The translations under genes were made by a program, and so were the position numbers. Positions 1-64,000 of a DNA stretch of 64,000 nucleotides are shown here, piece after piece. The notes beneath the pieces were generated by a model. The model was given only the letters and a program-made list of their open reading frames with translations, had not been told where the DNA came from and did no database searches. Numbering within the stretch: the stretch's first letter is position 1; the number at the start of each line of letters is the position of its first letter. This DNA is from Raphanus sativus (Eukaryota > Streptophyta > Magnoliopsida > Brassicales > Brassicaceae), in the NCBI RefSeq assembly GCF_000801105.2, contig NW_026615401.1:1-64000 (forward strand), written 5' to 3'.

Positions 1-3000
1 TGGGATTCTCTTACTCACACTCCTATGAGATTTATTCAACTTCCTGGTTATTCTCCACTGATTAGTGGTTCCAAATAAAGCTTCTTAGATCGTGGTTCAT
101 CCTGGTTTGATAAGAATCATGAAGATATTGCCATATGTCCGAACAGGCTAATCTGGAATCATCTGGATAGAAAGTGGGATATCTTCTTACTCACAACTCC
201 TATGAGATTTATTCAACTTCCTGGTTATTCTCCACTGATTAGTGGTTCCAAATAAAGCTTCTTAGATCGTGGTTCATCCTGGTTTGATAAGAATCATGAA
301 GATATTGCCATATGTCCGAACAGGCTAATCTGGAATCATCTGGATAGAAAGTGGGATATCTTCTTACTCACAACTCCTATGAGATTTATTCAACTTCCTG
401 GTTATTCTCCACTGATTAGTGGTTCCAAATAAAGCTTCTTAGATCGTGGTTCATCCTGGTTTGATAAGAATCATGAAGATATTGGCATATGTCCGAACAG
501 GCTAATCTGGAATCATCTGGATAGAAAGTGGGATATCTTCTTACTCACAACTCTTATGAGATTTATTCAACTTCCTGGTTATTCTCCACTGATTAGTGGT
601 TCCAAATAAAGCTTCTTAGATCGTGGTTCATCCTGGTTTGATAAGAATCATGAAGATATTGCCATATGTCCGAACAGGCTAATCTGGAATCATCTGGATA
701 GAAAGTGGGATATCTTCTTACTCACAACTCCTATGAGATTTATTCAACTTCCTGGTTATTCTCCACTGATTAGTGGTTCCAAATAAAGCTTCTTAGATCG
801 TGGTTCATCCTGGTTTGATAAGAATCATGAAGATATTGGCATATGTCCGAACAGGCTAATCTGGAATCATCTGGATAGAAAGTGGGATATCTTCTTACTC
901 ACAACTCCTATGAGATTTATTCAACTTCCTGGTTATTCTCCACTGATTAGTGGTTCCAAATAAAGCTTCTTAGATCGTGGTTCATCCTGGTTTGATAAGA
1001 ATCATGAAGATATTGCCATATGTCCGAACAGGCTAATCTGGAATCATCTGGATAGAAAGTGGGATATCTTCTTACTCACAACTCCTATGAGATTTATTCA
1101 ACTTCCTGGTTATTCTCCACTGATTAGTGGTTCCAAATAAAGCTTCTTAGATCGTGGTTCATCCTGGTTTGATAAGAATCATGAAGATATTGCCATATGT
1201 CCGAACAGGCTAATCTGGAATCATCTGGATAGAAAGTGGGATATCTTCTTACTCACAACTCCTATGAGATTTATTCAACTTCCTGGTTATTCTCCACTGA
1301 TTAGTGGTTCCAAATAAAGCTTCTTAGATCGTGGTTCATCCTGGTTTGATAAGAATCATGAAGATATTGCCATATGTCCGAACAGGCTAATCTGGAATCA
1401 TCTGGATAGAAAGTGGGATATCTTCTTACTCACAACTCCTATGAGATTTATTCAACTTCCTGGTTATTCTCCACTGATTAGTGGTTCCAAATAAAGCTTC
1501 TTAGATCGTGGTTCATCCTGGTTTGATAAGAATCATGAAGATATTGCCATATGTCCGAACAGGCTAATCTGGAATCATCTGGATAGAAAGTGGGATATCT
1601 TCTTACTCACAACTCCTATGAGATTTATTCAACTTCCTGGTTATTCTCCACTGATTAGTGGTTCCAAATAAAGCTTCTTAGATCGTGGTTCATCCTGGTT
1701 TGATAAGAATCATGAAGATAATGGCATATGTCCGAACAGGCTAATCTGGAATCATCTGGATAGAAAGTGGGATATCTTCTTACTCACAACTCCTATGAGA
1801 TTTATTCAACTTCCTGGTTATTCTCCACTGATTAGTGGTTCCAAATAAAGCTTCTTAGATCGTGGTTCATCCTGGTTTGATAAGAATCATGAAGATATTG
1901 CCATATGTCCGAACAGGCTAATCTGGAATCATCTGGATAGAAAGTGGGATATCTTCTTACTCACAACTCCTATGAGATTTATTCAACTTCCTGGTTATTC
2001 TCCACTGATTAGTGGTTCCAAATAAAGCTTCTTAGATCGTGGTTCATCCTGGTTTGATAAGAATCATGAAGATATTGCCATATGTCCGAACAGGCTAATC
2101 TGGAATCATCTGGATAGAAAGTGGGATATCTTCTTACTCACAACTCCTATGAGATTTATTCAACTTCCTGGTTATTCTCCACTGATTAGTGGTTCCAAAT
2201 AAAGCTTCTTAGATCGTGGTTCATCCTGGTTTGATAAGAATCATGAAGATATTGCCATATGTCCGAACAGGCTAATCTGGAATCATCTGGATAGAAAGTG
2301 GGATATCTTCTTACTCACAACTCCTATGAGATTTATTCAACTTCCTGGTTATTCTCCACTGATTAGTGGTTCCAAATAAAGCTTCTTAGATCGTGGTTCA
2401 TCCTGGTTTGATAAGAATCATGAAGATATTGCCATATGTCCGAACAGGCTAATCTGGAATCATCTGGATAGAAAGTGGGATATCTTCTTACTCACAACTC
2501 CTATGAGATTTATTCAACTTCCTGGTTATTCTCCACTGATTAGTGGTTCCAAATAAAGCTTCTTAGATCGTGGTTCATCCTGGTTTGATAAGAATCATGA
2601 AGATATTGCCATATGTCCGAACAGGCTAATCTGGAATCATCTGGATAGAAAGTGGGATATCTTCTTACTCACAACTCCTATGAGATTTATTCAACTTCCT
2701 GGTTATTCTCCACTGATTAGTGGTTCCAAATAAAGCTTCTTAGATCGTGGTTCATCCTGGTTTGATAAGAATCATGAAGATATTGCCATATGTCCGAACA
2801 GGCTAATCTGGAATCATCTGGATAGAAAGTGGGATATCTTCTTACTCACAACTCCTATGAGATTTATTCAACTTCCTGGTTATTCTCCACTGATTAGTGG
2901 TTCCAAATAAAGCTTCTTAGATCGTGGTTCATCCTGGTTTGATAAGAATCATGAAGATATTGCATATGTCCGAACAGGCTAATCTGGAATCATCTGGATA

Positions 3001-6000
3001 GAAAGTGGGATATCTTCTTACTCACAACTCCTATGAGATTTATTCAACTTCCTGGTTATTCTCCACTGATTAGTGGTTCCAAATAAAGCTTCTTAGATCG
3101 TGGTTCATCCTGGTTTGATAAGAATCATGAAGATATTGCCATATGTCCGAACAGGCTAATCTGGAATCATCTGGATAGAAAGTGGGATATCTTCTTACTC
3201 ACAACTCCTATGAGATTTATTCAACTTCCTGGTTATTCTCCACTGATTAGTGGTTCCAAATAAAGCTTCTTAGATCGTGGTTCATCCTGGTTTGATAAGA
3301 ATCATGAAGATATTGCCATATGTCCGAACAGGCTAATCTGGAATCATCTGGATAGAAAGTGGGATATCTTCTTACTCACAACTCCTATGAGATTTATTCA
3401 ACTTCCTGGTTATTCTCCACTGATTAGTGGTTCCAAATAAAGCTTCTTAGATCGTGGTTCATCCTGGTTTGATAAGAATCATGAAGATATTGCCATATGT
3501 CCGAACAGGCTAATCTGGAATCATCTGGATAGAAAGTGGGATATCTTCTTACTCACAACTCCTATGAGATTTATTCAACTTCCTGGTTATTCTCCACTGA
3601 TTAGTGGTTCCAAATAAAGCTTCTTAGATCGTGGTTCATCCTGGTTTGATAAGAATCATGAAGATATTGCCATATGTCCGAACAGGCTAATCTGGAATCA
3701 TCTGGATAGAAAGTGGGATATCTTCTTACTCACAACTCCTATGAGATTTATTCAACTTCCTGGTTATTCTCCACTGATTAGTGGTTCCAAATAAAGCTTC
3801 TTAGATCGTGGTTCATCCTGGTTTGATAAGAATCATGAAGATATTGCCATATGTCCGAACAGGCTAATCTGGAATCATCTGGATAGAAAGTGGGATATCT
3901 TCTTACTCACAACTCCTATGAGATTTATTCAACTTCCTGGTTATTCTCCACTGATTAGTGGTTCCAAATAAAGCTTCTTAGATCGTGGTTCATCCTGGTT
4001 TGATAAGAATCATGAAGATATTGCCATATGTCCGAACAGGCTAATCTGGAATCATCTGGATAGAAAGTGGGATATCTTCTTACTCACAACTCCTATGAGA
4101 TTTATTCAACTTCCTGGTTATTCTCCACTGATTAGTGGTTCCAAATAAAGCTTCTTAGATCGTGGTTCATCCTGGTTTGATAAGAATCATGAAGATATTG
4201 CCATATGTCCGAACAGGCTAATCTGGAATCATCTGGATAGAAAGTGGGATATCTTCTTACTCACAACTCCTATGAGATTTATTCAACTTCCTGGTTATTC
4301 TCCACTGATTAGTGGTTCCAAATAAAGCTTCTTAGATCGTGGTTCATCCTGGTTTGATAAGAATCATGAAGATATTGCCATATGTCCGAACAGGCTAATC
4401 TGGAATCATCTGGATAGAAAGTGGGATATCTTCTTACTCACAACTCCTATGAGATTTATTCAACTTCCTGGTTATTCTCCACTGATTAGTGGTTCCAAAT
4501 AAAGCTTCTTAGATCGTGGTTCATCCTGGTTTGATAAGAATCATGAAGATATTGGCATATGTCCGAACAGGCTAATCTGGAATCATCTGGATAGAAAGTG
4601 GGATATCTTCTTACTCACAACTCCTATGAGATTTATTCAACTTCCTGGTTATTCTCCACTGATTAGTGGTTCCAAATAAAGCTTCTTAGATCGTGGTTCA
4701 TCCTGGTTTGATAAGAATCATGAAGATATTGCCATATGTCCGAACAGGCTAATCTGGAATCATCTGGATAGAAAGTGGGATATCTTCTTACTCACAACTC
4801 CTATGAGATTTATTCAACTTCCTGGTTATTCTCCACTGATTAGTGGTTCCAAATAAAGCTTCTTAGATCGTGGTTCATCCTGGTTTGATAAGAATCATGA
4901 AGATATTGCCATATGTCCGAACAGGCTAATCTGGAATCATCTGGATAGAAAGTGGGATATCTTCTTACTCACAACTCCTATGAGATTTATTCAACTTCCT
5001 GGTTATTCTCCACTGATTAGTGGTTCCAAATAAAGCTTCTTAGATCGTGGTTCATCCTGGTTTGATAAGAATCATGAAGATATTGCCATATGTCCGAACA
5101 GGCTAATCTGGAATCATCTGGATAGAAAGTGGGATATCTTCTTACTCACAACTCCTATGAGATTTATTCAACTTCCTGGTTATTCTCCACTGATTAGTGG
5201 TTCCAAATAAAGCTTCTTAGATCGTGGTTCATCCTGGTTTGATAAGAATCATGAAGATATTGCCATATGTCCGAACAGGCTAATCTGGAATCATCTGGAT
5301 AGAAAGTGGGATATCTTCTTACTCACAACTCCTATGAGATTTATTCAACTTCCTGGTTATTCTCCACTGATTAGTGGTTCCAAATAAAGCTTCTTAGATC
5401 GTGGTTCATCCTGGTTTGATAAGAATCATGAAGATATTGCCATATGTCCGAACAGGCTAATCTGGAATCATCTGGATAGAAAGTGGGATATCTTCTTACT
5501 CACAACTCCTATGAGATTTATTCAACTTCCTGGTTATTCTCCACTGATTAGTGGTTCCAAATAAAGCTTCTTAGATCGTGGTTCATCCTGGTTTGATAAG
5601 AATCATGAAGATATTGCCATATGTCCGAACAGGCTAATCTGGAATCATCTGGATAGAAAGTGGGATATCTTCTTACTCACAACTCCTATGAGATTTATTC
5701 AACTTCCTGGTTATTCTCCACTGATTAGTGGTTCCAAATAAAGCTTCTTAGATCGTGGTTCATCCTGGTTTGATAAGAATCATGAAGATATTGCCATATG
5801 TCCGAACAGGCTAATCTGGAATCATCTGGATAGAAAGTGGGATATCTTCTTACTCACAACTCCTATGAGATTTATTCAACTTCCTGGTTATTCTCCACTG
5901 ATTAGTGGTTCCAAATAAAGCTTCTTAGATCGTGGTTCATCCTGGTTTGATAAGAATCATGAAGATATTGCCATATGTCCGAACAGGCTAATCTGGAATC

Positions 6001-9000
6001 ATCTGGATAGAAAGTGGGATATCTTCTTACTCACAACTCCTATGAGATTTATTCAACTTCCTGGTTATTCTCCACTGATTAGTGGTTCCAAATAAAGCTT
6101 CTTAGATCGTGGTTCATCCTGGTTTGATAAGAATCATGAAGATATTGCCATATGTCCGAACAGGCTAATCTGGAATCATCTGGATAGAAAGTGGGATATC
6201 TTCTTACTCACAACTCCTATGAGATTTATTCAACTTCCTGGTTATTCTCCACTGATTAGTGGTTCCAAATAAAGCTTCTTAGATCGTGGTTCATCCTGGT
6301 TTGATAAGAATCATGAAGATATTGCCATATGTCCGAACAGGCTAATCTGGAATCATCTGGATAGAAAGTGGGATATCTTCTTACTCACAACTCCTATGAG
6401 ATTTATTCAACTTCCTGGTTATTCTCCACTGATTAGTGGTTCCAAATAAAGCTTCTTAGATCGTGGTTCATCCTGGTTTGATAAGAATCATGAAGATATT
6501 GCCATATGTCCGAACAGGCTAATCTGGAATCATCTGGATAGAAAGTGGGATATCTTCTTACTCACAACTCCTATGAGATTTATTCAACTTCCTGGTTATT
6601 CTCCACTGATTAGTGGTTCCAAATAAAGCTTCTTAGATCGTGGTTCATCCTGGTTTGATAAGAATCATGAAGATATTGCCATATGTCCGAACAGGCTAAT
6701 CTGGAATCATCTGGATAGAAAGTGGGATATCTTCTTACTCACAACTCCTATGAGATTTATTCAACTTCCTGGTTATTCTCCACTGATTAGTGGTTCCAAA
6801 TAAAGCTTCTTAGATCGTGGTTCATCCTGGTTTGATAAGAATCATGAAGATATTGGCATATGTCCGAACAGGCTAATCTGGAATCATCTGGATAGAAAGT
6901 GGGATATCTTCTTACTCACAACTCCTATGAGATTTATTCAACTTCCTGGTTATTCTCCACTGATTAGTGGTTCCAAATAAAGCTTCTTAGATCGTGGTTC
7001 ATCCTGGTTTGATAAGAATCATGAAGATATTGCCATATGTCCGAACAGGCTAATCTGGAATCATCTGGATAGAAAGTGGGATATCTTCTTACTCACAACT
7101 CCTATGAGATTTATTCAACTTCCTGGTTATTCTCCACTGATTAGTGGTTCCAAATAAAGCTTCTTAGATCGTGGTTCATCCTGGTTTGATAAGAATCATG
7201 AAGATATTGCCATATGTCCGAACAGGCTAATCTGGAATCATCTGGATAGAAAGTGGGATATCTTCTTACTCACAACTCCTATGAGATTTATTCAACTTCC
7301 TGGTTATTCTCCACTGATTAGTGGTTCCAAATAAAGCTTCTTAGATCGTGGTTCATCCTGGTTTGATAAGAATCATGAAGATATTGCCATATGTCCGAAC
7401 AGGCTAATCTGGAATCATCTGGATAGAAAGTGGGATATCTTCTTACTCACAACTCCTATGAGATTTATTCAACTTCCTGGTTATTCTCCACTGATTAGTG
7501 GTTCCAAATAAAGCTTCTTAGATCGTGGTTCATCCTGGTTTGATAAGAATCATGAAGATATTGCCATATGTCCGAACAGGCTAATCTGGAATCATCTGGA
7601 TAGAAAGTGGGATATCTTCTTACTCACAACTCCTATGAGATTTATTCAACTTCCTGGTTATTCTCCACTGATTAGTGGTTCCAAATAAAGCTTCTTAGAT
7701 CGTGGTTCATCCTGGTTTGATAAGAATCATGAAGATATTGCCATATGTCCGAACAGGCTAATCTGGAATCATCTGGATAGAAAGTGGGATATCTTCTTAC
7801 TCACAACTCCTATGAGATTTATTCAACTTCCTGGTTATTCTCCACTGATTAGTGGTTCCAAATAAAGCTTCTTAGATCGTGGTTCATCCTGGTTTGATAA
7901 GAATCATGAAGATATTGCCATATGTCCGAACAGGCTAATCTGGAATCATCTGGATAGAAAGTGGGATATCTTCTTACTCACAACTCCTATGAGATTTATT
8001 CAACTTCCTGGTTATTCTCCACTGATTAGTGGTTCCAAATAAAGCTTCTTAGATCGTGGTTCATCCTGGTTTGATAAGAATCATGAAGATATTGCCATAT
8101 GTCCGAACAGGCTAATCTGGAATCATCTGGATAGAAAGTGGGATATCTTCTTACTCACAACTCCTATGAGATTTATTCAACTTCCTGGTTATTCTCCACT
8201 GATTAGTGGTTCCAAATAAAGCTTCTTAGATCGTGGTTCATCCTGGTTTGATAAGAATCATGAAGATATTGCCATATGTCCGAACAGGCTAATCTGGAAT
8301 CATCTGGATAGAAAGTGGGATATCTTCTTACTCACAACTCCTATGAGATTTATTCAACTTCCTGGTTATTCTCCACTGATTAGTGGTTCCAAATAAAGCT
8401 TCTTAGATCGTGGTTCATCCTGGTTTGATAAGAATCATGAAGATATTGCCATATGTCCGAACAGGCTAATCTGGAATCATCTGGATAGAAAGTGGGATAT
8501 CTTCTTACTCACAACTCCTATGAGATTTATTCAACTTCCTGGTTATTCTCCACTGATTAGTGGTTCCAAATAAAGCTTCTTAGATCGTGGTTCATCCTGG
8601 TTTGATAAGAATCATGAAGATATTGGCATATGTCCGAACAGGCTAATCTGGAATCATCTGGATAGAAAGTGGGATATCTTCTTACTCACAACTCCTATGA
8701 GATTTATTCAACTTCCTGGTTATTCTCCACTGATTAGTGGTTCCAAATAAAGCTTCTTAGATCGTGGTTCATCCTGGTTTGATAAGAATCATGAAGATAT
8801 TGCCATATGTCCGAACAGGCTAATCTGGAATCATCTGGATAGAAAGTGGGATATCTTCTTACTCACAACTCCTATGAGATTTATTCAACTTCCTGGTTAT
8901 TCTCCACTGATTAGTGGTTCCAAATAAAGCTTCTTAGATCGTGGTTCATCCTGGTTTGATAAGAATCATGAAGATATTGCCATATGTCCGAACAGGCTAA

Positions 9001-12000
9001 TCTGGAATCATCTGGATAGAAAGTGGGATATCTTCTTACTCACAACTCCTATGAGATTTATTCAACTTCCTGGTTATTCTCCACTGATTAGTGGTTCCAA
9101 ATAAAGCTTCTTAGATCGTGGTTCATCCTGGTTTGATAAGAATCATGAAGATATTGCCATATGTCCGAACAGGCTAATCTGGAATCATCTGGATAGAAAG
9201 TGGGATATCTTCTTACTCACAACTCCTATGAGATTTATTCAACTTCCTGGTTATTCTCCACTGATTAGTGGTTCCAAATAAAGCTTCTTAGATCGTGGTT
9301 CATCCTGGTTTGATAAGAATCATGAAGATATTGCATATGTCCGAACAGGCTAATCTGGAATCATCTGGATAGAAAGTGGGATATCTTCTTACTCACAACT
9401 CCTATGAGATTTATTCAACTTCCTGGTTATTCTCCACTGATTAGTGGTTCCAAATAAAGCTTCTTAGATCGTGGTTCATCCTGGTTTGATAAGAATCATG
9501 AAGATATTGCCATATGTCCGAACAGGCTAATCTGGAATCATCTGGATAGAAAGTGGGATATCTTCTTACTCACAACTCCTATGAGATTTATTCAACTTCC
9601 TGGTTATTCTCCACTGATTAGTGGTTCCAAATAAAGCTTCTTAGATCGTGGTTCATCCTGGTTTGATAAGAATCATGAAGATATTGCCATATGTCCGAAC
9701 AGGCTAATCTGGAATCATCTGGATAGAAAGTGGGATATCTTCTTACTCACAACTCCTATGAGATTTATTCAACTTCCTGGTTATTCTCCACTGATTAGTG
9801 GTTCCAAATAAAGCTTCTTAGATCGTGGTTCATCCTGGTTTGATAAGAATCATGAAGATATTGCCATATGTCCGAACAGGCTAATCTGGAATCATCTGGA
9901 TAGAAAGTGGGATATCTTCTTACTCACAACTCCTATGAGATTTATTCAACTTCCTGGTTATTCTCCACTGATTAGTGGTTCCAAATAAAGCTTCTTAGAT
10001 CGTGGTTCATCCTGGTTTGATAAGAATCATGAAGATATTGCCATATGTCCGAACAGGCTAATCTGGAATCATCTGGATAGAAAGTGGGATATCTTCTTAC
10101 TCACAACTCCTATGAGATTTATTCAACTTCCTGGTTATTCTCCACTGATTAGTGGTTCCAAATAAAGCTTCTTAGATCGTGGTTCATCCTGGTTTGATAA
10201 GAATCATGAAGATATTGCCATATGTCCGAACAGGCTAATCTGGAATCATCTGGATAGAAAGTGGGATATCTTCTTACTCACAACTCCTATGAGATTTATT
10301 CAACTTCCTGGTTATTCTCCACTGATTAGTGGTTCCAAATAAAGCTTCTTAGATCGTGGTTCATCCTGGTTTGATAAGAATCATGAAGATATGCCATATG
10401 TCCGAACAGGCTAATCTGGAATCATCTGGATAGAAAGTGGGATATCTTCTTACTCACAACTCCTATGAGATTTATTCAACTTCCTGGTTATTCTCCACTG
10501 ATTAGTGGTTCCAAATAAAGCTTCTTAGATCGTGGTTCATCCTGGTTTGATAAGAATCATGAAGATATTGCCATATGTCCGAACAGGCTAATCTGGAATC
10601 ATCTGGATAGAAAGTGGGATATCTTCTTACTCACAACTCCTATGAGATTTATTCAACTTCCTGGTTATTCTCCACTGATTAGTGGTTCCAAATAAAGCTT
10701 CTTAGATCGTGGTTCATCCTGGTTTGATAAGAATCATGAAGATATTGCCATATGTCCGAACAGGCTAATCTGGAATCATCTGGATAGAAAGTGGGATATC
10801 TTCTTACTCACAACTCCTATGAGATTTATTCAACTTCCTGGTTATTCTCCACTGATTAGTGGTTCCAAATAAAGCTTCTTAGATCGTGGTTCATCCTGGT
10901 TTGATAAGAATCATGAAGATATTGCCATATGTCCGAACAGGCTAATCTGGAATCATCTGGATAGAAAGTGGGATATCTTCTTACTCACAACTCCTATGAG
11001 ATTTATTCAACTTCCTGGTTATTCTCCACTGATTAGTGGTTCCAAATAAAGCTTCTTAGATCGTGGTTCATCCTGGTTTGATAAGAATCATGAAGATATT
11101 GCCATATGTCCGAACAGGCTAATCTGGAATCATCTGGATAGAAAGTGGGATATCTTCTTACTCACAACTCCTATGAGATTTATTCAACTTCCTGGTTATT
11201 CTCCACTGATTAGTGGTTCCAAATAAAGCTTCTTAGATCGTGGTTCATCCTGGTTTGATAAGAATCATGAAGATATGCCATATGTCCGAACAGGCTAATC
11301 TGGAATCATCTGGATAGAAAGTGGGATATCTTCTTACTCACAACTCCTATGAGATTTATTCAACTTCCTGGTTATTCTCCACTGATTAGTGGTTCCAAAT
11401 AAAGCTTCTTAGATCGTGGTTCATCCTGGTTTGATAAGAATCATGAAGATATTGCCATATGTCCGAACAGGCTAATCTGGAATCATCTGGATAGAAAGTG
11501 GGATATCTTCTTACTCACAACTCCTATGAGATTTATTCAACTTCCTGGTTATTCTCCACTGATTAGTGGTTCCAAATAAAGCTTCTTAGATCGTGGTTCA
11601 TCCTGGTTTGATAAGAATCATGAAGATATTGCCATATGTCCGAACAGGCTAATCTGGAATCATCTGGATAGAAAGTGGGATATCTTCTTACTCACAACTC
11701 CTATGAGATTTATTCAACTTCCTGGTTATTCTCCACTGATTAGTGGTTCCAAATAAAGCTTCTTAGATCGTGGTTCATCCTGGTTTGATAAGAATCATGA
11801 AGATAATGGCATATGTCCGAACAGGCTAATCTGGAATCATCTGGATAGAAAGTGGGATATCTTCTTACTCACAACTCCTATGAGATTTATTCAACTTCCT
11901 GGTTATTCTCCACTGATTAGTGGTTCCAAATAAAGCTTCTTAGATCGTGGTTCATCCTGGTTTGATAAGAATCATGAAGATATTGCCATATGTCCGAACA

Positions 12001-13187
12001 GGCTAATCTGGAATCATCTGGATAGAAAGTGGGATATCTTCTTACTCACAACTCCTATGAGATTTATTCAACTTCCTGGTTATTCTCCACTGATTAGTGG
12101 TTCCAAATAAAGCTTCTTAGATCGTGGTTCATCCTGGTTTGATAAGAATCATGAAGATATTGCCATATGTCCGAACAGGCTAATCTGGAATCATCTGGAT
12201 AGAAAGTGGGATATCTTCTTACTCACAACTCCTATGAGATTTATTCAACTTCCTGGTTATTCTCCACTGATTAGTGGTTCCAAATAAAGCTTCTTAGATC
12301 GTGGTTCATCCTGGTTTGATAAGAATCATGAAGATATTGCCATATGTCCGAACAGGCTAATCTGGAATCATCTGGATAGAAAGTGGGATATCTTCTTACT
12401 CACAACTCCTATGAGATTTATTCAACTTCCTGGTTATTCTCCACTGATTAGTGGTTCCAAATAAAGCTTCTTAGATCGTGGTTCATCCTGGTTTGATAAG
12501 AATCATGAAGATATTGCCATATGTCCGAACAGGCTAATCTGGAATCATCTGGATAGAAAGTGGGATATCTTCTTACTCACAACTCCTATGAGATTTATTC
12601 AACTTCCTGGTTATTCTCCACTGATTAGTGGTTCCAAATAAAGCTTCTTAGATCGTGGTTCATCCTGGTTTGATAAGAATCATGAAGATATTGCCATATG
12701 TCCGAACAGGCTAATCTGGAATCATCTGGATAGAAAGTGGGATATCTTCTTACTCACAACTCCTATGAGATTTATTCAACTTCCTGGTTATTCTCCACTG
12801 ATTAGTGGTTCCAAATAAAGCTTCTTAGATCGTGGTTCATCCTGGTTTGATAAGAATCATGAAGATATTGCCATATGTCCGAACAGGCTAATCTGGAATC
12901 ATCTGGATAGAAAGTGGGATATCTTCTTACTCACAACTCCTATGAGATTTATTCAACTTCCTGGTTATTCTCCACTGATTAGTGGTTCCAAATAAAGCTT
13001 CTTAGATCGTGGTTCATCCTGGTTTGATAAGAATCATGAAGATATTGGCATATGTCCGAACAGGCTAATCTGGAATCATCTGGATAGAAAGTGGGATATC
13101 TTCTTACTCACAACTCCTATGAGATTTATTCAACTTCCTGGTTATTCTCCACTGATTAGTGGTTCCAAATAAAGCTTCTTATATCGT
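1..13187 (+). repeat. 177-bp satellite array S1 (about 74 monomers)
   Basis: Head-to-tail tandem repeat. The landmark CCTATGAG recurs from 22 to 13116; the 13094-bp distance equals 74 units of 177 bp less four 1-bp deletions (near 2961, 9331, 10392, 11274). Each unit has one HindIII (AAGCTT), one EcoRV (GATATC) and one NdeI-like (CATATG) site and the dyad CCACTGATTAGTGG (first copy 55-68). Monomers are almost identical. Nearly all variation I see lies in one short site (consensus GATATTGCCATATG). No coding potential. Unit length and homogeneity fit a plant centromeric satellite; that role is inferred. Confidence 0.97.
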
Positions 13188-13980
13188 TAATACACTCCTA
13201 GGATGCTTCTCTGGATGATAAGGGGATAGATCCTTGCAAGTAGAGAATCAGAGACTCAATCTTCTTCAAGGCTTGTGGGTTGAATGGTGACACAAAGAGT
13301 TATGGAAGGGACTCCTTGATACTCCTAAGTAATCAGTCTCGGATATGACACACCAGGAAGGATTACTCTTGTGGTTTTGTTAGATATGACACACTAACAA
13401 AGACTCAAGAAATCTCAGAACTACAAGGAAGCTTGCAGTCGACAGAGAGAGAGACAAGAGTCTGAAAATAAAAGATTGGATAAAATGAAACTAGGGCATC
13501 CGAGTACATATTTATAGAGAAGGCAAGGAACAGGCTCCTTGTTCTCTAAATGTGACATAAAAATAAACCATAGTCTAAAATAAAACATAAGATAAAATAT
13601 GAAAGTCTGAAAATCCTAAGTACATCAAATGAGTGATAGGAAAGCAACATATGGCCTCGTTAAAAACCTATCTTTGGAAAACCCAGTGGGACAAAACCAA
13701 AGATAGGGAAAAAGAGCACACATATCTTACTTGCTCATTTGATGACTATCTAGAAAAAGAAATAGCTTGAATTGTGGTAAGTGTGTCTTGGTTGATCAAG
13801 CTTCTTCCAAGACTTTCTTCTTGCTTCATGGATGTCTTAAGTAGTCCTCCAATGGCTTCTTTGAGTTGCTTGCTTCTGGCTCGAGTCATGGGACCCTTAG
13901 GCATGGTGAGAGCATCTTCATCAGCTGGTTCCTCCATGGTCTCCTTGTCTTCTTTGCTTGACTGGTCCATGATCATATCA
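13188..13980 (-). repeat. G1 3' LTR
   Basis: A 793-bp direct repeat of 19159-19951. In element orientation it starts TGATATGAT at 13980, directly after the polypurine tract, and ends GTGTATTA at 13188 against satellite S1. It encodes the last roughly 77 residues of the G1 polyprotein. A perfect TATAAATA is visible at 13509-13516 (minus). Confidence 0.95.
13667..13707 (-). promoter_or_regulatory. Conserved 3' stem-loop (G1)
   Basis: An 11-bp perfect inverted repeat (13667-13677 and 13697-13707; CCTATCTTTGG with its complement) encloses a 19-nt loop. In transcript sense the loop reads TTTTGTCCCACTGGGTTTT. It starts about 40 nt after the polyprotein stop and lies within the LTR. The 5' LTR copy is at 19638-19678. 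The same loop on different stems occurs in every other element of the window. Function unknown. Confidence 0.85.
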
Positions 13981-16900
13981 TCCCCTCCCTCTTGAAAAGG
14001 ATTTGTCCTCAAATCTGGCTCATCTGCAACAAAAGAGATCAAGTCAGTAACATTGAAACTGTTGCTTATATCATACTTACCTTGAAGATCAAGCTTGTAG
14101 GCATTGTTATTGATTTTCTGGATGATCTCAAAAGGACCATCTATCCTCGGCATCAGCTTGGACTTTCTTTCTTTGGGAAACCTCTCCTTGCGCAAGTGAA
14201 CCCACACCATATCACCTACATCAAAGATCATCTCACGCCTGCCTTTGTTTGCTCTCTTAGTGTACTGCTTTGTCTTCTCAACAATATTCTTTCTAGCCTG
14301 CTCATGGATCTGCTGCACCATCTCTGCTTTCTTTTTCCCATCCATACTGACCCTTTCACACTCAGGTAAAGGCATTAGATCCAAAGGTGAGATGGGATTG
14401 AACCCATAAACAATTTCAAAAGGGGAAAACTTAGAAGCAGAATGCTGAGCATGATTATAAGCAAATTCACAGTGAGGCAAATATTCTTCCCATGATTTCA
14501 GATTCTTTTTAATGAATGCACGCAAGAGAGTTCCAAGAGTTCTATTAACTACCTCAGTCTGCCCATCAGTTTGTGGATGACATGTAGTAGAGAATAACAG
14601 CTTAGTACCTAGCTTAGACCAAAGAGTCTTCCAAAAATAACTAAGAAACTTAGTATCTCTATCAGAAACTATAGTCCTAGGCATGCCATGAATGCGCACA
14701 ATCTCTCTAAAGAACAGGTTAGCAACATGCAATGCATCATCAGTCTTATGGCAAGCAATGAAATGTGCCATTTTAGAAAACCTGTCCACAACTACAAAGA
14801 TAGAATCCTTACCTGTCTTGGTCCTTGGCAAACCCACAATAAAATCCATAGATATATCATTCCAGGGGTGAGTAGGAATAGGCAAAGGAGTGTACAAACC
14901 GTGGGGTTGGATCTTTGACTTAGCTGCTTTGCAAGTTGCACACCTTCCACAGATTCTCTCAACATCTCGTTTCATGTGTGGCCAAAAGAAGTGATCCTGC
15001 AAAACCTTAAGAGTCTTGGCAATACCAAAGTGTCCCATTAAACTTCCTCCATGGGATTCCCTGACAAATAAATCTCTTAAAGAACAGTTAGGCACACACA
15101 ATCTATTATCATAGAATAAGAATCCATCCTGCCTAAAGTAATGTCCTGCAGCATATTTCTCACACGATTGATAAGCTTCCTGAAAGTCAGAATCAGTTGC
15201 ATACATATCCTTAAGTTGTTCAAATCCTAGCAACTTAGCATCAAGAGTATTCAAGAGAGTATACCTTCTTGATAGTGCATCAGCAACTACATTTTCCTTA
15301 CCTTGTTTGTATTTGATCACATAAGGAAAGGTTTCAATGAATTCTACCCATCTGGCGTGTCTCTTGCTGAGCTTGCTTTGTCCCTTGAGGTACTTGAGAG
15401 ACTCATGGTCTGTGTGAATGACAAACTCCTTTGGCCATAGATAATGCTGCCAAGTCTGTAGAGCTCTCACCAAGGCATATAGTTCTTTGTCATAAGTGGC
15501 ATAGTTGAGAGTAGCTCCACTTAGTTTCTCACTGAAGTATGCTATGGGCCTTCTATCCTGCATCAACACAGCACCAATACCAATTCCTGAGGCATCACAT
15601 TCAATTTCAAATGTTTTAGAGAAATCAGGAAGTATAAGGAGAGGAGAGTTAGTAAGCTTCTCTTTGAGGATTTGAAATGAGGTTTCTTGTGCTTCTCCCC
15701 ACTTGAATCCTACATCTTTCTTGATAATCTCAGTCAGTGGAGCTGCTAGAGTGCTGAAGTCCTTCACAAATCGCCTATAGAAGCCTGCTAGCCCATGGAA
15801 ACTCCTTACTTCATTTATGGTTTTAGGAATCGGCCACTCTTGTATGGCTTTCACCTTCTCTTGATCCACCTTTACTCCATCTGCACTCACAACAAAGCCT
15901 AGGAAGACCAAGTTATCCGTACAGAAAGTACACTTCTTAAGATTAGCAAAGAGCTTTTCTTTTCTCAAAACATCAAGAACAGTCCTAACATGAACTATAT
16001 GCTCTTCTAAGCTCTTGGAGTAAACTAGGATATCATCAAAGTAAACTACCACAAACACTCCTATAAAAGATCTAAGCACATGATTCATCAATCTCATAAA
16101 GGTACTAGGAGCATTAGTTAAGCCAAAAGGCATCACCAACCACTCATACAAACCATGCTTAGTCTTGAAAGCAGTTTTCCACTCATCTCCCTCTTTCATC
16201 CTAATTTGATGATACCCACTCTTCAAATCTATCTTAGAAAAGATGCTAGAGCCATGCAATTCATCAAGCATATCATCTAATCTAGGAATAGGGTGGCGAT
16301 ACTTCACTGTTATGTTGTTGATGGCTCTGCAATCAACACACATGCGCCAGCTACCATCTTTCTTAGGCACAAGAAGTACTGGAACAGCACATGGACTCAT
16401 ACTCTCTCGGATATGACCCTTCTCCATCAGTTCCTCCACTTGTCTTTGCAACTCCTTAGTCTCAACAGGATTGGTTCTGTATGCTGGTCGGTTAGGAAGA
16501 GTGGAGCCAGGAACAAAATCAATCTGATGCTCAATCCCACGCACTGGTGGCAATCCTATGGGGTTATCTTCTGGAAACACATCAGTATACTCCTGCAAAA
16601 GAGAGACTAGTTCACTAGGATAATCCTGTGGAAGATCAGTGACTGTTAGCAAAGTCTCTTTAAACATAAGTAAAACAATAGAGGGTTGAGAGTATAGAAT
16701 TCTTTTGATATCTCCCTGTTTGGTATAGAGGCTGTGATGTTTCTGATCAGGCTTGAGGTCTATCTCTTTCTTTTTCTGAAGCTGGAGCTGATCCTCATGA
16801 ACTTCCTTAGGTGACAAAGGTACCAGCACTGTCTTCTTTCCATTAAACTCAAAAGAGTGCTTATTGGTGAAACCATCATGAACCACTCGCCTATCAAACT

Positions 16901-18452
16901 GCCATGGTCTACCAAGAAGAATATGGCTAGCTTCCATTGGTAATACATCACACAAGATCTCATCTTCATATCTACCAATGGCTATAGGTATCAGCACTTG
17001 ATTGGAGACTCTCATCTCACCTTCCTCATTGAGCCACTGCAACCGGTAAGGTCTAGGATGCTTCTGAACTTTCAGACCCAATTTCTTCACCATAGTCTCA
17101 CTAGCTACATTGACACAGCTTCCACCATCAATAATAAGGCTGCACACCTTTCCCTGAACCAAACACCTAGTGTAGAAGAGATTCTCACGCTGCTCAGTTT
17201 CTTCAGTCTTAGTTTGCAAGTTCAAGAGTCTTCTTGTCACCAACAACCTTCCTTTAACCGGTTCTACTTCACTCTCTTCACCAGACATTTTCAGATCAGA
17301 ACCGGAGTGCTCTTCTTCTGATTCATACTCTCCATTCTCAAGTAGAATCATAACCTTCTTGTTGGTGCACTCATTGGCATAATGTCCTCTTCCTTGACAC
17401 TTGAAACACTTAACATCTCTAGTTCTAGAGCTTGTAGCTTCAGCTTTGCCTTTGTCTTTGCTGAATGTGCTGTTTGGTTTAGTATCTTCTTTCTGCTGAG
17501 GCTTGCTATCCTTCAGATAAGATGGTTTCTCTTCTTTAGTGTACTGATACTTGCTGGACCCATAGTTGCCTCGCGAGTGATGCTTTCTCTTAATCTGTTG
17601 CTCCACCAGAATAGCTTTGTGCAACATCTCTTCTATCTCTATATAGTGCTGCATCTCCACACTGTCTTGTATCTCGCGGTTAAGCCCTCCAAGAAACCTT
17701 GCCATAGTAGCTTCTCTGTCCTCAGATATACCAGCCCTCAACATCAGCAACTCCATCTCCTGGTAGTACTCTTCCACAGTCTTGGATCCTTGTGTAAGTC
17801 TCCTCAATCTTTGATGAAGATCCCGGTGGTAGTGGTTAGGCACAAACCTCTTGCGCATAAGAGACTTCATCTCTTGCCAAGTATCAACCGGATACTCTTG
17901 ATTCATCCTCCTAGTAGTCACCAGTTGATCCCACCAGCTCAAAGCATAATCATAGAACTCAGTTGCAGCAAATTGAATCCTCTGAGCATTGGTGTAGTGT
18001 CGGCAGTTGAATACAATCTCAATCTTCTTCTCCCACTCAAGATAAGCATCAGGATCAACTTTGCCATGGAAGGGAGGGATCTTAAGCTTCAAACCAGCAA
18101 GTTCATCACGGTAAGGTCTTCTATCATCATGATCACGACGAGTTCTTCTTCTACTACCTCGTGATGCTGAGGAAGAACCACTTCTCTCACTTCTGTGGCG
18201 CTCATAGTAGTTATCAGTCTCCTGTGAACCAGCATGCTCTTGTGGAGTGTGAGTTCGACGGTTCCTTCTGGACTCATTACTGTGACCTTGACCAGTAGCT
18301 TGTCTGATTTCATTTCTGATCTCTTTCATGTTTTCATTCATCATCTCAGTCATGCTTTCCAACATGGTTTGCTTCAACTGAGCGGCCATTGCTTCCATCA
18401 ACAGTTTGTTCTTTCTCATCAGGTCTGCTTCCTCATCAGTCTCGTTGCCCAT
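13746..18452 (-). CDS. G1 Gag-Pol polyprotein (Ty3/Gypsy, CRM-like)
   Basis: Single intact ORF of 1568 codons from ATG 18452. The frame stays open upstream to 18479 without another ATG, and G2 starts at the matching MGNETDEEA. Domains in order: basic, RS-rich N-terminus; Gag core about 130-285; CCHC knuckle from about 349 ([14 protein letters not shown]); protease motif [12 protein letters not shown]; reverse transcriptase with YFDD near 804; RNase H; integrase with HHCC finger and DD35E triad near 1203, 1264 and 1300. The roughly 77-residue tail ([18 protein letters not shown]) lies inside the 3' LTR. No frameshift or stop, so this copy could be active. Family function: particle assembly, RNA copying and integration. 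Confidence 0.95.
13981..13993 (-). other. G1 polypurine tract
   Basis: Minus-strand AAGAGGGAGGGGA directly before the 3' LTR start. It lies inside the coding region because the ORF runs on into the LTR. It would prime plus-strand DNA synthesis. Confidence 0.88.
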
Positions 18453-19144
18453 TGTCACCAGACTTGAGAAGTTAGGCACTAGACTTGAGAAAATTTAGGC
18501 ACCAGACTTGAGAAAATTAGGCACCAGACTTGAGAAAATTAGGCACCAGACTTGAGAAAATTAGGCACCAGACTTGACTGTAGCTACAGTACTCGCCCAG
18601 CAAGGAAGAAGCTGCTTGTATCTTGATCTTTGTTCACCACTCTTCAAACACAAAAGTGTTTACCTGAAATAAATAACAAACTCAGCCAGTAAAGAGTTCG
18701 AAATCAACATCAAATAAGGAAACAAAACAAGAAATGAAACAAGCTGCAAGGATCTCAAGAGTCTTTTCAAAAATCACAAGATCAACACTGTCTATTTTAT
18801 CAGATTTCAACAAAACAAGATCAGATCTATCAATCTTACACAGGTTAATCAACAGATCGGATGATAAACTGACAGAAACAACAGATCTAACAAGAAAGTA
18901 ACAAGATTTGAACAGATCCAGAGTAGATCTATAAGAGAAACTCTTAGATCTATCAATTTCGAAACAACAAATCTCAGATCTATCAGTTTTGAAACACACA
19001 ACAACAGATCTAGCAATACTGAACTGAAAGTGAATCAAATCGACAGAAACAACACAACAAAACTCAGATCTATCAATGGTTATGAAAGCCAAGAACAGAT
19101 CGAGTGAAAGTTTGAAGAAAACGAGTACTTCCCTATCCAGATTT
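18453..19144 (-). other. G1 untranslated leader
   Basis: 692 bp between the primer-binding site and the Gag ATG. In transcript sense it is T-rich with many AGATCT and GATAGATCT copies, much like a plant intron. It has an acceptor-like TTATTTATTTCAG ending at 18664, matched by one at the same relative place in G2. The 136-codon frame inside it (18682-19092) is built from the repeated AGATCTATCA motif and I do not call it a gene. Confidence 0.6.
18456..18577 (-). repeat. 22-bp tandem repeat in the G1 leader
   Basis: About 5.5 units of a 22-bp repeat (core AGACTTGAGAAAATTAGGCA on the plus strand), slightly degenerate at the Gag-proximal end. It sits directly upstream of the ATG. G2 has no counterpart, so it arose in the G1 lineage, probably by slippage. 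Confidence 0.9.
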
Positions 19145-19156
19145 GCTCTGATACCA
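19145..19156 (-). other. G1 primer-binding site
   Basis: TGGTATCAGAGC on the minus strand, matching the 3' end of plant initiator tRNA-Met. Two nucleotides (TG) separate it from the 5' LTR end. Confidence 0.92.
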
Positions 19157-19158
19157 CA

Positions 19159-19951
19159 TAATACACTCCTAGGATGCTTCTCTGGATGATAAGGGGATAG
19201 ATCCTTGCAAGTAGAGAATCAGAGACTCAATCTTCTTCAAGGCTTGTGGGTTGAATGGTGACACAAAGAGTTATGGAAGGGACTCCTTGATACTCCTAAG
19301 TAATCAGTCTCGGATATGACACACCAGGAAGGATTACTCTTGTGGTTTTGTTAGATATGACACACTAACAAAGACTCAAGAAATCTCAGAACTACAAGGA
19401 AGCTTGCAGTCGACAGAGAGAGAGACAAGAGTCTGAAAATAAAAGATTGGATAAAATGAAACTAGGGCATCCGAGTACATATTTATAGAGAAGGCAAGGA
19501 ACAGGCTCCTTGTTCTCTAAATGTGACATAAAAATAAACCATAGTCTAAAATAAAACATAAGATAAAATATGAAAGTCTGAAAATCCTAAGTACATCAAA
19601 TGAGTGATAGGAAAGCAACATATGGCCTCGTTAAAAACCTATCTTTGGAAAACCCAGTGGGACAAAACCAAAGATAGGGAAAAAGAGCACACATATCTTA
19701 CTTGCTCATTTGATGACTATCTAGAAAAAGAAATAGCTTGAATTGTGGTAAGTGTGTCTTGGTTGATCAAGCTTCTTCCAAGACTTTGTTCTTGCTTCAT
19801 GGATGTCTTAAGTAGTCCTCCAATGGCTTCTTTGAGTTGCTTGCTTCTGGCTCGAGTCATGGGACCCTTAGGCATGGTGAGAGCATCTTCATCAGCTGGT
19901 TCCTCCATGGTCTCCTTGTCTTCTTTGCTTGACTTTTCCATGATCATATCA
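19159..19951 (-). repeat. G1 5' LTR
   Basis: 793 bp, nearly identical to 13188-13980. A 76-codon frame at 19717-19947 duplicates the polyprotein tail through LTR duplication and is not a separate gene. Its outer end meets Copia fragment F without a target duplication. Confidence 0.94.
19480..19487 (-). promoter_or_regulatory. G1 promoter TATA box
   Basis: Minus-strand TATAAATA in the 5' LTR. Transcription would start some 30 nt further down the minus strand, placing the U3/R border near 19450. Inferred from the motif only. Confidence 0.55.
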
Positions 19952-19969
19952 AGATCTTTACTCTTTTTC

Positions 19970-20010
19970 CCTCATCAAAGTTTTGTCCCAATGGGTTTTC
20001 TTTGGTGAGG
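19970..20010 (+). promoter_or_regulatory. Conserved 3' stem-loop (F)
   Basis: Stem CCTCATCAAAG (19970-19980) with CTTTGGTGAGG (20000-20010): 11 pairs, one G-T. The 19-nt loop reads TTTTGTCCCAATGGGTTTT. Followed by TTTTTAATGAGG, as in the other elements. Confidence 0.82.
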
Positions 20011-20040
20011 TTTTTAATGAGGGAGATCTTATGGTCCTTC

Positions 20041-20080
20041 CAAGCTTTACTTGTTTCACATGGTAAAGCTTGAGGGGGAG
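20041..20080 (+). other. F second hairpin and polypurine tract
   Basis: Perfect 10-bp inverted repeat CAAGCTTTAC (20041-20050) / GTAAAGCTTG (20063-20072) running directly into the tract GAGGGGGAG (20072-20080). The LTR begins TGTTG at 20081. Confidence 0.8.
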
Positions 20081-20639
20081 TGTTGAAAGGAGTGAGAGAA
20101 GAGGTTAGGAATTATGAGAGAAGAGAAGAAGGAGAATGTAACTTGGGAAAAGTTACTGTGTGGTAAAAATAAAGTTACCACACAGTAAAATGTAAATGGG
20201 ATGTGCAGTAAGGTAACTTGGCGAGTGAAAGCAATGAAGGAGCCTTGGGTTGAGAAGGAAGGTTTGCTGAGTTCAAAGGAAGAGTTTGTGACCGTTGTAG
20301 CGCGCCCCTTTGCAGCTATTGACAGGCTGGAAAGTAATCAGCATCTAGTCAAGATACCTTTGGCATCAAGCATGTGATTAACCTCAGCCTAGTATTATCT
20401 TTGACTCCACATGCTTAGCATAGTGATCTAGGCTGCGCAAACCATTTGTAATCTCTCTTTATATATCCTGTATTGATCTCACATAATAATTAATCAAGAG
20501 TTTATCTCTCTACACAACTCTCTCTCTTGTTCATCATGATTCTCAAATAGTTCCTTATACAAATCTTTCTTATTCTGTTCTCTAATCTTGGATTCTCTTC
20601 TCTACTCTCTTAATACACTTACTAATCTCTAAAATATCA
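20081..20639 (+). repeat. F LTR (A-related family)
   Basis: 559 bp from TGTTGAAAGG to AAAATATCA. Related to, but clearly diverged from, the 566-bp A LTR; both end in a TCTCTAAAAT-type segment. It holds a 14-bp inverted repeat at 20153-20166 / 20175-20188 around the loop AAATAAAG; the A LTR has the same arrangement with different stem bases. Confidence 0.85.
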
Positions 20640-23600
20640 CTATGAGACTTATTCAACTTCCTGTTTATTCTCCACTGATTAGTGGTTCCAAATAAAGCTT
20701 CTTAGATCGTGGTTCATCCTGGTTTGATAAGAATCATGAAGATATTGCCATATGTCCGAACAGGCTAATCTGGAATCATCTGGATAGAAAGTGGGATATC
20801 TTCTTACTCACAACTCCTATGAGATTTATTCAACTTCCTGGTTATCCACTGATTAGTGGTTCCAAATAAAGCTTCTTAGATCGTGGTTCATCCTGGTTTG
20901 ATAAGAATCATGAAGATATTGCCATATGTCCGAACAGGCTAATCTGGAATCATCTGGATATAAAGTGGGATATCTTCTTACTCACAACTCCTATGAGATT
21001 TATTCAACTTCCTGGTTATTCTCCACTGATTAGTGGTTCCAAATAAAGCTTCTTAGATCGTGGTTCATCCTGGTTTGATAAGAATCATGAAGATATTGCA
21101 TATGTCCGAACAGGCTAATCTGGAATCATCTGGATAGAAAGTGGGATATCTTCTTACTCACAACTCCTATGAGATTTATTCAACTTCCTGGTTATTCTCC
21201 ACTGATTAGTGGTTCCAAATAAAGCTTCTTAGATCGTGGTTCATCCTGGTTTGATAAGAATCATGAAGATATTGCCATATGTCCGAACAGGCTAATCTGG
21301 AATCATCTGGATAGAAAGTGGGATATCTTCTTACTCACAACTCCTATGAGATTTATTCAACTTCCTGGTTATTCTCCACTGATTAGTGGTTCCAAATAAA
21401 GCTTCTTAGATCGTGGTTCATCCTGGTTTGATAAGAATCATGAAGATATTGCCATATGTCCGAACAGGCTAATCTGGAATCATCTGGATAGAAAGTGGGA
21501 TATCTTCTTACTCACAACTCCTATGAGATTTATTCAACTTCCTGGTTATTCTCCACTGATTAGTGGTTCCAAATAAAGCTTCTTAGATCGTGGTTCATCC
21601 TGGTTTGATAAGAATCATGAAGATATTGCCATATGTCCGAACAGGCTAATCTGGAATCATCTGGATAGAAAGTGGGATATCTTCTTACTCACAACTCCTA
21701 TGAGATTTATTCAACTTCCTGGTTATTCTCCACTGATTAGTGGTTCCAAATAAAGCTTCTTAGATCGTGGTTCATCCTGGTTTGATAAGAATCATGAAGA
21801 TATTGGCATATGTCCGAACAGGCTAATCTGGAATCATCTGGATAGAAAGTGGGATATCTTCTTACTCACAACTCCTATGAGATTTATTCAACTTCCTGGT
21901 TATTCTCCACTGATTAGTGGTTCCAAATAAAGCTTCTTAGATCGTGGTTCATCCTGGTTTGATAAGAATCATGAAGATATTGCCATATGTCCGAACAGGC
22001 TAATCTGGAATCATCTGGATAGAAAGTGGGATATCTTCTTACTCACAACTCCTATGAGATTTATTCAACTTCCTGGTTATTCTCCACTGATTAGTGGTTC
22101 CAAATAAAGCTTCTTAGATCGTGGTTCATCCTGGTTTGATAAGAATCATGAAGATATTGCCATATGTCCGAACAGGCTAATCTGGAATCATCTGGATAGA
22201 AAGTGGGATATCTTCTTACTCACAACTCCTATGAGATTTATTCAACTTCCTGGTTATTCTCCACTGATTAGTGGTTCCAAATAAAGCTTCTTAGATCGTG
22301 GTTCATCCTGGTTTGATAAGAATCATGAAGATATTGCCATATGTCCGAACAGGCTAATCTGGAATCATCTGGATAGAAAGTGGGATATCTTCTTACTCAC
22401 AACTCCTATGAGATTTATTCAACTTCCTGGTTATTCTCCACTGATTAGTGGTTCCAAATAAAGCTTCTTAGATCGTGGTTCATCCTGGTTTGATAAGAAT
22501 CATGAAGATATTGCCATATGTCCGAACAGGCTAATCTGGAATCATCTGGATAGAAAGTGGGATATCTTCTTACTCACAACTCCTATGAGATTTATTCAAC
22601 TTCCTGGTTATTCTCCACTGATTAGTGGTTCCAAATAAAGCTTCTTAGATCGTGGTTCATCCTGGTTTGATAAGAATCATGAAGATATTGCCATATGTCC
22701 GAACAGGCTAATCTGGAATCATCTGGATAGAAAGTGGGATATCTTCTTACTCACAACTCCTATGAGATTTATTCAACTTCCTGGTTATTCTCCACTGATT
22801 AGTGGTTCCAAATAAAGCTTCTTAGATCGTGGTTCATCCTGGTTTGATAAGAATCATGAAGATATTGCCATATGTCCGAACAGGCTAATCTGGAATCATC
22901 TGGATAGAAAGTGGGATATCTTCTTACTCACAACTCCTATGAGATTTATTCAACTTCCTGGTTATTCTCCACTGATTAGTGGTTCCAAATAAAGCTTCTT
23001 AGATCGTGGTTCATCCTGGTTTGATAAGAATCATGAAGATATTGGCATATGTCCGAACAGGCTAATCTGGAATCATCTGGATAGAAAGTGGGATATCTTC
23101 TTACTCACAACTCCTATGAGATTTATTCAACTTCCTGGTTATTCTCCACTGATTAGTGGTTCCAAATAAAGCTTCTTAGATCGTGGTTCATCCTGGTTTG
23201 ATAAGAATCATGAAGATATTGCCATATGTCCGAACAGGCTAATCTGGAATCATCTGGATAGAAAGTGGGATATCTTCTTACTCACAACTCCTATGAGATT
23301 TATTCAACTTCCTGGTTATTCTCCACTGATTAGTGGTTCCAAATAAAGCTTCTTAGATCGTGGTTCATCCTGGTTTGATAAGAATCATGAAGATATTGCC
23401 ATATGTCCGAACAGGCTAATCTGGAATCATCTGGATAGAAAGTGGGATATCTTCTTACTCACAACTCCTATGAGATTTATTCAACTTCCTGGTTATTCTC
23501 CACTGATTAGTGGTTCCAAATAAAGCTTCTTAGATCGTGGTTCATCCTGGTTTGATAAGAATCATGAAGATATTGCCATATGTCCGAACAGGCTAATCTG

Positions 23601-26600
23601 GAATCATCTGGATAGAAAGTGGGATATCTTCTTACTCACAACTCCTATGAGATTTATTCAACTTCCTGGTTATTCTCCACTGATTAGTGGTTCCAAATAA
23701 AGCTTCTTAGATCGTGGTTCATCCTGGTTTGATAAGAATCATGAAGATATTGCCATATGTCCGAACAGGCTAATCTGGAATCATCTGGATAGAAAGTGGG
23801 ATATCTTCTTACTCACAACTCCTATGAGATTTATTCAACTTCCTGGTTATTCTCCACTGATTAGTGGTTCCAAATAAAGCTTCTTAGATCGTGGTTCATC
23901 CTGGTTTGATAAGAATCATGAAGATAATTGCATATGTCCGAACAGGCTAATCTGGAATCATCTGGATAGAAGGTGGGATATCTTCTTACTCACAACACTT
24001 ATGAGATTTATTCAACTTCCTGGTTATTCTCCACTGATTAGTGGTTCCAAATAAAGCTTCTTAGATCGTGGTTCATCCTGGTTTGATAAGAATCATGAAG
24101 ATATTGCCATATGTCCGAACAGGCTAATCTGGAATCATCTGGATAGAAAGTGGGATATCTTCTTACTCACAACTCCTATGAGATTTATTCAACTTCCTGG
24201 TTATTCTCCACTGATTAGTGGTTCCAAATAAAGCTTCTTAGATCGTGGTTCATCCTGGTTTGATAAGAATCATGAAGATATTGCCATATGTCCGAACAGG
24301 CTAATCTGGAATCATCTGGATAGAAAGTGGGATATCTTCTTACTCACAACTCCTATGAGATTTATTCAACTTCCTGGTTATTCTCCACTGATTAGTGGTT
24401 CCAAATAAAGCTTCTTAGATCGTGGTTCATCCTGGTTTGATAAGAATCATGAAGATATTGCCATATGTCCGAACAGGCTAATCTGGAATCATCTGGATAG
24501 AAAGTGGGATATCTTCTTACTCACAACTCCTATGAGATTTATTCAACTTCCTGGTTATTCTCCACTGATTAGTGGTTCCAAATAAAGCTTCTTAGATCGT
24601 GGTTCATCCTGGTTTGATAAGAATCATGAAGATATTGCCATATGTCCGAACAGGCTAATCTGGAATCATCTGGATAGAAAGTGGGATATCTTCTTACTCA
24701 CAACTCCTATGAGATTTATTCAACTTCCTGGTTATTCTCCACTGATTAGTGGTTCCAAATAAAGCTTCTTAGATCGTGGTTCATCCTGGTTTGATAAGAA
24801 TCATGAAGATATTGCCATATGTCCGAACAGGCTAATCTGGAATCATCTGGATAGAAAGTGGGATATCTTCTTACTCACAACTCCTATGAGATTTATTCAA
24901 CTTCCTGGTTATTCTCCACTGATTAGTGGTTCCAAATAAAGCTTCTTAGATCGTGGTTCATCCTGGTTTGATAAGAATCATGAAGATAATGGCATATGTC
25001 CGAACAGGCTAATCTGGAATCATCTGGATAGAAGGTGGGATATCTTCTTACTCACAACACCTTATGAGATTTATTCAACTTCCTGGTTATTCTCCACTGA
25101 TTAGTGGTTCCAAATAAAGCTTCTTAGATCGTGGTTCATCCTGGTTTGATAAGAATCATGAAGATATTGCCATATGTCCGAACAGGCTAATCTGGAATCA
25201 TCTGGATAGAAAGTGGGATATCTTCTTACTCACAACTCCTATGAGATTTATTCAACTTCCTGGTTATTCTCCACTGATTAGTGGTTCCAAATAAAGCTTC
25301 TTAGATCGTGGTTCATCCTGGTTTGATAAGAATCATGAAGATATTGCCATATGTCCGAACAGGCTAATCTGGAATCATCTGGATAGAAAGTGGGATATCT
25401 TCTTACTCACAACTCCTATGAGATTTATTCAACTTCCTGGTTATTCTCCACTGATTAGTGGTTCCAAATAAAGCTTCTTAGATCGTGGTTCATCCTGGTT
25501 TGATAAGAATCATGAAGATATTGCCATATGTCCGAACAGGCTAATCTGGAATCATCTGGATAGAAAGTGGGATATCTTCTTACTCACAACTCCTATGAGA
25601 TTTATTCAACTTCCTGGTTATTCTCCACTGATTAGTGGTTCCAAATAAAGCTTCTTAGATCGTGGTTCATCCTGGTTTGATAAGAATCATGAAGATATTG
25701 CCATATGTCCGAACAGGCTAATCTGGAATCATCTGGATAGAAAGTGGGATATCTTCTTACTCACAACTCCTATGAGATTTATTCAACTTCCTGGTTATTC
25801 TCCACTGATTAGTGGTTCCAAATAAAGCTTCTTAGATCGTGGTTCATCCTGGTTTGATAAGAATCATGAAGATATTGCCATATGTCCGAACAGGCTAATC
25901 TGGAATCATCTGGATAGAAAGTGGGATATCTTCTTACTCACAACTCCTATGAGATTTATTCAACTTCCTGGTTATTCTCCACTGATTAGTGGTTCCAAAT
26001 AAAGCTTCTTAGATCGTGGTTCATCCTGGTTTGATAAGAATCATGAAGATATTGCCATATGTCCGAACAGGCTAATCTGGAATCATCTGGATAGAAAGTG
26101 GGATATCTTCTTACTCACAACTCCTATGAGATTTATTCAACTTCCTGGTTATTCTCCACTGATTAGTGGTTCCAAATAAAGCTTCTTAGATCGTGGTTCA
26201 TCCTGGTTTGATAAGAATCATGAAGATATTGCCATATGTCCGAACAGGCTAATCTGGAATCATCTGGATAGAAAGTGGGATATCTTCTTACTCACAACTC
26301 CTATGAGATTTATTCAACTTCCTGGTTATTCTCCACTGATTAGTGGTTCCAAATAAAGCTTCTTAGATCGTGGTTCATCCTGGTTTGATAAGAATCATGA
26401 AGATATTGCCATATGTCCGAACAGGCTAATCTGGAATCATCTGGATAGAAAGTGGGATATCTTCTTACTCACAACTCCTATGAGATTTATTCAACTTCCT
26501 GGTTATTCTCCACTGATTAGTGGTTCCAAATAAAGCTTCTTAGATCGTGGTTCATCCTGGTTTGATAAGAATCATGAAGATATTGCCATATGTCCGAACA

Positions 26601-28488
26601 GGCTAATCTGGAATCATCTGGATAGAAAGTGGGATATCTTCTTACTCACAACTCCTATGAGATTTATTCAACTTCCTGGTTATTCTCCACTGATTAGTGG
26701 TTCCAAATAAAGCTTCTTAGATCGTGGTTCATCCTGGTTTGATAAGAATCATGAAGATATTGCCATATGTCCGAACAGGCTAATCTGGAATCATCTGGAT
26801 AGAAAGTGGGATATCTTCTTACTCACAACTCCTATGAGATTTATTCAACTTCCTGGTTATTCTCCACTGATTAGTGGTTCCAAATAAAGCTTCTTAGATC
26901 GTGGTTCATCCTGGTTTGATAAGAATCATGAAGATATTGCCATATGTCCGAACAGGCTAATCTGGAATCATCTGGATAGAAAGTGGGATATCTTCTTACT
27001 CACAACTCCTATGAGATTTATTCAACTTCCTGGTTATTCTCCACTGATTAGTGGTTCCAAATAAAGCTTCTTAGATCGTGGTTCATCCTGGTTTGATAAG
27101 AATCATGAAGATATTGCCATATGTCCGAACAGGCTAATCTGGAATCATCTGGATAGAAAGTGGGATATCTTCTTACTCACAACTCCTATGAGATTTATTC
27201 AACTTCCTGGTTATTCTCCACTGATTAGTGGTTCCAAATAAAGCTTCTTAGATCGTGGTTCATCCTGGTTTGATAAGAATCATGAAGATATTGCCATATG
27301 TCCGAACAGGCTAATCTGGAATCATCTGGATAGAAAGTGGGATATCTTCTTACTCACAACTCCTATGAGATTTATTCAACTTCCTGGTTATTCTCCACTG
27401 ATTAGTGGTTCCCAATAAAGCTTCTTAGATCGTGGTTCATCCTGGTTTGATAAGAATCATGAAGATATTGCCATATGTCCGAACAGGCTAATCTGGAATC
27501 ATCTGGATAGAAAGTGGGATATCTTCTTACTCACAACTCCTATGAGATTTATTCAACTTCCTGGTTATTCTCCACTGATTAGTGGTTCCAAATAAAGCTT
27601 CTTAGATCGTGGTTCATCCTGGTTTGATAAGAATCATGAAGATATTGCCATATGTCCGAACAGGCTAATCTGGAATCATCTGGATAGAAAGTGGGATATC
27701 TTCTTACTCACAACTCCTATGAGATTTATTCAACTTCCTGGTTATTCTCCACTGATTAGTGGTTCCAAATAAAGCTTCTTAGATCGTGGTTCATCCTGGT
27801 TTGATAAGAATCATGAAGATATTGCCATATGTCCGAACAGGCTAATCTGGAATCATCTGGATAGAAAGTGGGATATCTTCTTATCACAACTCCTATGAGA
27901 TTTATTCAACTTCCTGGTTATTCTCCACTGATTAGTGGTTCCAAATAAAGCTTCTTAGATCGTGGTTCATCCTGGTTTGATAAGAATCATGAAGATAATG
28001 GCATATGTCCGAACAGGCTAATCTGGAATCATCTGGATAGAAGGTGGGATATCTTCTTGCTCACAACACTTATGAGATTTATTCAACTTCCTGGTTATTC
28101 TCCACTGATTAGTGTTTCCAAATAAAGCTTCTTAGATCGTGGTTCATCCTGGTTTGATAAGAATCATGAAGATATGCCATATGTCCGAACAGGCTAATCT
28201 GGAATCATCTGGATAGAAAGTGGGATATCTTCTTACTCACAACTCCTATGAGATTTATTCAACTTCCTGGTTATTCTCCACTGATTAGTGGTTCCAATCA
28301 AGCTTCTTAGATATTGGTTCATCCTGGTTTGATAAGAATCATGTAGATATTGACCATATGTCCGAACAGGCTAATCTGGAATCATCTGGATAGAAAGTGG
28401 GATATCTTCTTACTCACAACTCCTATGAGACTTATTCAACTTCCTGGTTATTCTCCACTGATTAGTGGTTCCAAATAAAGCTTCTTAG
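20640..28488 (+). repeat. 177-bp satellite array S2 (about 44 monomers)
   Basis: Same satellite and orientation as S1. Interior units match the S1 consensus. Units at both edges are diverged: near 20660-20850 a C-to-T and a 3-bp loss; near 27880-28440 several changes including AATCAAGCTTCTTAGATATTGG. Three units (near 23926, 24986, 27996) carry linked changes (GATAAT, AAGGTGGG, ACAC(C)TTATG) and form a minor class. S2 is flanked by A-family LTRs in inverted orientation (F on the left, A on the right). Confidence 0.96.
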
Positions 28489-29054
28489 TGAGATTTTAGA
28501 GAATATAAAGTGTATTGAGAGATTAGTGTAAGATTAGATGAGAACAGAAGAGATTAAGAGAGATTTGAGAGAGTTTGTATTCTCAGATTCAATAGTAACC
28601 CGAGAGAGAGAGATGTAATAGTAACATTGCAAAGAGAGAAAGAGACTCAAAGTGTATGATTTGATTAATGAGAGGAGTTTCAAATATATACAAGAGGCTA
28701 AGAGAGGTTTGCGCAAACACTAAACTATTACAAGCATGTGAGGTCAATGGCAAGGTGATCCATACTTGGCTGAGAATGCTCACACGCCAAGGCTCACTTT
28801 ACAGCCTGTCATGGACTGGCTAAAGCAACATTATCTTCAAACGGTCGACTCTTCCCTCTTGGTTAGATCACTGTGCTCAGCCTCTTCTTCCTTTAGTGTT
28901 TCACACATTGCTTTCCTCACTGGTTTTACCTCAAACCCATTTACCATGCAGTAACTTTATTTTTACTGCATGGTAACTTTTCTCAAGTATATTTTCTTCT
29001 TCTCTCCTCTTCATAATCACAATGCTTCTCATCTCTACTCACCACATTTCAACA
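28489..29054 (-). repeat. A 3' LTR
   Basis: 566 bp; in element sense TGTTGAAATG at 29054 to AAAATCTCA at 28489. It contains an inverted repeat at 28941-28954 / 28963-28976 whose loop in element sense is AAATAAAG. Confidence 0.94.
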
Positions 29055-29094
29055 CTCCCCCTCAAGCTAGACCATGTGGAACAAGTCGAGCTTG
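29055..29094 (-). other. A polypurine tract and adjoining hairpin
   Basis: Minus-strand GAGGGGGAG (29055-29063) directly precedes the LTR. It is joined to an inverted repeat CAAGCTAGAC (29063-29072) / GTCGAGCTTG (29085-29094) with one mismatch. Same layout as in B, C, E and F. Confidence 0.8.
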
Positions 29095-29124
29095 GAAGGA
29101 CCATGAGATCTTCCTCATTAAAAA

Positions 29125-29165
29125 CCTCATCAAAGAAAACCCATTGGGACAAAACTTTGATGAGG
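29125..29165 (-). promoter_or_regulatory. Conserved 3' stem-loop (A)
   Basis: Perfect 11-bp stem CCTCATCAAAG (29125-29135) / CTTTGATGAGG (29155-29165) with a 19-nt loop, AAAACCCATTGGGACAAAA on the plus strand. It begins about 30 nt after the polyprotein stop. Confidence 0.85.
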
Positions 29166-29196
29166 GAAAAAGAGTAAAGACCTCATGATCAGGGGA

Positions 29197-31848
29197 CTAG
29201 TGAATGGGTGTAAGATCAATGAGTCCTAACCTGATGTGTATGGACTCCATTGTCTTTTGTCTTGCTGCCTTGGTGAATACATCTGCCAACTGATCTTCAC
29301 TCCTAGTGTAACATGGCAAGATCACTCCCAAGACTATCATCTGCCTTACCTTGTGACAATCAACCTCAATGTGTTTTGTCCTTTCATGAAACACAGAGTT
29401 AGTAGCAATGTGTATGGCGGCTTGATTGTCACAATGCATGGTCATTGGAGTTGCTTGCTCAATCTCCAAGTGCTTCAGAATCCCTTTGATCCACACCAAC
29501 TCATTGGTAAGTTTCAGCATAGCTCTATACTCGGCTTCAGCACTCGAACATGAGACCACCTTCTGCTTCTTGCTCTTCCAAGTAACCATGTTTCCTCCAA
29601 TGAAGGTACAATACCCAGTTGTAGACTTCCTATCATTCCTATCACCAGCCCAATCAGCATCACAATAACCAACTACTTCAGTACTCTTGTTGCATCCCAT
29701 CCATACTCCTAACCCTTGAGTTCCATTGAGATACATGAGCACTCTCTCCACCATTCTCCAATGGTGCTCCTTTGGTTGTTGCATATGCTGGCTGACTTGA
29801 TTCACTGCAAAGCATATGTCTGGCCGAGTGATAGTAAGGTAGATCAGCTTCCCCACAAGCTTCCTATACAACTTGGGATCATGAAATGGCTTGCTATCTT
29901 CCATCTCCCCCTCTCTTGGAATCTTGTACCCATCTTCCATGGGCATCTTTGCTGTCTTTCCTCCATAAGCACCTGCATCTTTCAAAAGATCAAGTGCGTA
30001 TTTTCTTTGAGATATGAATAATCCTTCCTTAGACCTGCATAACTCAATCCCAAGAAAATATTTCATCTCTCCCAAGTCTTTTATGTCAAAGACAGACTTG
30101 AGATACTCCTTGGTTTCTTGTATACCTGTTTATCAGAACCAGTGATGATAATATCATCAACATATACAAGAATAACAATGATACCTCCTGGTGTAACCAA
30201 GGTGAAGAGTGTGTGATCCAACTCACACTTTCTGAATCCTTTACCATTCAGAGTGGTGCTGAGCTTGTGATACCAAGCCCTTGGAGATTGCTTCAACCCA
30301 TAGATAGCTTTCTTCAGTCTCAACACATTTCCTGGTTTTACCATCCCTTCCATTCCTGGTGGTGGTAACATGTAGACTTCATCTTCAAGCTCCCCCTGAA
30401 GAAAGGCATTCTTCACATCCATTTGCCATAGATCCCACTCAAGGTTGACAGCAAGTGATAGCACTACTCTGATAGTATGAAGCTTGGCGACTGGAGCAAA
30501 TGTGTCTATGTAATCCTCACCATAGGTTTGTGTAAAACCTCTTGCCACCAGTCTAGTCTTCCTCCTATCTATCTTACCATTAGGTAGATACTTTATGGTA
30601 AAGATCCATTTGCATGATACTGCCCTCTTTCCTTTAGGTAACTTGCTTTCATACCATGTATCATTCTTGATCATGGCATCTGCTTCAGCATTGACTGAAT
30701 CCCTCCACTCTTGAATCAACATTGCTTCTTCATAGCTTCTTGGCACATAGCTCTCATCTAAGCTTACTTGAAAGGCACAATGTTCTTCCGGGAACTCAGC
30801 AAAAGAACACACAGCTTGAGAGGGATGCTCCACAGCCTGGGCATTGTAGTACACTCTTGTGTTTACCCAGTTGGAAGCATCTCTTCTCACCCGTGTGCTT
30901 CTTCTCAAAGGAACTGCTACTTGTTCCTCACTAGCTTCTTCTTCTTGTATCTGAACTGGTTCTCCAGCTTCCTGATCTCTTCTTGCTGAATCCTCTCCAC
31001 TTTGGTCAGGAGAATCAGAGCTTTGTTCTTCTAGACCTTCAGCACCAATGCCTTGATCTTCTTGACTTCTTGCTTCTGATTCACTTCCCCCTTCATGATC
31101 AAAGTGGGATGGTTCTTCAGCAGTAACTGGTGTAGGTTCTTGTTGCCTACTCTGATCCTGGGACACTCCAATGCCAAGACCCTCAAAAATGTTTCTCAAG
31201 CTAGCAGCTCTGTCTGATGGTTGGGATAGATCCTCTAGTTCTTCCCAATTCTTCCCATCATAATACCCTTGCTCCTCCATAAACTTGACATCCCGAGACA
31301 CCAAGACTCTTCTAGCATCAGGATCAAAGCATTTGTATCCTTTCTGACTAGTTGAGTAACCAATAAGCATAGCCTTGGTGCTCTTAGGTTCTAGTTTGTT
31401 TCTCAGCTCCCCGGGTACCAATACATAGCACACACACCCAAATGTCCTCAAATGATCCAGGCTTGGTTTACTCTTGTTGAGAACCTCAAAAGGGGATTGA
31501 TCTTGAAGTATTCTGGTTGGCATCCTGTTGATCAGATAACAAGCAGATATAACAGCATCACTCCAATACCTCTTTGGAACACTCTTGTGGAACATTAGTG
31601 ACCGAGCCACCTCCATGAGGTGCCTGTTCTTCCTCTCAGCTACACCATTCTGTTGTGGTGTATAAGGGCAGCTAGTTTGGTGTAATATCCCATGATGAGC
31701 TAGGTGATCTCGAAATGCATGGCTTGTATACTCTCCACCATTATCAGACCTGAAAATCTTAATCTTGGCATGATAATGGTTAGTTACATAGCTTTGAAAT
31801 TTTTTAAAAGCATCAAGAACCCTATCCTTTGATTTAATGAGTGTTAAC
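29197..31848 (-). pseudogene. A polyprotein, 3' part: integrase core, RT, RNase H
   Basis: Minus-strand continuation of the A polyprotein after E. From 31848 the frame reads integrase core (IFRSDNGGEYTS, then NGVAERKNRHLMEVARS), an acidic linker, reverse transcriptase with YVDD, and RNase H (CDADWAG, SSAEAEYRAM, CDNQAA). A single-base deletion near 30125, just after ITGSDKQ, shifts the frame; it resumes with DIKDLGEMKYFLGIE and runs to the stop at 29197. With the E insertion this makes A non-autonomous. Apart from the frameshift the domains are well preserved, so the damage is recent. Confidence 0.9.
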
Positions 31849-32823
31849 TGTTGGAAAAGCTGAGAACAGCTAAGAACATGAACTCACTCTTTAATAATGG
31901 AAGAGAATCAACTTGTGATTGAATCCTCTCAGCAAAATAATCTACACACCATCTGAATCTAGAGAGATTAAGTGGCAGTGAGATTGATACAATAACTAGA
32001 ACTATGCTAAGAACAGATTAAAGACTCTAGTTTGAATCTATCCTTGTGGAGTATCACAACACTGATGGTTTGTGTACTTAAGCTACAAAGAGTTAGAATC
32101 AGTAAGCTAGAGATGAACAGAACATAAAGAAGAGTTTAGACTGATTTAGAAGTGAATGGGTAAGCAATGATCTGCCCTTAGGCAGACCCAAAATCGTGTA
32201 ACTCTATCTCTCTACATTGTGTATAGTTTGCTAAGCACTTAGTAAAGAAGATGGAGGTACACAGATTATATGTAAAGCTTATCTCTTATTTTTTGTATGT
32301 GATTACAATGAGGCTGCCTCTTTATTTATAGAGGAGAGCCTTAGGTTTTACAGCAGCCACAAGACAAAGATACAACTTGCAAGCTATTAAACAATTGTTA
32401 AAGGACAGCTTGACTAAACTAATATTATTTAAGGGAAATCAGAGTGAGAGCAGGCTGGGGAGAGAGAATGGCACGTCCAGGATGAGTGAGAGTGACATAT
32501 CACAACAGCTCTTTGCCTAAGCTCACATGTGATCTCATTTCAACTTCAAACAAGACCATTGGCGCCAATGTTGTCTGATTGTGTTTCTGGTCGACAGGAA
32601 CTCCCTATCTTTGCACCAACATTATCAGAACCCTATCTTTGCACATTCTTGATCTTGATCCTAACTTTGCACATTCTTCTTTTAGTGATTTAAGGTTGAC
32701 CCGGACTTTGTACTTCCATGATCTTCCTTGTGCATTCTTTGGGCATCATTTCTTTTGCACCAACTTTGCACAAGTACACCTTGATCACACTCAGCTACTG
32801 CTTCTTCCTTCTTCATTCCAACA
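31849..32823 (-). repeat. E 3' LTR
   Basis: 975 bp; plus strand TGTTGGAAAAG to CATTCCAACA. Followed at 32824 by the plus-strand image of the polypurine tract. The frame at 32579-32875 is also present in the other LTR and has no recognisable product. Confidence 0.94.
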
Positions 32824-34690
32824 CTCCCCCTCAAGCTTGACCATAGGAGATCCTTGGGCAAGCTTGGAACTATGAAGAAGCTCCCTCATTAAAACCTTTA
32901 TGTGCAAAACCCAATGGGACAAAAACACATAAAGGAAAAAGAGTAGAGTTCAACATAGCCTAGGGATTGGCCAATGAGCTCTTGTGCCTTAGAATCAGTG
33001 TGGTTGGACACAAGAAGCTCTGGATCATGGCCTGACTTGTGCTGCAAGGATGAACTCCATAACTTGCACACATCAACATCTCGGAACTCTTCTTTAGGCC
33101 AGTTGTGTCTCCCCCTCTCTTCTGACTACTCGACATCTTGAAAGGACTTAGGGACCACCAGCTTCTACTTCAGAGAGCTCCACTAAGGTACCTGATACAT
33201 TATCCCAAAGGTGCATCAGTTCTCAAGGCAAAGCATCCAATCACAACAAGCTCAATAACATTTTAAGTGTAAGAACAATCATAAATGTATTGAGATGAGT
33301 TTAAGGTGCTTCCCTTTCATCAGTATGGTGGGGAGTGAACTCCACTTGAATCCCCACTTGGTAAAGTAACACTCAGATCATGGAAGCTCAATCTCATGCT
33401 TGCACATTCTTCTTTGATCGGATTTATGATGCAAGCGTGAACTCCACAGCTTGCCAATGGCTTGTGGCGGTTAGATCTTCAGGATTGCTCTCTTCATTAC
33501 CCCTCCTCAAGCTTGATCCAGAGAGTATAGGGATGGACCAAGCTTGAAAGTGAGCAAGACTTAGCTAGAACCAGGAGCGCATCACCCCAACAGCTGCGCT
33601 TAAGTCAACCAGTTCCTCCTCCTCTTATCTCCTATCCACTGCCTAAAACAACTCTTCCTTGTGTGTCACTTGGAACCAGGAGCTCAACACCCAAACAGGC
33701 TGCGCTTAATTCAACCGGTTCTACACACAAGTTGTCTCTCCATGGTCAGGAATATACACCAAGTGTAGGCTCTGAACACATGGGCCGATTTCTCCATGAG
33801 CAGGAATATGCATCTTGTGCAGGCTCTGATCATCATGGGTATCTCTTTTCTTGTAGTTGCTTCTGGTCTGGTAGCCACAACTCTGTGTCCTACACAACAT
33901 TACAACTCAGATAGAGATCAGTAACAAAAGTATGAGAGAAAAAAGAGAATGAGAATAGATGAGAATTAAGTAACCAGAGAATAAGAGAGAATAGAGAATA
34001 AGGGAGAATAGAGAATTTGCTCAAGAGTTCTAATGGACAGAGTTTTGCTCTGTTTTCTTGAGTTTTGCGGAAGCATAAACAGCCAGGAGCATCCAATACC
34101 CATTCAGAGTTTGGTGCTTTAGTAGCTGAAACACAATGGACCATTGAACAATTAATTTGCTCACTGATGTTAGACAAGTGCCACTGGAATAACTCATGAA
34201 CTGATGTTTTCCATGGCTTGCAACAAGAGAACCATCAGAATAACACAAACACAAGTGTTTTCTATGGCTCACACAACAAAGACACCAATGGATCAAAACA
34301 GTTTGTCCACTGGTCAAATATTTTTAAAACATTTTTCAGAATCAGATTACTCAAGAATCTGTTCAAAAACATTTTTCAGAAAGTTTTTTTTTTTTTAAGT
34401 GATTTCAAGATGCAAGAATAATCTTTTTCTCCCTCCCTCAGGCTGGTAAGAACATATTTCAGTCTTTCATCCAAACCTTAAACAATGAGGAGATCAAGGG
34501 GAGATTCATTGATTTAAAACAAAACATTTAAAGATTGCATCCTGAATTTTGAAAAACATACTTTGTCTAAACTCTCTACTGCTCATGTTTTGAATCCTAG
34601 CCACACAGCTCATCAAAATGATTTCAAAGTGAGAGAGAGAGTTTCAGATCAAAGTAGAACAGAGTGAGTTCAGCCCAAGAGAGCAACAAA
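32824..34690 (-). other. E internal non-coding region
   Basis: No Gag or Pol similarity in any frame I read. It holds the PPT with hairpin CAAGCTTGAC / GGCAAGCTTG (32832-32841, 32857-32866); the conserved stem-loop; two imperfect internal duplications (a GAACCAGGAGC...CTGCGCTTAA unit near 33570 and 33670, and a CAGGAATAT...GGCTCTGA unit near 33748 and 33800); and TTCCGCAA (minus) at 34065-34072. No captured host gene is recognisable. Confidence 0.7.
32895..32935 (-). promoter_or_regulatory. Conserved 3' stem-loop (E)
   Basis: Perfect 10-bp stem CCTTTATGTG (32895-32904) / CACATAAAGG (32926-32935) around the shared loop (CCCAATGGGAC core). Retained although E codes for no protein, which argues for a cis-acting role. 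Confidence 0.83.
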
Positions 34691-34702
34691 GCTCTGATAC
34701 CA
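34691..34702 (-). other. E primer-binding site
   Basis: Minus-strand TGGTATCAGAGC (initiator tRNA-Met type) directly adjoining the 5' LTR. Confidence 0.9.
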
Positions 34703-35677
34703 TGTTGGAAAAGCTGAGAACAGCTAAGAACATGAACTCACTCTTTAATAATGGAAGAGAATCAACTTGTGATTGAATCCTCTCAGCAAAATAATCTACA
34801 CACCATCTGAATCTAGAGAGATTAAGTGGCAGTGAGATTGATACAATAACTAGAACTATGCTAAGAACAGATTAAAGACTCTAGTTTGAATCTATCCTTG
34901 TGGAGTATCACAACACTGATGGTTTGTGTACTTAAGCTACAAAGAGTTAGAATCAGTAAGCTAGAGATGAACAGAACATAAAGAAGAGTTTAGACTGATT
35001 TAGAAGTGAATGGGTAAGCAATGATCTGCCCTTAGGCAGACCCAAAATCGTGTAACTCTATCTCTCTACATTGTGTATAGTTTGCTAAGCACTTAGTAAA
35101 GAAGATGGAGGTACACAGATTATATGTAAAGCTTATCTCTTATTTTTTGTATGTGATTACAATGAGGCTGCCTCTTTATTTATAGAGGAGAGCCTTAGGT
35201 TTTACAGCAGCCACAAGACAAAGATACAACTTGCAAGCTATTAAACAATTGTTAAAGGACAGCTTGACTAAACTAATATTATTTAAGGGAAATCAGAGTG
35301 AGAGCAGGCTGGGGAGAGAGAATGGCACGTCCAGGATGAGTGAGAGTGACATATCACAACAGCTCTTTGCCTAAGCTCACATGTGATCTCATTTCAACTT
35401 CAAACAAGACCATTGGCGCCAATGTTGTCTGATTGTGTTTCTGGTCGACAGGAACTCCCTATCTTTGCACCAACATTATCAGAACCCTATCTTTGCACAT
35501 TCTTGATCTTGATCCTAACTTTGCACATTCTTCTTTTAGTGATTTAAGGTTGACCCGGACTTTGTACTTCCATGATCTTCCTTGTGCATTCTTTGGGCAT
35601 CATTTCTTTTGCACCAACTTTGCACAAGTACACCTTGATCACACTCAGCTACTGCTTCTTCCTTCTTCATTCCAACA
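34703..35677 (-). repeat. E 5' LTR
   Basis: 975 bp, matching 31849-32823 without visible change. Minus-strand TATAAATA at 35177-35184 is a plausible promoter. Confidence 0.94.
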
Positions 35678-37514
35678 TTAACCAGGTGTATTTGGATTTT
35701 TCATCAATAAAGGTGACATAATATCTATAACCATCACGAGAGAAACAAGGAGCAGTCCAAACATCAGAGTGAATCAAATCAAAACAACTTTCATAGATAG
35801 TAGAAGATCTTTGAAACACAGTCTTACAATGTTTACCCAAAATACATGCCTCACACTCCTTATTCTTAAACATGACACCTGGTAACATAATGCTTAAAGC
35901 CCTATCATGAGGATGACCTAGTCTAGCATGCCACAATGCATCCTTACTGAGGGAAGAAACAGAATTAAAAGAAACAAAAGAACTAGAAATGGGATCAAGG
36001 TCTTCCAGCATATAAAGGTCTCCTTTGGTAGCTCCTTGCCCAATCAACTTACTGCTTTTAATATCCTGAAACTTCACATCATTAGGACTAAAGATAACAT
36101 TGCATTGAAGATCATTAGTGCATCTTTTCACAGATAAAAGATTTGAAGTGAACTCAGGCATGAAAAATGCTTTAGAATCCTTACTAAACAGTTTCAGTTT
36201 GCCAATGCCTCTAATAGGGATCCGATCACCATTGGCAATCATAACATGGCCATGAGCAGGTTCAATGTCTTTTATCAACTTAACATCACTAATCATGTGA
36301 TGAGATGCACCAGAATCAATGATCAATGGTTTATGCACATTTCTAGCAACATTAGTCCTAGATGATTCATTTCCTTTCAAGATGCTTCCTAGCAGTCCTA
36401 ATATCTTATCAGAGACATCAGGCATTGTAATAGGCAATGTATGAGCAGCATAAGAGTAACCAAGAGTATGGTTATTTTTGTTACCAGACTCCTTGAGGGC
36501 TCGGATGAGTGATGCAATGTCAGCCTTAGTGATCAACTCCTGGTCCAATCCCTTGCCACTTAGCTGATGAGAAGCCATAGCTCTTCCTTCACTTTCACCC
36601 ACATTCACAGTTGGACCAGCCCCGGATGAACTAGCACCAGATGCTTCAGTAGAAAGGTTTGCCTTGGCTTCTCTATCTTTGTTGAACTTGCTTGGCTTCA
36701 GGTGGGGGTGGAGTAACCAACACTGATTCTTCTTGTGACCCGACTTCTTGCAATGCTCACAGTTCCCTTCATACTTCTCATACTTCTTGCCATTATATGC
36801 AGCCTTGTTGGCTTGCATCTCCTCGGCTTGATGAGCCATGGTAAGATCACCCTTTCCTCCAAAGAGACCAAGAGATCCCTCCTCTTTCTGAAGTTGTGCA
36901 CACACTTCCTCCATGCTTGGGAGAGTAGGCGACCTTAAGATATGCTTAATGACATCTTTGTAGCAAGGATCAAGTGTCATCAATAGCCCAAACACCTGAT
37001 CTTGTTCTCTTCTCTCCATGAGAGCCGACATGTCAGTGGTGTTGGGTCTCAAGCTTTCAAGCTCGGACCATAAGGATCCAAACTTTCCCATGTGTTTGGT
37101 GAGCTCCCCTCCATCTTGCTTCATGGAGTTAATGGCTCTCTTCAACTCAAACACGCGGCTTATGTTGGAAACATTCCCAAAAGTCTTCATGAGAGTGTCC
37201 CATAGATGTTTGGGAGTCTCACAGTAGCTGTAGGCTTCAAGCAGGGGTATCTCTAGAGATCCTTGCAGCACGGAAAGCACCATCAAGTCCTCCTGGATCC
37301 ACTTCTTCTTCTCCTCAGCATCCGTGAGAGCTTTTACCTTCCCATCTTCTTCAGTTTGTTTTGCCACTGGCTCGGGTTCATCATCAGTGATGTGACTCCA
37401 TAGCCCTAGCCTTCCAATGGCGGTTTTCACCAACCTAGACCACAAGAGATAGTTTGAACCTCCCTTGAGTTGAACCGGAACTGTAACTAGCTTGCTGAAG
37501 TTGTTTCCCTCCAT
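35678..37514 (-). pseudogene. A polyprotein, 5' part: Gag, protease, integrase N-terminus
   Basis: Starts at ATG 37514 (MEGNNFSKLV), about 235 nt after the primer-binding site. Gag domain about residues 15-215; CCHC knuckle C252, C255, H260, C265; protease DSGASHHM at 400; GAG-pre-integrase finger (LWHARLGHPH, then CEACILGKHC); integrase first Asp in IHSDVW at 584. Cut at KYTWL by E, so the frame ends in E sequence. No other lesion seen in this half. Confidence 0.92.
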
Positions 37515-37749
37515 CTTCTCTTGCTTGTATCACACGTGACCTGAAAAAGCTTCAATCTTGCAACCAAACTTGAAGACCACCAGAACTTATCCTCAAGACC
37601 ACAAAGACTCTCGGAGAAGCGCCGATAACACCTTTAGTATAGTAACAAGCTTTCCCGAATCACCAAGAACACAAGAGAGAAACAAGGCAACAAGAACACA
37701 AGATTTGCGGAATGAAAAAGTGGTTTCTCTCAATACCAAAGCCAACCTG
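37515..37749 (-). other. A untranslated leader
   Basis: Short leader without tandem repeats. It contains minus-strand TTCCGCAA at 37705-37712, 37 nt from the primer-binding site, a motif shared with B, C and E. Confidence 0.55.
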
Positions 37750-37761
37750 GCTCTGATACCA
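37750..37761 (-). other. A primer-binding site
   Basis: Minus-strand TGGTATCAGAGC abutting the 5' LTR; initiator tRNA-Met type. Confidence 0.92.
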
Positions 37762-38328
37762 TGAGATTTTAGAGAATATAAAGTGTATTGAGAGATTAGT
37801 GTAAGATTAGATGAGAACAGAAGAGATTAAGAGAGATTTGAGAGAGTTTGTATTCTCAGATTCAATAGTAACCCGAGAGAGAGAGATGTAATAGTAACAT
37901 TGCAAAGAGAGAAAGAGACTCAAAGTGTATGATTGTGATTAATGAGAGGAGTTTCAAATATATACAAGAGGCTAAGAGAGGTTTGCGCAAACACTAAACT
38001 ATTACAAGCATGTGAGGTCAATGGCAAGGTGATCCATACTTGGCTGAGAATGCTCACACGCCAAGGCTCACTTTACAGCCTGTCATGGACTGGCTAAAGC
38101 AACATTATCTTCAAACGGTCGACTCTTCCCTCTTGGTTAGATCACTGTGCTCAGCCTCTTCTTCCTTTAGTGTTTCACACATTGCTTTCCTCACTGGTTT
38201 TACCTCAAACCCATTTACCATGCAGTAACTTTATTTTTACTGCATGGTAACTTTTCTCAAGTATATTTTCTTCTTCTCTCCTCTTCATAATCACAATGCT
38301 TCTCATCTCTACTCACCACATTTCAACA
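37762..38328 (-). repeat. A 5' LTR
   Basis: 567 bp, nearly identical to 28489-29054. A TATATATTT-like promoter motif lies at 37957-37964 (minus). The U3 inverted repeat is at 38215-38228 / 38237-38250. The outer end abuts inverted satellite S3. Confidence 0.94.
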
Positions 38329-41300
38329 TGTGATTAAGAAGATATCCCACTTTCTATCCAGATGATTCTAGATTAGCCTGTTCGGACATATGGCAATATC
38401 TTCATGATTCTTATCAAACCAGGATGAACCACGATCTAAGAAGCTTTATTTGGAACCACTAATCAGTGGAGAATAACCAGGAAGTTGAATAAATCGCATA
38501 GGAGTTGTGAGTTAGAAGATATCCCACTTTCTATCCAGATGATTCCAGATTAGCCTGTTCGGACATATGGAATATCTTCATGATTCTTATCAAACCAGGA
38601 TGAACCACGATCTAAGAAGCTTTATTTGGAACCACTAATCACCGGAGAATAACCAGGAAGTTGAATAAATCTCATAGGAGTTGTGAGGAAGAAGATATCC
38701 CACTTTCTATCCAGATGATTCCAGATTAGCCTGTTCGGACATATGTCAATATCTTCATGATTCTTATCAAACCAGGATGAACCAATATATAAGAAGCTTG
38801 ATTGGGAACCACTAATCAGTGGAGAATAACCAGGAAGTTGAATAAATCTCATAGGAGTTGTGAGTAAGAAGATATCCCACTTTCTATCCAGATGATTCCA
38901 GATTAGCCTGTTCGGACATATGGCAATATCTTCATGATTCTTATCAAACCAGGATGAACCACAATCTAAGAAGCTTTATTTGGAACCACTAATCAGTAGA
39001 GAATAACCAGGAAGTTGAATAAATCTCATAGGAGTTGTGAGTAAGAAGATATCCCACTTTCTATCCAGATGATTCCAGATTAGCCTGTTCGGACATATGG
39101 CAATATCTTCATGATTCTTATCGAACCAGGATGAACCACGATCTAAGAAGCTTTATTTGGAACAACTAATCAGTGGAGAATAACCAGGAAGTTGAATAAA
39201 TCTCATAGGAGTTGTGAGTAAGAAGATATCCCACTTTCTATCCAGATGATTCCAGATTAGCCTGTTCGGACATATGGCAATATCTTCATGATTCTTATCA
39301 AACCAGGATGAACCACGATCTAAGAAGCTTTATTTGGAACCACTAATCAGTGGAGAATAACCAGGAAGTTGAATAAATCTCATAGGAGTTGTGAGTAAGA
39401 AGATATCCCACTTTCTATCCAGATGATTCCAGATTAGCCTGTTCGGACATATGGCAATATCTTCATGATTCTTATCAAACCAGGATGAACCACGATCTAA
39501 GAAGCTTTATTTGGAACCACTAATCAGTGGAGAATAACCAGGAAGTTGAATAAATCTCATAGGAGTTGTGAGTAAGAAGATATCCCACTTTCTATCCAGA
39601 TGATTCCAGATTAGCCTGTTCGGACATATGGCAATATCTTCATGATTCTTATCAAACCAGGATGAACCACGATCTAAGAAGCTTTATTTGGAACCACTAA
39701 TCAGTGGAGAATAACCAGGAAGTTGAATAAATCTCATAGGAGTTGTGAGTAAGAAGATATCCCACTTTCTATCCAGATGATTCCAGATTAGCCTGTTCGG
39801 ACATATGGCAATATCTTCATGATTCTTATCAAACCAGGATGAACCACGATCTAAGAAGCTTTATTTGGAACCACTAATCAGTGGAGAATAACCAGGAAGT
39901 TGAATAAATCTCATAGGAGTTGTGAGTAAGAAGATATCCCACTTTCTATCCAGATGATTCCAGATTAGCCTGTTCGGACATATGGCAATATCTTCATGAT
40001 TCTTATCAAACCAGGATGAACCACGATCTAAGAAGCTTTATTTGGAACCACTAATCAGTGGAGAATAACCAGGAAGTTGAATAAATCTCATAGGAGTTGT
40101 GAGTAAGAAGATATCCCACTTTCTATCCAGATGATTCCAGATTAGCCTGTTCGGACATATGGCAATATCTTCATGATTCTTATCAAACCAGGATGAACCA
40201 CGATCTAAGAAGCTTTATTTGGAACCACTAATCAGTGGAGAATAACCAGGAAGTTGAATAAATCTCATAGGAGTTGTGAGTAAGAAGATATCCCACTTTC
40301 TATCCAGATGATTCCAGATTAGCCTGTTCGGACATATGGCAATATCTTCATGATTCTTATCAAACCAGGATGAACCACGATCTAAGAAGCTTTATTTGGA
40401 ACCACTAATCAGTGGAGAATAACCAGGAAGTTGAATAAATCTCATAGGAGTTGTGAGTAAGAAGATATCCCACTTTCTATCCAGATGATTCCAGATTAGC
40501 CTGTTCGGACATATGGCAATATCTTCATGATTCTTATCAAACCAGGATGAACCACGATCTAAGAAGCTTTATTTGGAACCACTAATCAGTGGAGAATAAC
40601 CAGGAAGTTGAATAAATCTCATAGGAGTTGTGAGTAAGAAGATATCCCACTTTCTATCCAGATGATTCCAGATTAGCCTGTTCGGACATATGGCAATATC
40701 TTCATGATTCTTATCAAACCAGGATGAACCACGATCTAAGAAGCTTTATTTGGAACCACTAATCAGTGGAGAATAACCAGGAAGTTGAATAAATCTCATA
40801 GGAGTTGTGAGTAAGAAGATATCCCACTTTCTATCCAGATGATTCCAGATTAGCCTGTTCGGACATATGGCAATATCTTCATGATTCTTATCAAACCAGG
40901 ATGAACCACGATCTAAGAAGCTTTATTTGGAACCACTAATCAGTGGAGAATAACCAGGAAGTTGAATAAATCTCATAGGAGTTGTGAGTAAGAAGATATC
41001 CCACTTTCTATCCAGATGATTCCAGATTAGCCTGTTCGGACATATGGCAATATCTTCATGATTCTTATCAAACCAGGATGAACCACGATCTAAGAAGCTT
41101 TATTTGGAACCACTAATCAGTGGAGAATAACCAGGAAGTTGAATAAATCTCATAGGAGTTGTGAGTAAGAAGATATCCCACTTTCTATCCAGATGATTCC
41201 AGATTAGCCTGTTCGGACATATGGCAATATCTTCATGATTCTTATCAAACCAGGATGAACCACGATCTAAGAAGCTTTATTTGGAACCACTAATCAGTGG

Positions 41301-44300
41301 AGAATAACCAGGAAGTTGAATAAATCTCATAGGAGTTGTGAGTAAGAAGATATCCCACTTTCTATCCAGATGATTCCAGATTAGCCTGTTCGGACATATG
41401 GCAATATCTTCATGATTCTTATCAAACCAGGATGAACCACGATCTAAGAAGCTTTATTTGGAACCACTAATCAGTGGAGAATAACCAGGAAGTTGAATAA
41501 ATCTCATAGGAGTTGTGAGTAAGAAGATATCCCACTTTCTATCCAGATGATTCCAGATTAGCCTGTTCGGACATATGGCAATATCTTCATGATTCTTATC
41601 AAACCAGGATGAACCACGATCTAAGAAGCTTTATTTGGAACCACTAATCAGTGGAGAATAACCAGGAAGTTGAATAAATCTCATAGGAGTTGTGAGTAAG
41701 AAGATATCCCACTTTCTATCCAGATGATTCCAGATTAGCCTGTTCGGACATATGGCAATATCTTCATGATTCTTATCAAACCAGGATGAACCACGATCTA
41801 AGAAGCTTTATTTGGAACCACTAATCAGTGGAGAATAACCAGGAAGTTGAATAAATCTCATAGGAGTTGTGAGTAAGAAGATATCCCACTTTCTATCCAG
41901 ATGATTCCAGATTAGCCTGTTCGGACATATGGCAATATCTTCATGATTCTTATCAAACCAGGATGAACCACGATCTAAGAAGCTTTATTTGGAACCACTA
42001 ATCAGTGGAGAATAACCAGGAAGTTGAATAAATCTCATAGGAGTTGTGAGTAAGAAGATATCCCACTTTCTATCCAGATGATTCCAGATTAGCCTGTTCG
42101 GACATATGGCAATATCTTCATGATTCTTATCAAACCAGGATGAACCACGATCTAAGAAGCTTTATTTGGAACCACTAATCAGTGGAGAATAACCAGGAAG
42201 TTGAATAAATCTCATAGGAGTTGTGAGTAAGAAGATATCCCACTTTCTATCCAGATGATTCCAGATTAGCCTGTTCGGACATATGGCAATATCTTCATGA
42301 TTCTTATCAAACCAGGATGAACCACGATCTAAGAAGCTTTATTTGGAACCACTAATCAGTGGAGAATAACCAGGAAGTTGAATAAATCTCATAGGAGTTG
42401 TGAGTAAGAAGATATCCCACTTTCTATCCAGATGATTCCAGATTAGCCTGTTCGGACATATGGCAATATCTTCATGATTCTTATCAAACCAGGATGAACC
42501 ACGATCTAAGAAGCTTTATTTGGAACCACTAATCAGTGGAGAATAACCAGGAAGTTGAATAAATCTCATAGGAGTTGTGAGTAAGAAGATATCCCACTTT
42601 CTATCCAGATGATTCCAGATTAGCCTGTTCGGACATATGGCAATATCTTCATGATTCTTATCAAACCAGGATGAACCACGATCTAAGAAGCTTTATTTGG
42701 AACCACTAATCAGTGGAGAATAACCAGGAAGTTGAATAAATCTCATAGGAGTTGTGAGTAAGAAGATATCCCACTTTCTATCCAGATGATTCCAGATTAG
42801 CCTGTTCGGACATATGCCAATATCTTCATGATTCTTATCAAACCAGGATGAACCACGATCTAAGAAGCTTTATTTGGAACCACTAATCAGTGGAGAATAA
42901 CCAGGAAGTTGAATAAATCTCATAGGAGTTGTGAGTAAGAAGATATCCCACTTTCTATCCAGATGATTCCAGATTAGCCTGTTCGGACATATGGCAATAT
43001 CTTCATGATTCTTATCAAACCAGGATGAACCACGATCTAAGAAGCTTTATTTGGAACCACTAATCAGTGGAGAATAACCAGGAAGTTGAATAAATCTCAT
43101 AGGAGTTGTGAGTAAGAAGATATCCCACTTTCTATCCAGATGATTCCAGATTAGCCTGTTCGGACATATGGCAATATCTTCATGATTCTTATCAAACCAG
43201 GATGAACCACGATCTAAGAAGCTTTATTTGGAACCACTAATCAGTGGAGAATAACCAGGAAGTTGAATAAATCTCATAGGAGTTGTGAGTAAGAAGATAT
43301 CCCACTTTCTATCCAGATGATTCCAGATTAGCCTGTTCGGACATATGGCAATATCTTCATGATTCTTATCAAACCAGGATGAACCACGATCTAAGAAGCT
43401 TTATTTGGAACCACTAATCAGTGGAGAATAACCAGGAAGTTGAATAAATCTCATAGGAGTTGTGAGTAAGAAGATATCCCACTTTCTATCCAGATGATTC
43501 CAGATTAGCCTGTTCGGACATATGGCAATATCTTCATGATTCTTATCAAACCAGGATGAACCACGATCTAAGAAGCTTTATTTGGAACCACTAATCAGTG
43601 GAGAATAACCAGGAAGTTGAATAAATCTCATAGGAGTTGTGAGTAAGAAGATATCCCACTTTCTATCCAGATGATTCCAGATTAGCCTGTTCGGACATAT
43701 GGCAATATCTTCATGATTCTTATCAAACCAGGATGAACCACGATCTAAGAAGCTTTATTTGGAACCACTAATCAGTGGAGAATAACCAGGAAGTTGAATA
43801 AATCTCATAGGAGTTGTGAGTAAGAAGATATCCCACTTTCTATCCAGATGATTCCAGATTAGCCTGTTCGGACATATGGCAATATCTTCATGATTCTTAT
43901 CAAACCAGGATGAACCACGATCTAAGAAGCTTTATTTGGAACCACTAATCAGTGGAGAATAACCAGGAAGTTGAATAAATCTCATAGGAGTTGTGAGTAA
44001 GAAGATATCCCACTTTCTATCCAGATGATTCCAGATTAGCCTGTTCGGACATATGGCAATATCTTCATGATTCTTATCAAACCAGGATGAACCACGATCT
44101 AAGAAGCTTTATTTGGAACCACTAATCAGTGGAGAATAACCAGGAAGTTGAATAAATCTCATAGGAGTTGTGAGGAAGAAGATATCCCACTTTCTATCCA
44201 GATGATTCCAGATTAGCCTGTTCGGACATATGGCAATATCTTCATGATTCTTATCAAACCAGGATGAACCAATATCTAAGAAGCTTTATTGGGAACCACT

Positions 44301-44623
44301 AATCAGTGGAGAATAACCAGGAAGTTGAATAAATCTCATAGGAGTTGTGAGTAAGAAGATATCCCACTTTATATCCAGATGATTCCAGATTAGCCTGTTC
44401 GGACATATGGCAAAATCTTCATGATTCTTATCAAACCAGGATGAACCACGATCTAAGAAGCTTTATTTGGAACCACTAATCAGTGGAGAATAACCAGGAA
44501 GTTGAATAAGTCTCATAGGAGTTGTGATTAAGAAGATATCCCACTTTCTATCCAGATGATTCCAGATTAGCCTGTTCGGACATAAGGCAATATCTTCATG
44601 ATTCTTATCAAACCAGGATGAAC
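38329..44623 (-). repeat. 177-bp satellite array S3, inverted (about 35 monomers)
   Basis: Same satellite as S1 and S2 but reverse-complemented. The reverse landmark recurs from 38497 to 44514, which is 34 intervals of 177 bp less 1 bp. Interior units are near-identical. The first few (to about 39180) and last few (from about 44170) are diverged and share rare variants with each other and with the right edge of S2 (for example AATATCTAAGAAGCTT and TGATTAAGAAG). The array starts at the A 5' LTR and ends at the C 3' LTR. Confidence 0.96.
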
Positions 44624-45093
44624 TGTAAGAAATAATAAGAACAGATGATGAACAAGAGAGATAAGTGTTGCACAGAGTTAAGAGGGAGAGAGAGAGAGAG
44701 AATCGACAATGAGAGAAAGAGTAAAGAAGGATTGTATTTCCTTGAATTGATTTTGGTCACATCATACAATATTTAAAGACATTGCAAGATACAACAAGAC
44801 AAGAAGAATAAGAATAAAGAAATGAGCTGCTGGAGAGTGAAAGGGACATCTCATAACAGTCACCTGCCTCTTTTGGAACATGTGACTTATGCTATTTTAA
44901 ATGCAACTTGCTTCTGATTTCTTCTGAGCTCTCCAACGGCTACTGAGCATCTCAGAACCCTCCATTGCTTATTTAAAATAGTTCCTTGCCTCCCAAACTC
45001 ATCTCTGGTCGATTTGCTTGCTTGGTAGTCAAGGAAGTGTACAAACAGACTTGTACTCCAAGTATGAACTGATCACTTGTTTAAACTCATCCG
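44624..45093 (-). repeat. C 3' LTR, main part
   Basis: 470 bp from TGTAAGAAAT to the B insertion; the remaining 48 bp resume at 50499-50546. It carries a GA tract near 44680-44701. The U5 side matches 61804-61925 closely; the U3 side does not. Confidence 0.85.
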
Positions 45094-45609
45094 TGTTAAG
45101 ATTGATAGATTATGAGAATCAAAGAGAGATAAGTGTGTGAAGAACACTGATGAACAAAAGAGAGAGAGAGAGAGAGAGAAACGAGATTAAAGAGAGACAA
45201 AGAGAGAAAGTGATTTTCATTAATTGATAGTTGTCACACATGGTTACATATATAGGCTGATAAAATATCTCAGGAAACTACTAAAATAGTGAGACAGAGA
45301 AACAACAATAAACAATGAGGAAGAGTCCAACTGGTGTGGAGCAGGAGTGGCAGTGTGATAGTGACAGCACCTAACGGCTGGAACCACTTGAATCCTTAGC
45401 TCTTCACGTGATCAGCCTCTTCCAATGCCTTAGCGAGTTTCCTTAGTCTCTTGTGATCCCATAAACTCGCCACCAAGCTTACTTTTCTTGCAAGGCAATC
45501 TAGGTTGTATGGAACTCCTTGCTCACTGCTTCTCAGTTTCCTTTGTTGCCTCTCACTATGTAACCTTCACATCCTTATTCTTACTGCTCCTTATTGCTTC
45601 ATCTCAACA
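45094..45609 (-). repeat. B 3' LTR
   Basis: 516 bp; plus strand TGTTAAG to CTCAACA, giving canonical TGTTG...AACA termini in element sense. Contains a GA microsatellite near 45153-45180. Confidence 0.95.
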
Positions 45610-45649
45610 CTCCCCCTCAAGCTTGACCATGTGGAACAAGTCAAGCTTG
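45610..45649 (-). other. B polypurine tract and adjoining hairpin
   Basis: Minus-strand GAGGGGGAG (45610-45618), then the perfect 10-bp inverted repeat CAAGCTTGAC (45618-45627) / GTCAAGCTTG (45640-45649). Confidence 0.82.
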
Positions 45650-45678
45650 GAAGACCATGAAGCATTCCCTCATTAAAA

Positions 45679-45719
45679 CCTTGATATGCAAAACCCAGTG
45701 GGACAAAAACATATCAAGG
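45679..45719 (-). promoter_or_regulatory. Conserved 3' stem-loop (B)
   Basis: Perfect 10-bp stem CCTTGATATG (45679-45688) / CATATCAAGG (45710-45719) around the shared loop (core CCCAGTGGGAC on the plus strand). Begins 30 nt beyond the polyprotein stop. Confidence 0.85.
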
Positions 45720-45748
45720 AAAGAGTAGAACACTTCATGGAAAGGGGA

Positions 45749-48700
45749 TCACTGAGATGAAAGGTCCACGAGTCCAAGTTTTGAATGTATGAACTCGCAA
45801 ACCTTTGCACTTGCAGCCTTGGTGAAGATATCAGCCAACTGGTCTTCACTTCTGGTGTAACATGGGAGTATGACCTTCTGTTCAACAGCTTGCCTCACCT
45901 TATGGCAATCCACCTCAATGTGTTTTGTTCTTTCATGGAACACTGAGTTGCTAGCAATGTGTATAGCCGCCTGGTTATCACAGTGCATAGTAATTGGAGT
46001 TGTAGCTTCAATTCCCAAGTCTTTGAGCAAACCCTTGATCCAGATCAACTCGCTTGTGAGCTTCCTCATAGCTCTATATTCAGCTTCAGCACTAGAGCAA
46101 GACACCACCTTTTGCTTCTTGCTTTTCCAAGTCACCAAGTTGCCTCCAATGAATGTGCAATATCCAGTAGTTGATCTCCTATCAACTCTGTCTCCTGCCC
46201 AATCAGCATCACAATATCCAACTATCTCAGTGCTCTTGTTGCATCCCATCCAGATTCCTTGTCCTGGCGCCAATCTTAGATATCTTAGGATCCTCTCAAC
46301 CATGTTCCAATGATGGATCTTTGGTGCTTGCATCTGTTGGCTCACTTGGTTCACAGCAAAACAGATGTCTGGCCTTGTGATGGTCAGATAGATGAGCTTT
46401 CCAACCATCCTCCTGTACCTCTTCACATCTTCAAATGGTTTGTCCTCAAACTCCCCCTTACGCAGTACCTTGTACCCATCTTCTAGTGGGGTCTTTGCTA
46501 TCTTTCTTCCTAGATCACCTGCCTCACTCAACATATCAAGTGTGTACTTCCTTTGGTTTAAGAATAGCCCTTCTTTAGATCGGCATATCTCAATCCCTAG
46601 GAAGTACTTTAGTTCACCCAAGTCTTTAATATCAAATGAGGACTTGAGGAAAGCCTTAGTTGAGATGATACCTTCTTTATCACTCCCTGTGATGATAATG
46701 TCATCAACATAGATCAATATGACTATGATGCCTTGCTGTGTGGTGAGAGTAAAGAGGGTGTGATCCGCTTCAGACTTGTTGAATCCCCTTCCATTGAGAG
46801 TTGTGCTGAGTTTATGATACCAGGCTCTTGGAGATTGCTTTAACCCATATATTGCTTTCCTTAACCTGAGTACATTTCCTGGCTGCACAAGATCTTCCAT
46901 ACCAGGAGGTGGTCTCATATAGACTTCATCTTCTAGTTCACCTTGGAGGAAAGCATTCTTGACATCCATTTGCCATAGATCCCACTCTAGGTTTACTGCC
47001 AGTGAGAGAACCACTCTGATCGTGTGAAGCTTTGCCACTGGTGCAAAGGTATCCAAGTAATCCTCTCCATAGACTTGAGTGTAGCCTCTTGCTACAAGTC
47101 TTGTCTTCCTCCTTTCTGGCTTTCCATTGGCTCCATACTTGATTGTGAAGAGAAGCCGGCTTGTCACTGCTTTCTTTCCTTTAGGAAGCTTACTTTCAAA
47201 GTATGTTCCATTCTTTTCCATAGCTCCCATCTCATCTCCAACAGATGCTCTCCACTCCTCATCCTGCATAGCTTCCTCATATGTCTTTGGAATCCATTCT
47301 TGATCCAATTCAGTGATGAAGGCTTGATGCTCCACTGGATACCTTGCAAGAGAACATACTGCTTGGATTGGATGAGCTACTGCTTGATTGTTGAAATACA
47401 CTCTTGTATTTGTCCAGTTTGAGGCTGGGTTTCTCTGCCTTGTGCTTCTCCTAAGCAGTGGCTGAGCAACCTGCTCCTCCTCCACATTCTGCTCGCTTGA
47501 ACTCACCACTGGTTCCTCTTGAATACTGTGATGCTGTTCCTCTTGTGCATGATCCTCATGATTCTCAGCTTGATCATGACTTGCTGAAATATCCTCTTGA
47601 TGTTGTTCAGCTTGATTGTCCCCCTCAGGATCAAGGTGAGTAACTTCTATACTCTCGTTAGTAATTCCTGGTCCTGGTGGAATTGTTGCTTCTTCTTGTA
47701 CACCGGTTGTCCTCTCAATAGGTACACTGATGCCAAGGCTCTCCATGACTCTTCTGAGATTATCAGCTCTATCTGAAGTAGGTTGGGATAGATTCTCCAA
47801 ATCTTCCCAATTCTTCCCATCATAGTAACTCCTAGACTCCATGAACTTGACATCTCGTGAGATTAAGACCCTCCTGGTCTCTGGTACATAACATTTGTAG
47901 CCTTTCTGATGAGGAGAATACCCAATGAACACTGCCTTTGTGCTTCTTGCATCAAGCTTGTTCCTCTGCCCTCCTGGTACCAATACAAAACAGATACAAC
48001 CAAACACCCGCATGTGATCCAGAGATGGCTTGCTCTTGTTGAGAACTTCATAAGGAGATATGTCATTGAGAACTCTAGTTGGGGTTCTGTTGATCAGATG
48101 ACAAGCAGAAACCACAGCATCACTCCAGAACCTCTTTGGAACACTCATGTGGAACATCATTGATCTAGCCACCTCCATAAGATGCCTGTTCTTCCTTTCA
48201 GCAACTCCATTTTGCTGAGGAGTATAAGGACAACTGGTCTGATGAATAATCCCTTGTTGAGATAAAAATTGCTTGAAAGCTCCACTTGTGTACTCTCCAC
48301 CATTATCAGACCTGAGAATCTTCACCTTAGCACTGAAGTGGTTGGTGACATGAGAATGATAATTCTTGAAAGCTTCCAAGACTCTGTCCTTAGACTGGAT
48401 CAGTGTTACCCAAGTGTACTTGGACTTCTCATCAATGAATGTAACAAAGTACTTGTGATTCTCTCTGGACATACAAGGTGCAGTCCACACATCAGAGTGA
48501 ACCAGGTCAAAACACTTCTCATAAATCGTGTTGGACCTTGGGAATACTGTCTTGCAATGCTTCCCCAAGATGCATGCTTCACACTCATCATTTTTAAACA
48601 CAACTCCAGGAAGCATCAGACTGAATGCTCTAGTGTGCGGATGCCCCAATCTAGCATGCCATATAGTGCTCTCAACCCCAGCAGATGTACTGACCAAGCA

Positions 48701-49750
48701 ACATGAGGAGGATTCAGCTAGTTGAGTCTTTTGGAGATGATACAGCTCCTGATGGCTGTGGCCTCTACCAATAACCTGCCCTGTCTTTAAATCTTGAAAC
48801 TCAACTTCATCTGGTCTGAATACAACCTGACAACTCAGATCAACAGTAGCTCTCCTCACAGATAACAGGTTAGATGTAAACTTAGGCATATATAAGGCAG
48901 TTGATTCCCTATCAAACAACCTAAGGTTCCCTATCCCTTCTATCTTCACCTTATCACCATTAGCTATCAGAACATTTCCAGTAGCAGGCTGGATATCACT
49001 AATCAAGGTTCTATCACTAATCATGTGATGACTAGCTCCTGAATCTATAATAATGGGTTTAGAGCCAGGAGATGATATACCAGCCTTCTTGGATGAGATA
49101 AGGGATTGAGCAGCTTTGATAAAGAGATCAAAGTCTCTCCTGGTTGCTGGACCATCAGGGTTGGTTGCGCCAGTCTCACTTCTCCACCATTCTCCTCTAG
49201 TGGTGTCACTACTGAGCGCTGAGTACATGGTTCTTCCATGAATCACTGGATGCTCAAACTCCTTGAGCTCATATCCATTTGGCTGACTTCTAAGGACACC
49301 AGCTTCTCTTAAGTCTGGTATCTTTCCTTCTCTAAGGAAATCATTTATCAGCTTGTTGTGGGTTGAATCCAGGTGCAGTAATAAGCTCAGAAGCCTATCC
49401 TGCTCATAAACAACTTGAAGGCTCTCCCATAAACTTCCATATCCAAGCTGAAGAGTTTCCCATAGATTTCTTGCGGTTTGAACATGGGAGTGTGTCTTCA
49501 AGATTGTTGGAGATAGGGAGTTTTGTATGATTCCAAGTGTTTGCTGATCTTCTTGAACCCACTTGTTGTCATGCTTCAGGCGTGTGAACATAATTTCCTC
49601 TTGAGTCATCTTCTTTGAAGTCCCAGCCTTCATGATGTGGCTGTCCCAAAGTCCATGACTCCCCAAGGTGAATCTGGCCACTCTTGACCATATCAGATAA
49701 TTAGACCCCTCTAGGGTTATAGGAATAGAAATCTCTGATTTTTCCATCAT
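45749..49750 (-). CDS. B Gag-Pol polyprotein (Ty1/Copia)
   Basis: Uninterrupted ORF. I start it at ATG 49750; the next codon is also ATG, and relatives A and C begin at the position of that second Met. Length 1333 codons. Features: shortened Gag (GSNYLIWSR); protease DSGASHH near 236; finger H365, H370, C390, C393; integrase triad D420, D482, E518 (DD35E); acidic linker about 680-770; RT with YVDD 1014-1017; RNase H CDADWAG about 1180, SSAEAEYRAM about 1220, CDNQAA about 1257. The Gag lacks the CCHC knuckle present in A and C and seems to have lost roughly 35 residues of the Gag core. Otherwise complete. Confidence 0.94.
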   Translation of the reverse strand: MMEKSEISIPITLEGSNYLIWSRVARFTLGSHGLWDSHIMKAGTSKKMTQEEIMFTRLKHDNKWVQEDQQTLGIIQNSLSPTILKTHSHVQTARNLWETLQLGYGSLWESLQVVYEQDRLLSLLLHLDSTHNKLINDFLREGKIPDLREAGVLRSQPNGYELKEFEHPVIHGRTMYSALSSDTTRGEWWRSETGATNPDGPATRRDFDLFIKAAQSLISSKKAGISSPGSKPIIIDSGASHHMISDRTLISDIQPATGNVLIANGDKVKIEGIGNLRLFDRESTALYMPKFTSNLLSVRRATVDLSCQVVFRPDEVEFQDLKTGQVIGRGHSHQELYHLQKTQLAESSSCCLVSTSAGVESTIWHARLGHPHTRAFSLMLPGVVFKNDECEACILGKHCKTVFPRSNTIYEKCFDLVHSDVWTAPCMSRENHKYFVTFIDEKSKYTWVTLIQSKDRVLEAFKNYHSHVTNHFSAKVKILRSDNGGEYTSGAFKQFLSQQGIIHQTSCPYTPQQNGVAERKNRHLMEVARSMMFHMSVPKRFWSDAVVSACHLINRTPTRVLNDISPYEVLNKSKPSLDHMRVFGCICFVLVPGGQRNKLDARSTKAVFIGYSPHQKGYKCYVPETRRVLISRDVKFMESRSYYDGKNWEDLENLSQPTSDRADNLRRVMESLGISVPIERTTGVQEEATIPPGPGITNESIEVTHLDPEGDNQAEQHQEDISASHDQAENHEDHAQEEQHHSIQEEPVVSSSEQNVEEEQVAQPLLRRSTRQRNPASNWTNTRVYFNNQAVAHPIQAVCSLARYPVEHQAFITELDQEWIPKTYEEAMQDEEWRASVGDEMGAMEKNGTYFESKLPKGKKAVTSRLLFTIKYGANGKPERRKTRLVARGYTQVYGEDYLDTFAPVAKLHTIRVVLSLAVNLEWDLWQMDVKNAFLQGELEDEVYMRPPPGMEDLVQPGNVLRLRKAIYGLKQSPRAWYHKLSTTLNGRGFNKSEADHTLFTLTTQQGIIVILIYVDDIIITGSDKEGIISTKAFLKSSFDIKDLGELKYFLGIEICRSKEGLFLNQRKYTLDMLSEAGDLGRKIAKTPLEDGYKVLRKGEFEDKPFEDVKRYRRMVGKLIYLTITRPDICFAVNQVSQQMQAPKIHHWNMVERILRYLRLAPGQGIWMGCNKSTEIVGYCDADWAGDRVDRRSTTGYCTFIGGNLVTWKSKKQKVVSCSSAEAEYRAMRKLTSELIWIKGLLKDLGIEATTPITMHCDNQAAIHIASNSVFHERTKHIEVDCHKVRQAVEQKVILPCYTRSEDQLADIFTKAASAKVCEFIHSKLGLVDLSSQ

Positions 49751-49966
49751 GAGCAGCTGGGTAACATCAATCACAGCTAGTATCCAGTGGAAAAAACTTC
49801 AAAGGTATAACCAGAGTGAGAAAAAGAAGAATTAGATGAACTTTGCTATTTTTGGCAAAATCTGGAAATGAGAATGAAGAACACACCAAGAACAGTATGA
49901 ACTTTGCCAAAAATAGAAATAAAACTCAGAGAATTTGCGGAATTAAATCAGGTTTCAAGAGCTTGT

Positions 49967-49978
49967 GCTCTGATACCA
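49967..49978 (-). other. B primer-binding site
   Basis: Minus-strand TGGTATCAGAGC directly adjoining the 5' LTR. TTCCGCAA follows in the leader at 49935-49942, 24 nt away. Confidence 0.92.
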
Positions 49979-50493
49979 TGTTAAGATTGATAGATTATGA
50001 GAATCAAAGAGAGATAAGTGTGTGAAGAACACTGATGAACAAAAGAGAGAGAGAGAGAGAGAGAAACGAGATTAAAGAGAGACAAAGAGAGAAAGTAATT
50101 TCATTGATTGATAGTTGTCACACATGGTTACATATATAGGCTGATAAAATATCTCAGGAAACTACTAAAATAGTGAGACAGAGAAACAACAATAAACAAT
50201 GAGGAAGAGTCCAACTGGTGTGGAGCAGGAGTGGCAGTGTGATAGTGACAGCACCTAACGGCTGGAACCACTTGAATCCTTAGCTCTTCACGTGATCAGC
50301 CTCTTCCAATGCCTTAGCGAGTTTCCTTAGTCTCTTGTGATCCCATAAACTCGCCACCAAGCTTACTTTTCTTGCAAGGCAATCTAGGTTGTATGGAACT
50401 CCTTGCTCACTGCTTCTCAGTTTCCTTTGTTGCCTCTCACTATGTAACCTTCACATCCTTATTCTTACTGCTCCTTATTGCTTCATCTCAACA
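49979..50493 (-). repeat. B 5' LTR
   Basis: 515 bp, nearly identical to 45094-45609. A TATATATG promoter-like motif lies at 50131-50139 (minus), with a CT-rich tract (GA on the plus strand, about 50044-50067) in the predicted 5' untranslated region. Confidence 0.95.
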
Positions 50494-50498
50494 ATCCG

Positions 50499-50546
50499 GA
50501 TGTCTCCTCTCTCTTTATCTTATCCTTTCATGTCTTCATGTCAATA
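50499..50546 (-). repeat. C 3' LTR, remaining 48 bp
   Basis: U3 start of the C 3' LTR after the B target duplication. In element sense it begins TATTGACATGAAGAC, sharing 15 bp with the C 5' LTR. The first bases TATTG replace the usual TGTTG in both LTRs. Confidence 0.8.
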
Positions 50547-50585
50547 CTCCCCCTCAAGCTTTACCATACAGCATGGTTAAGCTTG
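50547..50585 (-). other. C polypurine tract and adjoining hairpin
   Basis: Minus-strand GAGGGGGAG (50547-50555), with inverted repeat CAAGCTTTACC (50555-50565) / GGTTAAGCTTG (50575-50585), one mismatch. Confidence 0.78.
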
Positions 50586-50613
50586 GAACCCATGAAGACA
50601 TCCCTCATTAAAA

Positions 50614-50657
50614 CCTTTTGTGTGAAAAACCCAATGGGACAAAAAACACACAAGAGG
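50614..50657 (-). promoter_or_regulatory. Conserved 3' stem-loop (C)
   Basis: 11-bp stem CCTTTTGTGTG (50614-50624) / CACACAAGAGG (50647-50657) with one non-canonical pair, around the shared loop (core CCCAATGGGAC). About 30 nt past the polyprotein stop. Confidence 0.8.
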
Positions 50658-50689
50658 AAAAAGAGTAGATGCTTCATGGCTTAAGAGGA

Positions 50690-53600
50690 TCATGATCTAG
50701 ACAGGTTTATGAGTCCTAATCTTGGATGGATGGACTCACAGACCTTAGTGCTTGCTCCTTTGGTGAAGATATCAGCTAGCTGGTCTTCACTTCTAGTGTA
50801 GCAAGGTAAGATAATCTTCTGCTCCACTGCTTGTCTAACCTTGTGACAATCCACTTCAATATGCTTTGTCCTCTCATGAAACACTGAGTTTGAAGCTATA
50901 TGAATGGCTGCCTGGTTATCACAGTGCATTGTGATTGGTGTTGTTGTCTCAATGCCCAAGTCTCTTAGCAGGTTTCTGATCCATATGAGCTCACTAGTAA
51001 GCTTCCTCATTGCTCTATATTCTGCCTCAGCACTTGAACATGATACCACCTTCTGTTTCTTGCTTTTCCAAGTACCAGATTGCCTCCTATGAATGTGCAG
51101 TAGCCAGTAGTAGACCTCCTGTCCACTCTATCACCAGCCCAATCTGCATCACAATATCCAACAATCTCTGTGCTCTTGTTGCAACCCATCCAAACACCTT
51201 GACCAGGAGCCTCCCTTAGATACCTCATGATTCTTTCTACCATATTCCAATGGTGAACTTTTGGTGCTTGCATATGCTGGCTAACTTGATTCACAGCAAA
51301 GCAGATGTCTGGCCTTGTAATGGTGAGATAGATCAGCTTCCCAACCATCCTTCTATAGAGTTTGAAGTCTCCAAATGGTGTATCTTCAAACTCCCCCTCA
51401 CGCAAGACCTTGTAACCTTCTTCAAGTGGTGTCTTGGCTACTCTTGCTCCAAGCTTTCCTGCCTCATTTAAAAGATCAAGTGTGTACTTTCTTTGAGATA
51501 AGAATAGCCCCTCCTTAGAGCGGCATATCTCAATCCCTAGAAAGTACTTTAGCTCACCCAAATCTTTAATATCAAAGCTAGATTTAAGGAAAGCTTTAGT
51601 AGAGATGATACCTTCCTTGTTGCTTCCTGTGATGATGATATCATCTACATAGATCAGTATCACCACAATTCCTTGCTTGCTTGTGAGGGTGAAGAGAGTG
51701 TGATCAGCTTCTGATTTTACAAACCCTCTTCCATTGAGAGTTGTACTCAGCTTGTGGTACCAAGCTCTTGGTGACTGTTTTAATCCATAGATGGCCTTCT
51801 TTAACCTTAAAACATTTCCTGGCTTGACCATGTCTTCCATACCAGGAGGTGGTCTCATGTACACCTCATCCTCTAGCTCTCCTTGTAGGAAGGCATTCTT
51901 GACATCCATCTGCCATAAATCCCATTCCAAGTTTACAGCCAAGGAGAGCACAATCCTTATGGTGTGGAGCTTAGCTACTGGTGCAAAAGTATCCAGGTAG
52001 TCTTCTCCATAGACTTGGGTGTATCCTCTTGCAACTAGCCTTGTCTTTTTCCTTTCTGGTTTCCCATTTGCTTGGTACTTAATGGTAAAGAGTAGGCGGC
52101 TTGTGACTGCTTTCTTCCTTTGGGCAGTTCAGTCTCATACCAAGTGTCATTCTTGATCATGGCCCCAACTTCATCTCCAACAGACTCTCTCCACTCATCA
52201 TCCTCCATAGCTTCTTCATAAGTCTTTGGAATATATTCTTGATCCAGGTTGATGATGAAAGCTACATGCTCTTGAGGATAGCTTGCAAAGGAGCAGGTTG
52301 CTTGGATAGGATGAGCCACTGCATTGCTGTTGAAGTATACTCTGGTGTTGCTCCAGTTTGATGGATCTTTTCTCACTCTGGTACTTCTTCTCAATGGTTG
52401 AATATGCTCCTCTATCAATGCTTCTTCCTGTTCCTGCTCACCCTCATACTGATCAGATTCAGCTCCATCTTGATCATGAACTGACTCATCTGCTGGTGTT
52501 GATTCATGTTCATTGCCCCCTTCAGGATCAGGATGGACTGGCTCAGTAATAGGTGCTGCTTCTTCATTGGTTACAGCAACTGGTGGTGATGGGGTTGTTC
52601 TAGGCGCCTCACTGCTCCTAGGCTGAGAGATGCCTAAACTCTCCATGATGATTCTCAGGTTGTTTGCTCTATCAGATGGTCCTTGTGAGAGATCTCTAAG
52701 GCTTTCCCAGCTCTTCTCATCATAGTAACCCTTTGATTCTACAAACTGCACATCCCTTGAGACCATTACCCTCCTTGAATCTGGTGCATAGCACTTGTAT
52801 CCTTTCTGGGTGTGAGAGTATCCTATAAACATAGCTTTGATACTCTTGGGATCAAGCTTGTTTCTCTTCTCACCTGGTACCAAGACATAGCACACACAAC
52901 CAAACACACGTAAGTGATCAATAGGAGGTTTAGTCTTGTTTAATACCTGAAATGGTGAGATATCTTTAAGGACTTTGGTGGGGACTCTGTTGATAAGATA
53001 GCATGCGGTCACAACAGCATCTCCCCAAAATCTTTTAGGTACATTGGAGTGAAACATCATGCTCCTTGCAACCTCCATGAGATGGCGATTTTTCCTCTCA
53101 GCCACTCCATTCTGTTGTGGTGTGTATGGGCAGCTTGTCTGGTGTATAATTCCATGTTTTGCTAAGTGTTGTTTGAAAGCATGGCCAGTGTATTCTCCTC
53201 CATTATCTGACCTAAAAATTTTGATCTTGGAATTGAAATGGTTAGTGACATAGTTTTGGAAGTTAATAAAAGCTTCTAAGACTCTATCTTTACTTGGAAT
53301 CAGAGTGAGCCAAGTATACTTTGATTTTTCATCTATGAAAGTCACAAAATATTTATGGTTTTCTCTAGATACACAAGGTGCAGTCCAAACATCAGAGTGA
53401 ACAAGATCAAAACAATTCTCATAAATGGTCTTTGATGAAGAAAAAACAGATTTATGATGTTTACCAAGAATACAAGCCTCACAAGTTTCATTTTGCAAAG
53501 ACAGATTAGGTAACATCAATTTTAAAGCATGAGAATGAGGATGGCCTAATCTAGCATGCCATAACACATCATTAGCTAAAACAGAAGCAGAATTAAAAGC

Positions 53601-53934
53601 ATAAGAGGAATCTGATCTAGGCTTGGTATCTTCAAGAAAATATAGCTCTCCCTTGCTCACACCTTTGCCCAGCATCTTACTGGTCTTAATATCCTGAAAG
53701 CACACATCATTAGGACTAAAAATAACATTGCACTGTAAATCATTAGTGGCTCTTTTCACAGATAAAAGATTAGAAGCAAAGGTTGGCATATAAAAAGCTT
53801 GAGATTCTTTATTAAACAGATTCAGATTTCCTACTCCTTCTATGGGAATTCTATCACCATTTGCTATCACAACACTTCCTAGAGCTGGTTTAATATCACT
53901 AATCAGTTTAGCATCCCTAATCATATGATGAGAA
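50690..53934 (-). pseudogene. C polyprotein, 3' part: protease end to RNase H
   Basis: Resumes at HHMIRDAKL, directly after the G2 insertion. Integrase (HSDVWTAP, FRSDNGGEYTG, NGVAERKNRH), acidic linker, RT with YVDD and RNase H are recognisable. Two single-base deletions break it: near 52120 (after ELPKG, before AVTSRLLFTIKY) and near 51075 (GGNLV, before TWKSKKQKVV). The final frame ends at 50690. With the G2 insertion, C cannot make its own proteins. Confidence 0.9.
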
Positions 53935-54710
53935 TGATATGATTCCAGATCATGTCAAGAAGAACAAGGACCAACCAGCTGAAGAAGAAGATGCCTAAGA
54001 CCTTTCTAAAGGTCCCGTGACTCGTGCAAGATCAAAGAAGCTCAAGGAAGCTATTGGAGGCTTAATCAGAAAGTCTTTGAAGAAAGAAAGTCTTGAAGGA
54101 AGCTTGATACTTCAAGACCCACTCATCACCATTCAAGTCATCATACCATCAAGCTGAGTATCATCTAGGCTAGCAAGAGAAGTGTGCTCTTTTCCTGTCT
54201 TAGTTTTTGTCCCATTGGGTTTTGCTAAGATAGGTTTTTAACGAGGCCTTGTCTTGCTATTTCAAATCACCTAGTATGATACTCTCGGACCAGACTACAT
54301 TATGTATCTTATTCTATCTTAGACTATGCTTTTTATTTCGTTTACACAAGTCAAAGGGAGCCTGTTCCTTTATGACTATTAGTTGTTTCCGAGACCTTGT
54401 GCATGTACAAGGCTCTCACTATATATTCTGGTCGAGCAAGTCTAATAAGATCATCATCTTTAACCTAAAAACCTTTCTCTTCTCTTATTGCTATCAACAA
54501 GAGTTCGAGAGTTCTGGTGTGTCATATCCAGAGTCTAAGGACTTCTCCTTTAGTGTGTCATATCTAAAGTAGTCGTCTAGGAGTATCAAAGAGTCATCCG
54601 CATCTCTTTGTGTCACCAATCGCATCCACAAGCCTTGGAAGATTGAGTTTTGATTCATCTTTGCAAGGATCTATCCAATATCATCCAGAGTTCATCCTAG
54701 GGTCGTGTTA
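53935..54710 (+). repeat. G2 5' LTR
   Basis: 776 bp, TGATATGATT to GTCGTGTTA. Carries a copy of the stem-loop at 54194-54234 and a TATATATT motif at 54420-54427. The LTR-encoded polyprotein tail has acquired a stop here (GCCTAAGAC against GCCTTAGAC in the 3' LTR), which does not affect the functional copy. Confidence 0.96.
54420..54427 (+). promoter_or_regulatory. G2 promoter TATA-like motif
   Basis: TATATATT in the 5' LTR, about 290 bp from the LTR end, at a place comparable to the G1 TATAAATA. Motif only. Confidence 0.45.
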
Positions 54711-54712
54711 AG

Positions 54713-54724
54713 TGGTATCAGAGC
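54713..54724 (+). other. G2 primer-binding site
   Basis: TGGTATCAGAGC, initiator tRNA-Met type, two bases (AG) after the LTR end; G1 has the same 2-nt spacing. Confidence 0.93.
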
Positions 54725-55070
54725 AGCTCTGGATAGGGAAGTTTCGATCTTTTGCTGTTTTCAAATAAGAACCCTTCAACTTCTTTTGAATACATCGATC
54801 GATCTGTGTTCTTTGTTGTGTTATTTCAATAGATCTGTTCGTTTCAATATCTATTGTTGTTGTTTGAATCAAATCCTGATAGATCTAAGAAGTTTCATCA
54901 TATTTGATCTTAATCTGTTTCGATTTCGTGTGATAAAAGTTATCAAGTTTTGATCTTTTCAAATTGTGTTGCCTTAGATCGCAAGTTTTTCCTTTTAATC
55001 AAAGTTGTTTCCTTTTTAAATTTTCTTGAACATCTTACTTGTTTAGATTGTTTCTTTGTTTCAGGTACCA
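54725..55070 (+). other. G2 untranslated leader
   Basis: 346 bp, strongly T-rich, ending TTTGTTTCAG / GTACCAATG just before the Gag start. GGATAGGGAAGT near its beginning is shared with G1 and could supply a splice donor. Splicing is inference. Confidence 0.5.
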
Positions 55071-58000
55071 ATGGGGAATGAGACAGATGAGGAAGCAGAA
55101 CTTGTAAGAAAGAGTAAGCTACTAAGGGAGGAGATGACAGAACAGTTGAAGCAAACTCTGATCACTACTGTGGCTGATATGATCAAGACTAGCATCACGG
55201 GTCTTCGTGATGAGATAAGACAAGAGCTACGACAAGCTACTGGTCAGGGCCATAGTAATGAATCTAGAAGAGACAGAAGAGGTCAGAGTCCACATAATCA
55301 TCCTGAACCAAGGAGAGATCGTAGAGAGCATGCTGAATCTCATGAAACAGACAACTACTATGAGCGTCACCGGTCTGAACTCAGTGGATCTTCTTCATCA
55401 AGAGGTAGTAGGAGAAGGCAGAGACGTGATCATGATGAAAGAAGGACTCAGAGAGATGAGTTCAATGGATTGAAGATCAAAATTCCTCCTTTTCATGGCA
55501 AGGTTGATCCGGATGCTTACTTGGAGTGGGAGAAGAAGATTGAACTAGTCTTCAATTGCAAACACTACACCAACGCTCAAAGAATCCAAATTGCAGCTAC
55601 TGAGTTCCATGACTATGCCTTGAGTTGGTGGGATCAATTGGTAACTAGTAGAAGACTCAACCAAGAGTATCCAGTTGAATCTTGGCAAGAGATGAAGTCT
55701 CTTATGCGCAAGAGGTTTGTGCCTAACCATTACCACAGAGATCTACATCAGAAACTAAGAAGACTCACGCAAGGTTCCAAGACTGTTGAGGAGTATTATC
55801 AAGAGCTAGAGTTGCTGATGTTGAGAGCTAGTATTTCAGAGGACAGAGAAGCTACTATGGCAAGATTCCTTGGAGGGCTAAACCGTGAGATACAAGACAA
55901 TGTTGAGATGCAACACTATGTGGAGATAGAAGAGATGTTGCATAAAGCTATCTTGGTGGAACAGCAGCTTAAGAGAAAGAGTCACTCACGTGGTAGCTTT
56001 GGTTCCACACGATTCCAACATTCAAAAGAAGATAAGTCTAGCTTCCAAAAAGAGAGTAAGCCTCAGCCTAAAGAAGAACCGAAACCTGCTAGCATCTACA
56101 ACAAAGATAAAAGCAAGGTTGAAACAACTAGTTCAAGAGCCAGAGATGTCAAGTGCTTCAAGTGTCAAGGTCGTGGTCACTATGCCAATGAATGTACCAA
56201 CAAAAGGGTAATGATACTGCTTGATAATGGCGAGTTTGAATCTGAAGCTGAGAAAGAAGATCATACTAAGGATCAGTCTGAAGAAGAGTATGAAGAAGAG
56301 CCGGTCAATGGAAGGTTACTAGTGGCAAGGAGAAACCTTAGTCTTCAAACTAAGACCGAAGAGCTTGAGCAAAGAGAGAACCTATTCTACACACGGTGCT
56401 TGGTACAAGGAAAGGTCTGCAGCCTCATAGTTGATGGTGGTAGTTGTGTCAACGTTGCGAGTGAAACCATGGTTCAAAAGCTTGGATTAAAGGTTCAGAA
56501 ACATCCAAAACCCTATAGACTCCAGTGGCTCAATGATGAGGGCGAGATGAAGGTCTCTGATCAGGTTCTAGTTCCCTTATCCATTGGAAAATATGAGGAT
56601 GAGATCTTGTGTGACATTTTGCCTATGGAAGCAAGTCACATACTGCTGGGAAGGCCTTGGCAATCTGACAGACGTGTAGTTCATGATGGCTTTACCAACA
56701 AGCACTCCTTTGAGTTTAAAGGCAGAAAGACAGTACTAGTGCCACTATCTCCAAAAGAAGTACATCAAGATCAGCTGCAGCTTCAAAAGAAAAAGGAGAT
56801 TGATCTTAAACCGACTCAAACCAAGCAACACAACTTCTATGCCAAAACTGGTGATATCAAGAGATCTCTTCACTCTAATCAATCTATTCTCTTATTCATC
56901 TACAAAGAATCTCTCTTGAATCTAACTGATTTTGCACCGGTGTACCCGAGTGAGATGATGTCTCTTTTACAGGAATATGATGATGTGTTTCCAGATGATA
57001 GTCCTACAGGGTTGCCACCAATACGTGGGATTGAGCATCAGATTGACTTTGTACCTGGATCCACACTTCCTAACCGACCTGCTTATAGAACCAATCCAAT
57101 AGAAACCAAAGAGCTACAAAGACAAGTAGATGAGTTGATGGAGAAGGGTCACATCCGAGAGAGCATGAGTCCTTGTGCTGTTCCTGTCTTACTAGTACCC
57201 AAGAAGGATGGGAGCTGGCGCATGTGTGTTGATTGTAGAGCAATCAACAATATCACGGTGAAGTATCGACACCCTATCCCTAGACTTGATGATATGCTTG
57301 ATGAATTGCATGGTTCTAGCATCTTTTCTAAAATTGATTTAAAGAGTGGCTATCATCAGATTAGGATGCAAGAAGGTGATGAATGGAAAACTGCATTTAA
57401 AACTAAACATGGATTGTATGAGTGGTTAGTTATGCCATTCGGATTGACAAATGCACCTAGTACATTCATGAGGTTGATGAATCATGTGCTTAGATCATTC
57501 ATAGGTTCATTTGTTGTAGTTTACTTTGATGACATCCTTGTCTACAGCAAGAGTTTAGAAGAACATATAGTTCATCTTAGGTCTGTTCTTGATGTTTTGA
57601 GAAAGGAAAAGCTTTATGCTAACCTTAAGAAATGCACCTTTTGTACGGATAACTTGGTCTTTTTAGGCTTTGTTGTGAGTGCAGATGGAGTTAAGGTTGA
57701 TCAAGAAAAGATAAGAGCCATACAAGAGTGGCCCATTCCTAAGACAATCAGTGAGGTCCGGAGCTTTCATGGTCTTGCTGGCTTCTACAGAAGATTTGTA
57801 AGGGATTTCAGCACTCTTGCAGCCCCACTAACCGAAATCATCAAGAAGGACGTAGGCTTTAAATGGGAAGAAGCACAAGAAGCCGCCTTTCAATGCCTAA
57901 AAGAGAAGCTTACTAATGCTCCCCTTCTTATACTTCCAGATTTTAATAAAACTTTTGAGATAGAATGTGATGCTTCCGGTATAGGTATTGGTGCTGTCTT

Positions 58001-59807
58001 GATGCAGGATAAGAGACCTATAGCTTACTTCAGTGAGAAGCTCGGAGGAGCTACACTCAACTATGCAACATATGACAAGGAGTTGTATGCACTTGTGAGG
58101 GCTCTACAAACTTGGCAACACTACCTTTGGCCTAAGGAGTTTGTGATACACACGGATCATGAGTCTCTTAAGTACTTAAAGGGTCAAAACAAACTCAGCA
58201 AGAGACACGCCAGATGGGTTGAGTTCATAGAAACATTTCCTTATGTCATCAGGTACAAACAAGGTAAAGAAAACATAGTTGCTGATGCTCTCTCCCGAAG
58301 GTATGTTCTCTTAAACACTCTAGATGCTAAACTCTTAGGATTTGAGCAATTCAAAGAGATGTATGAAACTGATCTTGACTTTAAAGAAGCTTATCTATCT
58401 TGTGAAAAGATTGCTAAAGGTCACTACTTTAGGCATGAAGGATATTTGTTTTATGATAATCGCCTATGTGTACCTAACTGTTCTATGAGAGAGTTGTTTA
58501 CTAGGGAAGCTCACGGAGGAAGCTTAATGGGACACTTTGGTATTGCCAAGACTCTTAAGGTTTTGCAGGATCATTTCTTTTGGCCTCACATGAAGAAAGA
58601 TGTAGAGAAGATATGCCAGAGATGTGCAACTTGCAAACAAGCTAAGTCCAAAGTTCAGTCTCATGGTTTGTATACTCCTCTCCCTATTCCTTATCACCCA
58701 TGGAATGACATTTCTATGGATTTTATTGTTGGATTGCCTAGGACTAGAACCGGAAAGGATTCAATCTTTGTAGTTGTCGATAGGTTCTCCAAAATGGCTC
58801 ACTTTATTGCTTGTCACAAAACTGATGATGCATTGCATGTTTCTAATTTGTTCTTTAAAGAGATAGTTCGTTTGCATGGCATGCCTAAGACCATTGTTTC
58901 AGATAGAGATACTAAATTCCTTAGTTACTTTTGGAAAACTTTGTGGTCTAAGCTAGGAACTAAGTTGTTGTTTTCTACTACATGTCATCCGCAAACTGAT
59001 GGTCAAACTGAGGTAGTGAATAGAACATTAGGAACTCTCTTGCGTGCATTCATCAAAAAGAATTTGAAGTCTTGGGAAGAACATTTGCCTCATTGTGAAT
59101 TTGCATACAATCATGCTGTGCATTCTGCTTCTAAGTTTTCACCCTTTGAAATTGTTTATGGGTTCAATCCCACTTCTCCTTTGGATCTAATGCCTTTACC
59201 TGAGTGTGCTAGAGTTAGCTTTGATGGAAAAAGAAAGGCCGAGATGGTGCAGGAGATCCATAAGCAAGCACGCCACAACATTGAAGAGAAAACAAAGTTG
59301 TATGCTAAGCATGCAAACAAAGGCAGACGTGAGATGATCTTTGAAGAAGGAGATCTTGTTTGGGTTCACCTTAGAAAAGAAAGATTTCCAAACGAGAGGA
59401 AGTCCAAGATAATGCCAAGGATTGATGGACCATTTGAGATCGTGAAGAAGCTTAGCAACAATGCCTACAAGCTTGATCTAAAGGGAAGGTATGATGTGAG
59501 TAATAGTTTTAATGTTGCTGATTTGGTTCCTTTTATTGCAGATGATCCAGATTTGAGGACAAATCCTTTTCAAGAGGGAGGGAATGATATGATTCCAGAT
59601 CATGTCAAGAAGAACAAGGACCAACCAGCTGAAGAAGAAGATGCCTTAGACCTTTCTAAAGGTCCCGTGACTCGTGCAAGATCAAAGAAGCTCAAGGAAG
59701 CTATTGGAGGCTTAATCAGAAAGTCTTTGAAGAAAGAAAGTCTTGAAGGAAGCTTGATACTTCAAGACCCACTCATCACCATTCAAGTCATCATACCATC
59801 AAGCTGA
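55071..59807 (+). CDS. G2 Gag-Pol polyprotein (Ty3/Gypsy, CRM-like)
   Basis: Intact ORF of 1578 codons from ATG 55071; the upstream in-frame codons have no ATG. Gag core about 140-295; CCHC knuckle C362, C365, H370, C375; protease [11 protein letters not shown] with Asp at 455; RT about 690-875 with YFDD 818-821; RNase H D967, E1004, D1029; integrase H1148, H1155, C1185, C1188, with D1217, D1278, E1314 (DD35E). No canonical chromodomain is obvious. The C-terminus ([10 protein letters not shown], then [18 protein letters not shown]) crosses the polypurine tract, and the last 73 residues lie in the 3' LTR, as described for CR motifs of CRM elements. Aligns end to end with G1. Probably competent. 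Confidence 0.96.
59572..59584 (+). other. G2 polypurine tract
   Basis: AAGAGGGAGGGAA immediately before the 3' LTR start (TGATATG) and inside the reading frame (QEGGND). Confidence 0.9.
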
Positions 59808-60360
59808 GTATCATCTAGGCTAGCAAGAGAAGTGTGCTCTTTTCCTGTCTTAGTTTTTGTCCCATTGGGTTTTGCTAAGATAGGTTTTTAACGAGGCCTT
59901 GTCTTGCTATTTCAAATCACCTAGTATGATACTCTCGGACCAGACTACATTATGTATCTTATTCTATCTTAGACTATGCTTTTTATTTCGTTTACACAAG
60001 TCAAAGGGAGCCTGTTCCTTTATGACTATTAGTTGTTTCCGAGACCTTGTGCATGTACAAGGCTCTCACTATATATTCTGGTCGAGCAAGTCTAATAAGA
60101 TCATCATCTTTAATCTAAAAACCTTTCTCTTCTCTTATTGCTATCAACAAGAGTTCGAGAGTTCTGGTGTGTCATATCCAGAGTCTAAGGACTTCTCCTT
60201 TAGTGTGTCATATCTAAAGTAGTCGTCTAGGAGTATCAAAGAGACATCCGCATCTCTTTGTGTCACCAATCGCATCCACAAGCCTTGGAAGATTGAGTTT
60301 TGATTCATCTTTGCAAGGATCTATCCAATATCATCCAGAGTTCATCCTAGGGTCGTGTTA
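59585..60360 (+). repeat. G2 3' LTR
   Basis: 776 bp. The first 223 bp are coding (polyprotein tail and stop). Followed by the target duplication GAGAA. Confidence 0.96.
59844..59884 (+). promoter_or_regulatory. Conserved 3' stem-loop (G2)
   Basis: 10-bp stem CCTGTCTTAG (59844-59853) / CTAAGATAGG (59875-59884) with one G-T pair. Loop core GTCCCATTGGG. It is followed by TTTTTAACGAGGC, as in G1, and starts 37 nt after the stop. Confidence 0.85.
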
Positions 60361-60365
60361 GAGAA

Positions 60366-61483
60366 GCTCCTGAATCAATGATTAATGGCCTAGCAGTGTG
60401 AGATGCAGTGTGAATAGAATTTAAGGCATTAATACTTTGGTTACCAGAATTTGCATTGAGGGCTTTGATCAAGGCCTCAATGTCTGACTTCCTGATGAAT
60501 GCATCATCATGGGATGGCTGGGACATGGTGTGAGAGGTGGAACCACCAGTGTGGGTTGTAGAGATCAAGGCTCTCCCATCATCTCCCATGCGCATGTAAC
60601 TAGTTGGTGATGGAAGTTCCTGAGCTCTTGCTTCATTGGCTCTAGCCAAGTTGGGTTTGTTGGCTGAGGCTGGCCTGAGATGGGGGTGAAGGATCCAACA
60701 GTTTGTCTTGGTGTGGCCTTTGTACTTGCAATGCTCACAGATTACTGATTTGTCTCCTCCTCCCCTTGGCTTGAAGTGAGCTTTGTTAGCTGAAGCATTC
60801 TCCACCTTCTCAGCCTTGTGCACCATAGAGAGCTCTCCTTTTCCACCACCAAAGAGTCCATCTGAGCCTATCTCCTTTTGTAGTTGAGCACACACTTCAT
60901 CATAGCTTGGAAGCTCCTTGTCTCTTAGTATGTGCCTAACCACATCAGTGAAGCTTGGACTAAGTGTGAGGAGTAGTCCAAAGACTTTGTCTTGCTCACG
61001 CCTAGCCTCAATTACTTCAGGGTCATTGGAGCTTGGTCTTAGCATCTCTAACTCAGACCATAGCTGACTATACTTCCCAAGATGCTTGGTGAAGTCACCT
61101 TCTTCTTGCTGCAAGTTGTTGATGGCTCTTTTCACTTCATAGATTCTGGTGAGGTTTGAAGTGTGTCCATAAACCCTTTGCAAAGTGTCCCACAACTGTT
61201 TTGGAGTTGTGCAGTGACAATAAGTGTCCAAAAGTGGACCATCAAGAGAGCTATGCAAGATAGACAGCACCATGAGATCTTCCTGAGCCCATTTGCCTTC
61301 ATCTATCACTACAATCTCCTTGCCATCTTCTCCTTGGGTAGTTTGCTTTGGAGCTGAACTTGAAGTCACATGCTGCCAAAGTCCTCTTCCTCCAAGGGCT
61401 GTCATAGTCATCCTGGACCAAGTGATGTAGTTTCCTGGCCCCTTGAGTGTGACTGGAATCCTCACAGGATGATAGTTCTCCAT
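60366..61483 (-). pseudogene. C polyprotein, 5' part: Gag to protease motif
   Basis: ATG 61483 (MENYHPVRIP), about 310 nt after the primer-binding site. Gag (GNYITWSRM to EVCAQLQKE), CCHC knuckle CEHCKYKGHTKTNC, then protease LIIDSGAS, where G2 interrupts. This half has no internal lesion. The full C frame needs the segment ending at 53934. Confidence 0.9.
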
Positions 61484-61791
61484 CTTCTATGGTTGGCGCC
61501 TAGAGAGAGATTTGAAGTTTCAAGGACTGGTTTTGAGATAAATCAACTCTGTAACTGAGATAAATCAAGTTTAGAAACAAGATAAATTCTCAAGGAATAG
61601 AAATAGAGACAGAACAGAGTGAGCACAGCCAAGAAATTCAAATAAACTCTCAAGAACACTCAAGAACACAGATTTATTATCCACTGGATAAAAGAAATCT
61701 GAAGAGAAATTTGTGAAGTAAAACAGAGAGAAATAGAGAAAAAAAATCAGAGATGCTTGCGGAATTGATTTGAGTACTCAGGAGCTAAGAA
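61484..61791 (-). other. C untranslated leader
   Basis: About 308 bp without ORFs of note. TTCCGCAA (minus) at 61757-61764, 27 nt from the primer-binding site. Confidence 0.5.
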
Positions 61792-61803
61792 GCTCTGATA
61801 CCA
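61792..61803 (-). other. C primer-binding site
   Basis: Minus-strand TGGTATCAGAGC adjoining the LTR end; initiator tRNA-Met type. Confidence 0.9.
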
Positions 61804-62365
61804 TGTAAGAAATAATAAGAACAGATGATGAACAAGAGAGATAAGTGTTGCACAGAGTTAAGAAAGAGAGAGAGAGAGAGAGAATCGACAATGAGAGAGA
61901 GAGTAAAGAAGGATTGTATTTCCTTGATTATAATGTGCAACATACAACAAGTATATAAAGGCAATGTGCCTTGGTACAACAATGAATAAACAAAGAACTC
62001 AGAAACTAGGAAAAGAATAAAGAATGAGGCTTCTGGTCGAGAGAAAGGGACAGGACCTAAACGGTCACTGCCTGGTTTGTCTTCTTCCATCCTTAAATGG
62101 ATCATGTGACTAATACTATAAATAATTCACCCAACTTGTCTCCTTGCTCTCTAACGGTCAGGAGCCTTTTGTGTGATCAAACTTCGACCAGCTCTCCTCT
62201 GTTCCTTGTCTTCTAAGTCACTCTAGGTCACAGATGAGAGCCTTGCATATCAAGTTACTCCATATAACTTGTATAGACCAGAAACCCTCCATAAGCCCAA
62301 GTGTAGTATTTCTTCTCTACTTGGTCTGATTCTTTTCTTCTCTTAATAATGTCTTCATGTCAATA
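61804..62365 (-). repeat. C 5' LTR
   Basis: 562 bp, from plus-strand TGTAAGAAAT to GTCTTCATGTCAATA. GA microsatellite near 61860-61885; minus-strand TATA-like TTTATATAC near 61951-61959. Beyond the first 120 bp it is only patchily similar to the C 3' LTR. The right end meets Gypsy fragment D. Confidence 0.85.
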
Positions 62366-64000
62366 CAGGCGACAAGAAGCCAAGGAGAACTCATCTGAAT
62401 CAAAGAAAGGGACTAATCCTTTGGCCAAAAACAGTTAGATCAGGAAAGCCTTGATTCTCCAACAACCTTTGCTTTTGTTTATCTTTAAAGGTTCACTACT
62501 AACTTCTTCTAACCATGCTCCGGAGCTTCCGAAAGGGTTTGAGTTTATCTTGCAGGAATATGGAGATATCTTTCCAGGAGAAAGTCCAGCTAGCTTGCCA
62601 CCTTTCAGAGGGATTGAACACCAAATAGATCTGGTTCCAGGCGCTTCTCTTCCAAATAGACCAGCCTATAGAACCAACCCAGACGAAACCAAGGAGTTAC
62701 AAAGGCAGGTTGATGAGCTGATGGCTAAAGGACACATTAGAGAAAGCATGAGCCCTTGTGCCGTGCCTGTACTACTGGTGCCAAAGAAGGATGGAAGCTG
62801 GCGCATGTGTGTTGACTGCAGAGCCATCAACAATATCACTGTAAAGTACAGACATCCTATCCCTAGACTTGATGATATGCTTGATGAATTGCATGGGTCT
62901 TGCATTTTCTCTAAGATAGATTTAAAGAGTGGATATCATCAGATTAGGATGAGAGAAGGAGATGAATGGAAAACTGCTTTTAAAACAAAACATGGATTGT
63001 ATGAATGGCTTGTTATGCCTTTTGGTTTAACTAATGCTCCTAGCACCTTCATGAGACTGATGAATCATGTTTTGAGAGCCTTCATAGGACACTTTGTGGT
63101 AGTTTATTTTGATGACATCTTGATCTATAGCAAAAGTTTGTCTGAGCATACTGAACATTTGAGGATTGTTTTAGAAGTGCTTAGGAAAGAATCTCTCTTT
63201 GCTAATCTTGATAAATGTACTTTTGGAGCAGATCACCTTGTGTTTTTAAGTTTTGTTGTTTCAGCACAAGGGATCAGGGTGGATGAAGAGAAAGTGAAAG
63301 CCATCCGAGATTGGCCAGTTCCTAAGAGTGTGAGTAAAATCCGGAGCTTTCATGGACTAGCTGGGTTCTACAGAAGGTTTGTCAGAGACTTCAGCACTAT
63401 TGCAGCACCCCTCACTGAAGTTATCAAAAAGAATGTGGGGTTCAGATGGGAAGAGGCACAAGAAGAAGCTTTTCAGAATCTAAAAGGGAAGTTGACTGAA
63501 GCACCTTTACTTGCACTCCCTGATTTTTCTAAGACTTTTGAAATTGAATGTGATGCTTCTGGTATAGGTATTGGAGCAGTGCTGATGCAAGAGAAGAAAC
63601 CCATTGCCTATTTTAGTGAAAAGCTTGGAGGTGCTATGCTGAACTATCCGACTTATGATAAGGAGCTTTATGCATTGATCAGGGCTTTAGAGACATGGTA
63701 GCACTACTTGTGGCCAAAAGAGTTTGTGATCCACACTGATCATGAATCACTCAAGCACCTAAAGGGACAACACAAGCTGAATAAGAGGCACGCCAAGTGG
63801 GTAGAATTTCTTGAAACCTTTCCTTATGTTATCCACTACAAGCAAGGTAAAGAGAATGTTGTTGCTGATGCACTTTCAAGAAGGTATACTTTACTTGCTT
63901 CCATGGAAACTAAGTTGTTAGGCTTTGATCAAGTAAAATCTTACTATGCTGATGATCCTGATTTCAAAGAACACTTTAAGGATAGTGAGAAACATGCTAG
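62366..64000 (+). pseudogene. D: decayed Ty3/Gypsy pol fragment (CRM-like)
   Basis: Plus-strand fragment colinear with G2 from about residue 580 to 1120; it runs off the window. The frame reads [20 protein letters not shown], then RT ([25 protein letters not shown]) and RNase H ([14 protein letters not shown]). Two in-frame TAG codons, at 62436-62438 and 63699-63701 (where G2 has Gln after QTW), make it non-functional. Gag, protease and the left end are missing at the C junction. An older relative of G1 and G2. Confidence 0.9.

What the first reader, a model, noticed from the sequence alone, without database searches (positions are those of the whole stretch)
13667..59884. One stem-loop with an invariant loop and compensated stems in seven different retroelements
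Gypsy G1 and G2, Copia A, B, C and F, and non-coding E each carry, just past the stop codon (or in the corresponding 3' region), a 10-11-bp inverted repeat around a 19-21-nt loop whose core is GTCCCAxTGGG in transcript sense. Stems differ between families yet stay paired: CCTATCTTTGG (G1), CCTCATCAAAG (A, F), CCTTTATGTG (E), CCTTGATATG (B), CCTTTTGTGTG (C), CCTGTCTTAG (G2). TTTTAAYGAGG follows in all. Changed stems around a fixed loop mean selection on RNA (or single-strand DNA) structure, across two superfamilies and in an element with no protein. It lies in the LTR in Gypsy but before the polypurine tract in Copia; the shared reference point is the stop codon. Candidate roles: dimerisation through the self-complementary CCCAxTGGG, packaging, translation termination or RNA stability. 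I recall similar sequences in other plant LTR elements and make no claim of novelty for the loop.
Basis: partly seen in the sequence, partly recalled or inferred. Interest (0 to 1): 0.87.

Follow-up and report, generated by a model that had tools for sequence, protein, structure and literature searches.

The report
Poly(A)-clamping RNA hairpin in radish retrotransposons
Many jumping genes of a radish-like plant, of two quite different kinds, end with the same RNA hairpin that looks built to grip the RNA's own poly(A) tail, most likely to stop the plant from trimming that tail and destroying the RNA.

Summary
The stem-loop is real and larger than described. In transcript sense: basal stem ending CUC/GAG; U-tracts UUU(UU)/UUUU(U)AAY; an 11-bp variable stem opening CC/GG; U-tracts UUUUGU/UUUU; CCC-AxU-GGG cap. 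Four U-tracts bracketed by G-C pairs in a 3' UTR is the layout of a double ENE ("element for nuclear expression"), which clamps the poly(A) tail in U-A-U triples. Such an ENE was shown in 2025 to protect Arabidopsis Copia93/Evade RNA from deadenylation (PMC12501189).

A structure-first scan finds exactly nine copies in the window and none in 40 random sequences. In six families each inner-stem arm pairs best with its own partner (1 of 720 assignments); eight of 11 pairs vary yet stay paired, save one C-A. The basal stem behaves alike. The host assembly (433 Mb, probably Raphanus sativus) holds 2656 exact cores against 0 reversed; 84 of 90 sampled places fit a strict four-tract pattern, six miss by one base. 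They lie in 12 flank clusters, some downstream of Gypsy and two distant Copia pol genes. Poly(A) binding is inferred. Known kind; the spread, sharing across superfamilies and covariation are the addition.

The parts
13656..13716 (-). dENE module of G1 (Gypsy), 3' LTR copy, CUC to GAG; reported stem 13667-13707
   Evidence: 29 nt after the stop of ORF 13746-18479
19627..19687 (-). dENE module of G1, 5' LTR copy (upstream of the TATA-like box, probably not transcribed)
19961..20021 (+). dENE module of F, a Copia fragment of the A family
29114..29174 (-). dENE module of A (Copia), between stop codon and polypurine tract
   Evidence: 22 nt after the stop of ORF 29197-30075
32885..32943 (-). dENE module of E, LTR element without an ORF of 150 aa or more inside it, nested in A
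45669..45725 (-). dENE module of B (Copia); its first U-tract has only three U
   Evidence: 23 nt after the stop of ORF 45749-49774
50604..50665 (-). dENE module of C (Copia); one C-A mismatch in the inner stem
54187..54245 (+). dENE module of G2 (Gypsy), 5' LTR copy (upstream of the TATA-like box, probably not transcribed)
59837..59895 (+). dENE module of G2, 3' LTR copy; reported stem 59844-59884
   Evidence: 29 nt after the stop of ORF 55056-59807

Best explanation
The module is a double ENE (dENE) in the 3' UTR of the retrotransposon RNA. Two stacked U-rich internal loops, each flanked by G-C pairs, take up stretches of the RNA's own poly(A) tail as U-A-U base triples. This hides the tail from deadenylases and 3'-5' decay, so the genomic RNA, which is both mRNA and template for reverse transcription, lasts longer and the element transposes more. 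Shown here: the four-tract architecture, pairing with compensation in both variable stems, fixed U-tracts and flanking G-C pairs, and a place between stop codon and predicted poly(A) region. Inferred from published work on Evade and the rice TWIFB1 dENE: poly(A) binding, triplex, protection from deadenylation and effect on mobility.
For: Folds of 7 window copies and 2 copies on L025 show the same two U-loops. Inner stem: own arms 65 of 66 pairs, next best assignment 62, 1 of 720; pairs 1-3 never vary, pairs 4-11 vary and stay paired but for one C-A. By duplex energy with L025, own arms are best of 40320 for inner and basal stem. Structure-first scan: 9 copies, 0 in 40 nulls. Genome: 2656 cores, 0 reversed; 84 of 90 sampled places fit the strict four-tract pattern, 42 distinct arm pairs, own -8.9 against -5.3 kcal/mol, 0 of 2000 shuffles reach own; TTTT before the core in 90 of 90 though not asked for; 55 of 56 places with a CCTT-type arm pair 4 of 4 in the variable four bases. 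Invariant positions are the U-tracts and the G-C pairs beside them, which Li et al. found necessary for the Evade triplex (PMC12501189, parts 1-2 of 5 and Discussion read). T-tracts are on the transcript strand in all 9 window copies. Module 22-29 nt after the stop in A, B, G1, G2; 138-173 nt before the TATA-like box in the Gypsy LTRs.
Against: No poly(A) binding, triplex, transcript or 3' end was measured. L025's first copy folds only weakly better than shuffles (z -1.7, 7 of 200 shuffles as good). B has only three U in one tract. The AAY after the outer 3' tract can pair with two U of the 5' tract, and the shared cap letters CCCAxUGGG go beyond what the ENE model explains. No Rfam family matches at gathering threshold. 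The shuffles do not correct for relatedness.
Confidence: 0.85

Rival explanations
2. DNA-level function: cruciform or single-strand hairpin for recombination, integration or plus-strand priming near the polypurine tract.
For: Perfect palindromic arms; 48-52 nt from the polypurine tract in Copia and E.
Against: In Gypsy it is inside the LTR, not before the polypurine tract. T-tracts lie on the transcript strand only, and the scan of the complemented window finds nothing. G-U pairs outnumber A-C pairs 24 to 10 in 23 distinct arm pairs, weak because some of these pairs are out of register and 16 cells are other mismatches.
Confidence: 0.04
3. Translation-termination or readthrough element just after the pol stop.
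For: Module begins 22-29 nt after the stop in A, B, G1 and G2.
Against: E has no ORF of 150 aa or more and keeps the module; 63 of 90 sampled places have no detectable pol upstream, though some may be fragments or 5' LTR copies.
Confidence: 0.03
4. Small-RNA precursor: the long stem feeds Dicer-like enzymes.
For: Long near-perfect stems; sub-threshold matches to miRNA families.
Against: Loops and flanking pairs are conserved while the would-be mature strand varies; the miRNA matches are far below gathering scores, e.g. 15.9 against 100 bits.
Confidence: 0.02

Closest known systems
ENE of Arabidopsis Copia93/Evade (Li et al. 2025, PMC12501189; outline, parts 1-2 of 5 and Discussion read)
   Same: Four U-tracts in a fold-back in the 3' UTR between ORF and 3' LTR of a Brassicaceae Copia element; G-C pairs beside the tracts needed for the triplex.
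   Different: Sequence not compared (not printed in the text). Here the module is in Gypsy LTRs, two Copia lineages and a non-coding element, and is abundant; the paper calls ENEs seemingly rare in Arabidopsis.
Double-domain ENE of the rice hAT transposon TWIFB1 (passages of PMC10855403; original structure paper not held)
   Same: Two U-rich domains in one stem-loop of a plant transposon RNA that bind poly(A).
   Different: DNA transposon; spacing and letters not compared.
About 200 ENEs in plant and fungal transposable elements (Tycowski et al. 2016; not held; known from Li et al. and PMC12846552 passages)
   Same: ENEs strongly associated with plant LTR retrotransposons, according to Li et al.
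   Different: Could not check whether these families or CRM-like elements are on that list.
Inverted repeat around the polypurine tract of Sireviruses (PMC2829016 passages)
   Same: Conserved inverted repeat near the 3' LTR of plant Copia elements.
   Different: It encloses the polypurine tract; ours lies upstream of it, carries U-tracts, and in Gypsy is inside the LTR.

Membership tests
ENE / double ENE | U-tracts on both strands of an internal loop; two such loops in a double ENE | tested here: met
   9 of 9 window copies by scan; 84 of 90 genomic places by strict pattern, the other six off by one base outside the T-runs; B has one tract of only three U
ENE / double ENE | G-C pairs immediately beside the U-tracts | tested here: met
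   CUC/GAG, CC/GG and CCC/GGG invariant in 7 of 7 distinct window copies; the pair at the top of the inner stem is G-C in four and U-G in three
ENE / double ENE | Stems conserved by pairing, not by sequence | tested here: met
   no correction for relatedness
ENE / double ENE | Location in the 3' UTR close to the poly(A) tail | tested here: inconclusive
   Between stop codon and TATA-like box or polypurine tract; no 3' end mapped; no TATA-like match found for A
ENE / double ENE | Triple helix with poly(A) | not testable with these tools
   needs melting, probing or a structure
ENE / double ENE | Raises RNA stability or accumulation | not testable with these tools
   shown for Evade in PMC12501189, not here
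CRM clade group A (for G1, G2) | Polyprotein ORF runs into the 3' LTR | tested here: met
   stops at 13746 and 59807 lie inside the 3' LTRs; criterion from PMC3059260 passages
CRM clade group A (for G1, G2) | LTR ends TGATG / CATCA | tested here: not met
   LTRs as found by BLAST begin TGATAT and end GTATTA or GTGTTA; so I call them CRM-like, not CRM
CRM clade group A (for G1, G2) | CR motif at the integrase C-terminus; place in the reverse-transcriptase tree | not tested
   only Pfam was run; it reports no chromodomain for G1 or G2

The most novel reading that the evidence does not exclude
One double-ENE module of common descent has passed between Copia and centromeric Gypsy elements (for example by template switching) and has become a standard, exchangeable part of the young LTR elements of this genome, so that tail protection is a general device of plant retrotransposons rather than a speciality of Evade. 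In the CRM-like elements it would also lengthen the life of centromere-derived RNA.
Probability: 0.3. Interest if true: 0.68.

Novelty: new member of a known kind. Interest (0 to 1): 0.5.

Why it matters
It turns an unnamed repeat motif of plant LTR elements into a testable RNA device with a known mechanism. It suggests that poly(A) clamping is common in a Brassicaceae genome, whereas Li et al. 2025 call ENEs seemingly rare in Arabidopsis. It offers dozens of natural stem variants (42 distinct arm pairs in 84 of 90 sampled places) for testing the triplex, and it bears on why element families whose LTR pairs in this window are 99-100% identical have been active so recently. If the Gypsy copies work, they may affect the life of centromeric RNA.

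Tried and rejected
Looked for the module outside the host: 24 viral-contig stretches with TTNGTCCCANTGGGTTTT, none with stems or outer tracts by eye (0 of 24); gapped pattern in viral contigs, 0; Copia and Gypsy pol queries in viral contigs, no relatives confirmed. The single genome-contig scan gave one stretch, L025, a plant-like Copia in a Solirubrobacter assembly, taken as contamination.

Rfam: 0 matches at gathering threshold in the window; seven sub-threshold matches around B (bacterial sRNAs, miRNAs, a snoRNA) taken as chance. Passages of the enod40 and Sirevirus papers and of an LTR survey were checked as possible sources of the motif and set aside. Full-text searches for loop and tail strings gave 1 and 4 papers; by title and abstract none of the 5 is about this motif. 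This covers only the held open-access library.

MAFFT alignments A2 and A3 do not register the stems, so no covariance model and no column-based covariation count was made; arm permutations were used instead, and they do not model phylogeny. A search for a second relaxed cap near the 90 genomic copies found none by a strict pattern (0 of 90), so L025's tandem pair was not seen again. A genome-wide count of the architecture without the fixed cap could not be had: the machine stayed busy.

Full report
What is there. The window is centromere-like: 177-bp satellite arrays (about 1-13222, 20605-28510, 38295-44607) interrupted by young LTR elements. LTR pairs are 99.0-100% identical: G1 13188-13980/19159-19951, A 28489-29054/37762-38328, E 31849-32823/34703-35677 (nested in A), B 45091-45613/49976-50497, G2 53932-54710/59582-60360. 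G1 and G2 encode Gypsy polyproteins, B a Copia polyprotein. The host is probably Raphanus sativus: a radish protein 98% identical to G1 pol (43% of it covered) lies on a contig of 52,202,202 bp, the length of contig C4 of the window's assembly.

The observation. All seven reported stem-loops are present, plus the two 5' LTR copies of G1 and G2. The gapped pattern is not found in 100 shuffles. A scan that asks only for pairing and T-tracts finds the same nine and nothing else, and nothing in 40 order-1 Markov sequences; its thresholds were set with the copies in view.

The larger structure. Folding about 95-100 nt around each of the seven copies gives in every case a basal stem, a U-rich internal loop, an inner stem, a second U-rich internal loop and a CCC-AxU-GGG cap (z-scores -4.4 to -6.7). 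The two L025 copies fold alike, with z -1.7 (7 of 200 shuffles as good) and -4.5. The outer loop is CUC-UUU(UU)(C) against UUUU(U)AAY-GAG; in some folds two U pair with the AA.

Selection on pairing. In the inner stem, pairs 1-3 (CCU/AGG) never vary; the other eight vary in pair type and stay paired in all seven copies but for one C-A in C. Among six families (F dropped as a near copy of A) own arms score 65 of 66 pairs; no other of the 720 assignments reaches that (best 62). With L025's two copies, by duplex energy, own is best of 40320 for the inner stem (-105.6, next -99.3) and for the basal stem (-144.0, next only -142.5). In the basal stem some single foreign pairings score slightly better than own (G1 with the G2 and L25b arms; C with the B arm). 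These tests are not corrected for relatedness.

The genome. The core GTCCCANTGGGTTTT occurs 2656 times in 433 Mb and its reverse 0 times. I examined 90 of these, all on C1-C4: 84 fit the strict four-tract pattern; the other six each depart by one base in CTC, AAY or GAG. The loop core is fixed by the search, but the TTTT in front of it was not asked for and is present in 90 of 90. The 84 give 42 distinct arm pairs; own duplex energy averages -8.9 against -5.3 kcal/mol for shuffled partners, and no shuffle of 2000 comes below -6.4. In 56 places with a CCTT-type arm, the variable four bases pair 4 of 4 in 55. With the module masked, the flanks of the 90 fall into 12 clusters, five of them single; within clusters the stems differ and mostly still pair.

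Who carries it. Of the 90, 27 have a pol match upstream: 14 to the G1 Gypsy, 5 to Copia B, 8 to the L025 Copia, whose pol is only 28% identical to that of B. Three of the L025 matches are short or weak (L030, L065, L093), and five of the Gypsy matches cover only the last 60-75 residues, which are encoded inside the LTR, so those may be 5' LTR copies or solo LTRs. The other 63 have no match within 1.5 kb; they may be non-coding families, fragments, 5' LTR copies or lineages that my three queries miss.

Place in the transcript. The module begins 22-29 nt after the stop of the nearest ORF in A, B, G1 and G2. In Gypsy it is 138-173 nt upstream of a TATA-like box, so in U3: the 5' copy should not be transcribed and the 3' copy ends up in the 3' UTR. 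In A, B, C and E it is 48-52 nt before the polypurine tract, and in B and E 413 and 553 nt before a TATA-like box. Both layouts put it once, between stop codon and poly(A) tail. The TATA boxes are sequence matches; no start or end of a transcript was mapped.

What it is. Four U-tracts flanked by G-C pairs in a 3' UTR fold-back is how Li et al. 2025 (PMC12501189) describe the ENE of Evade. It melts as a triplex with A20, needs its U-tracts and neighbouring G-C pairs, stabilises the RNA and promotes transposition, and the deadenylase CCR4a acts against it. Our invariant positions are largely those, and the variable positions the rest. A review names Evade and the rice hAT element as such cases (PMC12846552, passages), and the rice TWIFB1 element is called a double-domain ENE in PMC10855403 (passages). 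I therefore read the module as a double ENE, at 0.85. Poly(A) binding is not shown here.

What stays open. Why the cap letters, the AAY and the G of UUUUGU are shared between Gypsy and Copia: common descent by exchange, convergence, or a further role. L025 lacks the G, and its second cap reads CCCACAGGG, so these are not essential everywhere. Whether Tycowski et al. 2016 already list these families could not be checked. That I saw no printed description of this module rests on the searches in one open-access library, seen as listings with only some papers opened; in the CRM survey PMC3059260 the words hairpin and secondary structure do not occur.

Noticed in passing
45605-45657, 29050-29100, 32819-32870, 50535-50590 (- strand): A second hairpin (AAGCTTGAC..GTCAAGCTT in B) directly upstream of the polypurine tract GAGGGGGAG in Copia B, A, C and in E; folds with z -3.0 in B and A, -1.7 in E, -1.5 in C.
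   Followed up: partly
L025 (NZ_QPKJ02000023.1), - strand, about 834-655: A 5.6-kb Solirubrobacter contig looks like a plant Copia element (contamination) and carries two modules in tandem after the pol stop, with different stems.
   Followed up: partly
P0078, P0080 (proteins listed): Two Brassica gene models end in peptides (FCPNGFS..) that read like a translation of the hairpin, so gene prediction seems to splice Copia pol into it.
   Followed up: no
31849-35677: E, an LTR element without an ORF of 150 aa or more inside it, is nested in A; its 975-bp LTRs are 100% identical, so it moved very recently and must use proteins made elsewhere (the last point is inference).
   Followed up: no
1-28510 and 38329-44623: 177-bp satellite arrays change orientation within the window: inverted arms of 6295 bp, 100% complementary.
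   Followed up: no
L029, L040, L044 and similar genomic loci: In the L025-like Copia families the inner stem keeps unpaired bases on the 5' side at fixed places while the four bases between them covary.
   Followed up: partly
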